Source of the DNA: Candidatus Solirubrobacter pratensis
Lineage (GTDB): Bacteria > Actinomycetota > Thermoleophilia > Solirubrobacterales > Solirubrobacteraceae
Length of the DNA: 64,000 nucleotides
NCBI RefSeq assembly: GCF_000425945.1
Contig: NZ_AUEK01000008.1
Location: forward strand, 124,001-188,000
Direction: 5' to 3'
Below, piece by piece: positions 1 to 64,000 of this stretch. The notes below the pieces were generated by a model that had not been told where the DNA came from, searched no databases, and saw only the letters and a list, made by a program, of their open reading frames with translations. How positions within the stretch are numbered: position 1 is the first letter of the stretch; the number at the start of each line of letters is the position of its first letter. Position numbers and translations under genes: made by a program.

Positions 1-2
1 CA

Positions 3-1198
3 TCAGGCGAACACCTCCTGCACGGTTCCCAGGGCGTCGATCAGGCGGTCGATGTCCTCGCGCGTGTTGTGGACGGCGATCGACGCGCGCGTCGAGGCCG
101 GGGCGCCGAGGCGCCGCATCAGCGGCTGCGCGCAGTGGTGGCCGGCGCGCACGCACACGCCCTCGCGGCCGATGATCTCGGCGACGTCGTGCGGGTGGAC
201 GCCTTCCAGGACGAAGGAGACCAGCGAGCCGCGACGGTCCATGTCGTGCGTGCCGTGGATCGTCAGGCCGTCGATCTCCGACAGCCGCTCGAGCGCATAG
301 GACGTCACGTCGCGCCCGTGCTCGCGCACATTGTCCATGCCGATGCCCGACAGCCAGTCGACGGCGGCGCCGAGCCCGATCGCCTCGGCGACCGGCATCG
401 TGCCCGCCTCGAACTTCGCCGGCGGATCGGCCCAGGTCGACTCGAGCTCGCCGACGCGGGCGATCATGTGCCCGCCGCCGAGGAACGGCGGCATCTCCTC
501 GAGCAGCTCGCGCCGCCCGTGCAGGACGCCGATGCCCGTCGGCCCGTAGGCCTTGTGACCCGTCCAGGCGTAGAAGTCGGCGCCGAGGGCCGAGAAGTCC
601 ACCGGCAGCGACGGCACGGCCTGCGCCCCGTCCACCAGCACGAGCGCGCCGGCGGCATGCGCGCGCCGGGCGATCTCCTCGACCGGGTTGATCGTCCCAA
701 GCACGTTGGACACGTGCCCGACGCACACCAGCTTGGGCCGGCGCTCCAGCAGCTCGTCGAGCGCGCCGAGGTCCAGCAGCCCGTCGTCGCCGACGGGGAT
801 GTAGGCGAGCTTGGAGCCCAGGATCTGCCACGGGACGATGTTGGAGTGGTGCTCCATCTGCGTCGTCACCACGAGATCGTCGGGGCCCACGTTCGCCCGG
901 CCCCACGCGTAGGCGACCAGGTTGATCGCCTCCGTCGCGTTGCGCGTGAACACGGTCTCGCCCGGCGCGGCGCCTGCGAACGCGGCGACCTTGTCGCGCG
1001 CGGTCTCGTACGCCTCCGTCGCCTCCGCGGCGATCGCGTAGACGGAGCGGTGGATGGTCGCGCGGTAGGTCTCGTAGTAGCGGTCCATCGCCTCGATCGA
1101 CGACCGCACGGTCTGCGACGTGGCGGCCGTGTCGAGGTAGACCAGGCCCTCCCGCGCCAGGACCGGGAACTCGGCCGAGGTCGGGACCGCGAGGCTCA

Positions 1199-1199
<1 letters not shown>
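3..1199 (-). CDS. sufS: Cysteine desulfurase SufS
   Basis: PLP-dependent group II cysteine desulfurase that takes sulfur from L-cysteine for Fe-S cluster assembly in the cytoplasm. The 398-residue length is normal for SufS. The PLP lysine is K216 in TGHK, and the persulfide-forming cysteine is C356 in the context RAGHHCAQP. The conserved EHHSN segment near residue 116 is also present. Its ATG overlaps the sufC stop by one base (TAATG), so translation is probably coupled. The stop codon lies three bases from the left window edge, so the gene is complete but further suf genes (sufU, sufB, sufD) would have to lie outside. Assignment is secure. Confidence 0.95.
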
Positions 1200-1972
<773 letters not shown>

Positions 1973-2022
1973 TATGTCCTAGTGAGGTCGGATGATCGGG
2001 GTGGGGCGGAGGGGCTGCCGCC

Positions 2023-2469
2023 TCATACAGTCACGGCAGGGCGCGCGTCGAACTCGACGAGCTCGGCCAGCGTGGTCCGCTGCAGCGAGGCGATCACGCC
2101 CATCTGCACGCGCGTCCACAGCAGCTTCGTCGCGCAGGCGCCGCCGTCGAAGCCATGCGAGCAAAGCACGTGGCCGTCGTGGTCGTCGAGGAAGCAGTCC
2201 ATCGGGGCGATCGCGCCCTCGAGCGCCAGCACCGCCTGGTCCATCGTGATCTCCGCCGCCGGGCGGGCGAGCACGTAGCCGCCGTGCGCCCCGCGGGTCG
2301 CCGCGACGAGCTCGGCCTTCTTGAGCAGGGCGACGATGCGCTCGCAGTACGCCAGCGGCAGGTTCTCGACCTCGGCGATCGCCTTCAGGGACACCGGCTG
2401 CCCGCTCTCCTGGCGGCCGAGCTGGATGAGCAGCCTGACCCCGTACTCCGCCTTGGTCGTGAAGATCAT
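2023..2469 (-). CDS. Rrf2-family regulator, IscR/SufR type
   Basis: Winged-helix Rrf2 repressor with a probable Fe-S sensor. The 148 residues start with the family signature MIFTTKAEYGVRLL and carry the recognition wing RGAHGGYVLARP. Three cysteines, C92, C103 and C112, sit where IscR carries its [2Fe-2S] ligands; spacing is C-X10-C-X8-C, longer than the C-X5-C-X5-C of E. coli IscR. Its place directly upstream of sufC points to feedback control of Fe-S assembly (inference). A TAGGCT box lies 9 nt before the ATG, consistent with a leaderless transcript. Confidence 0.9.
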   Translation of the reverse strand: MIFTTKAEYGVRLLIQLGRQESGQPVSLKAIAEVENLPLAYCERIVALLKKAELVAATRGAHGGYVLARPAAEITMDQAVLALEGAIAPMDCFLDDHDGHVLCSHGFDGGACATKLLWTRVQMGVIASLQRTTLAELVEFDARPAVTV

Positions 2470-2536
2470 CGGCCGTAAAGCCTACCAACGCGGTCGGAGT
2501 TCGTCCGAGAACTCGATCGCGGCGGCGAAGCTATAG

Positions 2537-2647
2537 GGGGCATGGACCGGCTACTGGCAGAAGGACTACAAGCCCGGCACGCTGATCGGCTGGAGCGTCA
2601 TGGACCGTGTCGAAGTGGTGAACCGGATCAAGGAGCGCCCGGACTGA
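2537..2647 (+). pseudogene. Short C-terminal gene remnant (cyclophilin-like?)
   Basis: An open stretch of 36 codons after an in-frame TAG, ending in TGA, with no start codon before its interior. It reads [15 protein letters not shown] and ends [11 protein letters not shown]. The last part weakly recalls the GMDVVDRI tail of cyclophilin-type peptidyl-prolyl isomerases. It probably is the relic of a deleted gene between the rrf2 promoter and typA. The family guess is weak; the remnant interpretation is moderate. Confidence 0.3.
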
Positions 2648-2669
2648 GGCGCCTATCCTCACGGGCCGC

Positions 2670-4493
2670 ATGCAACGCCGTGAGGATCTGAGAAACGTCG
2701 CCATCATCGCCCACGTCGACCACGGGAAGACGACGCTGGTCGACGCCATGCTGTGGCAGTCGGGCGCGTTCCGCGAGAACCAGGACGTCAATGACCGGGT
2801 CATGGACTCGATGGACCTGGAGCGCGAGAAGGGCATCACGATCCTCGCGAAGAACACGGCCGTCCGCCACGACGGCGTGAAGCTGAACATCGTCGACACG
2901 CCCGGGCACGCGGACTTCGGCGGCGAGGTCGAGCGCGGGCTGACGATGGTCGACGGCGTGCTGCTGCTCGTCGACGCGTCCGAGGGCCCGCTGCCGCAGA
3001 CGCGGTTCGTGCTGCGCAAGGCGCTCGAGGGCCACCTGCCGGTGATCCTCGTCGTCAACAAGGTCGACCGTCCCGACGCGCGCATCTCCGAGGTCGTCGA
3101 CGAGGTCTACGAGCTGTTCATCGACCTCGGCGCGAGCGAGGACCAGATCGAGTTCCCGATCGTCTACACGAACGCGAAGGCCGGCCGCGCCTCGCTGACC
3201 CCGACCGATCCCGGAACGACGCTGCAGCCACTGCTGGACCTGCTGGTCGAGCACATCCCGGCGCCGGAGTACGACGAGTCCAAGCCGCTGCAGGCGCACG
3301 TCACCAACCTCGACGCCTCGCCCTATGTCGGCCGGCTCGCGATCTGCCGCGTCCACAACGGCACGATCCGCAAGGGCAAGCCGATCGCCTGGTGCCGCGC
3401 CGACGGGACCGTGACCAGCGCGCGCGTCGCCGAGCTGTACGTGACCGAGGCGCTCGACCGCGTCGACGCCGAGGAGGCGGGCCCGGGCGAGATCATCGCC
3501 GTCGCCGGCCTGGCGGACGTCACGATCGGCGAGACGCTGGCCGACTCCGACGATCCGCGCCCGCTGCCCGTGATCACGGTCGATGAGCCGTCGATCTCGG
3601 TCACGATCGGCATCAACCACTCGCCGCTGGCGGGCAAGGACGGCGACAAGCTGACCGCGCGCCAGATCGAGAGCCGGCTCGAGCAGGAGCTGATCGGCAA
3701 CGTCTCGATCCGCGTCCTGCCCACCGAGCGTCCCGACACCTGGGAAGTCCAGGGCCGCGGCGAGCTCCAGCTGGCGATCCTCGTCGAGCTGATGCGCCGC
3801 GAGGGCTTCGAGCTGACCGTCGGCAAGCCGCAGGTCGTCATCCGCGAGGTCGACGGCACGCGCCACGAGCCCGTCGAGCGCCTGACGATCGACGTGCCGG
3901 AGGACTACGTCGGCGTGATCACGCAGATGCTCGCCCTGCGCAAGGGCCGCATGGAGCAGATGATCAACCACGGCACGGGCTGGGTCCGGATGGACTACCT
4001 CGTCCCCGCGCGCGGGCTGATCGGCTTCCGCACCGAGTTCCTCACCGAGACGCGCGGCACCGGCCTGCTGCACCACGTCTTCGACCGCTGGGAGCCGTGG
4101 GCCGGCGACATGCGCCTGCGGCCGACCGGCAGCCTCGTCGCCGACCGCGCCGGCAAGACGGCCTCGTTCGCGCTGTTCAACCTGCAGGAGCGCGGCGTGA
4201 TGTTCGTCGAGCCCGGCGAGGACGTCTACGAGGGCATGATCGTGGGCGAGAATGCGCGCGCGGAGGACCTCGACGTCAACGCCGTCAAGGAGAAGCACCT
4301 GACCAACATGCGCTCGTCGACCTCCGACGTGCTCGTGCGGCTCGTGCCGGCGCGCAAGCTCTCGCTCGACCAGGCGCTGGAGTTCGTGCGCGAGGACGAG
4401 TGCGTCGAGGTGACCCCGGCTGCCGTGCGCCTGCGCAAGGTCGCGTTGAGCGCGGTGGACCGCGTGAAGGCCGCCCGGCGCATGCGCGCGTAG
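2670..4493 (+). CDS. typA: Translational GTPase TypA/BipA
   Basis: Ribosome-associated GTPase of the EF-G family, needed for ribosome assembly and growth under stress. The 607-residue length is typical. G1 is AHVDHGKTT (14-22), the switch I segment is EREKGITI (51-58), G3 is DTPGH (76-80) and G4 is NKVD (130-133). The C-terminal half carries the BipA-specific region ending in the EDECVEVTP stretch. A TATCCT box 10 nt before the ATG and no clear Shine-Dalgarno sequence suggest a leaderless transcript. It stands alone, followed 32 nt later by a histidine kinase gene that has its own TACACT box. Confidence 0.95.
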
Positions 4494-4525
4494 ATCGCGC
4501 CTACACTCGGGCACGGACAGGCACG

Positions 4526-6235
4526 ATGCCCGACGGCCCACTGCGCTTCGAGGACTTGCTGGAGGCTGCGCCGGACGCCATGGTAGGCGTGGACGCGGCC
4601 GGCTGCGCCGTGTTCGCGAACGCCCGCGCGAAGACGCTCCTCGGCCGCGACCCGGTGGGTGCGGCCCTCGGCCCGCTGCCCGCGAGCCTGACGGTCACGC
4701 GGAGTCCGATGGGCGAGCTCGAGCTGCTCGTCATGCGCCCCGCGGAGCCGGCCGTCGAGCAGCTGCGCGCGGCGCTCGACAACAGCCCGTCGGTGATCTA
4801 CCTCAAGGATCCCGAGGGCCGCTACCTGCTCGTCAACCGCGCCTTCGCGCGCCTGCACGCCCGCCCGCCCGACGAGCTCGTCGGCCGGCTGGACCGCGAG
4901 CAGCTCGCGCCGGAGGTCGCCGAGCGCATGCGCATCGACGACCTGCGCGTGATGAGCTCGCGCGAGCCGATCGAGATCCAGGAGGAGGTCACGCACGGCG
5001 ACGAGACGCGCACGTTCCTCTCCGTCAAGTTCCCGCTCCTCGACGGCGACGGCGCGCTCTACGGCGTCGGCGGGGTCGCGACCGACATCACGCACCACCT
5101 GCGCCTGGAGGCGCGGCTGCGCGACGCGCAGCGGCTCGAGGCGGTCGGGCAGCTCGCGGGCGGCGTCGCGCACGACTTCAACAACCTGATCGCGGTGATC
5201 GCGAACTACGCCGCGTTCGTGCGCAAGGAGCTGCCCGACGGCAGCCGCGCCGCCGGCGACGCCGACCAGATCCTCGCCGCCAGCCGGCGCGCGTCGGACC
5301 TCACGCGGCGGCTGCTGCTGTTCTCGCGCCGCCGGTCCGGCACGCCCGAGGTGCTCTCGATCCGGCGCGTGATCGAGGGCGTCGAGACCGTGCTGCGCCA
5401 GACGCTCGGCGCCGACGTCGAGCTGCACGTGCACTGCGACCAGCGCCTGTGGGAGGTCGAGGCCGACCGCAACCAGCTCGAGCAGGTGCTGATGAACCTC
5501 ACGCTCAACGCCCGCGAGGCGATGCCGGAGGGCGGCAGGCTGCGCATCGAGGCGCACAACGACGTGATGCGGACCGACACGGACTCCTCCCGCGCGGTGC
5601 GGCTCGAGGTCACCGACAGCGGCCGCGGGATGGCGCGCGAGGTGATCGCGCACGCCTTCGAGCCGTTCTTCACGACCAAGCCGGCCGGCGGCATCGGGCT
5701 CGGCCTCGCCACGGTGCACGGCATCGTGACCAAGGCCGGCGGCCGCGTCGGGCTCGTGTCCGAGCCGGGCCGCGGCACGACCGTGACCGTCTGGCTTCCC
5801 GCCGCGCGCCGCGGCGCGCCCGCGTACCGCCCGCCCTCCGGAGCGCCGCGCGGGCGTGGCGAGACGGCACTGGTGGTGGAGGACGCCGACGCCGTGCGCG
5901 TGCTCACCGGCCGCATCCTCTACTCCGCCGGCTACCAGGTGATCCCGGTGGAGAACGGGGCCGTCGCGCTGGAGCGGCTGGACGGCGCCGACGTGCTCGT
6001 GACCGACGTCGTTATGCCGGGGATGTCCGGCGTCGAGCTGGCGACCGCGGCGCGCGAGCTCCGGCCAGGCCTGCCGGTCGTGTTCGTCTCGGGCTACACG
6101 GGCAACGAGACGATCGCCTCGCCGAGCGACCCGGCGACCGCCTTCCTCGCCAAGCCGTTCGACGGCGACGACCTGCTGCGCGCCGTGCGGGCGACGCTCG
6201 ACGGCGCCGCCCGCACGCGCGCGGCCCATTCGTAG
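4526..6235 (+). CDS. PAS-containing hybrid histidine kinase with C-terminal receiver
   Basis: Cytoplasmic hybrid sensor kinase of 569 residues with no membrane segment. A weak N-terminal PAS-like part (about 1-60) is followed by a clearer PAS domain (about 80-195). The HisKA H box VAHDFNN has phospho-acceptor H216. The HATPase domain shows the N box NLTLNAREAMP (324-334), G1 DSGRGM, F box FEPFFTTK and G2 GIGLGLATVHG. The receiver at about 446-560 has the phosphorylatable Asp D494 (VTDVVMPG) and conserved K543. ATG 4526 was chosen because homology begins there; a TACACT box lies 18 nt upstream. No partner regulator is next to it, only a response-regulator fragment downstream. Confidence 0.9.
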   Translation: MPDGPLRFEDLLEAAPDAMVGVDAAGCAVFANARAKTLLGRDPVGAALGPLPASLTVTRSPMGELELLVMRPAEPAVEQLRAALDNSPSVIYLKDPEGRYLLVNRAFARLHARPPDELVGRLDREQLAPEVAERMRIDDLRVMSSREPIEIQEEVTHGDETRTFLSVKFPLLDGDGALYGVGGVATDITHHLRLEARLRDAQRLEAVGQLAGGVAHDFNNLIAVIANYAAFVRKELPDGSRAAGDADQILAASRRASDLTRRLLLFSRRRSGTPEVLSIRRVIEGVETVLRQTLGADVELHVHCDQRLWEVEADRNQLEQVLMNLTLNAREAMPEGGRLRIEAHNDVMRTDTDSSRAVRLEVTDSGRGMAREVIAHAFEPFFTTKPAGGIGLGLATVHGIVTKAGGRVGLVSEPGRGTTVTVWLPAARRGAPAYRPPSGAPRGRGETALVVEDADAVRVLTGRILYSAGYQVIPVENGAVALERLDGADVLVTDVVMPGMSGVELATAARELRPGLPVVFVSGYTGNETIASPSDPATAFLAKPFDGDDLLRAVRATLDGAARTRAAHS

Positions 6236-6260
6236 GCGAGCGCGCTCGTCACGGGGTCGA

Positions 6261-6285
6261 CCGCGTCGATCGCCCTTCGACGCGG
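6261..6285. terminator. Hairpin after the histidine kinase gene
   Basis: A perfect 9-bp stem (CCGCGTCGA / TCGACGCGG) with a 7-nt loop begins 26 nt after the kinase stop codon. There is no T-run, as is common in GC-rich actinobacteria. A transcription-termination role is inferred from position only. Confidence 0.4.
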
Positions 6286-6364
6286 CATCGAGGCGACGCG
6301 GCGGGTGCTCGCCGAGGCCGGCGACCACGCGATGCAGGTCCTGATGCTGACCACGTTCGACCTC
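6284..6364 (+). pseudogene. Remnant of a NarL-type response regulator receiver domain
   Basis: One frame reads GIEATRRVLAEAG followed by VLMLTTFDL. These are hallmark segments of the NarL/LuxR receiver domain (alpha-3 helix, then the strand ending LTTFD). Nothing before or after continues the domain: the frame runs into unrelated sequence and there is no HTH. It is a short relic, perhaps of a regulator once paired with a nearby kinase. Confidence 0.55.
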
Positions 6365-6370
6365 AAACTC

Positions 6371-6386
6371 GGGGATTGCAATCCCC
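6371..6386. promoter_or_regulatory. Perfect 16-bp palindrome upstream of the sulfate operon
   Basis: GGGGATTGCAATCCCC is a perfect inverted repeat with no spacer, ending 18 nt before the -35-like box of the cysP promoter. Its AT-rich centre stands out from the GC-rich surroundings. It is a good operator candidate for the operon; the convergent Rrf2 regulator at 9973-10434 is one possible ligand (inference). Confidence 0.5.
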
Positions 6387-6403
6387 AGACGCGCCTCATA
6401 AAC

Positions 6404-6432
6404 TCGACCGGGGAAGTCGACTTTGGTATAAG
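6404..6432 (+). promoter_or_regulatory. Promoter of cysP (TCGACC-N17-TATAAG)
   Basis: A -35-like TCGACC (6404-6409), a 17-nt spacer and a -10-like TATAAG (6427-6432) lie immediately before cysP. The ATG is only 9 nt past the -10 box, which would place the transcript start at or very near the start codon. Confidence 0.6.
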
Positions 6433-6441
6433 ACCGAACCC

Positions 6442-7467
6442 ATGTCGGGTTTGAGATATTTCGTAGGCATCGCAGTCCTCGCCGCAGTCATCGCCGGATG
6501 CGGCGGAGCCGCCGATACGAAGGACTCCGGTGCGTCGAGCGCCGCGAGCGGCGGCTCGGGCTCGAAGGCGAAGCTCTCGCTGGTCGCCTACTCCACGCCG
6601 CAGGTCGTCTACGACGAGGTGATCCCGGCGTTCGCGAAGACTTCCGCCGGCCAGGGCGTCTCCTTCACGCAGTCCTACGGCGCCTCAGGCGATCAGTCGC
6701 GCGCCGTCGCCGCCGGCCAGCCCGCCGACGTCGTCGCCTTCTCGCTCGCGCCGGACGTCGACAAGCTCGTCAAGACGGGCCTCGTCGCCGACGATTGGGC
6801 AGACACGCCGACCAAGGGCTTCGTCTCGAACTCGGTCGTCGTGCTGATGGTCCGCAAGGGCAACCCGAAGCACATCAAGACGTGGGCCGACCTGCTCAAG
6901 CCCGGGGTCGAGGTGCTGACGCCGAACCCGTTCACCTCGGGCGGCGCGAAGTGGAACCTGATGGGCGCCTACGGTGCACAGCTCAAGCTCGGCAAGTCGC
7001 CGGCGCAGGCGACCGACTACGTCCGCCGGCTGCTCACCGAGCACGTCAAGGTGCAGGACAAGAGCGGCCGCGAGTCGGTGCAGAACTTCCTCGGCGGCAA
7101 CGGCGACGTCTGCATCTCCTACGAGAACGAGGCGATCACGGCCCAGCAGAAGGGCTCTGACGTCGATTACGTGATCCCGGACCAGACGCTGCTGATCCAG
7201 AACCCGATCGCCGTCACCGCGAAGGCCAAGCCGCAGGCCAAGGCGTTCGTGGACTACGCGCTCTCCAAGCCGGCGCAGGAGCTCTTCGCCAAGCACGGCT
7301 ACCGGCCCGTGATCGACGGCGTCACGCCGGCGTTCCCGACGCCGAAGCAGCTGTTCACGATCGACGACCTCGGCGGCTGGACGAAGGTCAACGACGAGTT
7401 CTTCGACCCCGACAAGGGGACGTTCGCCAAGATCGAGTCCGAAGCGGGGGTCTCCACTGACAAGTGA
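6442..7467 (+). CDS. cysP: Sulfate ABC transporter substrate-binding lipoprotein
   Basis: Extracytoplasmic sulfate-binding protein, 341 residues, of the CysP/Sbp family. A lipoprotein signal ends in VIAGC with the lipidated C20, followed by a Ser/Gly-rich linker. Family segments include YDEVIPAF, SYGASGDQSRAV, TPNPFTSGGAKW and the GDVCISYENEA motif near the anion pocket. It is first in an operon with two permeases and an ATPase; the permease frame begins before its stop codon. Thiosulfate or molybdate are possible alternatives, but the motifs fit sulfate best. Confidence 0.9.
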   Translation: MSGLRYFVGIAVLAAVIAGCGGAADTKDSGASSAASGGSGSKAKLSLVAYSTPQVVYDEVIPAFAKTSAGQGVSFTQSYGASGDQSRAVAAGQPADVVAFSLAPDVDKLVKTGLVADDWADTPTKGFVSNSVVVLMVRKGNPKHIKTWADLLKPGVEVLTPNPFTSGGAKWNLMGAYGAQLKLGKSPAQATDYVRRLLTEHVKVQDKSGRESVQNFLGGNGDVCISYENEAITAQQKGSDVDYVIPDQTLLIQNPIAVTAKAKPQAKAFVDYALSKPAQELFAKHGYRPVIDGVTPAFPTPKQLFTIDDLGGWTKVNDEFFDPDKGTFAKIESEAGVSTDK

Positions 7468-8260
7468 GACCGTCGCCCTGCCGAGGGTCCCGCGCGCCGC
7501 ACGACGGGCACGGGGGAACCTCGGGCTCGGGATCAGCACGATCTGGCTGAGCCTGATCGTGCTGATCCCGCTCGCGTCCGTGGTCGTGAAGTCGACGGAG
7601 GCGCACTTCTGGTCCGTGGTCACCTCGCCGCGGGCCATCTCGGCGTTCGAGCTCACGATCGGGATCTCGCTGGCGGTCGCGGCGATCAACGCCGCCGCCG
7701 GGACGCTGATCGCGTGGGTGCTCGTGCGCGACCGCTTCTTCGGCAAGGGCGTCGTCGACGCGTTCGTGGACCTCCCCTTTGCGCTGCCGACGATCGTCGC
7801 GGGACTGACCCTGCTGGCGCTGTACGGGAAGTCGTCGCCGTTCGGGATCGACATCTCCTACACGCGCTGGGCGATCCTGCTTGCGCTGCTGTTCGTGACG
7901 CTGCCGTTCGTCGTGCGGTCCGTCCAGCCGGTGCTGATCGAGCTCGATCCGGAGATGGAGCAGGCCGCGGCGTCGCTGGGCGCCACCGAGGCGCAGTCGT
8001 TCCGGCGCATCGTGCTGCCGAACCTGTGGCCGGCGATCGTCTCCGGCGCCGCGCTGGCGTTCGCGCGCGCGGTGGGGGAGTTCGGCTCGGTCGTGCTGAT
8101 CAGCGGCAACATCCCGCGCAAGACCGAGGTCGTCTCGGTGTTCGCGTTCGCGCAGATCGAGAGCGACGCGACGGCCAGCGCGGCGGCGATCTCGGTCGTG
8201 CTGCTGGCGCTCTCCCTGCTCGTGCTGCTCGGCATCCGCTCGCTCGGGAGGACGCGATGA
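7457..8260 (+). CDS. cysT: Sulfate ABC transporter permease CysT
   Basis: Inner-membrane permease of the sulfate importer. The MetI-type coupling motif appears as EQAAASLGATEAQSFRRIVLPN. The first recognised start, GTG 7559, would cut the first membrane helix (ISTIWLSLIVLIPLASVV) in half. The open frame extends upstream to CTG 7457, preceded by a GGGGG run, and would give the basic leader LTSETVALPRVPRAARRAR seen in this family. I therefore place the start near 7457, overlapping cysP by 11 nt. Neither ATG, GTG nor TTG is available between 7457 and 7559, so the exact start is uncertain. It ends in an ATGA overlap with cysW. Confidence 0.85.
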   Translation: MTSETVALPRVPRAARRARGNLGLGISTIWLSLIVLIPLASVVVKSTEAHFWSVVTSPRAISAFELTIGISLAVAAINAAAGTLIAWVLVRDRFFGKGVVDAFVDLPFALPTIVAGLTLLALYGKSSPFGIDISYTRWAILLALLFVTLPFVVRSVQPVLIELDPEMEQAAASLGATEAQSFRRIVLPNLWPAIVSGAALAFARAVGEFGSVVLISGNIPRKTEVVSVFAFAQIESDATASAAAISVVLLALSLLVLLGIRSLGRTR

Positions 8261-9033
8261 GCCGCATCGGCCTTCGCGTCGTCGCGCTCGGCTACCTCGC
8301 CGCGTTGCTGCTGTTCCCGGTCGCGCTGATCTTCTATCGGACGTTCGAGCACGGGCTCGGCGCCGTCTTTGACTCCGTGACCACGCCCGCGGCCATCAGC
8401 GCGTTCTGGCTCACGATCGAGGTCGCGCTGATCGCGGTGCCGCTGAACACGGCGTTCGGCGTGATCACGGCGCTGGCGCTCGCGCGCGGGCGGTTCCGCG
8501 GCAAGGCGCTGCTGGACGGGCTGATCGACCTCCCGTTCGCGGTCTCGCCGGTCGTGATCGGCCTGGCGCTGGTGCTCGTGTACGGCCGCGGCGGCTGGAT
8601 CCAACTCCCGTTCCAGGTGATCTTCTCGCTGCCGGGGATCGTGCTCGCGACCGTCTTCGTCTCGCTCCCGTTCGTCGTCCGCGAGGTCACACCGGTGCTG
8701 CGCGAGGTCGGCGACGAGCAGGAGCAGGCCGCCTCGACGCTCGGCGCGAGCGGCTGGCAGGCGTTCTGGCGCATCACGCTCCCGGCGATCCGCTGGGGCA
8801 TCGCGTACGGCGTCGTGCTGTCGACAGCGCGCGCGATCGGCGAGTTCGGCGCGGTCAGCGTGGTGTCGGGCAAGATCGCCGGCGAGACGATGACGCTCAC
8901 GCTGCTCGTCGAGCAGCGCTTCAACAACTACGACCTGGCCGGCGCCTACGCCGCCTCGGCGCTGCTCGCGGTGATCGCGCTCGCGACGCTGCTGCTCATG
9001 ACCCGACTCAAGCCCCGGAGGTCCGAAGCATGA
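8257..9033 (+). CDS. cysW: Sulfate ABC transporter permease CysW
   Basis: Second membrane subunit of the sulfate importer, 258 residues, with about six membrane segments and the EAA-type coupling loop [22 protein letters not shown]. It starts at the ATG inside an ATGA overlap with cysT and ends in an ATGA overlap with cysA, so the three genes are translationally coupled. A longer open frame extends upstream but is antisense-like shadow of cysT; the family N-terminus fits ATG 8257. Confidence 0.92.
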
Positions 9034-9983
9034 TCGCCGCCACCGAAGTGACGAAGCGCTTCGGCGACTTCGTCGCGCTCGACGACGTGTCGGTCGAGGT
9101 TCCCGACGGCTCGCTCGTCGCGCTGCTCGGCCCGTCGGGCTCCGGCAAGTCGACGCTGCTGCGGATCATCGCCGGGCTGGAGACGCCGGACGCGGGCGCG
9201 GTCGTCATCCACGGCGAGGACGTCACGCTCGTACCGGCGCGCAAGCGCGGGATCGGGTTCGTGTTCCAGCACTACGCCGCGTTCAAGCACATGAGCGTGC
9301 GCGACAACGTCGCGTTCGGCCTGAAGATCCGGCGCGAGAAGCAGGACGTCGTGCGCGGGCGGGTCGACGAGCTGCTCGAGATCGTCGGCCTGACCGGTTG
9401 GGCCGACCGCTACCCGTCGCAGCTGTCGGGCGGCCAGCGCCAGCGGATGGCGCTGGCGCGGGCGCTCGCGGTGCAGCCGAAGGTGCTGCTGCTCGACGAG
9501 CCGTTCGGGGCGCTGGACGCGAACGTCCGGCAGGAGCTGCGCGAGTGGCTGCGGCGGCTGCACGACGAGGTCCACGTCACGACCGTGCTCGTCACGCACG
9601 ATCAGGAGGAGGCGATGGCGATCGCGGACCGGATCGTCGTCCTGGACAAGGGGCGCGTGCAGCAGACCGGCGCGCCGCGCGAGCTCTACGAGCAGCCGGC
9701 GAACGCGTTCGTGATGAAGTTCCTCGGCCCGGTGTCGACGCTGCACGACCGGCTCGTGCGCCCGCACGACCTCGTGCTCTCCAGCGAGCCGGGCGACGAC
9801 TCGGTCGAGGCGATGGTGACGCGCGTGGTCTACCTCGGCTTCGAGGTGCGCGTGGAGCTGGAGCTCGCGCCGGACGGCGTGATCTCGGTGCAGCTGACCA
9901 AGGCCGAGGCCGACGAGCTCGAGGTGCGCGCGGGCGACATCGTCCACGTGCGTCCGACGGCCGCGCCGGTCTTCAGCGCGTGA
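9030..9983 (+). CDS. cysA: Sulfate ABC transporter ATPase CysA
   Basis: Cytoplasmic ATPase energising sulfate uptake, 317 residues. Walker A is GPSGSGKST (34-42), the Q loop begins [12 protein letters not shown] (77-88), the signature is LSGGQRQR (132-139), Walker B is [12 protein letters not shown] (152-163) and the switch histidine is H190 in VTHDQEE. A C-terminal TOBE-like domain follows. Its 3' end overlaps, tail to tail, the last 11 nt of a minus-strand Rrf2 regulator. Confidence 0.93.
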
Positions 9984-10434
9984 CCCAGGACTCCGGGTCC
10001 TTGGCGAGCGCGGTGACCTTGTCCGGCAGGTCCCCACTGGCGAGGTCGGCGAGCGTGACTCGCTCGACGACGTCGCGCAGGTTCGTGCGCACCGCGATCC
10101 ACACGCGCTGCAGCGGCTCGGCCGGACCGGTGTAGTTCACCGTCTCCGGGCGCTCGCCGCGGACGGCCGCGAGCGGGCCGTCGACGGCGCGGATCACGTC
10201 CGCGACGGTGATCTCCGCGGCGGGCCTGGAGAGCCGGTGGCCGCCCTCGGCGCCGCGCAGGCTGGTGACGAGCCCGGCGTGGCGCATGTCGGACAGGATG
10301 TTCTCGAGGAAGCGCTGCGGGATGGCTTGGGAGGTGGCGATCGCCTCGGCGCGCACCGGCGCGCCGCCCGGCTGGGCGGCGGCGAGCTCGGCGGCGGCGC
10401 GGACGGCGTAGTCGGCCTTTGCGGAGACCTTCAC
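9973..10434 (-). CDS. Rrf2-family regulator without Fe-S cysteines (CymR-like)
   Basis: Winged-helix repressor of 153 residues beginning [17 protein letters not shown] and carrying the wing [12 protein letters not shown]. It contains no cysteine, so it cannot bind the IscR-type cluster, and the region [22 protein letters not shown] is typical of CymR-like sulfur regulators. Known CymR proteins control sulfur uptake through the cysteine synthase complex. Lying convergent to the sulfate importer, it is a plausible regulator of it (inference). Start is GTG; it overlaps the preceding small gene by 4 nt (GTGA). Confidence 0.85.
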
Positions 10435-10712
10435 CCGCGTGACCGTAGCGGCTCCGCGAGCTTCACCACTCCGCGGGCCGTACGGTGAGCGTGATCACCG
10501 CACCCGGAGGAACGCCAGGCTGGTCCGGCGCCGCCCTTGCAGCTCGGCGCGCCGTCGAAGCAGGCGAGCCTGGCGTCGCGCTGGGCGGTCGTCAGCCAGC
10601 CGTCGCTCACGAGCGAGTCCAGGCGCTCCGAGATCAGCGCGCGCAGGGCCGCGGTCACCTTCGCCGCGTCCGCGATCACGAGCGCGGCAAGGATGGGAAG
10701 GATCCGGGTCAT
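10431..10712 (-). CDS. Small exported protein coupled to the Rrf2 gene
   Basis: A 93-residue protein with a hydrophobic N-terminus (MTRILPILAALVIADA) that resembles a weak signal peptide. It continues with a helical segment of the type RLDSLVSDGWLTTAQRDARL and has four cysteines further on. I do not recognise a named family. Support for a real gene is the start at 10712 and a 4-nt GTGA overlap with the downstream Rrf2 gene, which implies coupled translation. It is divergent from xthA. Function unknown. Confidence 0.55.
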   Translation of the reverse strand: MTRILPILAALVIADAAKVTAALRALISERLDSLVSDGWLTTAQRDARLACFDGAPSCKGGAGPAWRSSGCGDHAHRTARGVVKLAEPLRSRG

Positions 10713-10759
10713 GACGCAATAGGGTGCTTTTCCATCCTTGTCTGAACACCTGGAACGCC

Positions 10760-11527
10760 GTGAAGATCGCCACCTGGAACGTCAATTCGCTCAACGCCCG
10801 CCTTCCGAGGGTGCTCGAGCTCCTCGAGCTGCATCACCCGGACCTGCTGCTGATGCAGGAGACCAAGACCGAGCCGGACGCGTTCCCGGACGCCGAATTG
10901 GCCGCCGCCGGCTACCACGCCGTCCACCACTCCGCGGGGCGCTGGGCGGGCGTGGCGATCGCGGCGCCGCTCCAGGTCGCGATCGAGGACCCGTGCGCCG
11001 GCCTAGACGGCGAGCCGGCCGCCGACGAGGCGCGCTGGCTGGAGGCGACCGTCGACGGCATCCGCGTCGCGGCCGTCTACGTCCCCAACGGCCGTGCCGT
11101 CGGCTCACCGTTCTACGAGGACAAGCTCCGCTTCCTGGACGCGATGGCGGAGCGCCTTCGCACGTTCGGCGGCAGCGACTTCCTCGTCGCCGGCGACTTC
11201 AACGTCTGCCCCACCGACCTCGACGTCTACGACCCCGCGGCGTTCGTCGGATCGACCCACGTGACTCCGCCGGAGCGCGAGCGCTTCGCCGCGCTCGTGC
11301 AGGCGGGATCCGTCGACGCGTTCCGCAGCCTCCATCCCGACGAGCCCGGCTTCACCTGGTGGGACTACCGCGCGGGGCACTTCCACAAGAAGATGGGCCT
11401 GCGCATCGACGCGTTCCTGCTCTCCCCCGGCCTCGCCGGGCGCCTGACCGAGTGCGGCATCGACCGCAACTTCCGCAAGGGCAAGAAGCCCTCCGATCAC
11501 GCTCCCCTGCTGGCCGACCTGCGGTAG
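10760..11527 (+). CDS. xthA: Exodeoxyribonuclease III (AP endonuclease)
   Basis: Mg-dependent exonuclease III/AP endonuclease acting in base-excision repair, 255 residues. The start GTG 10760 gives the conserved N-terminus VKIATWNVNSLNARLPRV; a longer frame from 10724 adds 12 residues that are not conserved. Metal and catalytic motifs are MQETKTE, AGDFNVCPTDLDVYDP, the W-rich FTWWDYRAGHFHKKMGLRID and the final SDHAPLLADL histidine. It is the first gene of a plus-strand unit; its end overlaps a minus-strand gene by 31 nt. Confidence 0.93.
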   Translation: MKIATWNVNSLNARLPRVLELLELHHPDLLLMQETKTEPDAFPDAELAAAGYHAVHHSAGRWAGVAIAAPLQVAIEDPCAGLDGEPAADEARWLEATVDGIRVAAVYVPNGRAVGSPFYEDKLRFLDAMAERLRTFGGSDFLVAGDFNVCPTDLDVYDPAAFVGSTHVTPPERERFAALVQAGSVDAFRSLHPDEPGFTWWDYRAGHFHKKMGLRIDAFLLSPGLAGRLTECGIDRNFRKGKKPSDHAPLLADLR

Positions 11528-11910
11528 CGCAGGTCCAGGCGGTCGGTCCGGCCGGACCACTTGAGCGTCATCCGCCAGCACCCCGGCACGGGCATCTCGA
11601 TCCCCGAGGGACCCGGGCCGCCGTCCACGGTCCGGTGCACGGTCCGGCCGCTGTAGTGCCCGTGCACGATCCGCCGGGCGCTGATGCGCAGGTCCGACAG
11701 CGGCTTGACCGGGTCCTTGGCGACCCACAGGATCTTGTTGCCGGCGTCGTTGCTCGGCGGCGCCGTCAGGTCGCCGAAGAGGATCGCGACGATCTCCCCG
11801 TCGCGCCCGAGCACGTGGGGTACCTTCGGCCGCTTCTCGGAGAACCCGGTGCGCGCCCACACGGGAAGGACGCCGCGGTCGGGCGGCGGGCATGGCGGTT
11901 GTGCGATCAC
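11497..11910 (-). CDS. Conserved hypothetical protein, probably truncated at the N-terminus
   Basis: A 137-residue protein. Its middle (VPHVLGRDGEIVAILFGDL, then NKILWVAKDP) and end (GCWRMTLKWSGRTDRLDLRYR) resemble a small beta-rich domain that I recall from exported solirubrobacterial proteins. The usual signal peptide or lipobox is missing here, since the N-terminus is Pro-rich (MIAQPPCPPPDRG). It may therefore be a truncated copy, or the true start may differ. It converges on and overlaps the end of xthA. Confidence 0.5.
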   Translation of the reverse strand: MIAQPPCPPPDRGVLPVWARTGFSEKRPKVPHVLGRDGEIVAILFGDLTAPPSNDAGNKILWVAKDPVKPLSDLRISARRIVHGHYSGRTVHRTVDGGPGPSGIEMPVPGCWRMTLKWSGRTDRLDLRYRRSASRGA

Positions 11911-12005
11911 GGTCCGGTTACACCGCGTGCCGCGGTTCGGTTCCGGGCGCGGCTACGAGACCGTGCGCCTCGCCGGCGACGGGCTCGAGGCGCTCGTCGC
12001 GCTCC

Positions 12006-12566
12006 TCACTGCCCGCCGCTGACCAGGTTCCACTTCCGCACCACGCGGTTCTCCCGCTCGAAGCCGAGCTCGCACACCGCTGCCGTGTCGAGCGCGAAGC
12101 TCGCGCCGCTCGACGGCGGCAGCCCGAGCCACCGGGCGGCGAGCACGCGCAGCACGTGCCCGTGGGCGAACAGCGCGACATCGCCGCCGGCGGCGAGGCA
12201 GCGCGCGATCACGCGGTCGACGCGCGCGCCCACGTCGGCCGGCAGCTCGCCCCCCGGCGCACCATCCACCCAGAGCGACCAGTCAGGGCGGGTGGCGCGG
12301 ATCTCCTGCGTCGTCAGCCCCTCGTACTCGCCGTAGTTGAACTCGACCAGATCCTCGTCGACCTCGCAGCGCATCCCCGCCAGCGCGCAGGTCTCCCGGG
12401 CGCGGGCGAGGGGCGAGGTGAGCGCGAGCGCGAACCGGCGGTCGCGCAGCTTGAGCGCCCGCGCGGCGCGGCGCCCGTGCTCGGTGAGCGGGAGATCGGT
12501 GAAGGACGTGTGCTTGCCGGACAGGCTCCATTCGGTCTGGCCATGGCGGACGAGGACGATCTTCAC
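12006..12566 (-). CDS. Histidine phosphatase family protein
   Basis: Cytoplasmic phosphoglycerate-mutase-like phosphatase of 186 residues. The catalytic LVRHGQTEWS motif sits at the extreme N-terminus, the partner histidine in ALFAHGHVLRVLAARWL and the acidic EFNYGEYEG segment in between. The start is GTG 12566, placed in a GTGA overlap with the upstream M14 peptidase gene. Substrate cannot be told from sequence; members dephosphorylate sugar phosphates, alpha-ribazole phosphate or phosphoproteins. Confidence 0.88.
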   Translation of the reverse strand: MKIVLVRHGQTEWSLSGKHTSFTDLPLTEHGRRAARALKLRDRRFALALTSPLARARETCALAGMRCEVDEDLVEFNYGEYEGLTTQEIRATRPDWSLWVDGAPGGELPADVGARVDRVIARCLAAGGDVALFAHGHVLRVLAARWLGLPPSSGASFALDTAAVCELGFERENRVVRKWNLVSGGQ

Positions 12567-13261
12567 GCCGACGCACGGTACCGGCGCGCGAGCGCGAGGA
12601 CCGCGCCGGCGTGGCGCCCCGCGTCGGCCGGGCCGGAGCGGAGCTCGACGACGAACGCGCTGCCGCCGGGGATCAGGTGGTTCTCCCACCCGACCGCCGT
12701 GCCGCGATAGTCCGGCAGCGAGCGCAGCGGGAGCCCGGTCCGGCGGGCGTACTCGCGCTGGATCGCGGGGTCGGCGCCGCGCTCGCGGACGGTGATCCCC
12801 ATGTGCTGGTGGTAGTAGATCGCGAGCTGCGGGCGCACCCGGCGCACGAGCCGCATGAGCGCGCGCGTCTCCGGCTCCGATCCCGCCCGCGGACCGGGGT
12901 AGTAGGTCCCGCGGGCGCCCGGGCCCCAGCGCCATGGGAAGTTCCGGTTCAGATCCACCCCGCGCGCGTTCTGGCGCGTGCCGAGCGCGCGGCCGTCGGG
13001 ATTCGCGCTCCGCACGAGGTACAGGACGACGCCGTCGGGCCGCGCACGCCGCAGCCGCGCGACGATCGCCTCGCCGGCCGGCTCGTTCCCGTGGACGTCG
13101 CCGACGACGAGGACCCGCACGGGCGCCGCCGGGTCGCCGACCCGCGTCGCGACGATGGCGCGGCCCCGGACCGAGTGGCCGGCGACGATCGAGGAGGAGA
13201 CGCGCGAAGGCAGCGCGATCGTCGCCACCCCCAAGCACGCGATCGCGGCCGCTCGCCTCAC
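12563..13261 (-). CDS. Secreted M14-family zinc carboxypeptidase
   Basis: Exported metallopeptidase of 232 residues, similar to the MpaA/murein tripeptide amidase group. A signal peptide (VRRAAAIACLGVATIALPS) precedes the domain. Zinc ligands are H and E in GDVHGNEPAGEA and a histidine in AIYYHQHMG. The arginine-binding DLNRNFPWRW motif and the catalytic glutamate in FVVELRSG are intact. It probably trims cell-wall peptides (inference from family). GTG 13261 is 25 nt from the divergent amine oxidase start, so the two promoters must overlap. Confidence 0.85.
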   Translation of the reverse strand: MRRAAAIACLGVATIALPSRVSSSIVAGHSVRGRAIVATRVGDPAAPVRVLVVGDVHGNEPAGEAIVARLRRARPDGVVLYLVRSANPDGRALGTRQNARGVDLNRNFPWRWGPGARGTYYPGPRAGSEPETRALMRLVRRVRPQLAIYYHQHMGITVRERGADPAIQREYARRTGLPLRSLPDYRGTAVGWENHLIPGGSAFVVELRSGPADAGRHAGAVLALARRYRASA

Positions 13262-13286
13262 GCTCGCGTTGTAGCGTCTCGGGGCA

Positions 13287-14408
13287 ATGGAGCGCGTCGT
13301 CATCGTCGGGGCCGGGACGTTCGGCGCCTCGCTCGCCTGGTGGTGCGCCCGCGACGGCGACGACGTGGTGCTGGTCGACCAGTTCCAGCCCGGCGACGTC
13401 CGCGCCACGTCGGGCGGCGAGACGCGGCTGATTCGCTGCACGCACGGCGCGGACGCCGACTACACGCGGATGGCGCGCCGCGCCCGCACGCTCTGGCGCG
13501 AGCTCGAGCAGGAGTCCGGCGCGGACCTGATGAGCGAGTGCGGGGTGAGCTGGTTCGCGCACCGCGAGGCCGGCTGGGAGGCGGAGTCGCTGCGCGTCCT
13601 CGACGAGCTGGGGATCCCCGTGCACCGCCTCAGCGTCGAGGAGGCCGCGAGGCTCTTCCCCTCGTTCGACGGCGACGACCTCGAATGGGTCCTGCACGAG
13701 CCCGAGGCCGGCGTGCTGCGCGCCCAGAAGGCCGTCCAGACGCTCACGGCGCAGGCGCGAGCCCAGGGCGCCCGCATCCTCAACGCCCGCGCGACGCCGG
13801 ACGGCGACCGCGTGCGGGCCGGAGGCGAGATCCTCGAGGGCGACCGGGTCGTGTGGTCCTGCGGCGGCTGGCTCGCGGGCCTGTTCCCCGAGCACGTGAC
13901 CCTCCGGGTCACCCGCCAGGAGCTGTTCTTCTTCGACGGCGGCCCCGCCTGGCAGGCTGCGCCCGGCTGGGTCGACTACGACCGCGCCTTCTACGGCACC
14001 GGCGACCTCGACGGGCTCGGCGTCAAGATCGCATGGGATCAGGAGGGCCCGCCGCTCGATCCCGACGCCGACCTGCCCGGCCCGTCCGAGCACGTCGAGC
14101 GGATCTCGCGCGAGTACGCCGCGCAGCGCTTCCCGGCCCTCGCAGAAGCGCTCTTGACCGGCTCCAAGCGCTGCCGCTACGAGATCTCGCCCGACTCGCA
14201 CTTCATCGCGGCGCCGCATCCCGAGCACGACCGCGTCTGGCTCGTCGGCGGCGGCTCCGGCCACGGCTTCAAGCACGGCCCGGCGATGGCCGAGCGGATC
14301 ACGGCCGCCTGGCGCGACGGCGCGCCGCTGCCGCCGCGCTTCGCCCTCGGCGCCCGGCAGTACGCCGCCTCGCTGCGCAGCGCCGGATCGAACGTGGAGC
14401 CGAACTGA
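13287..14408 (+). CDS. FAD-dependent amine oxidase, monomeric sarcosine oxidase-like
   Basis: FAD oxidoreductase of the DAO family, 373 residues. The dinucleotide-binding motif is VVIVGAGTFGASLAWW at the N-terminus. Near the C-terminus, GSKRCRYEISPDSHF places a cysteine where monomeric sarcosine oxidase and N-methyltryptophan oxidase attach FAD covalently, and GGGSGHGFKHGP matches the substrate-side loop. It probably oxidises a secondary amine or N-methyl amino acid. A TAGCGT box lies 9 nt before the ATG. One nucleotide separates it from the HAD gene downstream. Confidence 0.85.
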   Translation: MERVVIVGAGTFGASLAWWCARDGDDVVLVDQFQPGDVRATSGGETRLIRCTHGADADYTRMARRARTLWRELEQESGADLMSECGVSWFAHREAGWEAESLRVLDELGIPVHRLSVEEAARLFPSFDGDDLEWVLHEPEAGVLRAQKAVQTLTAQARAQGARILNARATPDGDRVRAGGEILEGDRVVWSCGGWLAGLFPEHVTLRVTRQELFFFDGGPAWQAAPGWVDYDRAFYGTGDLDGLGVKIAWDQEGPPLDPDADLPGPSEHVERISREYAAQRFPALAEALLTGSKRCRYEISPDSHFIAAPHPEHDRVWLVGGGSGHGFKHGPAMAERITAAWRDGAPLPPRFALGARQYAASLRSAGSNVEPN

Positions 14409-14409
14409 G

Positions 14410-15072
14410 ATGCCCGCCCTGATCTTCGATCTCGACGGCACGCTCGTCGACACCGTCTACGCGCACGTGTTCAGCTGGCAGCGCGCGCTCGCCGACCACG
14501 GCATGGACATCCCCGGCTGGCGGATCCACCGCCGCATCGGCATGAGCGGCGGGCTCTTCACGCGCGCCGTCGGGCGCGAGCTCGGCCACGACCTCAGCGA
14601 AGCGCAGGCCGAGGAGCTCCAGGGCCGCCACGACCGGCTGTTCCGCGAGCTGCTCCCGCCCGCGGCCCGCCGCCCCCTCCCCGGGGCCAAGGGGCTGCTC
14701 GCCGAGCTGCGGCAGAAGGGCGTCACGCACGGCATCGCGACCTCCGGCCGCCGCCCCGGCATCGATCCCTCGCTCGCGTCGCTCGAGGTCCCGGACGAGA
14801 TGGTCGTGGTCCAGCGCGGCGACGTCGCCCGCGCCAAGCCCGAGCCGGACCTGTTCATCGAGTGCGCCCGTCGCCTGGGCGCCGATCCCGAGATCTGCTT
14901 CGTCGTCGGCGACGCGGTCTGGGACCTGCTCGCCGCGCGCCGCGCCGGCATGCTCTCGATCGGCCTGCTGTCCGGCGGCTACGGCGCCGACGAGCTCTAC
15001 CGCGCCGGCGCGTACCTGGTCTACCGCGACGCGGCCGAGCTGCGCGAGTCGCTGGACGAGCTCGGCCTCTGA
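14410..15072 (+). CDS. HAD-family phosphatase (phosphoglycolate phosphatase-like)
   Basis: Cytoplasmic HAD subfamily IA hydrolase of 220 residues. Motif I is DLDGTLVDT with the nucleophile and acid Asp pair, motif II is ATSGRRPG, motif III lysine lies in RAKPEPDLF and motif IV is VVGDAVWDLLAA. A four-helix cap sits between motifs I and II. It follows the amine oxidase by one nucleotide, so it is cotranscribed. Phosphoglycolate or beta-phosphoglucomutase-like activity are both possible. Confidence 0.85.
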   Translation: MPALIFDLDGTLVDTVYAHVFSWQRALADHGMDIPGWRIHRRIGMSGGLFTRAVGRELGHDLSEAQAEELQGRHDRLFRELLPPAARRPLPGAKGLLAELRQKGVTHGIATSGRRPGIDPSLASLEVPDEMVVVQRGDVARAKPEPDLFIECARRLGADPEICFVVGDAVWDLLAARRAGMLSIGLLSGGYGADELYRAGAYLVYRDAAELRESLDELGL

Positions 15073-15114
15073 GCCGCGTGTAGCACCGCCCGCGCCCCGG
15101 GTAGCCATCCGCGT

Positions 15115-15882
15115 ATGGCCCCACGCTCGATCTGGAACGGCGCCATCGCGTTCGGGCTCGTGCAGGTCCCGATCAAGGTGTACTCGGCGACCGAGTCCAA
15201 GACCGTGCACTTCCACGAGGTCCACGCCAAAGACGACAGCCGGATCGAGCACCGCCGCATCTGCCCGCACGAGGACAAGGAGGTCCCCTACGACGAGATC
15301 GTCAAGGGCTTCGAGGTCAAGCAGGGCGAGTGGGTCGAGCTGACCGACGACGAGATCGCCGCCGCGGCGGGCCCGCGCTCGAAGCTCATCGACGTCGACC
15401 ACTTCGTGCCCGCCGGCGAGATCGACCCCGACTTCTACGAGCGCGGCTACTACGTCGGCGCGGGCGACAAGGGCGACGAGGCCTACGCGCTGCTGCATGC
15501 CGCGCTGGAGAAGACCGGCCGCGCCGCGGTCGGCAAATGGGTCTTCCACGATCGCGAGCGCACGGTCGTGATCCGTGTGCATGACTCCGCCCTCGCCCTG
15601 CACACGCTGCGCTTCGCGGCCGACCTCGTGGACCCCGAGGACTTCGATCTCCCACGCGTGCGCAAGAAGCCCACCGACCGCGAGATCAAGATGGCGACCT
15701 CGCTCGTCGAGGGGCTGCACGTCCGCTTCAAGCCCGAGGACTATGAGGACGAGTACCGCGACGCCGTGCTCGAGGTCGTCAAGGCGAAGGCCGAGGGCCG
15801 CAACATCGAGGCGCCGGAGCCGGAGGAGGCGGACGACTCCTCGGACCTGCTCGCCGCGCTGGAAGCGAGCGTGAAAGGCTGA
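15115..15882 (+). CDS. ku: Non-homologous end-joining protein Ku (first paralogue)
   Basis: Bacterial Ku, a DNA-end binding ring for NHEJ, 255 residues. It begins MAPRSIWNGAIAFGLVQVPIKVYSAT, the conserved Ku core opening, followed by HFHEVHAKDDSRIEHRRICP and the bridge region. The C-terminus is acidic (ending EEADDSSDLLAALEASVKG) rather than lysine-rich. Its TGA overlaps the start of the second ku gene (TGATG). No ligD is in the window. The likely partner is the adjacent paralogue or a distant LigD. Confidence 0.93.
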   Translation: MAPRSIWNGAIAFGLVQVPIKVYSATESKTVHFHEVHAKDDSRIEHRRICPHEDKEVPYDEIVKGFEVKQGEWVELTDDEIAAAAGPRSKLIDVDHFVPAGEIDPDFYERGYYVGAGDKGDEAYALLHAALEKTGRAAVGKWVFHDRERTVVIRVHDSALALHTLRFAADLVDPEDFDLPRVRKKPTDREIKMATSLVEGLHVRFKPEDYEDEYRDAVLEVVKAKAEGRNIEAPEPEEADDSSDLLAALEASVKG

Positions 15883-16655
15883 TGGCGCGCTCGCTGTGGA
15901 AGGGCTCGCTCAGCTTCGGGCTCGTCAACGTCCCGGTCGCGCTGCTGAGCGGCGTGCGGGACACCGACCTGCACTTCCGGCAGCTGCACGCGAACGACCA
16001 CACGCCCGTCGAGACCCGGCGCTTCTGCGCCGAGGAGGACGCCGAGGTCCCGTTCGAGGAGATCGCGCACGGCTATGAGACCGACGACGGGGACCTGATC
16101 GTCCTGACCGACGCCGAGCTCGCCACCGCCGCCCCGCGCAAGACCCGCACGATCGAGATCGAGGCGTTCGCCGACCTCGAAGAGATCGACCCGATCTACT
16201 TCGATCACCCGTACGTGCTGATGCCCGACGGCGAGAGCGAGGGCACCCAGCGCGCCTACCGGCTGCTCGTCGAGGTGATGGAGCGCAGCGAGCGGGCGGC
16301 GCTCGGCCGCTTCGTCCTGCGCACCAAGGAGTACCTCGTGCTCGTCCGGGCCCGCCGCGAGCGGCTGGTGCTCACGACGATGCGCTTCCACGACGAGGTC
16401 CGCGAGCCGCCCAAGCCGCGCAGGAAGAAGCCGGCGAAGAAGCAGCTCGACCGGGCGGTCGCGCTGATCGAGGCGCTCGGCTGCCCGTGGGAGCCCGAGC
16501 GCTGCGAGGACGACTACGAGAAGCGGCTCAAGAAGATCGTGCGCGACAAGGAGAAGGGCAAGACCGTCAAGGTGCCCGAGGCCGAGGAGAAGCCGTCGCC
16601 GATCGAGGACCTGATGGCCGCGCTGGAGCGCTCGCTCCAGGAGGTCAGCGCGTGA
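15882..16655 (+). CDS. ku: Non-homologous end-joining protein Ku (second paralogue)
   Basis: A second, clearly diverged Ku of 257 residues beginning MARSLWKGSLSFGLVNVPVALLSGV. The Ku core is complete and the basic stretch KPRRKKPAKKQLDRAVALIEAL precedes a C-terminus rich in Lys and Glu. It is coupled to the first ku by a one-base overlap, so both are made together and could form a heterodimer (inference). Its 3' end overlaps the frameshifted DUF72 gene on the other strand by 11 nt. Confidence 0.93.
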   Translation: MARSLWKGSLSFGLVNVPVALLSGVRDTDLHFRQLHANDHTPVETRRFCAEEDAEVPFEEIAHGYETDDGDLIVLTDAELATAAPRKTRTIEIEAFADLEEIDPIYFDHPYVLMPDGESEGTQRAYRLLVEVMERSERAALGRFVLRTKEYLVLVRARRERLVLTTMRFHDEVREPPKPRRKKPAKKQLDRAVALIEALGCPWEPERCEDDYEKRLKKIVRDKEKGKTVKVPEAEEKPSPIEDLMAALERSLQEVSA

Positions 16656-17488
16656 GCTCGCGCAGCCGCGCCGCCGAGTCCAGCGCGTGCTCGCCGTTGG
16701 CGAGGATGCAGACGACGTCCTCGGCCTGCGCCCCGAGCGTTTTCGACCCGCTGCGTCAGGTCGGCGAGCTCCTCGTCCGTGTAGCGGTGGTCGAAGCGCT
16801 CAGCCGCCGAGCGGCCGTGCAGGTAGCCCTCGGCGTTGCGCCCGTGCGCACGCAGGTAGGCGAGGTCCGAGCGCGTGACGGCGTCGACCGCCGGCATCGC
16901 GACCGGCGCGTCGACCTCCGGCGCGTCGACCGCCACCCACACCGCGCCGGCCTCCCGGAACCACGCCAGCGTCGCCTCCGCGTCGCCCAGCCACGCCTTG
17001 TGTCGCAGCTCGACCGCGACCGGCACCGGCGCGAGCCCTCCGATCACCGGCTCGAGCTCCTCGAGCGCGTGGTCGGGCGGCCGGAACGCGGGCGTGAGCT
17101 GGAGCAGGAACGTGCGCAGGCGTCCGGCCCCGTGCAGCGGCTCGAACACGTCGCGCGTGGCTTGCAGCAGGCCCTCCTGCAGCGCGTCGTCGAGCACCAC
17201 GCGCCCGCGCTCGGTGACCTCGACGTCGTCGCGCAGCGCCGTCGGCAGCGACTTCAGCGGCGCGGCGTGGCGCGACAGCGCGCGATGCAGCTTGACGGCG
17301 AAGGAGAACCCGCCAGGGGTGATCTTCACCCAGCGCTCGACCGTCCGCCGCGACGGCAGCGCGTAGAACGACGAGTCGACCTCGACCGCGTCGACGCGCT
17401 CCGCCAGCGACGCGAGCCGGTCGCGCGCCTCGACGCCCTTCGGGTACCAGCCCGGGACCGACCAGCCTCCGGTGCCGACGACGATCAT
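16645..17488 (-). pseudogene. DUF72 family protein, broken by a one-base frameshift
   Basis: DUF72 (YecE-like TIM-barrel) protein of unknown role. From ATG 17488 the frame reads MIVVGTGGWSVPGWYPKG and follows the family through YTDEELADLTQRVE. Then, at an A-run (T-run at 16740-16743 on the plus strand), it slips into low-complexity Arg-rich sequence. Dropping one A restores TLGAQAEDVVCILANGEH and a proper end at 16645 (LRELTR then TGA), about 280 residues in total. It is either a real frameshift or a homopolymer sequencing error. Upstream it overlaps the zinc-ribbon gene by 4 nt. Confidence 0.8.
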
Positions 17489-17721
17489 GGGCGCGGCGAG
17501 GTCAGGTGCCAGCCGCCGCAGACCGGGCACTGGTAGGCGACCGAGCGGTTGCCGCGGCCGGGCACGTGCATGAGCGACATCGCGCGCGCCTCGCTCTCGG
17601 TCTCGTAGCGATCCTTCGCCGCGCAGGCGGCGCGCGCCCGCCGCTCGCGCTCCAGCCCGGCATCGACGCGCGGGACGCCGGCGTGGCGCGCGACCGGCCG
17701 GCGGGGATGGCGGCGCGGCAC
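17485..17721 (-). CDS. Small zinc-ribbon-like protein
   Basis: A 78-residue basic protein ending in YQCPVCGGWHLTS, a CPxCG zinc knuckle found in short actinobacterial and phage-type proteins. A second cysteine is in RAACAAKDRYE. Its stop overlaps the DUF72 start (ATGA), and it begins 4 nt after the GNAT gene stop, so it belongs to the same transcript. The specific role is unknown; nucleic-acid binding is only a possibility. Confidence 0.6.
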   Translation of the reverse strand: MPRRHPRRPVARHAGVPRVDAGLERERRARAACAAKDRYETESEARAMSLMHVPGRGNRSVAYQCPVCGGWHLTSPRP

Positions 17722-17725
17722 CGGC

Positions 17726-18172
17726 TCACAGCTCCCGCTCGTAGAAGTACGTGATCGGGCCGCCCGCCCGCTCGCGGTTGATGAAGCCGAGGCTCTCGTA
17801 CAGCGCGCGGGCGGCGACGTCGTCCTCGCTCGTGCCGAGGTCCATGTGGTCGGCGCCGCGCTCGCGCGCGTGCTCGATCGCGGCCTCCAGCAGCGCGCGC
17901 CCGATCCCCCGCCCGCGCAGCGGCGGCACGACGTAGAGCTCCGCGAGGTAGCACTCGAGCGCCTCGCTCCAGATCGACGGGCGGAAGCGCAGCACGGCGA
18001 TCGCGTCCGGTCCTCCGCCGCCCAGCAGCACGCTCGTGTCGAGGTCGAGCAGCGTGCGGAAGCGCTCGGCGAGCTGCGCCGGCGACGGCGTCGGATCGTC
18101 GTACTCGGTGTTGAACGCGTGCAGGAGCCGGCCGATGTGGTCGACGTCCTCGAGGCCCGCCACCCGGATCAT
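17726..18172 (-). CDS. GNAT-family N-acetyltransferase
   Basis: Acetyl-CoA dependent acetyltransferase of 148 residues. The start ATG 18172 gives MIRVAGLEDVDHIGRLLHAFN. The acetyl-CoA binding motif A is VVPPLRGRGIGRALLEAAIEHARERG, preceded by the LAELYV strand, and motif B is ARALYESLGFINRE. Substrate cannot be predicted. A longer open frame upstream is low-complexity and was rejected. Confidence 0.85.
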   Translation of the reverse strand: MIRVAGLEDVDHIGRLLHAFNTEYDDPTPSPAQLAERFRTLLDLDTSVLLGGGGPDAIAVLRFRPSIWSEALECYLAELYVVPPLRGRGIGRALLEAAIEHARERGADHMDLGTSEDDVAARALYESLGFINRERAGGPITYFYEREL

Positions 18173-18183
18173 CGGACCGGAGG

Positions 18184-18357
18184 CTAGCCGAGCAGCTCGG
18201 CGACGATCTCGGCCGCCGGCTGGATCGCCTTGACGGCGCCGGCGGCCTGCGCGGCGTAGAACGGCCTCGCGTCGATCGCGCCCGTCGAGTCGGGCGTGGG
18301 TGGCTGGGGATCGAAGCGCTCCGCGTCGAGCACCGGCGGGACACCAATCAAGCCTAC
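18184..18357 (-). pseudogene. C-terminal remnant, nitronate monooxygenase-like
   Basis: About 58 codons read GLIGVPPVLDAERFDPQPP, then ARPFYAAQAAGAVKAIQPAAEIVAELLG and a TAG. The ending pattern (Y-A-x-Q-A-x-G then PAAEIV) resembles the C-terminus of nitronate monooxygenases (2-nitropropane dioxygenase family). No start codon with a family N-terminus exists upstream, where the GH130 gene ends. It is most likely the tail of a deleted gene. The family link is tentative. Confidence 0.4.
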
Positions 18358-19391
18358 GCCCGTGCAAGCCGCGCGACGCCGATGTGCGTGTCCGCCATTC
18401 CGTAGAAGACGAACAGCGAGCCCTCGATCTCCTCGATCGCGGTCGGGAAGACGACGTTCGGCACCGTGCCCGCCAGCTCCTCGGGCGACTCCGGCTTCAG
18501 CAACGGCTCGGCCGTGCGGGCGAGCACGCGCGCGGGGTCCTCGGGGTCCAGGAGCAGCGCGCCGGCCTCGTAGCGCACGCGCTGCTGCTGGTCGGTGCCG
18601 GGGTGCATCTCGCCGGTGACGCCGTGGTGGATCGCCAGCCAGCCTTCCTCCACGCGGACCGGCGGCGGGCCGGCGCCGATCTTCAGCGCCTCCCAGCCGT
18701 ACTCGCTCGTCGCCACGAGCCGGTGGTCGCGAAGGTGGACGAGCGAATCGCCGTCGGCGTACGAGATCCAGATCCCGGGCCGGTCGTCCTCGAGCCCCGC
18801 CGGCAGCATCGTGCCCTCCCCGGGGACGATCCACGAGAGGTCCCACATCGGCCGGTGCAGCATCGCGTACGCCAGGTTGCCGTGCGGATCCGGCACCGGC
18901 TCCGGGAACCAGACGCAGTCCTTGTTGGGGAAGAGGTTGAGGTCGGTGTCGAGCTCGGGCTGGTAGGCGAAGTGCAGTGGCCCGCGCCGCTCCCAGCGCA
19001 CGAGGTCGCGTGAGACCGCGAGCGCCGGGCGGGGACCGAGCGGGCCGTACGCGACGTAGGTCATCGCGTGCAGGCCCAGCGACGGAATCCACGTCACGCG
19101 CGGGTCCTCGACGCCGGCGTGGCCATTGCCGCGCTCCCAGCCCTCGTCGGGCTCGAGCACCACGCCGCGGCGCTCGACGCCGGCGGGCGCGCCGTCGCGG
19201 ATCACCACTTCGGCGAGGCCCACGCGCGAGACGTTGCCCCGGGCGACGAGGCGGGGCAGGAGATGCAGGCGGCCGTCGGGCGTGCGCCCGCTCGCCGGGT
19301 TGAGCACGCCCTCGGCCTCGCGCGGGTCGCCGGCCGGTGACATCACGACGCCGGCGCGGCTCAGGGTGAACGGGATCGTCGCCACCGTCAT
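18354..19391 (-). CDS. GH130-family glycoside phosphorylase/hydrolase
   Basis: Five-bladed beta-propeller enzyme of 345 residues related to GH130 (beta-mannoside phosphorylases and hydrolases). Family marks are VLNPASGRTPDGRLHLLPRLV, the catalytic-region GVEDPRVTWI, and NKDCVWFPEPV followed by MLHRP. There is no signal peptide, so it acts on imported oligosaccharides in the cytoplasm. It is the last gene of the lacI-SBP-permease-permease operon, joined by an ATGA overlap. A beta-linked mannoside or related glycoside is the likely substrate (inference from family). Confidence 0.82.
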   Translation of the reverse strand: MTVATIPFTLSRAGVVMSPAGDPREAEGVLNPASGRTPDGRLHLLPRLVARGNVSRVGLAEVVIRDGAPAGVERRGVVLEPDEGWERGNGHAGVEDPRVTWIPSLGLHAMTYVAYGPLGPRPALAVSRDLVRWERRGPLHFAYQPELDTDLNLFPNKDCVWFPEPVPDPHGNLAYAMLHRPMWDLSWIVPGEGTMLPAGLEDDRPGIWISYADGDSLVHLRDHRLVATSEYGWEALKIGAGPPPVRVEEGWLAIHHGVTGEMHPGTDQQQRVRYEAGALLLDPEDPARVLARTAEPLLKPESPEELAGTVPNVVFPTAIEEIEGSLFVFYGMADTHIGVARLARA

Positions 19392-20296
19392 CCCTTCACC
19401 CCTGAGCCGATGTTGGCCGAGACGAACCGCCTCTGGAAGGCGATGAAGAGGATCACGGCGGGTGCCGCCAGCACGCACGCGCCGGCGAGGATCGCGCCGA
19501 ACGGATTCGCCGCGCGCGCGGACACGGTGTCCATGTAGTTGGCCAGGGCCACCGCGAGTGGCTGCATCGAGCGCTCCTTGGTCACGAGGAAGGGCCAGAG
19601 GAACTCGTTCCACGGGCCGATGAAGGTCACCAGCACGGCGGTCAGCAGCGCCGGCTTGCAGAGGGGGACGGCGATCCTGCGCAGGATCGTCAGCTCGCTC
19701 GCGCCGTCGACGCGCGCGGCGTCGAAGAGCTCCCGCGGCAGCTGCAGGAAGAACTGCCGGAAGACGAACACGGCCGTCGAGTTGATCGCGAACGGCAGGA
19801 TCATCCCGAGGTAGCTGTCGGCGAGCCTGTAGTCGCGCACGATCAGCACGTAGAGCGGGATCGTGAGCAACTGGAACGGGACGACGAGGACCAGCATCAC
19901 GCCGGCGAACACCGAGCCTTTGCCGCGGAACTCGAGCACCGCGAGCGCGTAGCCGGCGAGCAGGCCGAAGACGACCGTGCAGAGGATCACGCCGCCGGTG
20001 AACACGCCGGAGTTGATCAGCGTGCGCCCGAGCGAGATCGCGCCGTCGATCTGCCGGTAGTTGTGCAGCGTGAGGTTGCCGGGATCGGGCCATGCGCCGC
20101 CGATCCCGGTGTCCGGCTCGGCCTGCAGCGAGCCGATCAGCATGTAGTAGAAGGGGAACAGGAACAGCAGCGCGCCCGCGAAGAGCACGAGCAGCCGCAC
20201 CGCGCGGCCGCGGGTCCCGCGACGGGGGCGCGCCTTGGCGCGCGACCTGGCGGTGGCGGAGCTGCGCTCGATCGTCTCGATCGCCATGTCAGTCAC
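19388..20296 (-). CDS. Sugar ABC transporter permease (MalG type)
   Basis: Membrane subunit of a carbohydrate (CUT1) importer, 302 residues, with an N-terminal basic cytoplasmic stretch and six predicted helices. The EAA coupling loop is ELFDAARVDGASELTILRRIAVPLCKP. It overlaps the partner permease by 8 nt and the GH130 gene by 4 nt. The ATPase subunit is absent from the operon, as is common for CUT1 systems that share one MsiK-type ATPase. Confidence 0.9.
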   Translation of the reverse strand: MTDMAIETIERSSATARSRAKARPRRGTRGRAVRLLVLFAGALLFLFPFYYMLIGSLQAEPDTGIGGAWPDPGNLTLHNYRQIDGAISLGRTLINSGVFTGGVILCTVVFGLLAGYALAVLEFRGKGSVFAGVMLVLVVPFQLLTIPLYVLIVRDYRLADSYLGMILPFAINSTAVFVFRQFFLQLPRELFDAARVDGASELTILRRIAVPLCKPALLTAVLVTFIGPWNEFLWPFLVTKERSMQPLAVALANYMDTVSARAANPFGAILAGACVLAAPAVILFIAFQRRFVSANIGSGVKG

Positions 20297-21200
20297 GCCC
20301 CTCGAGCAGCTTGCGGCTCAGCAGCGAGAGCGCGAGCACGATCGCCACGAGGATGATCCCGATGGCGGCCGCGACGTCCGGCTGCCCCTGCTCGATCCCT
20401 CGCTGGTACATCAGCAGCACGGGCGTCGTCGACGCGCCGTCCGGCCCGCCGCCGCCCGTGAGCAGGTACGGCTCGGTGAAGAGGTTGCCGCCGGTGATGA
20501 CGGCGAGCACGACGACCAGCACGGTCGCCGGCCGCACGCCCGGCACGGTCACGCTCAGGAACGAGCGCCAGCGCGTCGCGCCGTCCACGGCCGCCGCGTC
20601 GTAGAGCTCCTTCGGCACGTTCTGCAGCGCCGCGAGGTAGAGCAGGATGAAGAAGCCCGCCTGCTTCCAGGCGACGTAGACGGCGATCATCGGCATCGCC
20701 AGGTGCGAGTTGACCAGCCACGACGGGCTCGGCGCGAGCGGCCCCAGCACCGTGTTCACCAGCCCGGTGCGGCTGAACAGCCACAGCCAGACGGCGACCA
20801 CGGCGACGCTGGCCGTCACGTACGGGATGTAGTACGCGGCGCGCAGGAAGCCGCGGAACGGCACCGCGGCGTTGAGCGCCACCGCGAGCCCGAGCGCGAT
20901 GATCACGGTCAGCGGGACGTTGATCGCGATGAACACGCCGACGTGCACGAACGACGCGCGCACGTCCGGGTCGCCGAGCGCCGTCGAGAAGTTGTGCAGC
21001 CCGACCCACGGCCGGTCGACCACCGCTCCCGGCGCGGCGAAGAAGTAGTCGTGCAGCGACATGTAGACCGCGAACCCCAGCGGGTACGCGAAGATCGCCG
21101 CGAGAAAGAGGACGTAGGGGCTGACGAACGCCAGCCCCAGCGGATGTCGCCCCAGGACGCGGCGCCGCAGCGGGCGCCGCGCGATCGTCGCCGCTCCCAC
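20289..21200 (-). CDS. Sugar ABC transporter permease (MalF type)
   Basis: Second membrane subunit of the same CUT1 importer, 303 residues. The EAA loop is ELYDAAAVDGATRWRSFLSVTVPGVRP, and the periplasmic part before it (VGLHNFSTALGDPDVRASF) is typical of MalF-like permeases. It begins one nucleotide after the substrate-binding protein stop and overlaps the next permease by 8 nt. Confidence 0.9.
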   Translation of the reverse strand: MGAATIARRPLRRRVLGRHPLGLAFVSPYVLFLAAIFAYPLGFAVYMSLHDYFFAAPGAVVDRPWVGLHNFSTALGDPDVRASFVHVGVFIAINVPLTVIIALGLAVALNAAVPFRGFLRAAYYIPYVTASVAVVAVWLWLFSRTGLVNTVLGPLAPSPSWLVNSHLAMPMIAVYVAWKQAGFFILLYLAALQNVPKELYDAAAVDGATRWRSFLSVTVPGVRPATVLVVVLAVITGGNLFTEPYLLTGGGGPDGASTTPVLLMYQRGIEQGQPDVAAAIGIILVAIVLALSLLSRKLLEGRD

Positions 21201-21201
21201 G

Positions 21202-22485
21202 TCAGGACCCTTCCTTCGCGAGGCCCTCGACCTTGCCGGCCGCCTGGCTGAGCGCCTGCTGCGGCTCCTGTTTGCCGAAGATCACCGACTTCGAGTAGGC
21301 GTCGCGGAACGTCTGCCAGATCGTCACCGAATTGGCGACGTTCGGGACCTCGACGATGCGCGCGGCCTGCTCGGCGAACGTCTTGTACTCCTTGCGCTCG
21401 GCGAAGTAGTCCGGGTAGGCGGCGGGCAGGTCCGGCCGCATCGGCATCTGGCCCGTCTTCTGCAGGAGCTCGCCGTCCTGCTGCTTGGAGGTGGCGAACT
21501 TCAGGACGTCCCACGCCGTGCCGCGGTTCTTGCACGCGCTGTACATCGCGATCGACTTCTCGTCGGAGAACGTGTGGATGTCGCCCGCCGGCTTGCCGTC
21601 GGCGGTCGGCACGGGCGCGACGCCCCAGTCGACCTTGTCGCCGTAGACCGCGACCGCCCACGGGCCGACGATCGCCATCGCCGCCTTGCCGTCGGCGAAC
21701 GCGTCACCGTTGTACTTCTCGTTCGGCGCGAGGTGCTCGCTGTAGAGCGTCTTCCAGAAGTCCGCGACCTGCCGGCCCTCAGGCGAGTCGAACTGCGGCT
21801 TGCCGTCCTGCACGAGCTGCTTACCGGTCTGGGCGATGAACAGCGGGTAGTAGTCGAACCACGACTGGTAGAACTCGCTCGTCGGCGCCGGGTAGATCGC
21901 GGCCGGCGCGGCCTTGCTCTTGACGATCTTGCGCGCGGTGTCGAGGAACTCCGCGTACGTCGAGAGCGGCGGGTTCTTCGCGTCGACGCCCGCCTTCTTC
22001 AGCAGCTTGCGGTTGTAGAAGATCATCACCGGGTTCGACTTCCACGGCAGCTGGTAGTACTTGCCGTCCGGCGACCGGTACTGCCCCGCCGCCGCACCGG
22101 TGCGGCTCTCGACGTACCGCCGCCCGCCGGGCATGTCGTCGAGCGCGACCAGACCGCCCTGCTTCTGGAACTGCGGCACCGCGGCGGGTGACGTGTTGAA
22201 GACCAGGCACGGCGCGTTGCCGGCGGTGATGGCGGCGCCGATCACCTCCTCGGAGCTCTTGCCGGTCGGGATCTCCTGGCCCGTCACCCGCTCGCCGGGA
22301 TGCGCCTTGTTCCAGGCGGCGACCATTGCCTTTCCCCACGCGACCTCCTCCTGGTTGTTCGAGTACCAGACCTTGATCGGGCCGCGGGCGGCGGCGGCGT
22401 CCTTCGACGACGTGCCGCCCGAGCCGCCGCAGGCTGCGGCGAGGGCCACGACGGCGGCGACGGCCGGGACGAGGCGAGGGTTCAT
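21202..22485 (-). CDS. Sugar ABC transporter substrate-binding lipoprotein
   Basis: Extracellular solute-binding protein family 1, 427 residues. The lipoprotein signal MNPRLVPAVAAVVALAAACGG gives a lipidated cysteine at about residue 19. The body shows family segments such as PCLVFNTSPAAVPQFQKQGGLVAL, YYQLPWKSNPVMIFYNRKLLKKAG and GKAAMAIVGPWAV. It overlaps lacI upstream by an ATGA. The oligosaccharide it binds is presumably made by the divergent secreted glycosidase (inference). Confidence 0.9.
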   Translation of the reverse strand: MNPRLVPAVAAVVALAAACGGSGGTSSKDAAAARGPIKVWYSNNQEEVAWGKAMVAAWNKAHPGERVTGQEIPTGKSSEEVIGAAITAGNAPCLVFNTSPAAVPQFQKQGGLVALDDMPGGRRYVESRTGAAAGQYRSPDGKYYQLPWKSNPVMIFYNRKLLKKAGVDAKNPPLSTYAEFLDTARKIVKSKAAPAAIYPAPTSEFYQSWFDYYPLFIAQTGKQLVQDGKPQFDSPEGRQVADFWKTLYSEHLAPNEKYNGDAFADGKAAMAIVGPWAVAVYGDKVDWGVAPVPTADGKPAGDIHTFSDEKSIAMYSACKNRGTAWDVLKFATSKQQDGELLQKTGQMPMRPDLPAAYPDYFAERKEYKTFAEQAARIVEVPNVANSVTIWQTFRDAYSKSVIFGKQEPQQALSQAAGKVEGLAKEGS

Positions 22486-23537
22486 GACGGTCTCCTCTCT
22501 TCGGTCGAGGCGCGCACCACCAGCCGAGCCGGTTCCAGCTCGACGTCTCTCGGGTGCCCCTCGATGGCGTCCAGCAGGACGCGGGTTGCCGTCCGGCCCC
22601 AGGACACGGGGTCGGAGCGGACGCTCGTGAGTGACGGATAGACGTGGGCGGCGAGCTCTGAGTCCTCGTAGCCCACGAGGGAGAGGTCGCGCGGCGGGGC
22701 GAAGCCCAGCTCGTGCGCGACGGTGAGACCGGCGATCGCCATCGCGTCGTTGGCGTAGACGATCGCCGTGGGGCGGTCGGGGCGGCTCAGGAGCTCGCGC
22801 GTCGCGCTGGCTCCCGAGGCCGCGGTGAAGTCGGCGACGGCGACGAGGTCGGGCGCGAGGCCCTGGTCGATCATCGCCTGCGTCCAGACGGCGCGGCGAT
22901 GGGCGCCGTGGAGCATGTCGGGCCGGCCGGCGACATAGGCGATGCGCTCATGGCGCAGCTCGGCGAGGTGGCGGACGGCGGCGGCGACGCCGGGCCCGTC
23001 GTCCTGGCAGACGGCCGGGAAGGGGCTCGGGACGTCGGGGCGGTTGAGCGTGACGGCGGCGAGGCCGAGCTCCTGCAGCAGCGCGATCCGCGGGTCGTCG
23101 AAGCGCAGGTCGGTGAGGAAGACGCCGTCGACGCGCTCGCTGCGCGCGAGGTGCCGGTAGCGGTCGGCCTCGGTGTCCTCGCTGACGACCTGCAGCAGGA
23201 GCGCGACGCCGCGCTCGGCGAGCTCCAGCTCGACGCCGGCGATGAACGCGGGGAAGAACGGGTCGGCGCCGAGGACGAGCGGATCGCGCGCGATGACGAG
23301 GCCGAGCGCGTACTCGCGCCGGCCGCCGAGGCTGCGGGCGGAGGCGCTCGGCTCCCACCCGAGGTCCCGCGCGACCCCGAGGATGCGGGCGCGCGTGTGG
23401 TCCGCGACGCCGGGCCGGTTGTTGAGCGCGAACGAGACCGCGGTCGTCGAGACGCCGGCATGGCGCGCGACGTCGACGATCGTCGGCCCGCGCCGGCGCT
23501 TGCTGCGGCCGGGACGCGCGTTTCGCTCAGCTCCCAC
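22482..23537 (-). CDS. LacI-family transcriptional regulator
   Basis: Repressor of 351 residues. The HTH is TIVDVARHAGVSTTAVSFALNNRPGVADHT, followed by the hinge helix SARSLGGRREYALGLVIA and a periplasmic-binding-like sugar domain. I place the start at GTG 23537; the longer open frame upstream is not conserved-looking and would run through the promoter region. It is first in the operon with the binding protein and permeases. A palindrome with the CG centre typical of LacI operators lies 31-42 nt upstream. Confidence 0.88.
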   Translation of the reverse strand: MGAERNARPGRSKRRRGPTIVDVARHAGVSTTAVSFALNNRPGVADHTRARILGVARDLGWEPSASARSLGGRREYALGLVIARDPLVLGADPFFPAFIAGVELELAERGVALLLQVVSEDTEADRYRHLARSERVDGVFLTDLRFDDPRIALLQELGLAAVTLNRPDVPSPFPAVCQDDGPGVAAAVRHLAELRHERIAYVAGRPDMLHGAHRRAVWTQAMIDQGLAPDLVAVADFTAASGASATRELLSRPDRPTAIVYANDAMAIAGLTVAHELGFAPPRDLSLVGYEDSELAAHVYPSLTSVRSDPVSWGRTATRVLLDAIEGHPRDVELEPARLVVRASTEERRPS

Positions 23538-23567
23538 GAACTGGTTTGTGCCCGGCGAGCGTGGGCA

Positions 23568-23579
23568 TAAAACGTTTAA
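23568..23579. promoter_or_regulatory. Putative LacI-family operator between divergent genes
   Basis: AAACGTTT (23570-23577) is a perfect 8-bp palindrome with the central CG typical of LacI-family operators. Adding the next two positions on each side gives TAAAACGTTTAA with one mismatched pair. It lies between lacI (minus) and the secreted glycosidase gene (plus), 19 nt before the latter's GTG, so one repressor could control both directions. Confidence 0.6.
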
Positions 23580-23598
23580 GTCCAGAGGGAGGTTCGTC

Positions 23599-25482
23599 GT
23601 GCGTCTTGCCCTGCTCGCCGTGTCGTTGCTGCTGCTCGTCCCCGGGTCGGCGCGCGCCGCGCCGCTGACCAACACCGCGCATCTCGACTTCCTGGGGACG
23701 ACCGTGTCGCCGCCGGAGCAGGCGGGGCACTCCACGTATGGAGCGGATCCGATCGGCGTGCTGTGGACGTACGCTGACCGGCAGGCGGACGGCTCCTACC
23801 GCCGCGTGGGCGGCGGGGCGTACGACGCCGCCTCGAACACCTACGGGCAGGGCGCGTTCAACGCCGACGACATCGCCCGCGCGGCGGTCGTATACGTGCG
23901 GCACTGGCGGCAGACGGGCTCGGCCGCGAGCCGCGAGCGCGCCGTCGCGCTGCTGCGCGGGCTGACATACCTGCAGTCGCCGAATGGGAACGTCGTGCTG
24001 TGGATGCAGCCCGACGGGACGCTGAACGTCAGCGCCGACCCGCCGGAGACGCCGGACCCGTCCGACAGCGGCGCGTCGTACTGGCTCGCACGCACGATCT
24101 GGGCGCTCGGCGAGGGCTACGCGGCGTTCCGGCGCGACGATCCGGCGTTCGCCGCGTTCCTGCGCGACCGGCTGGAGCTGGCGCTCGGCGCGCTGGACCG
24201 CGAGGTGCTCGGCCACGGGTGGCAGGTGGCCGACGGCCGCCGCGTGCCCGGGTGGCTGATCGTCGACGGCGCCGACGCGACCGCCGAGGCGATGCTCGGG
24301 CTGGCGGCGTACGTCGAGGCCGGCGGCTCGGATGCGGCCCGGAGCGCGCTTGCGAGATTCGCCGACGGCGTCGCCGCGCTCGGCGGCGGAGATCCGCGCA
24401 CATGGCCCTACGGCGCGCTCCTCCCCTCCGCGACGACCCGCTCCGTGTGGCACGCCTGGGCCTCGCAGATGCCCGAGGCGCTCGCCCACGCCGCCGCCGC
24501 CCTCGGCCGCCGCGACCTCCTCGCCCCCGCGCTCGCCGATGCGGCGTCCTTCACGCCACACCTGCTCGTCGCCGCCGGACCCGAGAACGGGTGGAATCCG
24601 GCGCCGACCGACCACACGCAGATCGCCTATGGCGCTGACAGCCGGCTCCAGAGCCTCCTGGCGGTCGGCAACCCCGGCCCGCGCCGGCTCGCCGGCATCG
24701 CCGCCGCGTGGTACTTCGGCAACAACCCCGCGGGAGCGCCGATGTACGACCCGGCCACGGGCGTCACGTACGACGGTGTGTCCGGCGACGGCGCGATCAA
24801 CCGCAACAGCGGCGCCGAGTCGACCGTCCACGGGCTGCTCTCGATGCTCGCGCTCGACGCGGCGCCCGACGTCGCGGCGCAGGCGCGGATCGCCCGGCCG
24901 GTCGCCCGCCGCACGCAGCGGATTCTCGAGGCGGAGGACGCGACGCTCGCCGGCGGCGCCTCGGTCGTCACGCCGCCCGCGGCATGGACGGGCGAAAGCG
25001 CGTGGAGCGGCGGCCGCTACGTCACGCTCCCGCCGGGCGGCAGCGTCGCGTTCGGCACCGACGCGCCGGGCCTGATCCAGCCGGTCGCGCTGCGCACCGC
25101 CGACGGCAGCGGAGGCGCTACGCGCTGGGGCCCGCTCGGCACCTTGCAGCATGCGAACGCGGGCGCGCAGGGTGCGTCGGCCATCCCCGGGGTGCTCGAG
25201 GCGCAAACGCTTCCGAAGCCCGGCGCCTCGCCGGTTGCGACGCAGGCCGCCCGCGGGACGACCGCACTCGACGCCGTGCTGTTCCAGCCGCTGATCGAGT
25301 CGCTCTCGCTCGCCGGCGACGGTCGAGGCCAGACGCTGCTCCGATCCTTCGCGCTCGGCCGGCGCACTGTCGCCGTCCACGGCACCGCCACGAGCTACGA
25401 CACGGAGGGCCGCGTCTACGCCCGCTCGCGCGGGGGCGCGGTCGTGATCCCTCCGGGAGGCTTCGCCCTAGCGGAGCACTGA
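23599..25482 (+). CDS. Secreted six-hairpin glycosidase-like protein
   Basis: Exported enzyme of 627 residues with a signal peptide (VRLALLAVSLLLLVPGSARA). GTG 23599 has a clear ribosome site, GGGAGG, 6 nt upstream, unlike many genes here. An alpha/alpha-barrel follows: DDIARAAVVYVRHWRQTG, DSGASYWLARTIWALGEGYAAF, and AWYFGNNPAGAPMYDP continuing into NRNSGAESTVHGLLSML. These are features of six-hairpin glycosidases (GH9/GH88-like fold). The C-terminal 200 residues form a beta-rich, probably carbohydrate-binding part. It is divergent from lacI. The polymer it cuts is unknown. Confidence 0.75.
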   Translation: MRLALLAVSLLLLVPGSARAAPLTNTAHLDFLGTTVSPPEQAGHSTYGADPIGVLWTYADRQADGSYRRVGGGAYDAASNTYGQGAFNADDIARAAVVYVRHWRQTGSAASRERAVALLRGLTYLQSPNGNVVLWMQPDGTLNVSADPPETPDPSDSGASYWLARTIWALGEGYAAFRRDDPAFAAFLRDRLELALGALDREVLGHGWQVADGRRVPGWLIVDGADATAEAMLGLAAYVEAGGSDAARSALARFADGVAALGGGDPRTWPYGALLPSATTRSVWHAWASQMPEALAHAAAALGRRDLLAPALADAASFTPHLLVAAGPENGWNPAPTDHTQIAYGADSRLQSLLAVGNPGPRRLAGIAAAWYFGNNPAGAPMYDPATGVTYDGVSGDGAINRNSGAESTVHGLLSMLALDAAPDVAAQARIARPVARRTQRILEAEDATLAGGASVVTPPAAWTGESAWSGGRYVTLPPGGSVAFGTDAPGLIQPVALRTADGSGGATRWGPLGTLQHANAGAQGASAIPGVLEAQTLPKPGASPVATQAARGTTALDAVLFQPLIESLSLAGDGRGQTLLRSFALGRRTVAVHGTATSYDTEGRVYARSRGGAVVIPPGGFALAEH

Positions 25483-26004
25483 GCCCAGCGCGCGGGCGTC
25501 GTCGAACAGCGTCGCCCGCAGCGACTGGTTGTACATCGCCGCCGCCGGGTGGTAGAGCGGGAAGAGCCGCTCGTGCAGCAGCGTGCCGTGCACCTCGGCG
25601 ATCTTGGCCGCCGGCGCGAAGTGCTTGAGCGCATGGCGGCCGAGCGGCACGATCACGCGCGGGGAGATCAGCTCGACCTCGGTCTCCAGCCACGGCATGC
25701 AGTGGGCGACCTCGGTCGCGCGCGGATCGCGGTTCTTCGGCGGCCGCGCCTTGACGACGTTCGTGATCCAGACGTCCTCGCGCCGCATCCCCGCCGCCTC
25801 CAGCAGCTCCTCGAGCAGCATCCCCGCGCGCCCCACGAACGGGCGCCCGAGCCGGTCCTCGTTCGCGCCCGGCGCCTCGCCGACGAACATCACGGCGGCG
25901 TCCGGCGAGCCCTCGCCGGGAACCATCCGCGTCGCCTTCTCGCACGGCTCGAAGCCGCAACCCGAATGGGCGACGATCTCATCGTGCAGCGCCGCGAGGT
26001 CCAT
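25468..26004 (-). CDS. Uracil-DNA glycosylase, family 4-like
   Basis: DNA repair glycosylase of 178 residues. The catalytic loop is VGEAPGANEDRLGRPFVGRAG (41-61) and the second active-site motif is LYHPAAAMYN. Family 4 enzymes bind a [4Fe-4S] cluster through four cysteines (C-X2-C, then C-X14-17-C). Here the first pair is C16-X4-C21, the fourth ligand C102 is present, but the third position is alanine (A86 in NVVKARPPKNR). The cluster may be altered or absent. The 3' end overlaps the secreted glycosidase gene by 15 nt. Confidence 0.85.
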   Translation of the reverse strand: MDLAALHDEIVAHSGCGFEPCEKATRMVPGEGSPDAAVMFVGEAPGANEDRLGRPFVGRAGMLLEELLEAAGMRREDVWITNVVKARPPKNRDPRATEVAHCMPWLETEVELISPRVIVPLGRHALKHFAPAAKIAEVHGTLLHERLFPLYHPAAAMYNQSLRATLFDDARALGSVLR

Positions 26005-26018
26005 CTCGCGGCACGAGG

Positions 26019-26201
26019 CTAGCTGCCCTCTTCGGGCTCCTTCTTGGAGTCCTCGTCCTTGCCGGTCAGCGCCTCGCGGAACCCGCGGATGCCCGAGCCG
26101 AGCGACCTCCCGGCCTCGGGGAGGCGCTTCGGGCCCAGCACGATCAGCGCGATCACGCCGACGATGAGCCAGTGGACGGGACTTTCCAGGCCGGTGAACA
26201 C
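26019..26201 (-). CDS. tatA: Sec-independent translocase subunit TatA
   Basis: A 60-residue TatA/E protein. One membrane helix (WLIVGVIALIVLGPKRLPEAGRSLG) contains the FGPxxLP-type hinge as LGPKRLP, followed by an amphipathic helix and an acidic tail. It forms the pore-like part of the Tat pathway in the cytoplasmic membrane. The start is GTG; a TACCGT box lies 7 nt upstream. No tatB or tatC is nearby. Confidence 0.92.
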   Translation of the reverse strand: MFTGLESPVHWLIVGVIALIVLGPKRLPEAGRSLGSGIRGFREALTGKDEDSKKEPEEGS

Positions 26202-26242
26202 GGATCCTACGGTAGGCGGCGCAGATGAGCCGTTGCGGATGA

Positions 26243-26878
26243 TCAGTCGACCAGGCGGCGCTGGACCGCCCAGCGCGACAGCTCGTGGCGGGAGGAGAGC
26301 TGGAGCTTGCGCAGGACGGCGGAGACGTGCGCCTCGACGGTCTTGGTCGAGATCCCCAGCCGTGCCGCGATCTCCTTGTAGAGGTAGCCGCGGGCGATGT
26401 GGCGCAGGACCTCGCGCTCGCGCGTGGTCAGCTGGTCGAGCTCCGGGTCGACCTCGGCGGGCGCCAGCGAAGCGAACGCGTCGAGCACGAAGCCGGCCAG
26501 CCGCGGGGAGAACACGGCGTCGCCGTCGGCCACGCGCCGCACCGCGTCCGCGAGCTCGACGCCCGAGATCGTCTTGGTGACGTAGCCGCGCGCGCCCGCG
26601 CGGATGACGGCGATCACGTCCTCCGGCGCGTCGGACACCGAGAGCGCGAGGAAGCGCTGCGCCGGCCGGCGCTCGCTCACCTGCCGGATCACCTCCAGGC
26701 CGCCGCCGCCCGGCATGTGAACGTCGAGCACGACCACGTCGGGCTCGACCTCGAGGATCTCGCGCACGGCGTCCTCGACCGTGGCGGCGTCGCCGAGCAC
26801 CTCGACCAGCCCGTCCAGCTCGGCGCGCACGCCGGAGCGGAACAGCTGGTGGTCGTCGACGAGCACGACCGACGTCAT
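26243..26878 (-). CDS. LuxR/NarL-type response regulator
   Basis: Two-component regulator of 211 residues. The receiver has the acidic pair in VVLVDDHQLFRSGVRAEL, the phospho-Asp in VVVLDVHMPGGGG and the lysine in RGYVTKTISG. The LuxR HTH at the C-terminus is LTTREREVLRHIARGYLYKEIAARLGISTKTVEAHV. Its ATG overlaps the stop of the PspC-histidine kinase gene (ATGA), so the two form a pair. It probably binds near the promoter of its own operon (inference). Confidence 0.92.
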   Translation of the reverse strand: MTSVVLVDDHQLFRSGVRAELDGLVEVLGDAATVEDAVREILEVEPDVVVLDVHMPGGGGLEVIRQVSERRPAQRFLALSVSDAPEDVIAVIRAGARGYVTKTISGVELADAVRRVADGDAVFSPRLAGFVLDAFASLAPAEVDPELDQLTTREREVLRHIARGYLYKEIAARLGISTKTVEAHVSAVLRKLQLSSRHELSRWAVQRRLVD

Positions 26879-28032
26879 GGCTCGATCACCAGCTCGACCT
26901 CCGTCCCCTGACCGGGCACGGAGTGCACCGCCGCCCGGCCGCCATGACGCTCCATGCGTCCCATGATGGACTCCCGCAGGCCGCGCCGGTCGCCCGGCAC
27001 CGCGGCGGGCTCGAAGCCGGGCCCGCGGTCGCGCACGAACACCTCGACGCGCTCCCCCGCGACCTCGGCATAGAGCGCGATCGGCTCCGGCCCGGCGAAC
27101 TTGGACGCGTTCACGAGCGCCTCGCGCGCCGCGGCGACGAGCGCGCCCGTCGCGTCGCCGAGCGGCGCGTCGCCGACCGTCACGACGTCGATCGGCACGC
27201 CGAAGTCGCCCTCGACGTCGCTCGCCGCCTTCTCCAGCGCGGCGGCCAGCGTCGCGTCGCCGTGGGGGCGGCTGTCGTTGAGCCACGCCCGCAGCTCTCG
27301 CTCCTGCCGGCGCGCCAGCGCGGCGACCTCGCGCGGATCGCCGGCGCGCTTCTGCATCAGCGCAAGCGTCTGCAGGACGGAGTCGTGCAGGTGCGCGGCG
27401 ACCTCGGCGCGCTCCTGCGAGCGGATCCGAGCCGCGCGCTCGGCGGCGAGCCCGCGCACGAGCCGGATCCACCACGGCGCGAGGATGATCGCGCCCGCCA
27501 GCACGACCACGGCGACGGGCAGCAGCACGTCACGCGCCGGCGCCAGCGCGTCGTTGAGCCAGAGGAAGATCAGCGCGCCGCCGACCACCAGCGCGATGCC
27601 GACGCCCGCGCGCCCCGCAGCCGGCGCGGGCAGCGTGAACCCCAGCGACGGCCGCTCATCCGGGTCCACGGCCTGCGACTGGCGCCAGATCAGGGCCCCG
27701 CCGGCCGCGATGATCGCCGCCGGCCACGCGAGGCTGTCGCCGAACCACAGCCCCCACTCGCGCAGCAGCAGCATCAGCGCGAGCACGAGGCAGCCGATTC
27801 CGGCGGCCACCAGCCACGCGTCGCGGCGGTCGAGCAGGCGCGAGACGATCGGCTTCTCCGGCCCCTCCGCCGGGATCAGCATCCAGGCGAGCACGTACAG
27901 CGGGATGCCGACGCCACCGGCGAAGATCGTCGCGATGAAGCCGATCCGGATCAGCAGCGGATCGATGCCCAGTCGCGCGCCGAAGCCGGTGCAGACGCCG
28001 CCGAGGTAGCCGTGCTCGGGGTCTCGCTTCAT
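26875..28032 (-). CDS. PspC-domain sensor histidine kinase
   Basis: Membrane sensor kinase of 385 residues that fuses a PspC domain to a NarX-type kinase. The N-terminus MKRDPEHGYLGGVCTGFGARLGIDPLLIRIGF is PspC, followed by several membrane helices up to about residue 175. The HisKA_3-type phospho-acceptor is in AAHLHDSVLQTLALMQKR. The ATPase shows AAREALVNASKFAG (N box) and VRDRGPGFEP (G1). It sits in a four-gene operon with 4-nt overlaps on both sides. Envelope or membrane stress is the probable signal (known for PspC and LiaS-like systems; inferred here). Confidence 0.88.
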   Translation of the reverse strand: MKRDPEHGYLGGVCTGFGARLGIDPLLIRIGFIATIFAGGVGIPLYVLAWMLIPAEGPEKPIVSRLLDRRDAWLVAAGIGCLVLALMLLLREWGLWFGDSLAWPAAIIAAGGALIWRQSQAVDPDERPSLGFTLPAPAAGRAGVGIALVVGGALIFLWLNDALAPARDVLLPVAVVVLAGAIILAPWWIRLVRGLAAERAARIRSQERAEVAAHLHDSVLQTLALMQKRAGDPREVAALARRQERELRAWLNDSRPHGDATLAAALEKAASDVEGDFGVPIDVVTVGDAPLGDATGALVAAAREALVNASKFAGPEPIALYAEVAGERVEVFVRDRGPGFEPAAVPGDRRGLRESIMGRMERHGGRAAVHSVPGQGTEVELVIEP

Positions 28033-28205
28033 CCCGTCATCCCCGCGACCAGCAACACGATGCCCGCCGCGGCGAGCACGGCGGGCATGGCATAGCCGAA
28101 GCGCACGTCGATGATCTCGAGCCGGTCGAGGAGGAACAGCGCGCCGAGCGCGATCGTCACCAGGCCGGCGGCGATCAGCGTGCGGTCGGCGCGCCTGGAC
28201 CTCAC
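28029..28205 (-). CDS. Small two-helix membrane protein
   Basis: A 58-residue protein: a short basic N-terminus (VRSRRADR) and two hydrophobic segments, LIAAGLVTIALGALFLLDRL and YAMPAVLAAAGIVLLVAGMTG, separated by EIIDVRFG. This matches the small LiaI/DUF5668-like membrane proteins found beside PspC genes. GTG 28205 overlaps the PspC gene stop (GTGA), and its own stop overlaps the kinase start (ATGA). It is probably a membrane accessory of the stress system. Confidence 0.75.
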   Translation of the reverse strand: MRSRRADRTLIAAGLVTIALGALFLLDRLEIIDVRFGYAMPAVLAAAGIVLLVAGMTG

Positions 28206-29230
28206 GCGCAGACGGGCTCCGTGCCGGAGGTGAGGCCGTCGCGCTCGATCTGGAGGTGCCCCACGCCGATGTCGGCGTTCACGTGCACGACCGGATGGCC
28301 GGCCCGCGGCGCGGCGTCCGCGACCGAGACGTCGAGGCCGCCGTGGCCGTCGCCGCCGGGAAGGTCGGCCTGGCCGACGCCGATCTGGGCGTCGGTCGAC
28401 ACGCACGCATCCTCGGGCACCCGCACGACCGCCTCGCCCACGCCGACGACGAGCTTGACGTCGGTGCGCCCGGCCGGCAGCTCGAGCGCGCGCAGGTCCA
28501 GCTTCAGCTGGCCCGCGCCGACGCGGTACTCGGGCCGCAGCGCGGCGACGCTCGCCGGCCGGTAGTCGCGCTCGCCCACGCCGCCGCGCAGGTCGATGTC
28601 GGCGGCCGAGACGACGGCGAGCGGGAGCACGAGCACGATGGCGGGAAGGATGAGCCAGCGTGGACCGCCGAGCAGCCCGGCCGCGAGCAGCGTCACGCCG
28701 GCGGCGATGGCGATGATGGCGACCGCGACGCCGCCGCCGATCGCCGCGACGAAGCCGACGCCGGTGGCCGCGCCGAGCGACGCGATCAGCACCAGCAGCA
28801 CGAGCGTCCCGCGCGCGATCACCTGCGCGGCGTCGTCGCCGCGCTCGCCGCCGAAGGCGCGATACAGCAGGACGGCGAGGAGCCCCAGGACCGCCAGCGC
28901 GAGCAGCCCCGGCCCGAGGACGAATGCAGGCGGACCGAGAAACGACACCGCGGCGATCGCCAGGCAGACCGTCGCGACGATCGTCGTGGCGCGCGAGCGC
29001 CCGTCGATCCACGAAGGTCGCCCGTCGTCATAGGGCAGGAACGCAACAAGCGCGACGTACGCGAGCAGCCCGATGCCGCCGAAGAAGACGGAGATCCCGA
29101 AGGCGATCCGGAACAGGACGGGATCGAGGCCGAAGTAGGTGCCGAGGCCGCCCGCGACGCCCGCGACCATGTGGTCGGAGGTCGAGCGCGCGAGCCGCTT
29201 GGCAGGGGGTGTGGCGGGGGTCGAGCTCAT
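28202..29230 (-). CDS. PspC-domain membrane protein with C-terminal beta-repeat (LiaF/toastrack-like) domain
   Basis: A 342-residue membrane protein. The PspC domain opens with RSTSDHMVAGVAGGLGTYFGLDPVLFRIAF, followed by about five more helices to residue 205. The C-terminal part has short repeated strands (VGAGQLKLDLRAL, VVGVGEAVVRVPEDA, IGVGQADLPG, IGVGHLQIERDG) like the LiaF/toastrack sensor domain. It is the first gene of the PspC-kinase-regulator operon. A GGAGG site precedes the ATG by about 14 nt. Confidence 0.82.
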   Translation of the reverse strand: MSSTPATPPAKRLARSTSDHMVAGVAGGLGTYFGLDPVLFRIAFGISVFFGGIGLLAYVALVAFLPYDDGRPSWIDGRSRATTIVATVCLAIAAVSFLGPPAFVLGPGLLALAVLGLLAVLLYRAFGGERGDDAAQVIARGTLVLLVLIASLGAATGVGFVAAIGGGVAVAIIAIAAGVTLLAAGLLGGPRWLILPAIVLVLPLAVVSAADIDLRGGVGERDYRPASVAALRPEYRVGAGQLKLDLRALELPAGRTDVKLVVGVGEAVVRVPEDACVSTDAQIGVGQADLPGGDGHGGLDVSVADAAPRAGHPVVHVNADIGVGHLQIERDGLTSGTEPVCA

Positions 29231-29274
29231 GTGGTGAAGGCTGCCTCCAAGCGGCCCTTCAGACCATTGGGGAT

Positions 29275-29305
29275 GACCCTTAGGGACCCCGGGACGGTCC
29301 CGGGG
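29275..29305. promoter_or_regulatory. Palindrome cluster upstream of the PspC operon
   Basis: CCCTTAGGG (29277-29285) is followed at once by CCCCGGGAC-G-GTCCCGGGG (29287-29305), a perfect 9-bp inverted repeat around one base. The pair lies 45-75 nt upstream of the PspC gene. It is a candidate site for the operon's own LuxR-type regulator, or a hairpin in the divergent transcript. No direct evidence distinguishes these. Confidence 0.4.
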
Positions 29306-29402
29306 GCATCGAACACTCGTGGAGGTATTTCACAGAACCGATGGTCGTTCGGCTTCAGAACGTTGTCTTGGTGACGACTACTCGCCCAGGAGACCTCGTG
29401 TC

Positions 29403-29687
29403 ATGACCAACGATCGCACTCACGCCTACGGGCGCGTCGTAAAGACACTCGACGAGCTGGGGCCCACCAAGCTTCTGGCCGGCGAGCAGGCTCGCATCCG
29501 CGACGCCGCCGACACCCTCATCTTCGCCTCCGGCGCGGAGGAGACGCGTGAAGCGCTGCGCGACATCGGCCAGCTCGCCGAGGCGCTCGTCGCTTCGGGC
29601 CGCTGGCTCGAGGAGACGGTGGATCGGCTGATCGGGGACCTGCTCGGCTGTGGGCCAGCCCAGGTCCCCGAGTCCGCCGCGGCCTAG
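29403..29687 (+). CDS. Small helical protein of unknown function
   Basis: A 94-residue acidic protein, MTNDRTHAYGRVVKTLDEL onward, predicted almost wholly helical with the amphipathic segment EETREALRDIGQLAEALVASGRWLEETVDRL. ATG 29403 is preceded by AGGAG 10 nt upstream. No membrane segment or catalytic motif is visible. It faces away from the PspC operon and may share its regulatory region. I recognise no named family. Confidence 0.65.
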   Translation: MTNDRTHAYGRVVKTLDELGPTKLLAGEQARIRDAADTLIFASGAEETREALRDIGQLAEALVASGRWLEETVDRLIGDLLGCGPAQVPESAAA

Positions 29688-29691
29688 TCGC

Positions 29692-30101
29692 TCAGGTCGC
29701 GGAGAGCGGCTCGGTGAAGCCGAGCACCGAGCGCTTCGGGTAGCGGCTGAACAGCGTGCGCGCGATCTCGCGGCGCCGAGCCAGTAGGAGCCGTTGATCG
29801 AGAGATCGACCCACATCGTCGGCGCGGCCGTCGGCGCGCTCTTCTTCGGCTACCTGACCGACCGCTTCGGCCGCAAGCGGCTGTTCATGTGAGAAGCTGC
29901 CGCCGACGGCGACCTGGTACTCGCTGATGCCGAGCGCGTCCTTCTTGCTCAGCCGGCTCGCGATCGCGCCGACGATCGTCACCTCGAGCCCGTCGAGGAT
30001 CCAGACGCTGCCGAGGCCGAGGATCACGAGCCAGTGCCAGCCGCTCCACGGCAGCCGGTCCATCCGGGCCGGGACCGGGTCTCGATGTTCTCCTCGCTCA
30101 T
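29692..30101 (-). pseudogene. Decayed MFS transporter with internal inversion and deletions
   Basis: Pieces of one major-facilitator protein lie in order. The first helix, [25 protein letters not shown], is frameshifted from the start [10 protein letters not shown] (ATG 30101). Next comes [13 protein letters not shown]. The second helix and loop, [19 protein letters not shown], follow but on the plus strand (29812-29891). Then [13 protein letters not shown] (29777-29812 area), and finally [19 protein letters not shown] near 29700-29780 before an early stop. Helices 3-5 and everything after helix 6 are gone. Re-inverting the 80-bp block rejoins [12 protein letters not shown] in frame. It is a non-functional relic. 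Confidence 0.85.
29812..29891. repeat. 80-bp inverted segment bounded by CACAT/ATGTG
   Basis: The block begins with CACAT (29812-29816) and ends with ATGTG (29887-29891), a 5-bp inverted repeat. Inside, the MFS coding sense is on the plus strand while all flanking pieces are on the minus strand. The geometry fits a small inversion or template switch at these short inverted repeats. Confidence 0.75.
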
Positions 30102-30176
30102 GGTCCGGGATCTCCTGAACGCCAAGGGATGAAACGGACGCGCAGGTGCGTGGAGTGGCGGGGTACGGTGGCGTTC

Positions 30177-31511
30177 ATGAGGCGGCTGCTGGTGTGCCTG
30201 GCGCTGCTGGCCGCGGGCTGCGGCGGCGGAGCGCATCGCGCCGCCGCCACCGCGAAACCCGCCGCGCTCGAGCGCGACGTCCCGCGGCTGAGCCAGGTCG
30301 CGCCGTGCACGAGCATCACGCGCGCCAGCTGCGCCGTGCTGCAGGTGCCGCTCGACCACAGCGGGCGCACGGCGGGAACGCTGGACCTGTGCGTGGCCAT
30401 GTCGGGACCCGACGGCGCGCCGGTGCTCGTCTTCCTCAGCGGCGGCCCTGGCCAGCCGGGGCTCCCGTTCCTCGCTACCGCGCGCAGCCGGCTGGGCGCG
30501 ATCGCCAAGCGCTACCGGCTCGTCGTGATCGACCAGCGCGGCACCGGCCGCGGCGCGCTCCGCTGCCCGGCCCTGCAGCGGCAGATGGGGGCATCGGACC
30601 TGGCCCGGCCGACGGCCGCGGCGGTGCGCTCGTGCGCGGCGCGGATCGGCGAGAAGCGGCGCTACTTCACCACCGGCGACACGGTCGCCGACCTCGAGCT
30701 GCTGCGCCAGGCGCTCGGCGCCGGCAAGCTCGCGCTCGACGGCGTCTCCTACGGCACCTACGTCGCCGAGCGCTACGCGCTCGCGCACCCCGCCAACGTC
30801 AGCCGGCTCGTGCTCGACTCCGTCGTGCCCCACGCGGGCGTGACGCTGATGTCGGAGGTCTCGATGCAGGCGACGCCGCGCGTCCTGGGCCCCGCGGCGA
30901 CGCGCGACCTCGCCGCCGTCGTCCGCTCGCGCCACGACGGCCCCGAGCTGCTCGACATGCTCACCAGCCTCTCGATCGGGCGCCCGCACCTGGGCGTCGC
31001 CGTGCGCGCGCTCCGCAGCGCCGCGGCCGGGGACCGGCGGCCGCTGGACGGGCTCGCCGCCGCCGTGCTGCGCGGCGAGCGCGCGTTCAAGGCCTCCGAT
31101 CTCAGCCAGGGCCTGCACGCCAGCACGCTGTGCGCCGACACGCGCGCTCCCTGGGGCGGCGAGGACGCGCCGGCGGCGGGACGCGCGCAGAAGCTGCGCA
31201 CGGCGGCCGCCGGCGTGGACGTGGGTCCGTACGACCGCGAGACGGCGAGCGCGAACGGCATCGCGCTCCAGTGCCTCTACTGGCCCACGACCCCGGTCGC
31301 GCCGCCCCGGCTCGCCGCGAACCTCCCCGCCGTCCCGACGCTGCTGCTCGCCGGCACCAAGGACCTCTCGACCCCGCTCGAGTGGGCGCGGGCGGAGCGG
31401 GCGCACGCGCCGCGCGGGAAGCTCGTGGTCGTGCCCGGCGCGGGACACTCGCTGCAGACCCAGGGCGTCGCGGCGGTCAAGCGCGCGCTGGCGGCCTTCC
31501 TAACGGGTTGA
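30177..31511 (+). CDS. Alpha/beta-hydrolase lipoprotein (TAP-like)
   Basis: Exported serine hydrolase of 444 residues, resembling tripeptidyl aminopeptidases and proline iminopeptidases of actinobacteria. ATG 30177 gives a lipoprotein signal MRRLLVCLALLAAGCGGG. Features are the oxyanion region LSGGPGQPG, DQRGTGRG, the nucleophile elbow DGVSYGTYVAERY, and a C-terminal TAP-like part with LLLAGTKDLSTP and the catalytic histidine in VVPGAGHSLQTQG. A TACGGT box ends 7 nt before the ATG. The frame extends further upstream but lacks a signal. Its end overlaps the SMP-30 gene by 12 nt. Confidence 0.87.
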   Translation: MRRLLVCLALLAAGCGGGAHRAAATAKPAALERDVPRLSQVAPCTSITRASCAVLQVPLDHSGRTAGTLDLCVAMSGPDGAPVLVFLSGGPGQPGLPFLATARSRLGAIAKRYRLVVIDQRGTGRGALRCPALQRQMGASDLARPTAAAVRSCAARIGEKRRYFTTGDTVADLELLRQALGAGKLALDGVSYGTYVAERYALAHPANVSRLVLDSVVPHAGVTLMSEVSMQATPRVLGPAATRDLAAVVRSRHDGPELLDMLTSLSIGRPHLGVAVRALRSAAAGDRRPLDGLAAAVLRGERAFKASDLSQGLHASTLCADTRAPWGGEDAPAAGRAQKLRTAAAGVDVGPYDRETASANGIALQCLYWPTTPVAPPRLAANLPAVPTLLLAGTKDLSTPLEWARAERAHAPRGKLVVVPGAGHSLQTQGVAAVKRALAAFLTG

Positions 31512-32318
31512 CGCCCCCTCGACGCCGACGTCGACGCGGGTCAGGTGCCAGCGGCCGAGATTGGCCATGAACAGCTCGGTCCCGCGGAACGCGCAGTTGG
31601 TCGGATGGCACAGCACGTGCGCGGTCGGATCGTCGAGCAGCAGCTCGAGCGCGCCCGTGGCAGGGTCGCACCTGTAGACGCGCGACGGCTCGTAGCACGC
31701 GATGTACAGCAAGCCCCCGGCGTCGAGGGCGATGCCGTCCGGCACGCGCTCGATGCCCTCGACCACCGGCTCCGGCGCGCCACCGGCGATCGGGATCCGC
31801 ACGACCCGCTGCGCCCATGTCTCCACGACATAGAGCGCGTCGCCGCCGGGCTCCAGCGCCATCCCGTTGGCGAAGTGCAGCGGTCCCTCGTGCCACAGCT
31901 CCGCCGCGCCGGTCTCGAGGTCCACCCGCCAGATCCCCGGGCCGGCCGGATCCCGGCTGTCGGACACCCACAGGCAGCCGCGCCTGGCGTCGACGACGGG
32001 GAAGTTCGGCGTTCGCATCCCCTCCGCGAAGCGCGAGATCTCGCCACTCGCGAGGTCGAGCCGGAAGACCGCGCGGTGCGCGAGGTCGCACGAGTACAGC
32101 GCGCCCTCGCCGTCGAGCGCCACGCCGAGCGTGAAGCCGCCCGTCGTCGCGACCTGCTCGATCGCCGAGCCGTCGGGAGCGACGCGATAGAGCTCGCCGC
32201 GGTCGCCGCCGCACCAGGCGGCGCCCTCGGCGTCGAAGGCGAGGCACTCCGGATGGCTCAGGCGCGGCTCGCTCGTCGTGCCGTCGAAGAAGATCGACGC
32301 CCGCTCGAGCGCGATCAC
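31500..32318 (-). CDS. SMP-30/gluconolactonase family protein
   Basis: Six-bladed beta-propeller lactonase of 272 residues. The metal-site glutamate lies in SHPECLAFDAEG near the N-terminus, with further family segments GGFTLGVALDGEGALYSCDL, GPLHFANGMALEPGGDALYVVET (metal Asn) and RVPDGIALDAGGLLYIACYEPSRVY (catalytic Asp). It probably opens a sugar lactone to the acid after the adjacent SDR has oxidised the sugar (inference from operon). GTG start in a GTGA overlap with the SDR. It is the last gene of the sugar-acid array. Confidence 0.87.
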   Translation of the reverse strand: MIALERASIFFDGTTSEPRLSHPECLAFDAEGAAWCGGDRGELYRVAPDGSAIEQVATTGGFTLGVALDGEGALYSCDLAHRAVFRLDLASGEISRFAEGMRTPNFPVVDARRGCLWVSDSRDPAGPGIWRVDLETGAAELWHEGPLHFANGMALEPGGDALYVVETWAQRVVRIPIAGGAPEPVVEGIERVPDGIALDAGGLLYIACYEPSRVYRCDPATGALELLLDDPTAHVLCHPTNCAFRGTELFMANLGRWHLTRVDVGVEGASTR

Positions 32319-33046
32319 TCCGGCAGCTCCACGGACAGGCCCGCGAGCAGCCCGCCGTCGACGCGCAGCTCCGCGCCGGTGATGGCCGACGCGTCGTCGC
32401 TTGCCAGGTACGCGATCGCCGCGGCGACCTCGTCGGCCGACGCCACGCGGCCGAGCGGGTGCATGCGTCCCCACGCGGCGACCTGGTCCTCGGCGCTCCC
32501 GTCGCCGCGGAAGCGCTCGGCCGCCCAGCGCAGCATCGGCGTGTCCACCGAGCCCGGGGCGACGGCGTTGACCCGGATCCCGTCGCGCACGTGGTCGAGC
32601 GCCATGGCGCGCACGAGCGCGCTCAGGGCCCCTTTGCTCGCCGTGTAGGCGGCCACGCCGGTCTGCGACGCGGTCGCCTGGACCGACGAGACGATCACGA
32701 TCGCGCCCCCGCCGCGCTCGCGCAGCGCGGGCACCGCGGCGCGCGCGACCAGGTAGGCGCCGCGCACGTTGACGCCGAAGACCTCGTCCCACGTCTCCGG
32801 AGCGGTCGTCTCGACCGTCCCGTAGCGCTGCACGCCGGCGGTGTAGACGAGCACGTCGAGCGTCCCGCACCGCTCCACGAGCGCCTGCGCGTACCCCTCG
32901 TCGCGGACGTCGCCGGCCAGGCCGGCCTCCGGCTCGCGGCCGCCCGTGATCACCGTCGCGCCTTCGCGCGCGAGCCGCTCGGCGGCGGCCCGGCCGATGC
33001 CGAGCGTGCCGCCGACGACCAGCGCGGTCTTGCCCTCGAATCTCAC
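32315..33046 (-). CDS. Short-chain dehydrogenase, likely sugar dehydrogenase
   Basis: NAD(P)-dependent SDR of 243 residues. The cofactor motif is VVGGTLGIGRAAAERL (TGxxxGIG type with GGTLGIG), the structural NxG region is VYTAGVQRYG, and the catalytic triad is S in VIVSSVQA with Y-x3-K in YTASKGA. The ending ITGAELRVDGGLLAG is the family norm. Beside a lactonase, dehydratase and KDG-type kinase, a role in oxidising a free aldose is the best guess. GTG start; 4-nt overlaps on both sides. Confidence 0.88.
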   Translation of the reverse strand: MRFEGKTALVVGGTLGIGRAAAERLAREGATVITGGREPEAGLAGDVRDEGYAQALVERCGTLDVLVYTAGVQRYGTVETTAPETWDEVFGVNVRGAYLVARAAVPALRERGGGAIVIVSSVQATASQTGVAAYTASKGALSALVRAMALDHVRDGIRVNAVAPGSVDTPMLRWAAERFRGDGSAEDQVAAWGRMHPLGRVASADEVAAAIAYLASDDASAITGAELRVDGGLLAGLSVELPE

Positions 33047-34152
33047 GGAACCAGCGGCGGGAGCGTAACCTCGACGAAGCGGGGCCGGTAGATCCGGACG
33101 TCGCGCATCAGGTCGTCGAAGGCGAAGCTGTTGACGTTGTAGGAGAGGACGAGCTTGCCGCCGCGGCTGAGCTGGGGATGGAGGCGGGCGTCGTACGTGA
33201 AGAGGTTCCCGCCCGTCTCCGGCGTCCGGTAGACGGTGGTGGGTCCGCTCCACGGGCCGGTGAGGCTGCAGGCGCTGTAGGCGACGATGTCGGCCGGCAG
33301 CAGGCTGCGGTTGTCGAACGTGACGAGCACGTAGGCGTCGCCGACCTTCTGGATCCCCACGGCGGTGCCGATGCCCTGGAACAGCGGCGCGGAATCCTTG
33401 AAGTGGATCGACCAGCCGCTGCCGGTCCAGTACTCCCAGCGGCCGAGCAGGTCGCCCTGCTTGGCGCGGGCGAGCATGAGCGCGTTGGCCTTGTTGCCGT
33501 AGACGTACGAGTACCCGCCCTCGTGGACGACCGTGGAGCCCCAGGTGACGCCGTCGGCCGAGACGATCTGGCGGACGGCCTCCAGCTTCAGGGAGGGCAG
33601 CGAGAACGTGGCGATCGCGTTGCCGAGCCACTCGAAGCCGAAGACCTCGTCGGAGTACATCCAGTACTTGTTGACGAAGACGTGCAGCTTGCCGCCGTCG
33701 ACGGTCGCGCCGTTGGCCCAGTACCACGAGTCGCCGACCTGCTCCTTGCCGTCGGACTGGTGGCCGTCATCGGTCTGGATCAGCGTCTCGGGATGCCGCG
33801 GCGTGCCGCCGGTCAGCGTGTCGGTCAGCCGGTCGCCGCGCTGGAGCACGATCGAGTTCTGGATGAAGTCCTCGTTGTCGCGCGAGTGGTCGGGATTGAC
33901 CTTGTCGAGGAAGGTGTCGGCGAACACCCACGCGGTGCGGCCGTCGGGCAGCGGCACCGACGCCGTGTTGTCGGCGCCCGTCCAGTCGTCGAGCCGCCGG
34001 TTGGAGTCGCCGTAGGCGGCGAACATCTGATTCAGGGCGACAGCGGGGCGCGCCTGCGCCGGCGTGGATGGATCGAGGCGACAGGACGCCGCCGAGGCGG
34101 TCGCCGGCAGCGCGAGCAGCGCGACGACGATGGACGGGACCGCGAATCTCAT
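33043..34152 (-). CDS. Secreted beta-propeller-like protein (DUF4185/DUF5005-like)
   Basis: Exported protein of 369 residues with a clear signal peptide (MRFAVPSIVVALLALPATASAA). The body reads GRTAWVFADTFLDKVNPDHSRDN, WYWANGATVDGGKLHVFVNKYW, TVVHEGGYSYVYGNKANALML and ETGGNLFTYDARLHPQLSRGG. These resemble DUF4185/DUF5005 proteins and the GH117/GH43-type five-bladed propellers. It may be an extracellular glycosidase for the same substrate as the importer. It overlaps pfkB and SDR by 4 nt each, so it is within the operon. Confidence 0.7.
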   Translation of the reverse strand: MRFAVPSIVVALLALPATASAASCRLDPSTPAQARPAVALNQMFAAYGDSNRRLDDWTGADNTASVPLPDGRTAWVFADTFLDKVNPDHSRDNEDFIQNSIVLQRGDRLTDTLTGGTPRHPETLIQTDDGHQSDGKEQVGDSWYWANGATVDGGKLHVFVNKYWMYSDEVFGFEWLGNAIATFSLPSLKLEAVRQIVSADGVTWGSTVVHEGGYSYVYGNKANALMLARAKQGDLLGRWEYWTGSGWSIHFKDSAPLFQGIGTAVGIQKVGDAYVLVTFDNRSLLPADIVAYSACSLTGPWSGPTTVYRTPETGGNLFTYDARLHPQLSRGGKLVLSYNVNSFAFDDLMRDVRIYRPRFVEVTLPPLVP

Positions 34153-35033
34153 ACCGGCTCTCCTTGGGTTGCGTATGCGAGATGGCCCGTGCCGCCCTGG
34201 CCGCCGAGCGAGCGGGCGGCCGCGACCACGCCTTCGCGCGCCGCCTCGACGACCGTGGCGCCGCGGGCCAGGTGCGCGGCCAGGGTGCCCGCGAAGACGT
34301 CGCCCGCGCCGGTCGCGTCGACCAGCCGCTCCGCCGGCGCCGCCGGGATCTCGGCCGTCTCGGCGCCGTCGCGGACGAGCACGCCGTCGGGGCCGCACGT
34401 CACGGCGGCGGCCTGCGCGCCGAGCGCGAGCACCGCCTCGGCGGCGGCGCGCGGTGTGTCCCCGAGCCCGTCGGCGGGCCATGACGGCGTCACCACGCGG
34501 GCGAACGGGGCGATCCTCGCCAGCGCCGCCCGCGCGCGTTCAGGCGTCGTCAGGCGCGGGCGGAAGTTCGGGTCGTAGACGAGCAGCGGCGCGCGCTCGG
34601 CGGCGCGCTGAACCGCGGCGGCCGCGCCGGCGGAGATCGCCTGCGCGATGCCGCCGGCCAGCAGCACTCGATGCTCGGGGAGCCGCTCGACGTCATCCGG
34701 CGAGAGCGTGGAGGCGGCGCTGCCGCGGCGCACGTAGACGAACTCGCGCCCGCCATTGAGGTCGGCGACGCTGAAGTAGACGCCGTTCGGCGCCGCCACC
34801 CGCGCGGCGAGCGAGGTGTCGACGCCGAGCCGCTCGACGTGGCGCAGCAGCGCCGTCCCCAGCTCGTCGTCGCCGACCTTGGTCAGCAGCGCCACCGACG
34901 CGCCCGCGTCCGCCGCCGCCGCGGCGGCGTTGAGCGCGTCGCCGGAGAACGACAGCGTGGCCGGCACGCCGGCGGCGAACGGCACGGGCGAGGACACCTC
35001 CACGAGCACCTCGCCGATGACGAGGACGTCCAT
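34149..35033 (-). CDS. PfkB-family sugar kinase (2-keto-3-deoxygluconate kinase-like)
   Basis: Cytoplasmic ribokinase-family kinase of 294 residues. The first motif is FSGDALNAAAAAADAGASVALLTKVGDDELG and the second DATGAGDVFAGTLAAHL contains the catalytic Asp and anion hole. The opening MDVLVIGEVLVEVSS is typical of KDG kinases. In this array it would phosphorylate the 2-keto-3-deoxy acid produced by the dehydratase (inference). Two copies of a 92-bp repeat separate it from the upstream GH38-type gene. Confidence 0.87.
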   Translation of the reverse strand: MDVLVIGEVLVEVSSPVPFAAGVPATLSFSGDALNAAAAAADAGASVALLTKVGDDELGTALLRHVERLGVDTSLAARVAAPNGVYFSVADLNGGREFVYVRRGSAASTLSPDDVERLPEHRVLLAGGIAQAISAGAAAAVQRAAERAPLLVYDPNFRPRLTTPERARAALARIAPFARVVTPSWPADGLGDTPRAAAEAVLALGAQAAAVTCGPDGVLVRDGAETAEIPAAPAERLVDATGAGDVFAGTLAAHLARGATVVEAAREGVVAAARSLGGQGGTGHLAYATQGEPV

Positions 35034-35051
35034 GGTCACCCGCGCACCCCG

Positions 35052-35143
35052 GGGGCGGGGGTTTCGCCCCGGCGGGAGTTTCGCCCCCTGGGCGAACACT
35101 CCCAGCGAAACGAGGCCGCAGGCCGAGGCTTCGCCCTCATCGG
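35052..35143. repeat. 92-bp repeat, copy 1 (tandem, period 101 bp)
   Basis: Copy 1 of a GC-rich repeat containing nested inverted repeats: GTTTCGC...GCGAAAC outside CTGGG...CCCAG, then a GGCC-rich arm. It differs from copy 2 at two positions near its start. The structure resembles an extragenic palindromic (REP-like) element. It lies between pfkB and the GH38-type gene. Confidence 0.85.
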
Positions 35144-35152
35144 CGCGCCCCC

Positions 35153-35244
35153 GGGGCGGGAGTCTCGCCCCGGCGGGAGTTTCGCCCCCTGGGCGAACAC
35201 TCCCAGCGAAACGAGGCCGCAGGCCGAGGCTTCGCCCTCATCGG
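35153..35244. repeat. 92-bp repeat, copy 2 (carries the GH38-type stop codon)
   Basis: Copy 2 of the same element, starting 101 bp after copy 1. The stop codon and last residues of the upstream minus-strand GH38-type gene (stop at 35238-35240) fall inside it, so the element inserted at, or was recruited as, the gene's 3' end. It may also act as a terminator or mRNA-stability hairpin within the long operon. Confidence 0.85.
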
Positions 35245-37817
35245 ACGCGCAGGCTCACGAGCGCGCGGGCGCCGAGCAGGACCGCGACGGCGCCGTCGCG
35301 CAGCTCGAGCGACTCGCCGTCGTGCTCGAGCGGCGAGGTCAGGTGCACCGACGCCGGCGGCGTGGCGAAGCTGAGCCGCACCACCCGTGCCTCCCCGCGC
35401 TGGTCGTGCAGGCGCGCCACGATCCCGTCGCCGTCCTCGGCGGGCTTGAGCGCGAGCTCGACGCCGTCGCCGTCGAGCTCGAGGAACCCGCCTCGCTCGT
35501 CGCCGCGCCGCAGCCAGTCACGCAGCACCAGCGGCGGCGTCGCCGCCTCGGCCGCGAACCGCGCCGCGGCCGCGTCGTCGCACGCGCCGGCGTGCGTGGT
35601 GAGCCGATAGCGCAGCGGGATCTCGCCCTCCTGGAACGCGCGGAAGTTGACGCTCCAGTGATTGTTGAGCGCCCACGAGTACACGGCCGGCCCGTCAGGC
35701 TGCAGCTCGTACGCCGCCCGGCCGGTCGTGATGCCGCCGAGCTGCGCGAGCGGCGCGTCCAGCGGCGCGAGCGTGACGCCGCGCTCGCCGTCGGAGACGT
35801 CGACCCAGCGCCGCAGCGGGTACCAGTCGCGGACCGTGCCGTTGAGCTGGTCGATGTCCGGCGTGCACGCGACGCCGTTGAGGTCGGCCCGGAAGCCGGG
35901 CGCGCCGAGCGCGAACGGGAAAGCGATGTAGACGGACTCCGGCTCGGGCTGCGCCAGCTTGTCGAGCGTCCAGTCGATCTCGAGCGCGCGGCGGTCGCTC
36001 TGGAGCGTGTAGCGGCAGGTCGCTCCGCGCACGCCCTCGGCCTCGATCGCGACCGCGATCGAGGCGCGGCCGCGTGAGATCTCCGGCTCGCCCACCGTGA
36101 CCCGCGCGGGCGCGCTTCGCCGCAGCGGGACGTCCTGCGGCCAGACGCCGAAGTCCCACTCGGAGAAGTCGTCGGCGAACAGCGCCCGGCGGTCGCCCTC
36201 GACGCGCTCGTATACGTACTGCCCGAGCCGGTGGCCGTCCTGCTCGCCCGCGAAGTCGTGGCCGAGCTCCTTGTCGAGCCATGACCGCAGCCCGCCGGTC
36301 GCCGGATCGACCTCCACCCGGTAGTGCGCGTTCTCGATGACGCCGGGGGCGACCGCGAGATCCGCGGCGGCCGGCTCGCCGTCGAAGCGCACCCACGCCC
36401 AGCCGCACGGCGGGAGCTCCGCGCGCGCCACGCGCACGTCCTCGAGGCTGCGCGCGCCGCCCCACGGGACGTCGCGCGGGAAGAACATGTCGAGCATCCC
36501 ACGCGGGGCGCCGCCCGCGCGCACCTCCGGCTCCTCGACCAGGACCCTGCGCGCATGCGGCAGCGTGTTGATGACGAGCCACTCGTCAGCCCCGCTGTGC
36601 GGGAACGCCTCCTCGTAGCTGAGATCGCCGAGGTTGAAGCGCGACTCCGCGCCGGGCTCGCCCTCGCGCCGCGCAAGCGCGCCGGCGGCGCGCGCGAGGA
36701 CGTCGTGCGTCTCCATCGCGGCGCCGTACGCGTAGCCCGACTTGCGGTTCCACTGCGCCTTCGTGAACAGCGAGTCGGGCCGGGCGACCGACGCGAACGC
36801 CCCCCAGGTGTGCTCGTCGTAGAGCGACATCTGCTCGTACAGCGCGTCGAGGCGCTCGGGGTCGCCTGTGCCGGTCCAGGCGGCGATCGCCTCGGCGGCG
36901 CCGAGCAGCTCGTGCGTGGAGCGGTTGAGGCCCGTCTCGTACGCGCTCGAGGCGGCGCCGTCGGACCACCAGTCCGTCCAATCGCCGCGCCAGGTCGGCA
37001 GCTCGTGCCGGCGCAGCACGTCGCCGAACGCGGCCGGAGTGGTCAGCTCGATGCGCGGCGTCCTCCCCGCCGCGTTCCACTCCGCCACGAAGTCGCTCAC
37101 GCGCCGCTCGGGCGGGCCGTTGTCGACGCGCATCGGGTGCGTGGCCTCGACGTAGAGGAAGTCGTACGGGTAGTCGGGATCGCTCTGCACTCGCCGCACG
37201 AGCGCGGCGAGGTCGCGTTCCACGTAGCGCGGGTCGGCGAGCTTGGCGACGCTGCGGCCGAACAGGTAGTGCAGCCCGTTCCAGCACAGCAGCCGCCCGC
37301 CGGCCGGCCCCTCCCACCAGAACGCTCCCGGCAGCGGCTTCGGCGCCCGCCCGCGCATCTGGTTGATCGCGAGCGTGAGCGTGTCCACGCCGATCGCCGG
37401 CAGCAGGTCCGCGAACAGCCACGAGATGCCGTTGACGTCGTCCTGCATCGCGCTGCGAATGCGAACGCCGCGCTCGCGCAGCCGCCGCACGGGCATCAGG
37501 CTGCGGACCATCTGCTCCACGCCGAGCAGCGGCGTGAGGTTGTACTGCATGGCGGCGACGTCCATCGCGCCGCTCGCGTTGTGACGCAGGAACCGGTCCA
37601 CCTCGCCTTCGGAGGCGGTGGCGAGGTACTTCTCCAGCGGCCCGGTGACCTCGCACGTCCAGCGGAAGCGGGCCTCCTCCGGGTGGTCCGCCGTCGCCTC
37701 GATCACGTCCATCGCCTGCGAGATGAACTCGGCGTGCTGGCGGAAGCAGACGTCCTGGTGATCGGTGAACCCGATGTCCGTGTGCGTGTGGTTGGCGACG
37801 TAGAGCGTCTCGATCAT
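35238..37817 (-). CDS. GH38/DUF5054-type glycosidase (alpha-mannosidase-like), copy A
   Basis: Large cytoplasmic protein of 859 residues without a signal peptide. The N-terminal barrel carries the metal motif [13 protein letters not shown] (H12, D14) and a candidate nucleophile Asp in SAMQDDVNG (126-127), as in GH38 alpha-mannosidases and the DUF5054 group. The remaining metal histidine is in DEHTWGAF. The C-terminal 450 residues are beta-rich, like GH38 C-domains. It is coupled to the dehydratase gene by ATGA. It is distantly related to the second copy at 39920-42835. Exact linkage specificity is unknown. Confidence 0.75.
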
Positions 37818-39034
37818 GGCCGTGCCCAGTTCTCGTTCGGGACCAGGGCGAACCAGTCGGGCCGCCCCGGGTCGCGGTCGTACGGGTAGTTGCCGAGCTC
37901 CGCGTAGAGGGCGGCGTACTCGGCGAGCTTCTCGCGGTCGAGCGAGACGCCGAGGCCAGGCCCGTCGGGCACGGCGATCGAGCCGTCCTCGTAGGCCAGC
38001 TTGCCCCCGGCGATGACGTCGTCGGTCAGGTGGTGGTAATGCGCGTCGGCGCTGTACTGGCTGCCGGGCAGGACGGCACCGAGGTGGAGCATCGTCGCCA
38101 GCTGGATGCCGAGCTCGCCCGACGAGTGCACGCCGACGCCGAGCTGGAACGCGTCGCAGACCGTCGCCGCCTGCAGCGCCGGCCGGATGCCGCCCCAGAA
38201 CGTCGTGTCGAGCAGGACGACGTCGACGGCGCGGTGCAGCACGTTGGCCGCCAGCTGCTCGATCGAGGTAACGACCGTGTTGGTCGCGATCCGCAGGTCG
38301 ACCGCGTCGCGCACCTGTCGCAGGCCGTTCAGCCCCCAGGTCGGGTCCTCGTAGTAGTCGTTGCGCAGCGGCTCGATCGCCTTGCCGAAGCGGATCGCCT
38401 GCTTGACGTCGAGCGCCGCGTTCGGGTCGTATCTGAGGTCGTCCTCCGGAAAGGCCGCGCCGAGCGCCTGGTAGCACTCGAGCTCGTAGTCCGGCGGGAA
38501 GACGCCGCCTTTGAGCTTGTGCGCGCTGAAGCCGTGCAGCGCCTTGAGCTCGCGCGCGTGCTGCACGAGCTGGTCGGCGGTCCGCACCTCGCCGGTGCCG
38601 TCGTGCTCATTGGCGTAGCGGAAGAAGAGGTAGCCGGCGAACGCGACGCGGTCGCGCAGCTTGCCCCCCAGCAGGTCGTGTACCGGCACGCCGAGCGCCT
38701 GCCCGATGATGTCGAGGCACGCGAACTCGATCGCGGCGTGGACCTGGACGCGGTTGTTGTAGAGCGAGGCGGTCGGGTTGCAGAGCTTGAACCACAGCGC
38801 CGAGAGATCGAACGCGTTGTGGCCTGCGACGTGGCCGCGCAGGCCCTCGACGGCCATCCGCGCGCTCTCGCCGCCGCCGCCGAGCTCGCCGAGGCCGACG
38901 AGCCCCTCGGTCGTCTCGACCTCGACCACGGTGCGCACGAAGCGGCCCCAGTGGGCGCCGTTGCTGTGGCGGAGCGGTGCCTCGAGCGGCACGGTGACCG
39001 TCGTCGCCCGCAAGTCACCGATGATCAGTTGCAT
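37814..39034 (-). CDS. Enolase-superfamily dehydratase, glucarate dehydratase-like
   Basis: Mg-dependent sugar-acid dehydratase of 406 residues in the mandelate racemase/glucarate dehydratase group. The K-x-K general base is K173-L-K175, metal ligands include D203 (RYDPNAA) and E229 (YYEDPTWG), N252 lies in ATNTVVT and the catalytic histidine is H303 in [11 protein letters not shown]. This arrangement matches glucarate dehydratase and its relatives. It should convert an aldonate or aldarate to the 2-keto-3-deoxy acid. It overlaps the epimerase-like gene by 20 nt and the glycosidase by 4. Confidence 0.88.
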
Positions 39035-39923
39035 GCGTTCCTTCCAGCACGGTGGCGGTCAGGTCGAAGTCGCGCGCCTCGCGCGGGGCCAGGCGCAGCG
39101 CGGTGCCGTTGCGCACGGCCTCCGCGAGCCCGTCGGTGGGGCGGCTCGAGAACGGCTCCAGGCCCACGGTCCGGAGCCGTCCCCACCAGGGGTAGGCGGT
39201 CGTGCCGCCGTGCTCCTGCCAGATCCACAGGTAGGGCATCGTGCGCGCGTCCCAGGACACGCGCAGGCCTATGCGGTCGTCGCGGATCGTGTAGCTGTCG
39301 AGGCCTTCGAGATAGTCGATCGAGCTCGCCCGCCCGAGCTCGACCGGCGCGTCGACCCTGGTCTCGCCGCTGAGGAACGGCGGGCCGAACGCGATGTGGT
39401 GGCCCCACATCGCTTCGACCTCGAGGTCGCTCTCGTTGACGAGCGTCTCGGCGAAGCGCAGGGTCGGGGTCGTCCGGTCGAGGCTGAGCCGCTTGGTCAG
39501 CCTCAGGGGCACGGTGCGCAGCGCGATCTCGAAGGCGACGGTGACGCCGTCGGGGTCGTCGCGCTCGATCCAGTGGTCCCACGCGACGAGCGAGATCTCG
39601 CCGTGCTGGCCGTAGCTGGCGCCGGCGTGGGCGCTCGGGGCGCCGCCGTTGGGCAGCACCTCCTGCCAGCCCCCCGGGTAGCTCTCCATGAACGCCGCCT
39701 GCGGGTCGCCGGCTTCGTTGCGCGGCGTCCGGATCCCGCCCGGGCTGAGCGGCGCGAAGTCGAGATCGAGCGGCTTGTAGTTGCACTCGACGACGTCGGT
39801 GCCCTTGCCGGCGAGCACGGTGACCCGCAGCGTCGCGTTCTCGAGCACGACGGCGTCGATGCCGTAGACGCTCGTCTCGTGGATCCGTGCGCCCCAGTTT
39901 CGCTGTGGACGGTGGCGCCTCAT
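39015..39923 (-). CDS. Aldose 1-epimerase-like protein
   Basis: A 302-residue beta-sandwich protein of the galactose mutarotase-like fold. Features are [48 protein letters not shown], the histidine-bearing [15 protein letters not shown] and [15 protein letters not shown], and [13 protein letters not shown] with the catalytic glutamate. It probably equilibrates anomers of the released sugar before dehydrogenation (inference). ATGA overlap with the upstream GH38-type gene. Confidence 0.8.
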
Positions 39924-42835
39924 GCCAGCGCGATCGTCAGGAGCTCGCCGGGCAGGATCGCCGTCGCGCCGCGCGGGCGCTCGAGGTGATCGCCGACCGC
40001 GCGCGCGGTGACGGGCAGGTCGGGGAACGCGGCGTCGAGCTCCACGGGTCCGGCGGCGCGGGAGCGCACCTGCGCGACGAGCCCGCCGGCGCGCCCCGCG
40101 CTGATCGCGATCAGCTCGATCCCCTCCGGAAGCGTGCAGAGCGTTCCCCGTTCGGGGATGCCGTCCGCCGCCCGCGGCGAGGACAGGATCGCGGTCAGCG
40201 GCGGCCCGGCGCCGCCGACGGCGTACGCGAGCTCGACCTCGCCGCCCTGCGACTGCGGGAAGTTCGTGTCCCAGCCGTTGTTCATCGCCCACGAGAAGAC
40301 CGTCCCCGGCTCGCGCTGCGTCGTCAGCGGGAACGGCGCGTACGGCAGGTGGATCCCGCCGACCTGGACCAGCGGCGCGTCGAACGTGGCGAGCACGGCG
40401 TCGTCGAGCGCGATCCAGTCGCGGATCGCGCGCATGTGCGGCGCCGATCCGGGCACCGTGGGATCGCCCTGCGCGTGCACGCCTCCGGTGAGCTCGTAGC
40501 GCACGCGCGGGTTCTCGCGCGCGAACGGGAAGGCGAAGAAGACCGCCTCCTTGTCGGTGACGGGCGCCTTGTCGACAACGTTGGAGATCTCGAGCCGGCC
40601 GGCGCCGTGCACGAGCCGGTAGGTCACGGTCAGCGCGTGCGCGCCGGGCGCGCGCAGGCGCACCGTCGCGCGCTCCTGCAGGGCGCTGCTCGTGCGCTCG
40701 ACCAGCACGCCGTCGCCGGCGACGTCGCGGGACGCGAGCAGCCACAGGCCGGGCTCGCCGATCCGGCTGGAGAGGTGATTGACGCGGGACGCCGTCGCGT
40801 AGCGGTCGTAGACGTACTGGTTGCCGAACGCGCTGTCGGGGTTGACGAGGTCGCCGAGCGACGTGAGGCAGCCGCTGCGAGCGTCGAGGCCGGCGCTGAG
40901 CCCGGCGGACTCGAGCGCCGCGGGGTCGCCCGGCACGGGGTCGCGCACGCCGGCCCGGCCGCCGGCGAGCGCGTAGCGGGCGAACCCGTACGCGGGGACG
41001 TCTCGCGCGAGGAAGCGCAGCCGCCGCCCGCGCGGCCGGTAGTCGGCGTGCGGCTGCGGCGCGAGCTCGCACGGCACGCGCTCGCCGCTCGCCACATCGA
41101 CGACGGTGAGCGATGCGCTCAGCGGCACGCGCGTCTCCGGCACCAGCAGCTCGACGGCGTCGGTGCGCGCGACCCCGGACGGGTTGAAGACGAGCACGCC
41201 GGCCAGCGCGCCCGCGTGGCGCGGGACATGCGCCGCGAGGCGGGCGTGCGCGCTCTCGAGCAGCGCGCCGGCCGTCTCGCCCGCGGCGTGCGCGCGCGCC
41301 GCCTTCCACTGCCACTGCAGCGCGCCGGCGTCGACGTGCTCCAGCCGGTCGCGCCAGGGATTGGCCGCGCCCCACGTGTGCTCGTCGAAGAGGCCCAGGT
41401 CCTCGTACGCCCGCTCGACCTCGGCGGGCCAGCCCGGCGACGCGCCGGGGGTGGCGGGGGCCGGCGAAGCGCCGGAGGCGGCCGCGCCGCGCGGATCTCC
41501 GGCCGCCTCCAGCGCATCCGCCCACGCGTGCAGCGTCTGCGCCGTCCGCACGTCCCGCTGCGCCCGCCTGGCGACGGCGACCTCCCGCGCGGCCGAGCCG
41601 ATGCCGTCGGCCCACCAGTCCGTCCAGTCGCCCTCGTAGGTCGGGATCGAGTCGCCCAGCCGCTTCTGCGCCGCCTCGAAGAAGTCGCGGTTCGTCGCCA
41701 TCGTGAGACGCGGATACGCCCAGCTCGCGTTCCACTCGCGCACGATCTCGGCCGGCACCGGGCTCGGCGCGGCGTTGTCGGCGAACGCGCTCTGCACGCG
41801 CAGGTGCAGCAGCTCGTGCTCCTGCGGCGCGCGCGTGAGCTCGGTGCCGGCGGCGATCCCGGTGAGCCAGCCGGTGGTGCCCGCGCCGTACGGGTACGGC
41901 CGCGTCGCCAGCGCGTGCAGGTACGCCGGCAGGTACTCGAGCGTCGCCTCGTAGCCTTCGGCGAGCCCGGCGAGGTTGCCCTCCATGTACGCGATCCCGT
42001 GCGGGCTGTCGGTGTGCCACACGAGCAGGCGGCGCCCGCTCGGGGCGCGCCACCAGAACGGGCGGCGCAGCGACTGGCCGCCGTTGAGGTGCGGCACGGA
42101 GCGGCCCGCGTAGTTGTGGGCGACCGACAGGTAGCGCACGTCCGCCGCCGCCAGCAACTCGCACAGCGCGAGCGTCGCGCCCGGCACGTCGGTCTGCATC
42201 GCGCTGACGATCTCGATCCCGAAGCGCTCGCGCAGCGCCTGGGCGGGCCGCAGCGTGCGCGCCAGCTCGTCCAGCGAATACGCCTCCGTGTGCATCGTGT
42301 ACGGCAGCGCGCAGACCTCGATCCGGCGCTCGCGCACGCGGGCGAGGAACGCCTCGCGGTCGGCGCCCGGCCGCGTCGCGAGCCAGCGCGTGAGCGGCAG
42401 GTTGGCCTCCACGTTCCAGCGGAAGCCGTCGTCCTGGGTCGTGAGGTCCAGCGCCGCGTCCAGATACGCGAGGTGCTGGGCGAGCACGAGCGGCTGGTGA
42501 TCGGTGTAGCCGATGTCGAGGTGGGAGTGATGGATCACCGAGACCTCCCACTTGCGCTGCGGCGCCAGGACGACCCGATGCTCGACGCCGTCGAGCGTCA
42601 CCGCGAACGCGCGGGGGGCGTCGAGCTCCGGCACGAACAGCAGGCCCGGGCCGTCGGTGCGGTCGAGCACGGTGCCCTCGTGCGCGATCGTGGCCGCGCC
42701 GGTGACGCGGACGGCCTGCTCGAGCCGGCCGCCGCGCGAGCGGAACAGCGGCAGGCCGCAGACGGGCCCGGCGTACGCGGCGAGATCCTCGCGCGGCGGG
42801 ACGTCATGCGGCGGGTCGGCGATGGCGCGGCTCAT
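39920..42835 (-). CDS. GH38-type glycosidase (alpha-mannosidase-like), copy B
   Basis: Cytoplasmic protein of 971 residues. An N-terminal domain of about 95 residues precedes the catalytic barrel, which opens with VIHHSHLDIGYTDHQ (H105, D107) and carries the candidate nucleophile D216 in SAMQTDVPG. DEHTWGAANPW supplies the later metal histidine, and MNNGWDTNFPQSQGG near the C-terminus mirrors the [10 protein letters not shown] of copy A. A Pro/Ala-rich insert near 41430-41490 resembles a linker. The two copies are diverged paralogues and may attack different linkages of one oligosaccharide. Confidence 0.78.
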   Translation of the reverse strand: MSRAIADPPHDVPPREDLAAYAGPVCGLPLFRSRGGRLEQAVRVTGAATIAHEGTVLDRTDGPGLLFVPELDAPRAFAVTLDGVEHRVVLAPQRKWEVSVIHHSHLDIGYTDHQPLVLAQHLAYLDAALDLTTQDDGFRWNVEANLPLTRWLATRPGADREAFLARVRERRIEVCALPYTMHTEAYSLDELARTLRPAQALRERFGIEIVSAMQTDVPGATLALCELLAAADVRYLSVAHNYAGRSVPHLNGGQSLRRPFWWRAPSGRRLLVWHTDSPHGIAYMEGNLAGLAEGYEATLEYLPAYLHALATRPYPYGAGTTGWLTGIAAGTELTRAPQEHELLHLRVQSAFADNAAPSPVPAEIVREWNASWAYPRLTMATNRDFFEAAQKRLGDSIPTYEGDWTDWWADGIGSAAREVAVARRAQRDVRTAQTLHAWADALEAAGDPRGAAASGASPAPATPGASPGWPAEVERAYEDLGLFDEHTWGAANPWRDRLEHVDAGALQWQWKAARAHAAGETAGALLESAHARLAAHVPRHAGALAGVLVFNPSGVARTDAVELLVPETRVPLSASLTVVDVASGERVPCELAPQPHADYRPRGRRLRFLARDVPAYGFARYALAGGRAGVRDPVPGDPAALESAGLSAGLDARSGCLTSLGDLVNPDSAFGNQYVYDRYATASRVNHLSSRIGEPGLWLLASRDVAGDGVLVERTSSALQERATVRLRAPGAHALTVTYRLVHGAGRLEISNVVDKAPVTDKEAVFFAFPFARENPRVRYELTGGVHAQGDPTVPGSAPHMRAIRDWIALDDAVLATFDAPLVQVGGIHLPYAPFPLTTQREPGTVFSWAMNNGWDTNFPQSQGGEVELAYAVGGAGPPLTAILSSPRAADGIPERGTLCTLPEGIELIAISAGRAGGLVAQVRSRAAGPVELDAAFPDLPVTARAVGDHLERPRGATAILPGELLTIALA

Positions 42836-43656
42836 GCTTGCCTCCCGGCGGTCGTCAGCGTCAGGCCGCTCAGCAGGTAGCGGCCGAGCGCGAGGAAGAG
42901 CGCGATCGTCGGCAGCGAGCCGATCAGCGCGCCGGCCATGATCACCGGCGGTCCTGCGCTCGAGGACTGGCCCTGGAGCCCGACGAGGCTCGGCATCACC
43001 GGGCGGATGCCGTCCGAGGTCGAGAGCACGAGCCCGAACATGAAGTCGTTCCAGATCCACGTGAACTGGAAGAGCACGAGCACCGCGATCGGCCCGCGCG
43101 CGAGCGGCATCAGGATCCGCCACAGCACCGCCCACGACGACGCGCCGTCCAGCCGCGCCGCCTCCTCCACCTCGCGCGCGACCGTCGAGAAGAATCCGCG
43201 CAGGACGAACAGGCAGAACGGCGTGGCGATCGCGGAGTAGAACAGCGCCATCCCGACCCAGGTGTCGTAGAGCCCCGTGTCCGTGTACATCTGGAACAGC
43301 GGGATCAGGTACATCTGGAACGGGAACAGCGTGCCGCTGAAGACCAGCAGGAACCACCAGAACCGCCCGCGGATCTCGAGCCGAGTGATGGCGTAGGCGC
43401 CGAGCGCGCCGCAGAAGATCGCGACCACGGCGCCGACGAGCCCGTAGCTGAGGCTGGCCAGGAAGCCCGGGCCGAGCCCGGCGCTGTTCCACGCCGTCTT
43501 GATGTTCCCGAACAGGTGGAGCGGATCGTGCGGCAGCGACCACTGCGAGCTGGCCGCGTACTCGCCGAAGGACTTCATCGGCGTGATCACCAGCAGGCCC
43601 AGCGGCACGATCCACGCCGCCGCCAGCAGGACCACGCCCGCCTTGGTGACTCTCAC
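42832..43656 (-). CDS. Sugar ABC transporter permease (MalG type), second importer
   Basis: CUT1 membrane subunit of 274 residues with about six helices. The EAA loop is EVEEAARLDGASSWAVLWRILMPLARGP. GTG start in a GTGA overlap with its partner permease, and an ATGA overlap with the GH38-type gene B, linking transport to intracellular hydrolysis. No ATPase gene is included. Confidence 0.9.
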   Translation of the reverse strand: MRVTKAGVVLLAAAWIVPLGLLVITPMKSFGEYAASSQWSLPHDPLHLFGNIKTAWNSAGLGPGFLASLSYGLVGAVVAIFCGALGAYAITRLEIRGRFWWFLLVFSGTLFPFQMYLIPLFQMYTDTGLYDTWVGMALFYSAIATPFCLFVLRGFFSTVAREVEEAARLDGASSWAVLWRILMPLARGPIAVLVLFQFTWIWNDFMFGLVLSTSDGIRPVMPSLVGLQGQSSSAGPPVIMAGALIGSLPTIALFLALGRYLLSGLTLTTAGRQA

Positions 43657-44606
43657 TGGTTCACCTCCACGCGCCGGAACATCGAGCGCAGGTAGAAGAC
43701 CGACAGCAGCAGCACCACGAGTGTCAGCACCACCGCGACGCTCGCCCCGTAGCCGATGCTGAAGCTCACGAAGCTCTCGCGGTACATCGTCACCGCGAGC
43801 GTCTCCGAGGACCGGTACGGGCCGCCCTGGGTCATCACCCAGATCAGATCGAAGACCTTGAAGTTGTTGATCATCGTGATGGCCACCACGACCGCCGTCA
43901 TGGGCCGCAACAGCGGGAACGTGATGTGCCAGAACAGGCGCAGCCCGTGCGCGCCGTCGACGCGCGCCGCCTCGATCGGCTCGCGCGGGAGGTTCTGCAG
44001 CCCGACGAGGAACAGGATCATCGCCGGCCCCAGTCCCTGCCACATCGCGGCGAAGATCATCGCGAAGGTGTTCACCGGCGGCTCGGCCAGCCAGCGCGTG
44101 GTGAGCGAGTCGAGCCCGATCGTGTTCAGCAAGCTCGTGAGCAGCCCGTTGTCAGGGTTGAACACGTAGAACCAGATCACGCCGACGGCGGCGCCGGAGA
44201 GCGTCGCCGGGAGGTAGAACACGCGCTTGAGCCAGTCGCCCGCCCGCATGTTCGACAGCACGATCGCGAGCAGCAGGCCGAGCCCGACCTGCAGCACCAG
44301 CGCGCCGATCACCCAGTAGACCGTGTTGCGCACCGAGGTCCGGAACGCCGGGTCCTTCACCAGCCGGCTGAAGTTGTCCACGCCGACGAACGAGCCGGCG
44401 CTCGTGCCCGTCGCATCGGTGAATGCCACCCACACCGTCTTCACCGCCGGGTAGAGCAGGAAGACGCCGACCAGCGCCACCATCGGCAGCAGGTAGAGGT
44501 AGCCGGTCGCGCGCCGGCGCCTGCGCCGGCGGCGGGCGACCTTGGTCGCCACGTGCTCGCGGGGAGCGGCGAGCCGCGGCGGCGCCTCGACGACGGGAGC
44601 GGGCAC
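43653..44606 (-). CDS. Sugar ABC transporter permease (MalF type), second importer
   Basis: CUT1 membrane subunit of 317 residues. A long Arg-rich cytoplasmic leader (VARRRRRRRRATGYLYLL) precedes the first helix. The EAA loop is EPIEAARVDGAHGLRLFWHITFPLLRP. GTG 44606 lies 2 nt after the substrate-binding protein stop. A longer open frame upstream is antisense-like shadow of that gene. Confidence 0.9.
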   Translation of the reverse strand: MPAPVVEAPPRLAAPREHVATKVARRRRRRRRATGYLYLLPMVALVGVFLLYPAVKTVWVAFTDATGTSAGSFVGVDNFSRLVKDPAFRTSVRNTVYWVIGALVLQVGLGLLLAIVLSNMRAGDWLKRVFYLPATLSGAAVGVIWFYVFNPDNGLLTSLLNTIGLDSLTTRWLAEPPVNTFAMIFAAMWQGLGPAMILFLVGLQNLPREPIEAARVDGAHGLRLFWHITFPLLRPMTAVVVAITMINNFKVFDLIWVMTQGGPYRSSETLAVTMYRESFVSFSIGYGASVAVVLTLVVLLLSVFYLRSMFRRVEVNQ

Positions 44607-44608
44607 CG

Positions 44609-45916
44609 TCAGGAGACGCTCGCCCAGCTCTGATCCGCCTGCTTCTGGATCGTCTGTAGGAAGGCGGCCGGGTCGCCGGGCTTGAGCATGAACTTGCAGA
44701 ACTGGTCGACCGCCACCTCGACGATGTCGTGCGGCGTCGCCTCCCAGTAGCGGTTGAGCAGCTTGTGGCCGCCGGCCTTGATCGCGTCGTCGATGCCCTT
44801 GTCGACGGGGTTGGACGACGGCACGTCCGAGCGCGCGGACGTGAACCCGGTGACGTCGATCCACTTCTGCTGGCCCGCCTTGGACGCGAACCACTCGGTC
44901 GCCTTCAGCGCGTCCTCGCGCCGCTTGCCCCTGGCGGCCACGCACCACGGGCCGGCTTCGAAGATCAGGTTGTTGCCGGCCGAGGCGTCGACGTTGGGCG
45001 TGATGAACGTGCCGTAGTCCTCACCGCCCTTGATGCCGGCGGCCTCGAGCGTCGGCTCGAACCAGCCGCCCCAGGTGACCATCGCGATCTTGCCCTGCTT
45101 GAAGTACTGCGGGAAGTTGTTGGCTCCGCTGCCGATGGTGACCGCCGAGGGGTCGCTGAAGTACCCCTTCTTGATCATGTCGCCCCACAGGTTCATCACG
45201 TCGGCGACACCCGGATCGGTGTACTTCGCCTTGCCGTTGACCAGCGCGGTGTACAGCGCGGGGTCCTTGCGCACGAGCAGCTCCTGGAAGTACACGAAGC
45301 CCGGCCAGCGGCCGTCGATCGTGGCGGCCAGCGGCGTCACACCCGCCGCCTTGAGCTTGTCGCACACGCCGGTGAACTCTTCCCACGTCTTCGGCACGTC
45401 GAGCTTGTGCTTCTCGAACGTGTGCATGTTGTAATAGGTGACCCAGTACGCGACGTTCAGCGGCACGCCGTACTGCTTGCCGCCGAAGGTGAACGCGTCG
45501 CGCAGGCCCGCGCTGTAAGCCGAGCCGTTCTTCTGCCAGATCGAGCTGACGTCGGCGAGCATGCCGGCGTCGACGAGCTCCTTCATCAACCAGCCGGACC
45601 ACCACGAGAACATGTCGGTGACCTTGGGCGTGTTGCCGGTGGTCTTGATCGCGGCCTGGTAGGTCGTCGTGTCGGAGTACTCGACCGGGTTCCAGCCGAC
45701 CGCGCCGGCGGTCTTCGCCGCCTTGCCGGCCGCCGCGAACCAGTCCTTCCAGGCGATCTTGTCGTTGGTCATCTTCAGCATCGCGCCGCCGCCGGCCTTG
45801 GCGCCTGAGTCCGACCCGCAGGCGGCCAGCAGCGACCCGAGCATCGAGGTGCTCAGCGCCGCGGCCCCGCCGCGCTGGATGAACGCCCTGCGGGAGATCT
45901 CCCCGGTTGGTTGCAT
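44609..45916 (-). CDS. Sugar ABC transporter substrate-binding lipoprotein, second importer
   Basis: Extracellular solute-binding protein family 1, 435 residues. The signal begins MQPTGEISRRAFIQRGGAAALS and ends at LLAACGSDS. It holds both a twin-arginine-like SRRAFIQ and a lipobox (LAAC), so Tat export before lipidation is likely. ATG 45916 is preceded by GGAGGAG. Family segments include FSWWSGWLMKELVDAGMLADVS and YGVPLNVAYWVTYYN. It is the first transport gene after the GntR regulator. Confidence 0.9.
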   Translation of the reverse strand: MQPTGEISRRAFIQRGGAAALSTSMLGSLLAACGSDSGAKAGGGAMLKMTNDKIAWKDWFAAAGKAAKTAGAVGWNPVEYSDTTTYQAAIKTTGNTPKVTDMFSWWSGWLMKELVDAGMLADVSSIWQKNGSAYSAGLRDAFTFGGKQYGVPLNVAYWVTYYNMHTFEKHKLDVPKTWEEFTGVCDKLKAAGVTPLAATIDGRWPGFVYFQELLVRKDPALYTALVNGKAKYTDPGVADVMNLWGDMIKKGYFSDPSAVTIGSGANNFPQYFKQGKIAMVTWGGWFEPTLEAAGIKGGEDYGTFITPNVDASAGNNLIFEAGPWCVAARGKRREDALKATEWFASKAGQQKWIDVTGFTSARSDVPSSNPVDKGIDDAIKAGGHKLLNRYWEATPHDIVEVAVDQFCKFMLKPGDPAAFLQTIQKQADQSWASVS

Positions 45917-46007
45917 GTGGCTCTCCTCCACTTGTCGACCCTTCGAAGGCGTGTGCGACCCGACCCGCGCACGGCGCGGGCCTCGCAGACCTGCAGCTCT
46001 GCCGTCC

Positions 46008-46724
46008 TTACCGCTCTGGCGGAGCGGCCCGGGCGGCGATCACCGTCCGGACTCCCTCCAGGTGGCGCTGCATCCGCTCGGACGCGAGCGCCGGATCGTG
46101 CGCCTGGATCGCCTCCAGGATCGCCGCGTGCTCCTCGTGATCGTGCACGCGGTCGGCGTACAGGCGCAGGATCTCCATCTGCTCGGGCCCGTAGAGGTCG
46201 AGCAGCGTGTCGATCACCTGGGCAAGCACCGAGTTGCCCCCGCAGCGGGCGACGCCGCGGTGGAAGCCCAGGTTGACGGCGCTGAGCCGCGCGTCCTCGC
46301 GGCCCTCGAGCAGTTGCCCGGCGTCGTCGATCAGCTTTGCGAGCTCGGCGATCGCCGCCTCGTCCGCGTGCGCGGCGAGCCCGGCGAGGTGCGGCTCGAT
46401 CAGCAGCCGCGCGTCGAGCAGGTCGAAGATCGTCTCGATCTTCAGCCGCCCGGGATACGGGTTCGGAAGCACGACGCGGCGGCCCGCGTGGCGCACGTAG
46501 ACCCCCGATCCGTGCCGCATCTCGACCACCCCGACGGCCTGTAGGCGCCGCAGCGCCTCGCGCATCGTCGGGGTCGCGACGGCGAAGCGGCCGGCGAGCG
46601 CCTGCACGGTCGGCAGCCGGTCGCCGGGCGCCAGCCCGTCGCGCTCGATCATGTCCAGGATCTGCTCGGTCAGCATGTCCGAGCCGCTCGGACGGACGAC
46701 GAAAGCCTCGCTCACGGAATTCAT
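46008..46724 (-). CDS. GntR/FadR-family transcriptional regulator
   Basis: Regulator of 238 residues. The winged HTH is APGDRLPTVQALAGRFAVATPTMREALRRLQAVGVVEMRHGSGVYV, followed by an all-helical FCD-type ligand domain (DLLDARLLIEPHLAGLAA, NLGFHRGVA, DHEEHAAILEAI). FCD regulators usually sense organic or sugar acids, which fits the sugar-acid pathway encoded downstream. It precedes the transporter by 91 nt on the same strand, and a strong inverted repeat overlaps its start codon. Confidence 0.9.
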   Translation of the reverse strand: MNSVSEAFVVRPSGSDMLTEQILDMIERDGLAPGDRLPTVQALAGRFAVATPTMREALRRLQAVGVVEMRHGSGVYVRHAGRRVVLPNPYPGRLKIETIFDLLDARLLIEPHLAGLAAHADEAAIAELAKLIDDAGQLLEGREDARLSAVNLGFHRGVARCGGNSVLAQVIDTLLDLYGPEQMEILRLYADRVHDHEEHAAILEAIQAHDPALASERMQRHLEGVRTVIAARAAPPER

Positions 46725-46740
46725 CTAATCACTTAGATGA
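46721..46740. promoter_or_regulatory. Putative GntR operator overlapping the regulator's start
   Basis: TCATCTAA-TCAC-TTAGATGA is a perfect 8-bp inverted repeat with a 4-bp spacer, and it covers the gntR start codon (46722-46724). A further half site TCATCTA lies at 46754-46760, and TGAC...GTCA lies between. The position between gntR and the divergent nitroreductase suggests autorepression. Confidence 0.65.
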
Positions 46741-46789
46741 CCTAGTCGTCAAGTCATCTACTCGCACCGTCGCCGCTAGCGTCTCGTGG

Positions 46790-47311
46790 GTGCCCACGCT
46801 CGACGACCTGATCCGCTCCCGCCGCACGCACAAGGCCTACGGCTCCGAGCCCGTGGACCCCGCCATCCTGCGCGAGCTGTTCGAGCTCGCGCGCTGGGCG
46901 CCGAACCACCACGTCACCAACCCGTGGCGCTTCCGCGTCCTCGGCCCCGAGAGCCGGCAGCGGCTGAAGGCGGCCGCCGACGCCGCCAAGCCCGGCTCGG
47001 GCGCGAAGCTGGATCGCGCCCCCACGCTGATCGTCGTCAGCGCCAAGCAGACCGGGGACGCCGAGCAGGATCGCGAGGACGTGCTGGCGACCGCGGTCGC
47101 GGCGTACATCGTGCTGCTCGGAGGGCACGCCCGGGGGCTCGCGGGCTACTGGCGCAGCGTTCCCGTGCTCGACTCCCCCGAGGGCCGCGGCGCCGCGCAG
47201 CTGCCGGACGACGAGACGCCGATCGGTCTGCTGCACCTCGGCGAGCCGCGCCAGGAGCAGCGGGTGCCGGAGCGCGCCCCCGTCGACGAGATCGCCGCGT
47301 TCCTCGCTTGA
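46790..47311 (+). CDS. Nitroreductase-family flavoprotein
   Basis: FMN-dependent oxidoreductase of 173 residues. VPTLDDLIRSRRTHKAYGSEPVD supplies the Arg-rich FMN phosphate site, ELARWAPNHHVTNPWRF the second FMN contact, and the C-terminal GLLHLGEPRQEQRVPERAPV is family-typical. It is short for the family but complete. GTG 46790 lies 7 nt after a TAGCGT box. It ends in a TTGA overlap with the glycosyltransferase gene. The substrate is unknown. Confidence 0.87.
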   Translation: MPTLDDLIRSRRTHKAYGSEPVDPAILRELFELARWAPNHHVTNPWRFRVLGPESRQRLKAAADAAKPGSGAKLDRAPTLIVVSAKQTGDAEQDREDVLATAVAAYIVLLGGHARGLAGYWRSVPVLDSPEGRGAAQLPDDETPIGLLHLGEPRQEQRVPERAPVDEIAAFLA

Positions 47312-48525
47312 CGCGCCTGCTCCTGAACTTCTTCTACGCGCAGCCCGTCGGTCACGCCGTCGAGGCGCTGCACTACGCGAACGGCTACCGGCTGGGCGGC
47401 GCCGGCGTGTCCGTCGCCCTGAACGCCGCCACACCGGTCGAGCTCGCCGGCCTGTGCCCGTGGCTCGAGCACGCGTACGCGATCGATCACCCGTTCCTCG
47501 AGCCGGCGTCTGATCCCGCCGCGCTGGTCCACGTCCCGCGCGAGTGGGACTGGGTGGTCGACGACGTCCGCCGCGTCCAGGACTTCCAGCTCGACCTCTT
47601 CCCCGGCATGCGCGGCTACTACGAGGCGAGCGACGCGCACTTCGCCGCGCGGGAGCGCATCGTCACCGGCGCGCCCCGGCCGCCCTACGTCCGCCACGCG
47701 CCACTGCGCCTCGAGCTCCCGCCGGCGAACGACGACGACGACCGACCGCTGATCGCCGTGATGCCCGCCGGCTCGAGCGAGCGCGCGCTGTAACCCGACA
47801 CCGCGTCATGGACGCTGATCCTCGACGCCCTGCACGAGGCGTTCCCCGACGCGCGCATCGCGCTGATCGGCCGCCTCGCCCGCGACCGCCGCACCTCGTC
47901 GAGCTTCAGCCGCGCGGAGCTGGACGAGCTGCTCGCCCATCCGAGCGCGCCCCTGAACGCCTTCGACCGCCCGCTGATCGAGCAGCTCCAGGTCACGCGG
48001 CGCGCCGGGCTCTTCCTCTCCCCCCACACCGGCTTCGGCATGGCCGCCCTCGCCGTCGGCACGCCGTGGCTCGCGCTCTCCGGCGGACGCTGGTTCGAGT
48101 ACTTCTTCAACCGCGTGCCGTTCCGCTCGATCCTGCCCGACCCCGGGCGCTATCCGAGCTTCAGCCAGTTCGCCCCGCCGGCGATCGAGGGCGAGCGCGC
48201 GCCGAGCATGAGCGAGGAGCGCATCCGGGACGACCTCCCGCGCATCGTCGAGGCGGCCCGCGAGCTGCTCTCCGGCGAGCTGGCCTACGAGCGCGCCCTG
48301 GAGGACTACTTCGCCGCCCTGCTCGACGTCCACGGCGGCGACGCGTCGGCGCTCTGGTCGCTCGACGGCGTCCACCTGCACTACGTCACGCGGCCGAGCC
48401 CATCTCGACCGGCGGATCCCCGCTCAGCACCCACGCGCGCCCGGCCCGGTGCAGCCGCCCGGTGCTCGCCAGCCGCGTCAGCGCGCCCGAGACCGACGGA
48501 CGGCGCGCTCCCGCCAGGTGGCTGA
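47308..48525 (+). pseudogene. GT9-like glycosyltransferase interrupted by one TAA codon
   Basis: One continuous frame of 406 codons resembles ADP-heptose:LPS heptosyltransferase-type (GT9-like) enzymes. The first part reads LLLNFFYAQPVGHAVEALHYANGY and ends VMPAGSSERAL. Then comes TAA (47791-47793), and the same frame continues with SWTLILDALHEAFPDARIALIG, SPHTGFGMAALAVGTPWLALSGG and EYFFNRVPFRSILPD. Tyr (TAC) at the TAA is the simple ancestral guess. The start is TTG 47308 in a TTGA overlap. The 3' end runs 140 nt into the opposite crp-like gene. It could be a recent nonsense allele or a sequencing error. Confidence 0.78.
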
Positions 48526-49084
48526 GCACCTCGTGCGTCAGCGGCAGGTCGATGTGCACGCCGTCGGCGTGCACGCGGCCGTAGCGGTCGGCGAGGTCCC
48601 AGAAGAGCATCCACAGCCGCTGCTCGAGCTTTGGCTGCTGCGAGATCGCCATCGCGGTGACGGTCCGGACCGAGCGGGCCAGCGCGCGGCCGGCGAGCTC
48701 GGCGCCCAGCTGCGGCCAGGGAGCGGCGCGGGCGGCCCAGCGCGGGTCCAGCACGGCGAGCCGCGCCTGCGAGACGACGCGCCACGACAACTCGATGCCG
48801 AGCACGTTCCCGTCGGTCTGCCAGGGCCGCAGCAGATCGCCCGGGCCGAGCAGCTCGGCGCCATAGCGGCCATCGATCCCGACGCGCCGGATGATCATCC
48901 CGTCGACCAGCAGCAACCCGTAGCCGCCGCGGGCGCGATCCGGATTCCGCGCCTGCCTCCAGGAGCCGGCGGCGATGCTCAAGGTCGCCGCCGCGGTCGC
49001 CCGCCGGGCCTCGGCCCGGCGCTCCTGCGGAACGAGCGCGGCCAGGCCCGCGTCGACATCGAGCACGCTGACGAGGTCGTTCAT
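48386..49084 (-). CDS. Crp/Fnr-family transcriptional regulator
   Basis: Regulator of 232 residues. The cyclic-nucleotide-binding-like fold is recognisable from GGYGLLLVDGMIIRRVGIDGRYGAELLGPGDLLRPW, though the cAMP-contact ARG-type residues are not evident. The C-terminal HTH is LPLTHEVLSHLAGARRPSVSGALTRLASTGRLHRAGRAWVL, a Crp-type winged helix. It is divergent from the lipase gene across a 285-bp intergenic region. Ligand unknown. Confidence 0.8.
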   Translation of the reverse strand: MNDLVSVLDVDAGLAALVPQERRAEARRATAAATLSIAAGSWRQARNPDRARGGYGLLLVDGMIIRRVGIDGRYGAELLGPGDLLRPWQTDGNVLGIELSWRVVSQARLAVLDPRWAARAAPWPQLGAELAGRALARSVRTVTAMAISQQPKLEQRLWMLFWDLADRYGRVHADGVHIDLPLTHEVLSHLAGARRPSVSGALTRLASTGRLHRAGRAWVLSGDPPVEMGSAA

Positions 49085-49163
49085 GCGGCCATCAGGAATA
49101 GCACCAAAGTGGCACATCCGCGCCATTGCGGTGAGGATTGTCCCACCAACGAGGGGCCAGTAT

Positions 49164-49194
49164 GGGCCGCCGCGCTGGTCAGGCGCGGCGGCCC
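49164..49194. promoter_or_regulatory. Strong hairpin in the crp-lipase intergenic region
   Basis: A perfect 12-bp GC stem (49164-49175 with 49183-49194) with the 7-nt loop TGGTCAG lies in the 285-bp gap between the crp-like gene and the lipase. Further on, CGGAACCTTGG and CGAAACCTTGC form an imperfect direct repeat (about 49300-49321). The rest of this gap holds no gene that I can support. The hairpin could be an attenuator or a terminator for a small transcript. Confidence 0.45.
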
Positions 49195-49369
49195 TGAAGC
49201 CTGCGGCCGGCGGGCGTCGGTGGGGAGAATTGACGAACCGGGGCCGGAGCGTTTGCGTCGTGGTCAGCGACAGGGGCCACTCTGACAAGCGACTCTTAGC
49301 GGAACCTTGGCGAAACCTTGCGGTCTCGTGAGGACCCCCACCCTTGTGACGCCCCGTACCATCTCGCGG

Positions 49370-50556
49370 ATGCGCCGCTATGCCGTCAGGGAGTCCCTCG
49401 GGTCGGTGCCGGGGCTGAAGCCGGTACTTCTCGGGATCCTGCTCGCCGCCGTATGCACTCCGGCTGCCTCGGCGAATGTCCGGTCCGGGCCCGCCGGGGT
49501 CGCGTTCTACACGCCGCCGAGCTCGCCGGCGGCGGGCAAGCACGGCAAGCCGATCTGGTGGCGCAAGCTCAGCGGTCAGGCCGCGCTGAGTGGCGGCTCG
49601 GGCAACCGGCTGCTGCTCTACCGCTCGACGGGACTCGACGGGCGGCCCATCGCCGTGTCCGGCGTGCTCACGCTCCCGAAGGGCAAGGCGCCGAAGGGCG
49701 GCTGGCCGATCGTCACGTGGGCGCACGGCACGACCGGCATCGCCGACACCTGCGCGCCGTCGCGCGCGAACGTCCAGAACGGCTACGACCACTCGCTGCT
49801 GCAGCGCTGGGTGAAGGCCGGCTACGCCGTCGTGCGGACCGACTACGAGGGGCTCGGGACGCCCGGCCCGCATCCGTACCTGATCGGCACGTCGGAGGCC
49901 CGCAGTGTGCTCGACGCCGTGCTCGCGGCGCGTGAGGCCGTCCCGGAGATCGGCAAGGACGTCGTGATCGCGGGCCATTCGCAGGGCGGCCAGGCGGCGC
50001 TGTTCGCCACCGCGCTCGCGAAGTCCTGGGCGCCGTCGCTGAAGATCCGCGGCACGGTCGCGTTCGCGCCGGTGTCGCACCTGAGCGAGCAGGGCGCGGC
50101 CCTGCGCAACGTCACCACGACCAGCCTGACGCCGCTCGCGGCCATGATCCTGCGCGGCATCGACGTCGCCGATCCCGCCTTGAACGTCAAGGCGCTGCTG
50201 ACGCCGCAGGCGGCCGCGCTGTATCCGCAGATCGACGCCAAGTGCCTGTCGGACCTCGGCCAGCCGGACTCGTTCGGCGCCCTGCCCACCTCGCAGCTCG
50301 TCCGGCCCGACGCCGGCATCGGCCTCGTCGTCGCCGCGCTCGCCGCCCGGGACGATCCCGAGGGCCTGAAGATCAAGACGCCGCTGCTGATCGAGCAGGG
50401 CACCGCGGACACCACCGTCTTCCCGATCTTCACGCAGCAGACGGCGGCGGCGCTGAAGGCGACCTACAAGACCTACGAGGGGCTGACCCACGGCACGGTC
50501 GTCACCTCGGCCAAGTCGCAGGCCGACGCGACGGCGTTCGTGAAGAAGCGGCTGGG

Positions 50557-50560
<4 letters not shown>
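49370..50560 (+). CDS. Secreted lipase (LIP family alpha/beta-hydrolase)
   Basis: Exported serine hydrolase of 396 residues with a signal peptide (VPGLKPVLLGILLAAVCTPAASA). Fold marks are WPIVTWAHGTTGIADTCAPS near the oxyanion hole, YAVVRTDYEGLGTPG, the nucleophile elbow IAGHSQGGQAALFA, the acid in LIEQGTADTTVF and the catalytic histidine in EGLTHGTVV. This is the secretory lipase (LIP) architecture. A TACCAT box ends 7 nt before ATG 49370. It is convergent with the first Ser/Thr kinase gene (4-nt overlap). Confidence 0.88.
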
Positions 50561-51387
<827 letters not shown>

Positions 51388-51499
51388 CGGAGCGGCGCAA
51401 GCATACAGTGCCCGGCGGTCCAGGGCGGACCCCCATCTTCCGGCGGGGTGGAGCTTGCGCCGGGATGTTCAAGCAGCCAGACTTGGGGCCGATCTCGCT

Positions 51500-52342
51500 A
51501 TGGACAGGCCAATGCTCGGTGACTACAGGATCGAGGGGATCGTCGGTGTGGGACGCATGGGCGTCGTATACCTCGCGATCGACCGCATCACGGGACGCGC
51601 AGTCGCGTTGAAGGTGCTGCGCGAGGACGTGGCGATCGACCCCGTCTACCGCGAGCGCTTCCGGCGCGAGGGCGAGCTGCTCGCCCAGCTCAACCATGCG
51701 CACGTCCTCCCCATCCACGGCACCGGCGAGATCGACGGCGACCTCTTCATCGCGACCCGCCTGGTCTCCGGGACGCTGCGCACGGCGATCCTCGGGGGTC
51801 CGATCGCCGTCGAGCGGGCGATGACGATCCTCGCCTGCGTCGCCAGCGCCCTCGACGCCGCGCACTCGCACGGGATCGTGCACCGCGACATCAAGCCGGC
51901 CAACGTGCTGATGGACCCGGCGCCGCACGCGGTCTTCCTCGGCGACTTCGGCCTCGCGCGCGACCCCGAAGGCGAGGCGTTGACGGCGCCGGGCCAGGTC
52001 TTGGGCACAATCGACTACATGGCTCCCGAGCTCCTGGACGGCGAAGGCATCGGCCCCGCGACCGACATCTACGGCCTCGCGTGCCTCGCGATCGAGACGC
52101 TCACGGGCTCCGTCCCCTTCGCGCGCGACACTGATGCGGCCGTCATGTACGCCCATATCGTCGATCCGCCGCCGAGCGTCTGCGACCGCCGGCCCGAGCT
52201 TCCCGCCGCCCTCGATGACGTGATCGCGGCCGGGATGGCCAAGGACGCCGAGGACCGCCCCGCAAGCGCAGGCGGACTGGTCATGGACATGCTGCGTGCG
52301 CTGGACATGCCCGCGCCGGCGTGCCTGATCGCGGCGGGTTGA
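51500..52342 (+). CDS. Serine/threonine protein kinase, kinase domain only (second)
   Basis: Soluble Hanks-type kinase of 280 residues. The loop is IVGVGRMGVVYLA, the lysine is in AVALKVLRED, the catalytic loop is HRDIKPANVLM, then LGDFGLARD and IDYMAPELL. It ends in a short hydrophobic tail (PAPACLIAAG). The opening ATG could be 51500 (MDRPMLGDYR) or 51512 (MLGDYR). It resembles the minus-strand kinase closely, so the two probably arose by duplication. Confidence 0.88.
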   Translation: MDRPMLGDYRIEGIVGVGRMGVVYLAIDRITGRAVALKVLREDVAIDPVYRERFRREGELLAQLNHAHVLPIHGTGEIDGDLFIATRLVSGTLRTAILGGPIAVERAMTILACVASALDAAHSHGIVHRDIKPANVLMDPAPHAVFLGDFGLARDPEGEALTAPGQVLGTIDYMAPELLDGEGIGPATDIYGLACLAIETLTGSVPFARDTDAAVMYAHIVDPPPSVCDRRPELPAALDDVIAAGMAKDAEDRPASAGGLVMDMLRALDMPAPACLIAAG

Positions 52343-52418
52343 GGCGAGTGAGCATCCGCGAAGCGATGCTCATAGCGACCGCCGTGCCGGCCCTTGGACT
52401 GGGTGGCGGTGGTCGCCG

Positions 52419-53726
52419 GTGACGCGGCCGGATCAGGAGGCCACAGCGGTCGGGGGCGAGGCGCTCCAGGGCCGCTACGAGATCATCGCGCCGATCTCCA
52501 GCGGCGCGATGGGCGCCGTCTATCGCGCGCGCGACCGCGAAAGCGGCTCCGACGTCGCCGTCAAGCGGCTGCTCGACGTCCGCCACGCCGCGCGCTTCGA
52601 GATCGAGGCGCGGCTGCTCGCCAGCCTCAGCCACCCGCGCGTCGTGAAGGTGCTCGACCACGCGAGCGACGACCAGGGGCTCTACATCGTGATGGAGCTC
52701 GTGCACGGCACCGAGCTCGGGATGCTGATGAAGCGCGAGGGCGATCCCGGGCTGATCGTCGGCGACGCGATCGAGTACGTGCGCCACACCTGCGAGGCGC
52801 TGCAGTACGTGCACGGACAGCAGATCGTGCATCGCGACGTCAAGCCGCAGAACATGATCCTCGGCGGCGAGGGCGTCGTGCTGGTGGACTTCGGCGTCGC
52901 GCGCGCGCTCGGGTCCGAGGAGGACCAGGGCACGATCGCCGTCGGCACCCCGCGCTACATGGCGCCCGAGGTCTTCGCCGGCGGCACGGTGTCGGCGGCG
53001 AGCGACATCTTCAGCCTCGCGGCGACGCTGTGGACGCTGATCATCGGCAGCCCGCCGCGCTACGGCGACACGCTCAAGCTCGAGAAGATCGCCCCCGGGC
53101 TGAGCCCCGAGCTCAAGGCGGCGCTCGTCGGCGGCCTGGAGATGCTGCCCGAGCAGCGGATCTCGTCCGCGTCGGCGTTCGCGGAGGCGATCGGCGTGCC
53201 GATCACCGCCGACCGCGGCCAGTCGCTGGCCCAGAGCCTCGGTCGCGGCACCACGCGCCGGCGCGTCATGGAGGCGATCGTGCGGACCGCCGCCGGCATG
53301 TTCGAGGCTGCCGCGTGCTCGATCGCGCTGACCGACCCGGGCTCGGGCGAGCTGATCTACGAGGCCGCCTGGGGCGCGGGCGCGGCGGAGGTCGTCGGCA
53401 TGCGGCTGTCGCCGGGCGTCGGCTTGGCGGGCTCCGTCGTCTCGACCGGCGAAGGCGTGTTCGTGCCCGAGTGCCGCACCGACCCGCGCTTCGCCCGCCA
53501 GGTCGCGGCCGGCACGGGCTACGTCCCGTACACGATGGTCGTCGCGCCGCTCGTGCGCGAAGGCAAGACGATCGGCGTCCTGTCCGTGCTCGACCGCCGC
53601 GACGGCGGCCCCTACCTGCGCGAAGACCTCACCAAGGTCGGGCTGTTCGCCGACCTCGCGGTCGTCGCGCTGGACCTCGACACGTTCCCGCTGAGCTCGG
53701 CGGGCGGCCGCACGCTGCTGGGATAA
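52419..53726 (+). CDS. Serine/threonine protein kinase with C-terminal GAF domain
   Basis: Soluble kinase of 435 residues. Kinase motifs are PISSGAMGAVYRA, the lysine in DVAVKRLLD, HRDVKPQNMIL, LVDFGVARA and RYMAPEVFA. From about residue 275 a GAF domain follows (RRRVMEAIVRTAAGMFEAAACSIALTD, GLAGSVVSTGEGVFVPECRTDPRF, VVAPLVREGKTIGVLSVLDRRDG). The kinase is shortened after the DIF region. GAF suggests control by a small ligand or redox signal. GTG start. It is in line with the previous kinase. Confidence 0.87.
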   Translation: MTRPDQEATAVGGEALQGRYEIIAPISSGAMGAVYRARDRESGSDVAVKRLLDVRHAARFEIEARLLASLSHPRVVKVLDHASDDQGLYIVMELVHGTELGMLMKREGDPGLIVGDAIEYVRHTCEALQYVHGQQIVHRDVKPQNMILGGEGVVLVDFGVARALGSEEDQGTIAVGTPRYMAPEVFAGGTVSAASDIFSLAATLWTLIIGSPPRYGDTLKLEKIAPGLSPELKAALVGGLEMLPEQRISSASAFAEAIGVPITADRGQSLAQSLGRGTTRRRVMEAIVRTAAGMFEAAACSIALTDPGSGELIYEAAWGAGAAEVVGMRLSPGVGLAGSVVSTGEGVFVPECRTDPRFARQVAAGTGYVPYTMVVAPLVREGKTIGVLSVLDRRDGGPYLREDLTKVGLFADLAVVALDLDTFPLSSAGGRTLLG

Positions 53727-53769
53727 GGCGTGCATCCCCTCCCCACCCCGGTCATCCGGCCTTAGCCAC

Positions 53770-53799
53770 TTGCTCGTAGCGGCGCCGCGCGGTTACGGT
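53770..53799 (+). promoter_or_regulatory. Promoter of the GMC oxidoreductase gene
   Basis: TTGCTC (53770-53775), an 18-nt spacer and TACGGT (53794-53799) form a plausible -35/-10 pair. The ATG of the GMC gene follows 8 nt after the -10 box, indicating a leaderless or near-leaderless transcript. Confidence 0.55.
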
Positions 53800-53807
53800 T
53801 GGCCCCA

Positions 53808-55499
53808 ATGACCTCGGACCATTACGACGCGATCGTCGTCGGCTCGGGCTTCGGCGGGTCGGTGACGGCGTACCGTCTCGCCGACGCGGGGAAGCGCGTG
53901 CTGGTGCTCGAGCGCGGGCGGCCGTATCCGCCCGGCTCGTTCACGCGCAGCCCGTACCGGGCGCGCGAGAGCTTCTGGGACCCAGAGCGCGGCCTGACCG
54001 GCATGTACCACTACTGGTCGTTCCGGGGGATCGACTCGCTCGTGTCCGCCGGCCTCGGCGGCGGGTCGCTGATCTACGCGAACGTCTTCATCCGCAAGGA
54101 CGAGAAGTGGTTCGTCAAGGAGGACCTCGACGACGGCGGCTACGAGTACTGGCCGGTCACGCGCGCGGAGCTCGATCCGCACTACGACAACGTCGAGAAG
54201 GTCATCCCGCTGCAGCGCTTCCCGGTCGAGCACGAGCCGTACGCGTCGACGCCGAAGACGATCGCGTTCCGCGAGGCCGCGGAGGCCAACGGGCTCGAGT
54301 GGTACCACCCCAAGCTCGCCGTCACCTTCGCCAACGAAGGGCGCCCCCCGGTGCCCGGCGAGGCGATCGAGGAGAAGATCCCGAACCTCCACGGGCGTAC
54401 GCGCACGACGTGCACGATGACCGGCGAGTGCGACGTCGGCTGCAACGCCGGCGCGAAGAACTCGCTCGACTACACGTACCTGACGCAGGCCAAGCACGCG
54501 GGGGCGGAGATCCGCACGCTGTGCGACGTGCGCCGCTTCGAGCCGCTGGAAGGCGGCGGCTACGCGGTCGAGTACGGCGACCTCGGGATCGACCCCACGC
54601 GCCCGGTCCAGGTCCGGTTGACCTGCGACCACCTGATCCTGAGCGCCGGGACGCTCGGCACGACCGAGCTGCTGCTGCGCAACCGCGGCGCCTTCCCGCG
54701 GCTCTCGCACAAGCTCGGCACGCGCTTCAGCGGCAACGGCGACCTGCTGACGCTCGCGCTCAACACGAGCCGGGTGACCGACGGCGTCCGGACGCCGCGC
54801 ATCATCGACTCCGGCTACGGCCCGGTGATCACCACGACCGCGCGCATGCCGGGCGCCGAGGACGGCGGCACCGGACGCGGGTTCTACCTGCAGGACGCCG
54901 GCTACCCGCAGCACCTCGCGTGGGTCCTGCACGTGATCTCGGCCCCGCAGCAGATCTGGCGCTGGCGCAAGGCGGGCATGTACCTGGTCAAGAACTGGCT
55001 CAAGGGCACGCCCGACACCGACGTGACGGCCGAGATCGCCGACCTCATGCTCCCCGGCGCGCTCTCCTCCGGCGGCCTGCCGCTGCTCGGCATGGGCCGC
55101 GACATCCCGGACGGCCGCCTGTTCCTGCGCAACGGACGTCTGGACACGAACTGGAGGCGCAAGGAGTCCGACGCCTACTTCGAGCGGCTGCGGACGACCT
55201 CGCGCGGCTTCGCCGAGGCGCTCGGCGGCCGCTTCGCGGACAACCCGCTGTGGTTCCTGCGGCGCGTGATCACGGTGCATCCGCTCGGCGGCGCGCCGAT
55301 GGGCCGCAACCCCCACGAGGGCGTCGTGGACCCGTGGGGCAACGTCTATGGCTATCCCGGGCTGCACGTCGCCGACGGCTCGGTCATGCCGGGGCCGACG
55401 GGGCCGAACCCGAGCTTCACGATCGCGGCGCTCGCCGACCGCTTCGCGGACCAGATCATCGAACCCGACCGACGCGCCGCGGAGGCGGCCGCCTCATGA
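53808..55499 (+). CDS. GMC-family oxidoreductase, cholesterol oxidase-like
   Basis: FAD enzyme of 563 residues. The dinucleotide motif is AIVVGSGFGGSVTAYRLADAG, followed by SAGLGGGSLIYANVF, CTMTGECDVGCNAGAKNS (a Cys-rich segment seen in the cholesterol-oxidase-like group) and the active-site VHPLGGAPMG. The ending GLHVADGSVMPGPTGPNPSFTIAALADRFADQI is family-typical. It probably oxidises a hydrophobic alcohol such as a sterol or terpenoid. It is followed, with an ATGA overlap, by a separately encoded companion domain. Confidence 0.88.
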   Translation: MTSDHYDAIVVGSGFGGSVTAYRLADAGKRVLVLERGRPYPPGSFTRSPYRARESFWDPERGLTGMYHYWSFRGIDSLVSAGLGGGSLIYANVFIRKDEKWFVKEDLDDGGYEYWPVTRAELDPHYDNVEKVIPLQRFPVEHEPYASTPKTIAFREAAEANGLEWYHPKLAVTFANEGRPPVPGEAIEEKIPNLHGRTRTTCTMTGECDVGCNAGAKNSLDYTYLTQAKHAGAEIRTLCDVRRFEPLEGGGYAVEYGDLGIDPTRPVQVRLTCDHLILSAGTLGTTELLLRNRGAFPRLSHKLGTRFSGNGDLLTLALNTSRVTDGVRTPRIIDSGYGPVITTTARMPGAEDGGTGRGFYLQDAGYPQHLAWVLHVISAPQQIWRWRKAGMYLVKNWLKGTPDTDVTAEIADLMLPGALSSGGLPLLGMGRDIPDGRLFLRNGRLDTNWRRKESDAYFERLRTTSRGFAEALGGRFADNPLWFLRRVITVHPLGGAPMGRNPHEGVVDPWGNVYGYPGLHVADGSVMPGPTGPNPSFTIAALADRFADQIIEPDRRAAEAAAS

Positions 55500-56131
55500 C
55501 CAGCGTTCGCTTCACCGAGGAGATGCTCGGCCACGTCACGTTCGGCGAGACCGACTTCGCGCGCGGCGCCGCCGGCGACCGCGACGGCGCGGAGTTCCTG
55601 AAGTTCCACCTCACCATCGAGGTCGCCGACATGGATCGCTTCTCGCAGGATCCCCTGCGCCATGCGGGCGCGGTCGGCTACCTGCAGTGCGACGCGCTGG
55701 GCGGGCGCCTGCCGGTCGAGCGCGGCGACTTCAACCTGTTCGTCGACTCCGCCCCCGGCGTCAAGCGGATGCTCTACCGGCTCTGGTTCCGCGACGGCGT
55801 CGGCCACCCGCTGACGCTGACGGGCTTCAAGCTGGTCGAGAACGACGCCGGCTTCGATCTCTGGAAGGACACGACGACGCTCTTCACGCGCGTGCTCAAG
55901 GGTCACGTGGAGGAGGGCGCTGAGGCGACCGCCGAGGTCGTCGCCTCGGGCATCCTGAAGATCCGCGTCCAGGACTTCGCCAAGCAGCTCACGACGTTCC
56001 GGGCCGGCGGGGCGGGCGGCCTCGGCGACAAGCTCGGCGGGCTGGTCAGGTTCGGCGTCATCTTCGTGAACCAGCTCGCTCAGGTCTACCTGCGCAAGGG
56101 TCGGCGCAATGGCGACGTCGCGCAAGGGTAA
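55496..56131 (+). CDS. Companion domain of cholesterol-oxidase-like enzymes, encoded separately
   Basis: A 211-residue protein beginning MTSVRFTEEMLGHVTFGE and continuing EFLKFHLTIEVADMDRF, GGRLPVERGDFNLFVDS, MLYRLWFRDGVGHPLTLTGFKLVENDAG and DLWKDTTTLFTRVL. I recall this as a domain found fused to GMC oxidoreductases or alpha/beta-hydrolases in many actinobacteria; here it stands alone after the GMC gene. Coupled translation (ATGA) suggests a complex with the oxidase. Its chemistry is not known. Confidence 0.7.
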   Translation: MTSVRFTEEMLGHVTFGETDFARGAAGDRDGAEFLKFHLTIEVADMDRFSQDPLRHAGAVGYLQCDALGGRLPVERGDFNLFVDSAPGVKRMLYRLWFRDGVGHPLTLTGFKLVENDAGFDLWKDTTTLFTRVLKGHVEEGAEATAEVVASGILKIRVQDFAKQLTTFRAGGAGGLGDKLGGLVRFGVIFVNQLAQVYLRKGRRNGDVAQG

Positions 56132-56849
56132 GCGGCTCGAGGCCGCCAGCCAGGCGGGCCGCAGCAAGACCGGGCGCACGCAGATCCTCGGCGTGCTCGC
56201 CGGCGGCGCCGTGATCACCGTGTTCGGCGCCGAGATCGCACGGATCTGGCGGCTCGGGATGCTCCCGCGCTCGCGTCAGATCTCCTCGCCCGAGGATCGC
56301 AAGGCCAAGCCGCTGGAGGCGATCGCGGTGATCCGCGAGGGCTACGCGGTGTCGCGGACGCGCGAGAACTCGCTCTTCAACATGCTCGCCTCGTTCACGG
56401 TCGCGTTCGGGGTCACGCGCGGGATCACGTGGACGATCCGCGAGAAGGGCGGCTTCGGGCCGATCAAGGACGTGGTCGTCGGTGACCGCCACATCCACCA
56501 CTTCCTCCCCGGCGGTGTCCTCGCGCTGACGGCGGGCGGCTTCGCGATCGGCACCAAGGGCGACAAGCTCGACAAGTACCTGGCGTTCCCGTTCGGCGTC
56601 GGTGTGGCGCTCGTGCTCGACGAGTCGGCGCTGCTGCTGGAGCTCGACGACGTCTACTGGACCGAGGAGGGCGTGCTCAGCGTCCAGATCGCGTTCGCGG
56701 CGATCGCGATGCTGTCCGCGCTCGCGTACCTGATCCGCATGCTTCGCCACTCCGAGGCACAGGACTCCGAGACCGACTGGGAGATGGCGGCCAAGGCGTG
56801 GGACGACCTGCAGATGAGCTCCGGCGGCATCCCGGGCATCGGGCTCTGA
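56109..56849 (+). CDS. Conserved membrane protein of unknown function
   Basis: A 246-residue protein with several hydrophobic segments: ILGVLAGGAVITVFGAEIAR, MLASFTVAFGVTRGITW, FLPGGVLALTAGGFAIG, YLAFPFGVGVALVLDESALLL and IAFAAIAMLSALAYLI. A histidine cluster (DRHIHHFLPG) and the acidic LELDDVYWTEEGV lie between helices, perhaps a metal site. It overlaps the companion-domain gene by 23 nt, so it belongs to the GMC operon. I cannot name the family with confidence. Confidence 0.72.
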   Translation: MATSRKGKRLEAASQAGRSKTGRTQILGVLAGGAVITVFGAEIARIWRLGMLPRSRQISSPEDRKAKPLEAIAVIREGYAVSRTRENSLFNMLASFTVAFGVTRGITWTIREKGGFGPIKDVVVGDRHIHHFLPGGVLALTAGGFAIGTKGDKLDKYLAFPFGVGVALVLDESALLLELDDVYWTEEGVLSVQIAFAAIAMLSALAYLIRMLRHSEAQDSETDWEMAAKAWDDLQMSSGGIPGIGL

Positions 56850-56877
56850 CGGGCTAGTTTGATCCCGCGCGCCCGAG

Positions 56878-57285
56878 GTGCGCAGCGACTTCCTCCCGCC
56901 GATGGAGTACCGGGACATCCCGGAGCCGCTCCCGCTGCGCAAGGTGCTCGGCCCGAGCGTGATCCTCGCGGGCGTCGGGGCCGGGTCGGGCGAGTACATC
57001 CTCTGGCCCTACATCAGCTCCAACGCCGGGATCGGCTTCCTCTATCTGGCGGTCGTCGGCGTCACGGGCTTCGGCCAGCCGCTCGTGCTGCTGCTGCTGA
57101 GCGCGTGCCTCAACGGGATCGTGATGTTCGTCTACTCGATCCTGCTGATCCGCCTGAACCGGGGCGGGCTGCCGCCGGCGATCCGCGTGCACGGGTTCCG
57201 CCTGGGCGCGCTGTGCTTCGCGGTGCTCTTCTACGGGTTCTTCGCGGGCTGGTACGTGATCGTGCAGATGGGCGACCTGGTCTGA
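56878..57285 (+). pseudogene. Nramp-family transporter with a large internal deletion
   Basis: The first 60 residues (YRDIPEPLPLRKVLGPSVILAGVGAGSGEYILWPYIS) match the start of actinobacterial Nramp-like transporters. After VVGVTGFGQPLVLLLLSACLNGIVMFVYSILLIRLNRGGLPPAIR the protein reads as the family C-terminus. About 300 residues of the usual 430-450 are missing, yet the frame is kept. The product would have only about four helices and cannot form a transporter. The likely GTG start follows a TAGTTT box by 17 nt. Confidence 0.72.
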
Positions 57286-57300
57286 CGTCCGGGGGCGATG

Positions 57301-57314
57301 CGAACATGCGTTCG
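57301..57314. promoter_or_regulatory. LexA (SOS) box overlapping the dinB start
   Basis: CGAACATGCGTTCG is a perfect match to the CGAAC-N4-GTTCG SOS box of actinobacteria and firmicutes. Its last base is the first base of the dinB GTG. LexA bound here would cover the start region of a leaderless transcript, so dinB should be DNA-damage inducible. Confidence 0.85.
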
Positions 57315-58501
57315 TGTCTGAGGCGACCATCCTGCACGCGGATGCCGACTCGTTCTTCGCCTCCGTAGAGCAGCGGGACGACCCGTCGCTGCGCGGCCGG
57401 CCGGTGGCCGTGGGCGGCGGGGTCGTCCTCGCCGCGTCATATGAGGCGAAGGCGTTCGGCGTGCGGACGGCGATGGGCGGGGCGACGGCACGGCGGCTGT
57501 GCCCTGGGCTGATCGAGGTGCCGCCGCGGTTCAAGGCCTACACCGAGGCCAGCCGGGCGATGTTCGACGTGTTCGAGGACACGTCGCCGGTGGTCGAGGG
57601 GTTGTCGATCGACGAGGCGTTCATCGACGTGCGCGGGATGCGGCGGATCGCGGGGTCGCCGGAGGAGATCGCCGCGCGCCTGCGCACACGCGTGCGCGAG
57701 GAGGTGGGGCTGCCGGTCACGGTCGGCGTGGCGCGGACGAAGTTCCTCGCCAAGGTCGCCTCCGGGGTGGCGAAGCCCGACGGGCTGCTCATGGTGGCGC
57801 CCTCCGAGGAGCTCGCGTTCCTGCGTCCGCTGCCGGTCGAGCGATTGTGGGGCGTCGGGGTCAAGACGGCCGACCGGCTGCACGCGCGCGGCCTGCTGAC
57901 CGTCGGGCAGGTGGCGGCGCTCGACGAGGGCGTGCTCGTGCGTCTGCTGGGCCGCGCGGCGGGCAAGCAGCTGCACGCGCTGGCGCACAATCGCGACCCG
58001 CGGCGGGTGCGGACGGGCGTGCGCCGGGGGTCGATCGGCGCGCAGAGGGCGCTGGGGCGGCGGCCGAGGACCGCGCAGGAGCTCGACGCCACGCTCGTCG
58101 CCCTGATCGACAGGGTGGCGCGCCGGATGCGCGCAGCCTCGCGCGCCTGCCGCACCGTCGTGCTGCGGCTGCGGTTCTCGGACTACACGCGCGCGACGCG
58201 GTCGCACACGATCACCGAGGCGACGGCGCAGACGCGGACGCTGCTGGGCGTCGCGCGAGAGCTGCTCGCGGCGGCGCGACCGCTGATCGCCGAGCGCGGC
58301 CTCACGCTGCTCGGCGTCGCGCTGACGAACCTTCTCAACGCCGACGAGGTGCAGCTCGCGCTGCCGCTCGAGCGTCACCGCCCGACCGCGCTCGACGCGG
58401 CGCTGGACTCGGTCCGCGACCGCTACGGCTCCGACGCCATCGTCCGCGCGGTGCTCCTGCACCGCGACCCGGGGATCGCGATGCCGCACCTGCCGGACTG
58501 A
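57314..58501 (+). CDS. dinB: DNA polymerase IV (Y-family)
   Basis: Translesion polymerase of 395 residues. The catalytic acids are D10 and D12 region (ILHADADSFFASVE) and D100/E101 in LSIDEAFIDV; the steric region is ASYEAKAFGVRTAM. The little-finger domain ends in VQLALPLE, a plausible clamp-binding QLxLPL motif. GTG 57314 is set by the SOS box and the family N-terminus. A strong hairpin directly follows the stop codon. Confidence 0.94.
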   Translation: MSEATILHADADSFFASVEQRDDPSLRGRPVAVGGGVVLAASYEAKAFGVRTAMGGATARRLCPGLIEVPPRFKAYTEASRAMFDVFEDTSPVVEGLSIDEAFIDVRGMRRIAGSPEEIAARLRTRVREEVGLPVTVGVARTKFLAKVASGVAKPDGLLMVAPSEELAFLRPLPVERLWGVGVKTADRLHARGLLTVGQVAALDEGVLVRLLGRAAGKQLHALAHNRDPRRVRTGVRRGSIGAQRALGRRPRTAQELDATLVALIDRVARRMRAASRACRTVVLRLRFSDYTRATRSHTITEATAQTRTLLGVARELLAAARPLIAERGLTLLGVALTNLLNADEVQLALPLERHRPTALDAALDSVRDRYGSDAIVRAVLLHRDPGIAMPHLPD

Positions 58502-58551
58502 GCGATGGGCGGCCGCCGACGCCGCTCGTGGCGCGCGACGCCGCCCATCGC
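58502..58551 (+). terminator. Hairpin terminator candidate after dinB
   Basis: GCGATGGGCGGC (58502-58513) and its exact complement GCCGCCCATCGC (58540-58551) form a 12-bp stem with a 26-nt loop, starting at the base after the dinB stop. There is no T-run. Confidence 0.5.
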
Positions 58552-58565
58552 GCGTGCCCGGCCGT

Positions 58566-58591
58566 GCCGCGCGATGCGGCGCCGTCGTGCC
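58566..58591 (+). repeat. 26-nt direct repeat, left copy
   Basis: Left member of a 26-nt direct repeat pair (25 of 26 positions identical; one G/C difference) whose right member is at 59507-59532. The pair brackets the gene-poor kilobase between dinB and the NYN gene, as would be expected of element ends or a duplicated border. Confidence 0.6.
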
Positions 58592-59062
58592 TCCGCTCGC
58601 CCAGCGTTGCGTCGCATACGCTGAGAACGGGTCCTACAGCGGTCATGAAGCGGCTGCGCCCCCACCGGATCCTCGCTGCCGCGGCCGACGTTTGACGCCT
58701 GCCGGGCGACCGACGCGCGACCGACGCGAGGCCGTCCAGCAAGCGGAGCTCGCGCTCGTCCCGGGCCACCGCGCCGTGACCTCCGCGGGGCGGGTGAGCG
58801 CTCACGCGCCAAACGATCACGTACGCGAGGGGGTCCGTCGTGGTCGATCGCGCTCGGATAGCGCCCCGGTCTTGATCGAACGCGATCGGTCCGCGCCGCG
58901 CGGAGGCGCGTCCCACCAGAAGCGAAGCCTGATCGAAGCCGGAGCCGACGAGCTGACCCGCCGCCAACCGCAGCAGGGCCTCGGCGGAACGCACCCCGTC
59001 GGCATCCCGGGGATGTCCGTCGAGCTCGCCGGCGATCTTCCCGCAATCCGGCGGCTCGCCGG

Positions 59063-59088
59063 CGCCCCCGCGCGCCCGCGCGGGGGCG
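59063..59088. repeat. 26-bp GC palindrome
   Basis: CGCCCCCGCGCG, two central C, then CGCGCGGGGGCG: a perfect 12-bp inverted repeat with a 2-nt centre. It lies in the middle of the gene-poor kilobase. It could fold as a very stable hairpin. Confidence 0.65.
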
Positions 59089-59191
59089 CGGGCGACCTGC
59101 GCTGGTAAGGGCGTGGGTCAGGTTGCCTGCGCGGCTCGCGAGGCCACGATGATCGTTTCGGCGCCGCGCGGCGAGGGGGTGCGCGACGAAG

Positions 59192-59208
59192 CTTCGAATA
59201 GTTCGAAG
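59192..59208. repeat. 17-bp inverted repeat CTTCGAA-TAG-TTCGAAG
   Basis: A perfect 7-bp inverted repeat around TAG, flanked by more TTCG/CGAA units (59186-59213), gives an AT-enriched patch in GC-rich DNA. It is operator-like. It does not fit the SOS box spacing (CGAAC-N4-GTTCG). Confidence 0.5.
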
Positions 59209-59506
59209 GTTCGTAAGGCATCCCCCGGCGGGCGGGCGCGATGATGGTCGTACCTGGGCGAAGTGCGCGCGCGCGTGATCGATCGTGATCGGCAAGCCGG
59301 CGGGCCGGTTAGACCCGCGCATCCCTTCCCCGCGCAGTTCGCCGATCATGCGACACGTCCGCGGCTACCGCGACCGATCGCCACGATCCTGCAGAAGCGC
59401 ATCGACGTCGGCGCGATCGGCGCCGTCGCGCTCAGCGGGTCGGGCTGACCGCGTTCCGAAACTCGCAAAACGATTCGGAAGCCGCGCCGTCGCGCCCCAC
59501 ACCGGC

Positions 59507-59532
59507 GCCGCGCGATGCCGCGCCGTCGTGCC
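59507..59532 (+). repeat. 26-nt direct repeat, right copy
   Basis: Right member of the direct repeat pair described at 58566-58591, lying about 60 nt before the NYN gene promoter. Confidence 0.6.
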
Positions 59533-59595
59533 GTGGGGCCACGCCTATGGCGCCGCGGTGCCGCCCGTCGACCCGTCGACCCGTATGCTCGCCGC

Positions 59596-60162
59596 GTGCC
59601 ATCGACCCCCGCCGAGACGTTCCTGGTCGTCGATGGCGAGAACATCGACGCGACGCTGGGGGCGAGCGTGCTCGGGAGGCGTCCCGCCTCGGAGGAGCGG
59701 CCGCGCTGGGATCGGGTGCGCGACTACGCCCGCGCGGTCTGGGACCAGCCCGTGCGCGGGCTGTTCTTCCTCAACGCGTCCGGCAGCCTGCCGATGGCGT
59801 TCGTCCAGGCGCTCACCGCCCTCAGCTACCGGCCGGTGCTGCTCAGCGGACCGGCCGACGTCAAGGTCGTCGACGTCGCCATCCAGCGCACGCTCGACGC
59901 GCTGGCCGAGCGCGGCCACGGCGACGTCCTGCTCGCCAGCCACGACGGCGACTTCGCGCCGCACATCGCGCTGCTCGCGGAGCAGCCGGAGCGGCGCATC
60001 GGGCTGCTCGGGTTCCGCGAGCTGATGAGCAGCGCGCTGACCGAGATCGGCGGCGTCGAGCTCTATGACCTCGAGGACGACGTCGGCGCGTTCACCGTGG
60101 CGCTGCCGCGCGTGCGCGTGATCCCGATCGAGCGCTTCGACCCGTGGACGCTGCTCACGTAG
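59596..60162 (+). CDS. NYN-domain (PIN-like) putative ribonuclease
   Basis: A 188-residue protein with an NYN (LabA/MazG-adjacent PIN-like) nuclease fold. Acidic residues occur in the expected places: LVVDGENIDATLG, then DVKVVDVAIQRTLDALAERGHGDVLLASHDGDFAPHIALL. GTG 59596 follows a TATGCT box by 6 nt. It is convergent with the monooxygenase gene (8-nt overlap). Members cut structured RNA; the target here is unknown. It stands alone, with no antitoxin-like neighbour. Confidence 0.8.
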   Translation: MPSTPAETFLVVDGENIDATLGASVLGRRPASEERPRWDRVRDYARAVWDQPVRGLFFLNASGSLPMAFVQALTALSYRPVLLSGPADVKVVDVAIQRTLDALAERGHGDVLLASHDGDFAPHIALLAEQPERRIGLLGFRELMSSALTEIGGVELYDLEDDVGAFTVALPRVRVIPIERFDPWTLLT

Positions 60163-61252
60163 CCAGCCGGACCTCGAGGTCGCGCGCGATGAGCGCCGCG
60201 GCCGGCACCGCGCCGCGGACGAAGCCGAAGAACGGGCCGAAGTCGCGCGTCGCCGCGAAGCCGGGGATGTAGAGGCCGGGGAGGCTGGTGCCGAAGGACG
60301 CGTCGAGGTCGGGGAAGCCGCCGGTGCTCGCGACCGGCGGCAGATACGGGACGCGGGCGATGTCGGCGCGGTAGCCGCAGGCGAACACGATCCTGTCGGC
60401 GTGCAGGCGGGTGCCGTCGGACAGCTCGAGCTCGCCGCCCGCGGGCGGCGCCACCACCTCGACGCCCGCGTGCCGGTGGACCGGCAGCCGCGCGAGCCTC
60501 GGCGCGAGCCAGTACTCGAGCGTGAGCCGGCCGACGTCCCAGAACTGCTGCCCGATCGCCTCGCGCCCGGCCGCGGGCAGCCGCCGCCACCAGCCCGGCA
60601 CCGCGAGCGTCCGCTCGATGTGCGGCTCCACGAACGCCCAGCTCACGCGATCGAAGCGCGGCTCGGGATGGCGGTGGACGACGTCCACACGCTCGGCGCC
60701 CGCCTCGCCGATCAGCGCCGCCCACTCGTACGCGCTCTGGCGCCCGCCGACGATCACCACGCGGGCGCCCGCCAGCTCGTCGAAGCCGACGAGATCGACC
60801 GTGTGCGCGCCGACTCCGGCGCCCCACTCGGGGATGACGCCGAAGTGCGCGATGCCGGGCGCGGCGATCACGGCGCGGGCCGAGATCACGGCCCCGCTCG
60901 CGAGCGTGGCGACGAACCCGCGCGAAGCCGCGTCGCCGGCCGGCGCGACCGTGACGACCACCTCGTCGCGGACCGCGATCCCCGCCTTCGCCGCGAACCA
61001 GTCGGCGTACTCGAGATAGCGCGCGATCGGGATCGGGTCGGGACTGACGGGGTCGAACGCCTCGAACGTGAGCTCTGCCGCGACGTCGAGGTGCCAGTCC
61101 GGACCCGAGCGGAGGAACATCCCGGCGGGCATGTGCTCGCGCCAGAAGCTCATCGGCCGCCCGAGGACCTCGACCGAGAGCCCCAGGCGCCGGGCCGCGT
61201 GTGCCGCCGCGAGGCCGTAGGGACCGGCGCCGATGACGAGGACGTCCGTCAC
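60155..61252 (-). CDS. FAD/NAD(P)-binding monooxygenase-like oxidoreductase
   Basis: Flavoprotein of 365 residues related to flavin-containing monooxygenases and lysine/ornithine hydroxylase-like enzymes. VLVIGAGPYGLAAAHAARRLG binds FAD, VVIVGGRQSAYEWAALIGEAGA binds NAD(P)H, and IVFACGYRADIARVPYL is the ATG-like motif before the C-terminus. GLYIPGFAATRDFGPFFGFV follows. GTG 61252 overlaps the thiolase stop (GTGA). The substrate is unknown. Confidence 0.83.
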   Translation of the reverse strand: MTDVLVIGAGPYGLAAAHAARRLGLSVEVLGRPMSFWREHMPAGMFLRSGPDWHLDVAAELTFEAFDPVSPDPIPIARYLEYADWFAAKAGIAVRDEVVVTVAPAGDAASRGFVATLASGAVISARAVIAAPGIAHFGVIPEWGAGVGAHTVDLVGFDELAGARVVIVGGRQSAYEWAALIGEAGAERVDVVHRHPEPRFDRVSWAFVEPHIERTLAVPGWWRRLPAAGREAIGQQFWDVGRLTLEYWLAPRLARLPVHRHAGVEVVAPPAGGELELSDGTRLHADRIVFACGYRADIARVPYLPPVASTGGFPDLDASFGTSLPGLYIPGFAATRDFGPFFGFVRGAVPAAALIARDLEVRLAT

Positions 61253-62379
61253 ACGCGCAGGAGGATCGCCTCTCCCTGACCTCCGCCGCCGCACAGGGTG
61301 GCGACGCCCAGGCCTCCGCCGCGGCGGCGCAGCTCGTACGCCAGCGTGAGCACGAGCCGGAGCCCGGATGCGGCGAGCGGGTGCCCGAGCGCGACCGCGC
61401 CGCCGTTGACGTTCACGCGTTCCTCGTCGATCCCAAGCGCCGCCGCCGACGCCAGCACGACGCCCGCGAACGCCTCGTTGATCTCCCACAGCGCGATGTC
61501 GCGGGCGTCGAGCCCGTGGCGTTCGAGCAGCTTCGCCGACGCCTCCGCCGGGCGCAGGTGCAGCGTCGAGTCCGGCCCGGCGACGACCGCGCGGCCGACG
61601 ATCTCCGCCAGCGGCTCGACCCCCGCGTCAGACGCCGCGGCAGCCGACGTGACCACCCCGGCGACGCCGCCGTCGGAGACCTGCGACGCGTTCCCCGCCG
61701 TGATCGTGCCGTCGCGCGAGAACGCGGGCGCGAGCGCGGCGAGCGCCTCGTAGGAGCTCTCGCGAGCGCCTTCGTCGAGCGCGAAGTCCCCCACCGGGGC
61801 GATCTCCTGCGCCAGGCGCTCTCGGCCCGCCAGCGCCCGCGCGTGCGAGCGCGCCGAGAACTCGTCCTGCGCCTCGCGCGAGATCCCCAGCCGCGCGTTC
61901 TCCAGATCCGACATGCCGCCCATGCCGGCGTCGGCGATCGAGCAGTAGAGGCCGTCGTGGAGCATCACGTCGACGAGCGGCCGGTCCCCCATCCTCGTCG
62001 CCGGCCGCATCCGCACGGCGTGGGGCGCGCGCGTCATCGAGTCGAAGCCGCCCACGAGCACACACGCCGCCTCCTGCTCGCGCAGCATCGCCGCCGCCAG
62101 CGCCACCGCGCTCATGCTCGCGAGGCAGACGTCGTTCAGCGTGATGCCGGGAACCGTCCGCCCCACGCCGCCCTGCAGCGCCGCCCGCCGCCCCGGGTTC
62201 TGGCCGTTGGCCGCCTGCAGCACGTTGCCCATGGCGACGTAGTCGGGCTCGAGGCCGCCGGCCCGCGAGAGCGCGGCGGACACCGCGTGCGCGCCCAGCG
62301 ACACCGGGTCGACCCCGGCCAGGGCGCCCTGGAAGCGGCCGATCGGCGTCCGGGCGCCCGCCACGAGCACCGCGGTCAT
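61249..62379 (-). CDS. Thiolase (acetyl-CoA acetyltransferase family)
   Basis: Cytoplasmic thiolase of 376 residues. The nucleophilic cysteine is in LNDVCLASMSAVALAAAML, the histidine in NVNGGAVALGHPLAASG and the second cysteine in ATLCGGGGQGEAILL. The opening MTAVLVAGARTPIGRFQGALAG is typical. It acts in beta-oxidation or acetoacetyl-CoA metabolism. It overlaps the RsbW-like gene by 4 nt upstream and the monooxygenase by 4 nt downstream. Confidence 0.93.
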   Translation of the reverse strand: MTAVLVAGARTPIGRFQGALAGVDPVSLGAHAVSAALSRAGGLEPDYVAMGNVLQAANGQNPGRRAALQGGVGRTVPGITLNDVCLASMSAVALAAAMLREQEAACVLVGGFDSMTRAPHAVRMRPATRMGDRPLVDVMLHDGLYCSIADAGMGGMSDLENARLGISREAQDEFSARSHARALAGRERLAQEIAPVGDFALDEGARESSYEALAALAPAFSRDGTITAGNASQVSDGGVAGVVTSAAAASDAGVEPLAEIVGRAVVAGPDSTLHLRPAEASAKLLERHGLDARDIALWEINEAFAGVVLASAAALGIDEERVNVNGGAVALGHPLAASGLRLVLTLAYELRRRGGGLGVATLCGGGGQGEAILLRV

Positions 62380-62810
62380 GACGCGCTCGCGGCCGCCGCG
62401 CGCAACGCCACGCGGAAGTGGATCCGGATCCGGGTGCCCCCGTCGTCGGGCCGCTCGATGTTCATCTCGTGCGCCACCGCGCCGATCACGGAAAGGCCGA
62501 GCCCGAGCCCCGGGGAGTCGGGGTTCGGCTGCATGCCGCACCCGTAGTCGCGCACGACCACGACCAGCCCGTCCGCCCGCGCACAGGCCACGACGCGCAT
62601 CTGCCCGGGCGCGCCGTCGCGGTACGCGTGCACGACCGCGTTGGTCGCCGCCTCGGTGATCGCGAGCGCCACGTCCCCCGCCGCGGCGAGCATGTGCCGC
62701 TCCGCGAACGCAACCACCTCGTGGCGCACCTGCCCGATGGAGGTGGGGATCGCCGCGAGCCGCAGCTCGAGGCGTTCGAGTTCCGCGCGGGTCGACGTCT
62801 GCCCAAAGAT
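62376..62810 (-). CDS. RsbW/SpoIIAB-like ATP-binding (anti-sigma) protein
   Basis: Small GHKL ATPase of the anti-sigma factor kinase type. The N box is AITEAATNAVVHAYRDG, G1 is RDYGCGMQPN and G2 is GLGLGLSVIGAVAHEM. The first clear start, GTG 62729, gives 117 residues but removes the conserved first strand (LERLELRLAAIPTSIGQ). That strand is in frame back to about 62810, where only near-cognate codons (ATC, or CTG further up) are available. The true start is therefore unresolved. It lies 2 nt from the Dyp peroxidase stop. It may bind a sigma factor encoded elsewhere. Confidence 0.75.
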   Translation of the reverse strand: MFGQTSTRAELERLELRLAAIPTSIGQVRHEVVAFAERHMLAAAGDVALAITEAATNAVVHAYRDGAPGQMRVVACARADGLVVVVRDYGCGMQPNPDSPGLGLGLSVIGAVAHEMNIERPDDGGTRIRIHFRVALRAAAASAS

Positions 62811-62812
62811 AC

Positions 62813-64000
62813 CTACATGGGCGCCGCCAGCCAGCGCAATGCCCGCAGACCGGGGCGGACGAGGTACTCGCCCCCGCGCACCGTCACGAAGTTCGGCAGC
62901 CGCCCGAGCACCACGGGACGGGAGCCTTGGACGACCATGCGACCGCCGCCGTTCTGGTGGTAGCCGATGATCGGGTCGCGATCGTCGCCGACCCCGAACG
63001 GATCGCCGTCGTCCACCCAGCGCGACTGGATCACCTCGAACTGCCGCTCGATGTCCGCCTGGTAGCACTTGAAGATCAGCCCGCGGTCCACGCCGTCGTC
63101 CTCGACGGCGCCGTCCGGCAGCGGCGGCCCATAGGCGCGACCGCGGCGGATGATCCGGTGGCGGTCCGAGAGCTTGCCGCCGAAGAACCCGTCGTGGTCG
63201 CGTGGGTTCGCCCGCCGCACGTGGGCGCCGACCGGGCACGCCATGCCGGCCGGATCGTCGCAGTAGCGGAAGTCGTTCACGCGCTGCGGGTCGCCGGCGA
63301 TCGCCGGGTCCGGGCCGTGCGGGGACGCGACCAGCGGCGTCCCGTCCTGCCAGCGCCCGACCATCTTGGCCGCGAGCCGCGCCGGATCCTCGCCCGGGAA
63401 CGAGCCGAGATACGTCCGCAACCGCTCCGGATGCATCCGCATCTTGCGGTAGACGACGAACGTCGAGTGCCGGTCGAACGGCGGCGCCGGGGCGATCGGG
63501 AAGCCGCCGTCCTGGTCGCGGCAGCCGAGCACGAACTCACCCGCGGCCAGCGAGCGCCAGCCGCCGCCCTCGTTCGGCAGCCCGTCGCCGGGCCGCGGCT
63601 CGGCGCCCGAGCCCTCGATCGCCGGCTGGGCGATCCCGTCCTTGAAGCCGAAGTGGTCGTGCCCCTCGGGCAGGACCTTCGACCGCTGCTCGTGCACGAC
63701 CTCGACGGCGCCGCCGGCCGCGTCCAGCGACTCCTGCAGCCGCGCGCGCGCCCGCTCCAGCGCCGCGTCGTCGATGCCGTAGAGCGAGACGAGCACGTGC
63801 GCGTCGCCGGTTCCGAGACCCGGCTCCCAGCGCGAGGGCGCGCTGTCGCCGCGGTCCCCCAGCAGGTCGGCGCGTGCCGCCATGCCGTCGCGGAAGTCCT
63901 CCGGGAACGTGGCCAGCATCGGCGCCGGCACGCCGAGCGCCGCCAGGCCGGCGAACGTGAACGCGAGGTTGAGCGTGTCCGGCGGCATCTCGTCCCACGG
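62813..64000 (-). CDS. Dyp-type heme peroxidase (5' end beyond the window)
   Basis: Dye-decolorising peroxidase, partial. The distal-side GFKDGIAQP motif with catalytic Asp is present, as are the proximal heme histidine in GAHVRRANPRDHDG and the distal arginine region DRHRIIRRGRAYG. An internal ATG at 63988 exists, but the frame stays open to 64000 (PWDE before MPPDTLNLAFTFAG), and the family normally has a further N-terminal ferredoxin-like part. The gene therefore begins to the right of the window. Electron donor and substrate are unknown. Confidence 0.88.
   Translation of the reverse strand, partial: PWDEMPPDTLNLAFTFAGLAALGVPAPMLATFPEDFRDGMAARADLLGDRGDSAPSRWEPGLGTGDAHVLVSLYGIDDAALERARARLQESLDAAGGAVEVVHEQRSKVLPEGHDHFGFKDGIAQPAIEGSGAEPRPGDGLPNEGGGWRSLAAGEFVLGCRDQDGGFPIAPAPPFDRHSTFVVYRKMRMHPERLRTYLGSFPGEDPARLAAKMVGRWQDGTPLVASPHGPDPAIAGDPQRVNDFRYCDDPAGMACPVGAHVRRANPRDHDGFFGGKLSDRHRIIRRGRAYGPPLPDGAVEDDGVDRGLIFKCYQADIERQFEVIQSRWVDDGDPFGVGDDRDPIIGYHQNGGGRMVVQGSRPVVLGRLPNFVTVRGGEYLVRPGLRALRWLAAPM

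What the first reader, a model, noticed from the sequence alone, without database searches (positions are those of the whole stretch)
31500..46724. Fifteen-kilobase GH38-plus-oxidative sugar-acid catabolic array
Thirteen minus-strand genes, most joined by 4-nt overlaps, combine a GntR/FCD regulator, CUT1 importer, two diverged GH38/DUF5054-type glycosidases, an epimerase-like protein, a glucarate-dehydratase-like enzyme with all catalytic residues, a PfkB kinase, an SDR and an SMP-30 lactonase. Known families give a complete logic: import, hydrolysis, oxidation to lactone, ring opening, dehydration to a 2-keto-3-deoxy acid, phosphorylation. Only an aldolase is missing. I know of no described pathway with exactly this make-up; the substrate and the pairing of GH38-type enzymes with an oxidative route are unexplained.
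Basis: partly seen in the sequence, partly recalled or inferred. Interest (0 to 1): 0.7.

Follow-up and report, generated by a model that had tools for sequence, protein, structure and literature searches.

The report
Predicted mannose-oxidising operon in soil bacterium
A twelve-gene operon most likely lets this soil bacterium take in mannose-containing sugars, cut off the mannose and burn it by an oxidative route, using an enzyme type not previously assigned to that job; versions of the same gene set, with a shared control site in actinobacteria, recur in distantly related bacteria.

Summary
The gene array is real: twelve co-directional genes (not thirteen), seven of eleven junctions being 4-nt overlaps. 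Best reading: uptake of alpha-mannosides, GH38 hydrolysis to D-mannose, oxidation (SDR, SMP-30 lactonase) to D-mannonate, dehydration to KDG by a glucarate-dehydratase-like enolase, then kinase and KDPG aldolase. The 'missing' aldolase exists elsewhere in the genome (Edd-Eda). Enolase and GH38 occur in the same 3 of 151 order genomes. A palindromic operator precedes 29 of 31 regulator homologues. Against: xylan-type loci in Bacillota carry the enolase together with UxuA; one genome has GH38-SDR-SMP-30 without a detected enolase; a GH183-like secreted protein could point to D-arabinose. No activity was tested. Nearest precedent: oxidative mannose catabolism proposed for Thermoplasma and haloarchaea.

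The parts
31500..32318 (-). g39: SMP-30/gluconolactonase-family protein; predicted D-mannonolactonase
   Evidence: PF08450 73.8 bits, cut-off 26.3
32315..33046 (-). g40: classical SDR; predicted NAD(P)-dependent D-mannose (aldohexose) 1-dehydrogenase
   Evidence: PF13561 171 bits; solved relatives 3vtz (rank 1, E 8.7e-49) and 2dtd (rank 3, E 6.1e-41), called glucose 1-dehydrogenase (related) in the PDB; that 2dtd is T. acidophilum AldT is recalled
33043..34152 (-). g41: secreted-looking five-bladed propeller, GH183 (DUF4185/DUF5005)-like glycosidase
   Evidence: DUF4185 43.6 bits (cut-off 39.5), DUF5005 40.9 (29.6); model pLDDT 87.8; Z 33.6 to 4hbs, 28.7 to EndoMA1 8hhv; D61 and D79 invariant, 18 apart; signal-peptide-like start seen by eye
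34149..35099 (-). g42: PfkB-family kinase; predicted KDG kinase (start may be 22 codons further in, as the first residues lie in a 101-nt tandem duplication)
   Evidence: PF00294 130 bits; best NCBIfam KDG/KDGal kinase 105 bits, below its cut-off 400; repeat
35238..37817 (-). g43: GH38-b, predicted alpha-mannosidase, no signal peptide seen
   Evidence: GH38N, GH38C, GH38C2 over cut-off; model matches GH38 alpha-mannosidases over the full length, Z up to 26.2
37814..39034 (-). g44: enolase-superfamily, glucarate-dehydratase-subgroup enzyme; predicted D-mannonate dehydratase
39015..39923 (-). g45: DUF4432, aldose-epimerase-like; predicted sugar mutarotase
   Evidence: PF14486 77.4 bits, cut-off 32.5; epimerase relation recalled
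39920..42835 (-). g46: GH38-a, second GH38 protein with extra N-terminal region
   Evidence: GH38N 54.6 bits; H105, D107, D216, H486 invariant in 21 sequences
42832..43656 (-). g47: CUT1-type ABC permease
   Evidence: 79% identical to the C. arvalis permease in the same place
43653..44606 (-). g48: CUT1-type ABC permease
   Evidence: 89% identical to the C. arvalis permease in the same place
44609..45916 (-). g49: sugar-binding protein of the importer
   Evidence: PF13416 96 bits
46008..46724 (-). g50: GntR/FCD regulator; likelier start is the in-frame GTG at 46715-46713
   Evidence: PF07729 78.4 and PF00392 61.9 bits; sequence
46718..46734 (-). operator-like AAGTGATTAGATGAATT (family consensus AAGTGATTAGATSACTT), overlapping a -10-like TTAGAT (46728-46723); -35-like TTGACG at 46752-46747, 18-nt spacer (promoter boxes read by eye)

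Best explanation
A self-regulated operon for alpha-mannoside catabolism by an oxidative, semi-phosphorylative Entner-Doudoroff route. A secreted GH183-like enzyme frees oligosaccharides; a CUT1 ABC importer takes them in; two GH38 enzymes release D-mannose; DUF4432 interconverts anomers; the SDR oxidises D-mannose to mannonolactone; SMP-30 opens it to D-mannonate; the glucarate-dehydratase-like enolase dehydrates D-mannonate to 2-keto-3-deoxygluconate (KDG); the PfkB protein phosphorylates it to KDPG; a KDPG aldolase encoded elsewhere (the Edd-Eda pair on the same contig) gives pyruvate and glyceraldehyde 3-phosphate. The GntR/FCD protein binds a palindrome over its own promoter. Shown: gene content, conservation, active-site residues, predicted folds of g41 and g43, operator conservation. 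Inferred: every activity, the substrate, the flow through Eda.
For: (1) Hole-filling: in G392 (L143) the enolase (61% to g44) lies in one run with ABC-importer genes, UxaE (462 bits, cut-off 27), UxaC (505, cut-off 387), D-mannonate oxidoreductase (375, cut-off 281), a KDG-kinase-like PfkB and a DHDPS-family aldolase-like gene, the last two below their models' cut-offs; UxuA and ManD were not found in that genome, so the enolase is the only candidate found for D-mannonate to KDG. Its partner on the tree, L144 (94/66), sits in SMP-30 - SDR - enolase order, and that SDR's best NCBIfam model is the PRK06398 aldose dehydrogenase (259 of 341 bits). (2) In 74 of 74 homologues K205, K207, D235, N237, E260, N289, D313 and H339 of GudD are kept; N27 is His, T103 Leu, N341 Ser, R422 not Arg in this alignment. 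(3) Stereochemistry (textbook): read from its reacting end D-glucarate has the C2-C3-C4 arrangement of D-mannonate. (4) SDR: 3vtz and 2dtd are ranks 1 and 3 of the solved relatives; AldT (2dtd, recalled) oxidises mannose to mannonolactone (PMC6901390, passages). (5) GH38-b model: the top 40 Foldseek rows are GH38 alpha-mannosidases. (6) A D-mannose-isomerase-like AGE protein (244 bits, cut-off 600) stands beside the enolase in S. meliloti. (7) C. arvalis has PfkB-EDA-DUF4432 beside the same cluster; own genome has Edd-Eda and GH92 genes.
Against: No activity measured. 13 of the 28 genomes or records searched (27 of them known to carry the enolase) also hold UxuA, among them Alicyclobacillus, some with xylan-type loci, where the enolase is not needed for D-mannonate. 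Around some homologues stand GH10, GH67, a YjhG/YagF D-xylonate dehydratase and an alpha-KG-semialdehyde-dehydrogenase-like protein, which suits a pentose. G371 (rated 98% complete) has GH38 - SDR - SMP-30 together but no enolase was found there. In C. arvalis a ManD-like gene (241 of 550 bits) lies about 12 kb beyond the PfkB-EDA pair, which may therefore serve another cluster. Kinase within 9 kb of the enolase in only 4 of 90 loci, EDA in 2 of 90. PfkB and SDR score below the relevant NCBIfam cut-offs. All 53 SDRs counted carry Gln at the position recalled as Glu84 of AldT. A conserved Arg (YDRDP motif) lies three residues past the aligned R422 position, so its loss depends on the alignment. 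g41's closest characterised relatives cut D-arabinan, not mannan. L143 is only 61% identical and falls apart from the other 72 rows on a tree whose root is unreliable.
Confidence: 0.57

Rival explanations
1. Pentose version: the same route acts on D-arabinose, D-lyxose or D-xylose. The secreted GH183-like enzyme attacks D-arabinan (for example of mycobacterial cell walls), and the enolase is a pentonate dehydratase making 2-keto-3-deoxypentonate.
For: g41 is DUF4185/GH183-like with both catalytic Asp positions. Homologous enolases sit beside GH10/GH67, YjhG/YagF, a GucD-like dehydrogenase or FAH proteins (7 of 90 loci with the ~384-aa type, 3 of 90 with the G113 type); FAH enzymes end known pentose routes (PMC6336799, passages). 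UxuA coexists in some genomes.
Against: KDG-type kinase plus EDA in C. arvalis and a Chloroflexi locus suits a hexonate, if the pair belongs to the pathway; D-arabinonate has the wrong C3 configuration for a GlucD-like site (textbook); the L143 operon points to D-mannonate; the GH38 fold is that of alpha-mannosidases. D-lyxonate is not excluded by stereochemistry.
Confidence: 0.17
2. Another hexose: D-glucose, D-galactose or a modified sugar is oxidised to its aldonate and dehydrated to KDG or KDGal.
For: The SDR also scores on a glucose 1-dehydrogenase model (178 bits, cut-off 215); KDG and KDGal kinases are the same models.
Against: Gluconate and galactonate do not match the L143 pathway hole; the GH38 enzymes of known activity are alpha-mannosidases; C2 configuration is wrong for the His303-type base (inference).
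Confidence: 0.13
3. Uronate/aldarate pathway: the dehydratase is a true glucarate (aldarate) dehydratase and the SDR a uronate dehydrogenase.
For: Best NCBIfam model is glucarate dehydratase, 157 bits.
Against: 157 against a cut-off of 828.7; positions recalled as holding the second carboxylate (N27, T103, R422) changed in 74 of 74 in this alignment; no known uronate-releasing family in the array.
Confidence: 0.05
4. A loose neighbourhood of sugar genes without one pathway.
For: Three genomes of the same genus lack GH38-b and enolase, so it is accessory DNA; gene content around the enolase varies; in the phylum sample only 2 of 9 genomes with the GH38 profile also have the enolase.
Against: Nearly the same gene order in C. 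arvalis and, in part, Nonomuraea and Actinomadura; shared operator, also before the separate DUF4185-DUF4432-SDR operon; 4-nt overlaps.
Confidence: 0.03

Closest known systems
Oxidative mannose metabolism proposed for Thermoplasma acidophilum (AldT + mannonate dehydratase + KDG aldolase; PMC6901390, passages read)
   Same: Aldohexose dehydrogenase of the same SDR branch, dehydration of mannonate to KDG
   Different: Archaeal, non-phosphorylative, lactone opens by itself; here a lactonase, a kinase, GH38 enzymes, an importer and a regulator are joined. Whether Ta0753 belongs to the same dehydratase subgroup was not checked.
Semi-phosphorylative mannose route proposed for Natronoglomus mannanivorans (PMC10963439, passages read)
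   Same: Glycosidases clustered with mannonate dehydratase; KDG kinase and KDPG aldolase finish
   Different: Beta-mannanases (GH5, GH26, GH2) instead of GH38; annotated ManD; archaeon
Glucarate dehydratase subgroup of the enolase superfamily (E. coli GudD; 3vc5, 3vdg, 4it1)
   Same: Catalytic Lys pair, His-Asp dyad, metal ligands (roles recalled)
   Different: Far below the GudD equivalog score; positions recalled as holding the distal carboxylate changed
GH38 alpha-mannosidases (S. pyogenes 2wyh, Ams1, E. faecalis 5kbp, Bl_Man38A-C)
   Same: Full-length fold of the g43 model, zinc and nucleophile positions
   Different: 11-17% identity to the GH38 entries listed; no significant hit in the PDB by sequence with g43 alone, E 1e-6 to Ams1 with a 21-row profile
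GH183 endo-D-arabinanases (EndoMA1, DgGH4185b; PMC10509167, PMC10115798, passages read)
   Same: Fold (Z 28.7 to EndoMA1, 20.4 to M. tuberculosis AraH2) and Asp pair 18 apart
   Different: 16% identity to EndoMA1; no GH172/GH116 partner among the families of the array; substrate unknown

Membership tests
GH38 | Pfam GH38 N-terminal domain over its cut-off | tested here: met
   39.0 and 54.6 bits against 25
GH38 | Zinc ligands and catalytic nucleophile (motif positions recalled) | tested here: met
   H105, D107, D216, H486 of g46 invariant in 21 of 21 aligned proteins
GH38 | Fold of solved GH38 alpha-mannosidases | tested here: met
   g43 model: Z 26.2, 724 aligned, rmsd 3.3 to 7dd9; top 40 Foldseek rows all GH38; g46 not modelled
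GH38 | Alpha-mannosidase activity | not testable with these tools
   No DUF5054 row at E<=0.001 for g43 or g46
Glucarate dehydratase (GudD) | Catalytic residues | tested here: met
   74 of 74 homologues
Glucarate dehydratase (GudD) | NCBIfam equivalog TIGR03247 cut-off | tested here: not met
   157.2 of 828.7 bits
Glucarate dehydratase (GudD) | Residues holding the second carboxylate (recalled: N27, T103, R422) | tested here: not met
   His, Leu, and no Arg in 74 of 74 in a sequence alignment; a conserved Arg three residues further on was not excluded structurally
D-mannonate dehydratases UxuA / ManD | Membership in PF03786 or NF043051 | tested here: not met
   g44 82.9 bits on ManD, cut-off 550; no UxuA row for g44. 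It may do the same reaction without being a member.
Thermoplasma-type aldohexose dehydrogenase (PRK06398) | NCBIfam cut-off | tested here: not met
   199.6 of 341 bits
Thermoplasma-type aldohexose dehydrogenase (PRK06398) | Closest solved relatives are of this type | tested here: met
   3vtz rank 1, 2dtd rank 3; their origin is recalled
GH183 | DUF4185 over cut-off | tested here: met
   43.6 against 39.5, over profile positions 165-295 of 309
GH183 | Catalytic Asp pair 18 residues apart (D170/D188 in DgGH4185b) | tested here: met
   D61 and D79 invariant in 19 of 19; residues from PMC10115798; not superposed on EndoMA1
GH183 | Endo-D-arabinanase activity | not testable with these tools
   -
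Semi-phosphorylative Entner-Doudoroff route | KDG kinase | tested here: inconclusive
   g42 best on KDG/KDGal kinase but 105 of 400 bits
Semi-phosphorylative Entner-Doudoroff route | KDPG aldolase in the genome | tested here: met
   Eda 245.6 bits, cut-off 156, beside Edd 929.5, cut-off 708

The most novel reading that the evidence does not exclude
A third, so far unassigned family of D-mannonate dehydratase (besides UxuA and ManD), evolved from the glucarate-dehydratase fold, is the hub of a horizontally spread set of bacterial mannose and uronate pathways; in actinobacteria it is wired by one GntR/FCD operator to GH38 enzymes and to GH183-like secreted enzymes with a new specificity, perhaps directed at the mannan-arabinan glycans of neighbouring mycolic-acid bacteria.
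Probability: 0.35. Interest if true: 0.7.

Novelty: new variant of a known kind. Interest (0 to 1): 0.5.

Why it matters
It would give a function to a large, well conserved branch of the enolase superfamily (67-82% identity to g44 in the 80 loci kept of 252 found) present in Actinomycetota, Chloroflexota, Bacillota and Pseudomonadota, including Sinorhizobium megaplasmids; add a bacterial counterpart to the archaeal oxidative mannose route; and give divergent GH38 and GH183-like proteins a testable physiological setting with a defined operator.

Tried and rejected
Substrate ideas considered and set aside: D-arabinose through GH183, D-xylose or L-arabinose through the xylan-type loci, 4-O-methylglucarate through GH67; kept as rivals where the data allow. 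DUF4432 literature gave nothing useful; none of the 20 papers listed of 356 holds DUF5054. Sulfo-Entner-Doudoroff was considered because such genes (recalled) lie beside the Shinella locus; rejected, different dehydratase family. A tree with outgroups is not usable at the root: two of four outgroup rows were probably read in a wrong frame and all four sit on very long branches; only relations inside the enolase family are used. My gene caller failed on 15 of 82 loci of lower G+C, so the context lists cover at most 67 of 82 and one search covers 75 loci; I repeated the count by tblastn on all 90 loci, whose figures differ for some families (GntR 33 of 90 against 47 of 75, owing to an identity threshold; SMP-30 32 of 90 against 15 of 75, owing to an added rhizobial probe). 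Low-G+C GH38 loci (L128, L136-L138, L146) could not be annotated. The operator occurs only once in the own genome at up to 2 mismatches (one further site at 3, not examined), so it did not reveal a kinase or aldolase regulon; nor did the four extra sites that I read. GH76 was not found in G000, G042, G113. Print searches for an oxidative bacterial mannose pathway or a mannonate dehydratase in this subgroup; the two archaeal proposals surfaced.

Full report
OBSERVATION. Own gene calls put twelve minus-strand genes between 31500 and 46724. Pfam and NCBIfam name ten of them: SMP-30 (g39), SDR (g40), DUF4185/DUF5005 (g41), PfkB (g42), GH38 (g43), MR/MLE enolase-superfamily enzyme closest to glucarate dehydratase (g44), DUF4432 (g45), GH38 (g46), SBP_bac_8 (g49), GntR/FCD (g50); the two permeases (g47, g48) rest on their match to C. 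arvalis. Seven of eleven junctions are 4-nt overlaps.

DISTRIBUTION. GH38-b was found in 3 of 151 genomes of the order, and the enolase in the same three: the window's genome (rated 96% complete, 6% contaminated), G042 and G113; three other genomes of the same genus lack both. The identical triple by chance has probability 1.8e-6. There GntR, binding protein, two permeases, GH38-a, enolase, GH38-b, an ABC ATPase, SDR and SMP-30 stand in nearly the window's order, without the DUF4185 gene, and a plus-strand group PfkB - KDPG aldolase - DUF4432 meets them end to end. A ManD-like gene (241 of 550 bits) lies about 12 kb beyond that group, so the PfkB-EDA pair could serve another cluster, though it shares a run with the DUF4432 gene that the window has inside its operon. 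G113 has GH38-b, SMP-30, enolase, SDR, a second SDR, DUF4432 and another type of importer, with an FAH-family-like gene at the end of the group (family seen by eye).

A scan of one genome per species with the enolase alignment found 252 relatives; the best 80 were kept, 67-82% identical to g44, in several phyla. With one Nonomuraea kept, 74 loci: 42, 32, 16, 14, 6, 4, 2. All were chosen by the enolase, several contigs are short, and only the best 80 of 252 were seen. In 396 genomes of the phylum the enolase profile rang in 17 at E<=1e-60, of which 8 (own included) exceed 330 bits, and the GH38 profile in 9 at E<=1e-30. Only 2 of those 9 (own and G503, where the two genes share a 3-kb contig) also have the enolase. 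Five of the other seven are small, lower-G+C genomes of one family; G371 has GH38 - SDR - SMP-30 side by side without a detected enolase; G309 has a GH38 fragment beside other sugar genes.

WHAT THE DEHYDRATASE DOES. Aligned to E. coli GudD, 74 of 74 family members keep K205, K207, D235, N237, E260, N289, D313 and H339, and also H32, Y150, F152 and H368. N27 is His, T103 Leu, N341 Ser, and at R422 there is no Arg. The roles of N27, T103 and R422 in holding the second carboxylate are recalled, not from a call, and a conserved Arg (YDRDP) lies three residues past the aligned R422, so this point needs a structure. With that caveat the chemistry should be that of glucarate dehydratase on an acid with one carboxylate. 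Turned end for end, D-glucarate shows at its reacting carbons the left-left-right pattern of D-mannonate C2-C4 (textbook Fischer projections); D-lyxonate shares it, D-arabinonate, D-gluconate and D-xylonate do not.

The strongest argument is a pathway hole. In L143 (genome G392, same phylum, unnamed) a 61% identical enolase follows ABC-importer genes and is followed by UxaE tagaturonate epimerase (462 bits, cut-off 27), UxaC (505, cut-off 387), D-mannonate oxidoreductase (375, cut-off 281), a KDG-kinase-like PfkB (194 of 440) and a DHDPS-family aldolase-like gene (118 of 206 on dapA). That set makes D-mannonate and should consume KDG. UxuA was not found in G392 nor ManD at E<=1e-30; the genome is rated 100% complete, 5% contaminated. 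Its tree partner L144 (94/66) has SMP-30 - SDR - enolase, so both ways of making the acid occur with near relatives. Reservations: both are 61-62% identical to g44 and fall apart from the other 72 rows (support 92/90) on a tree whose root is unreliable.

OTHER STEPS. The SDR's solved relatives are led by 3vtz (8.7e-49) with 2dtd third (6.1e-41), named glucose 1-dehydrogenase (related) in the PDB; that these are Thermoplasma aldohexose dehydrogenases is recalled. PMC6901390 (passages) states that AldT of T. acidophilum oxidises mannose to mannonolactone and that its gene adjoins the dehydratase gene. The GH38-b model (pLDDT 79.2) matches GH38 alpha-mannosidases end to end: the top 40 Foldseek rows are all GH38, Z up to 26.2 over 724 residues. 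Across 21 aligned GH38-a/b proteins the zinc and nucleophile positions are invariant. The 'missing' aldolase: three PF01081 matches exist; the best, about 229 kb away on the same contig, adjoins a phosphogluconate dehydratase (929 bits, cut-off 708). The genome also has GH92-family genes (4 matches).

REGULATION. A 17-bp palindrome, AAGTGAT-TAG-ATCACTT, lies upstream of 29 of 31 regulator homologues (up to 3 mismatches) against 2 of 553 random windows. Twelve Nonomuraea loci have a second site (2 mismatches), 33-38 bases before the called start of the separate DUF4185-DUF4432-SDR operon in 11 and 130 in the other. In 13 whole genomes 22 sites were found at up to 2 mismatches, none for the reversed control; of four outside the known loci, two precede orphan binding proteins of the same family, one lies between two diverging genes of which one is a 1352-residue protein with a DUF5005/DUF4185 domain and Fn3 repeats, one precedes a regulator homologue. 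The window has one site, one mismatch, at 46718-46734 over a -10-like box with a -35-like box 18 nt upstream, read by eye; the own genome has one other site, with 3 mismatches. This ties g41-like proteins to the system.

THE SECRETED PROTEIN. g41's model (pLDDT 87.8) is closest to 4hbs (Z 33.6, uncharacterised) and EndoMA1 (Z 28.7); the next rows are near 21 and include M. tuberculosis AraH2. D61 and D79 are invariant, 18 apart, as D170/D188 of DgGH4185b (PMC10115798, passages). It is very likely a retaining glycosidase; whether it cuts D-arabinan is open.

RESULTS AGAINST. 13 of 28 genomes or records searched (27 known to carry the enolase) also hold UxuA, among them Alicyclobacillus and Paenibacillus; around some enolases of Bacillota and Chloroflexota are xylan genes (GH10, GH67), a YjhG/YagF D-xylonate dehydratase and a GucD-like dehydrogenase. 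There the enolase may serve another acid. An FAH protein of the ~384-residue type lies near it in 7 of 90 loci. The kinase score is low. All 53 SDRs counted have Gln where AldT is recalled to have Glu84. Hence 0.57, not more.

KNOWN OR NEW. The route resembles the mannose pathways proposed for Thermoplasma (PMC6901390) and Natronoglomus (PMC10963439, passages). New here: a bacterial, alpha-mannoside-directed version with a dehydratase of another subgroup than UxuA or ManD, a lactonase, a GH183-like enzyme and a conserved operator. Searches found no description of it in the held library; subscription papers are mostly not held.

Noticed in passing
35036-35237: Two tandem copies (94% identical) of a 101-nt G+C-rich unit lie between g43 and g42 and run into the annotated start of g42.
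   Followed up: partly
L093:11244-13340, L059:11265-13331, L100:11215-13245: A 676-698-residue protein after the enolase in Jiangella and Kribbella loci without GH38-a; the one tested (L093) matches no Pfam family at its cut-off (weak GH94 supersandwich); possibly an undescribed glycosidase family.
   Followed up: partly
L186:8658-12716: A 1352-residue Nonomuraea-genome protein with a DUF5005/DUF4185 domain, Fn3 repeats and a phospholipase-A2-like end lies next to an operator copy.
   Followed up: partly
L185:8048-9319 and L187:8716-9966: Orphan sugar-binding proteins of the same family, each preceded by the operator.
   Followed up: partly
L136, L137, L138, L128, L146: Five small, lower-G+C genomes of one family carry the GH38 protein without the enolase; L136 has a DUF4432-like fragment.
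   Followed up: no
   Followed up: partly
L103 (Shinella sp. HZN7 plasmid): Beside the enolase group lies a set (TSUP transporter, alpha-glucosidase, SDR, SMP-30, aldolase, IlvD-type dehydratase) that looks like a sulfoquinovose sulfo-ED cluster (identity recalled).
   Followed up: no
18354-22485: Another run of four minus-strand genes in the window, some of whose first residues look like a binding lipoprotein and permeases.
   Followed up: no
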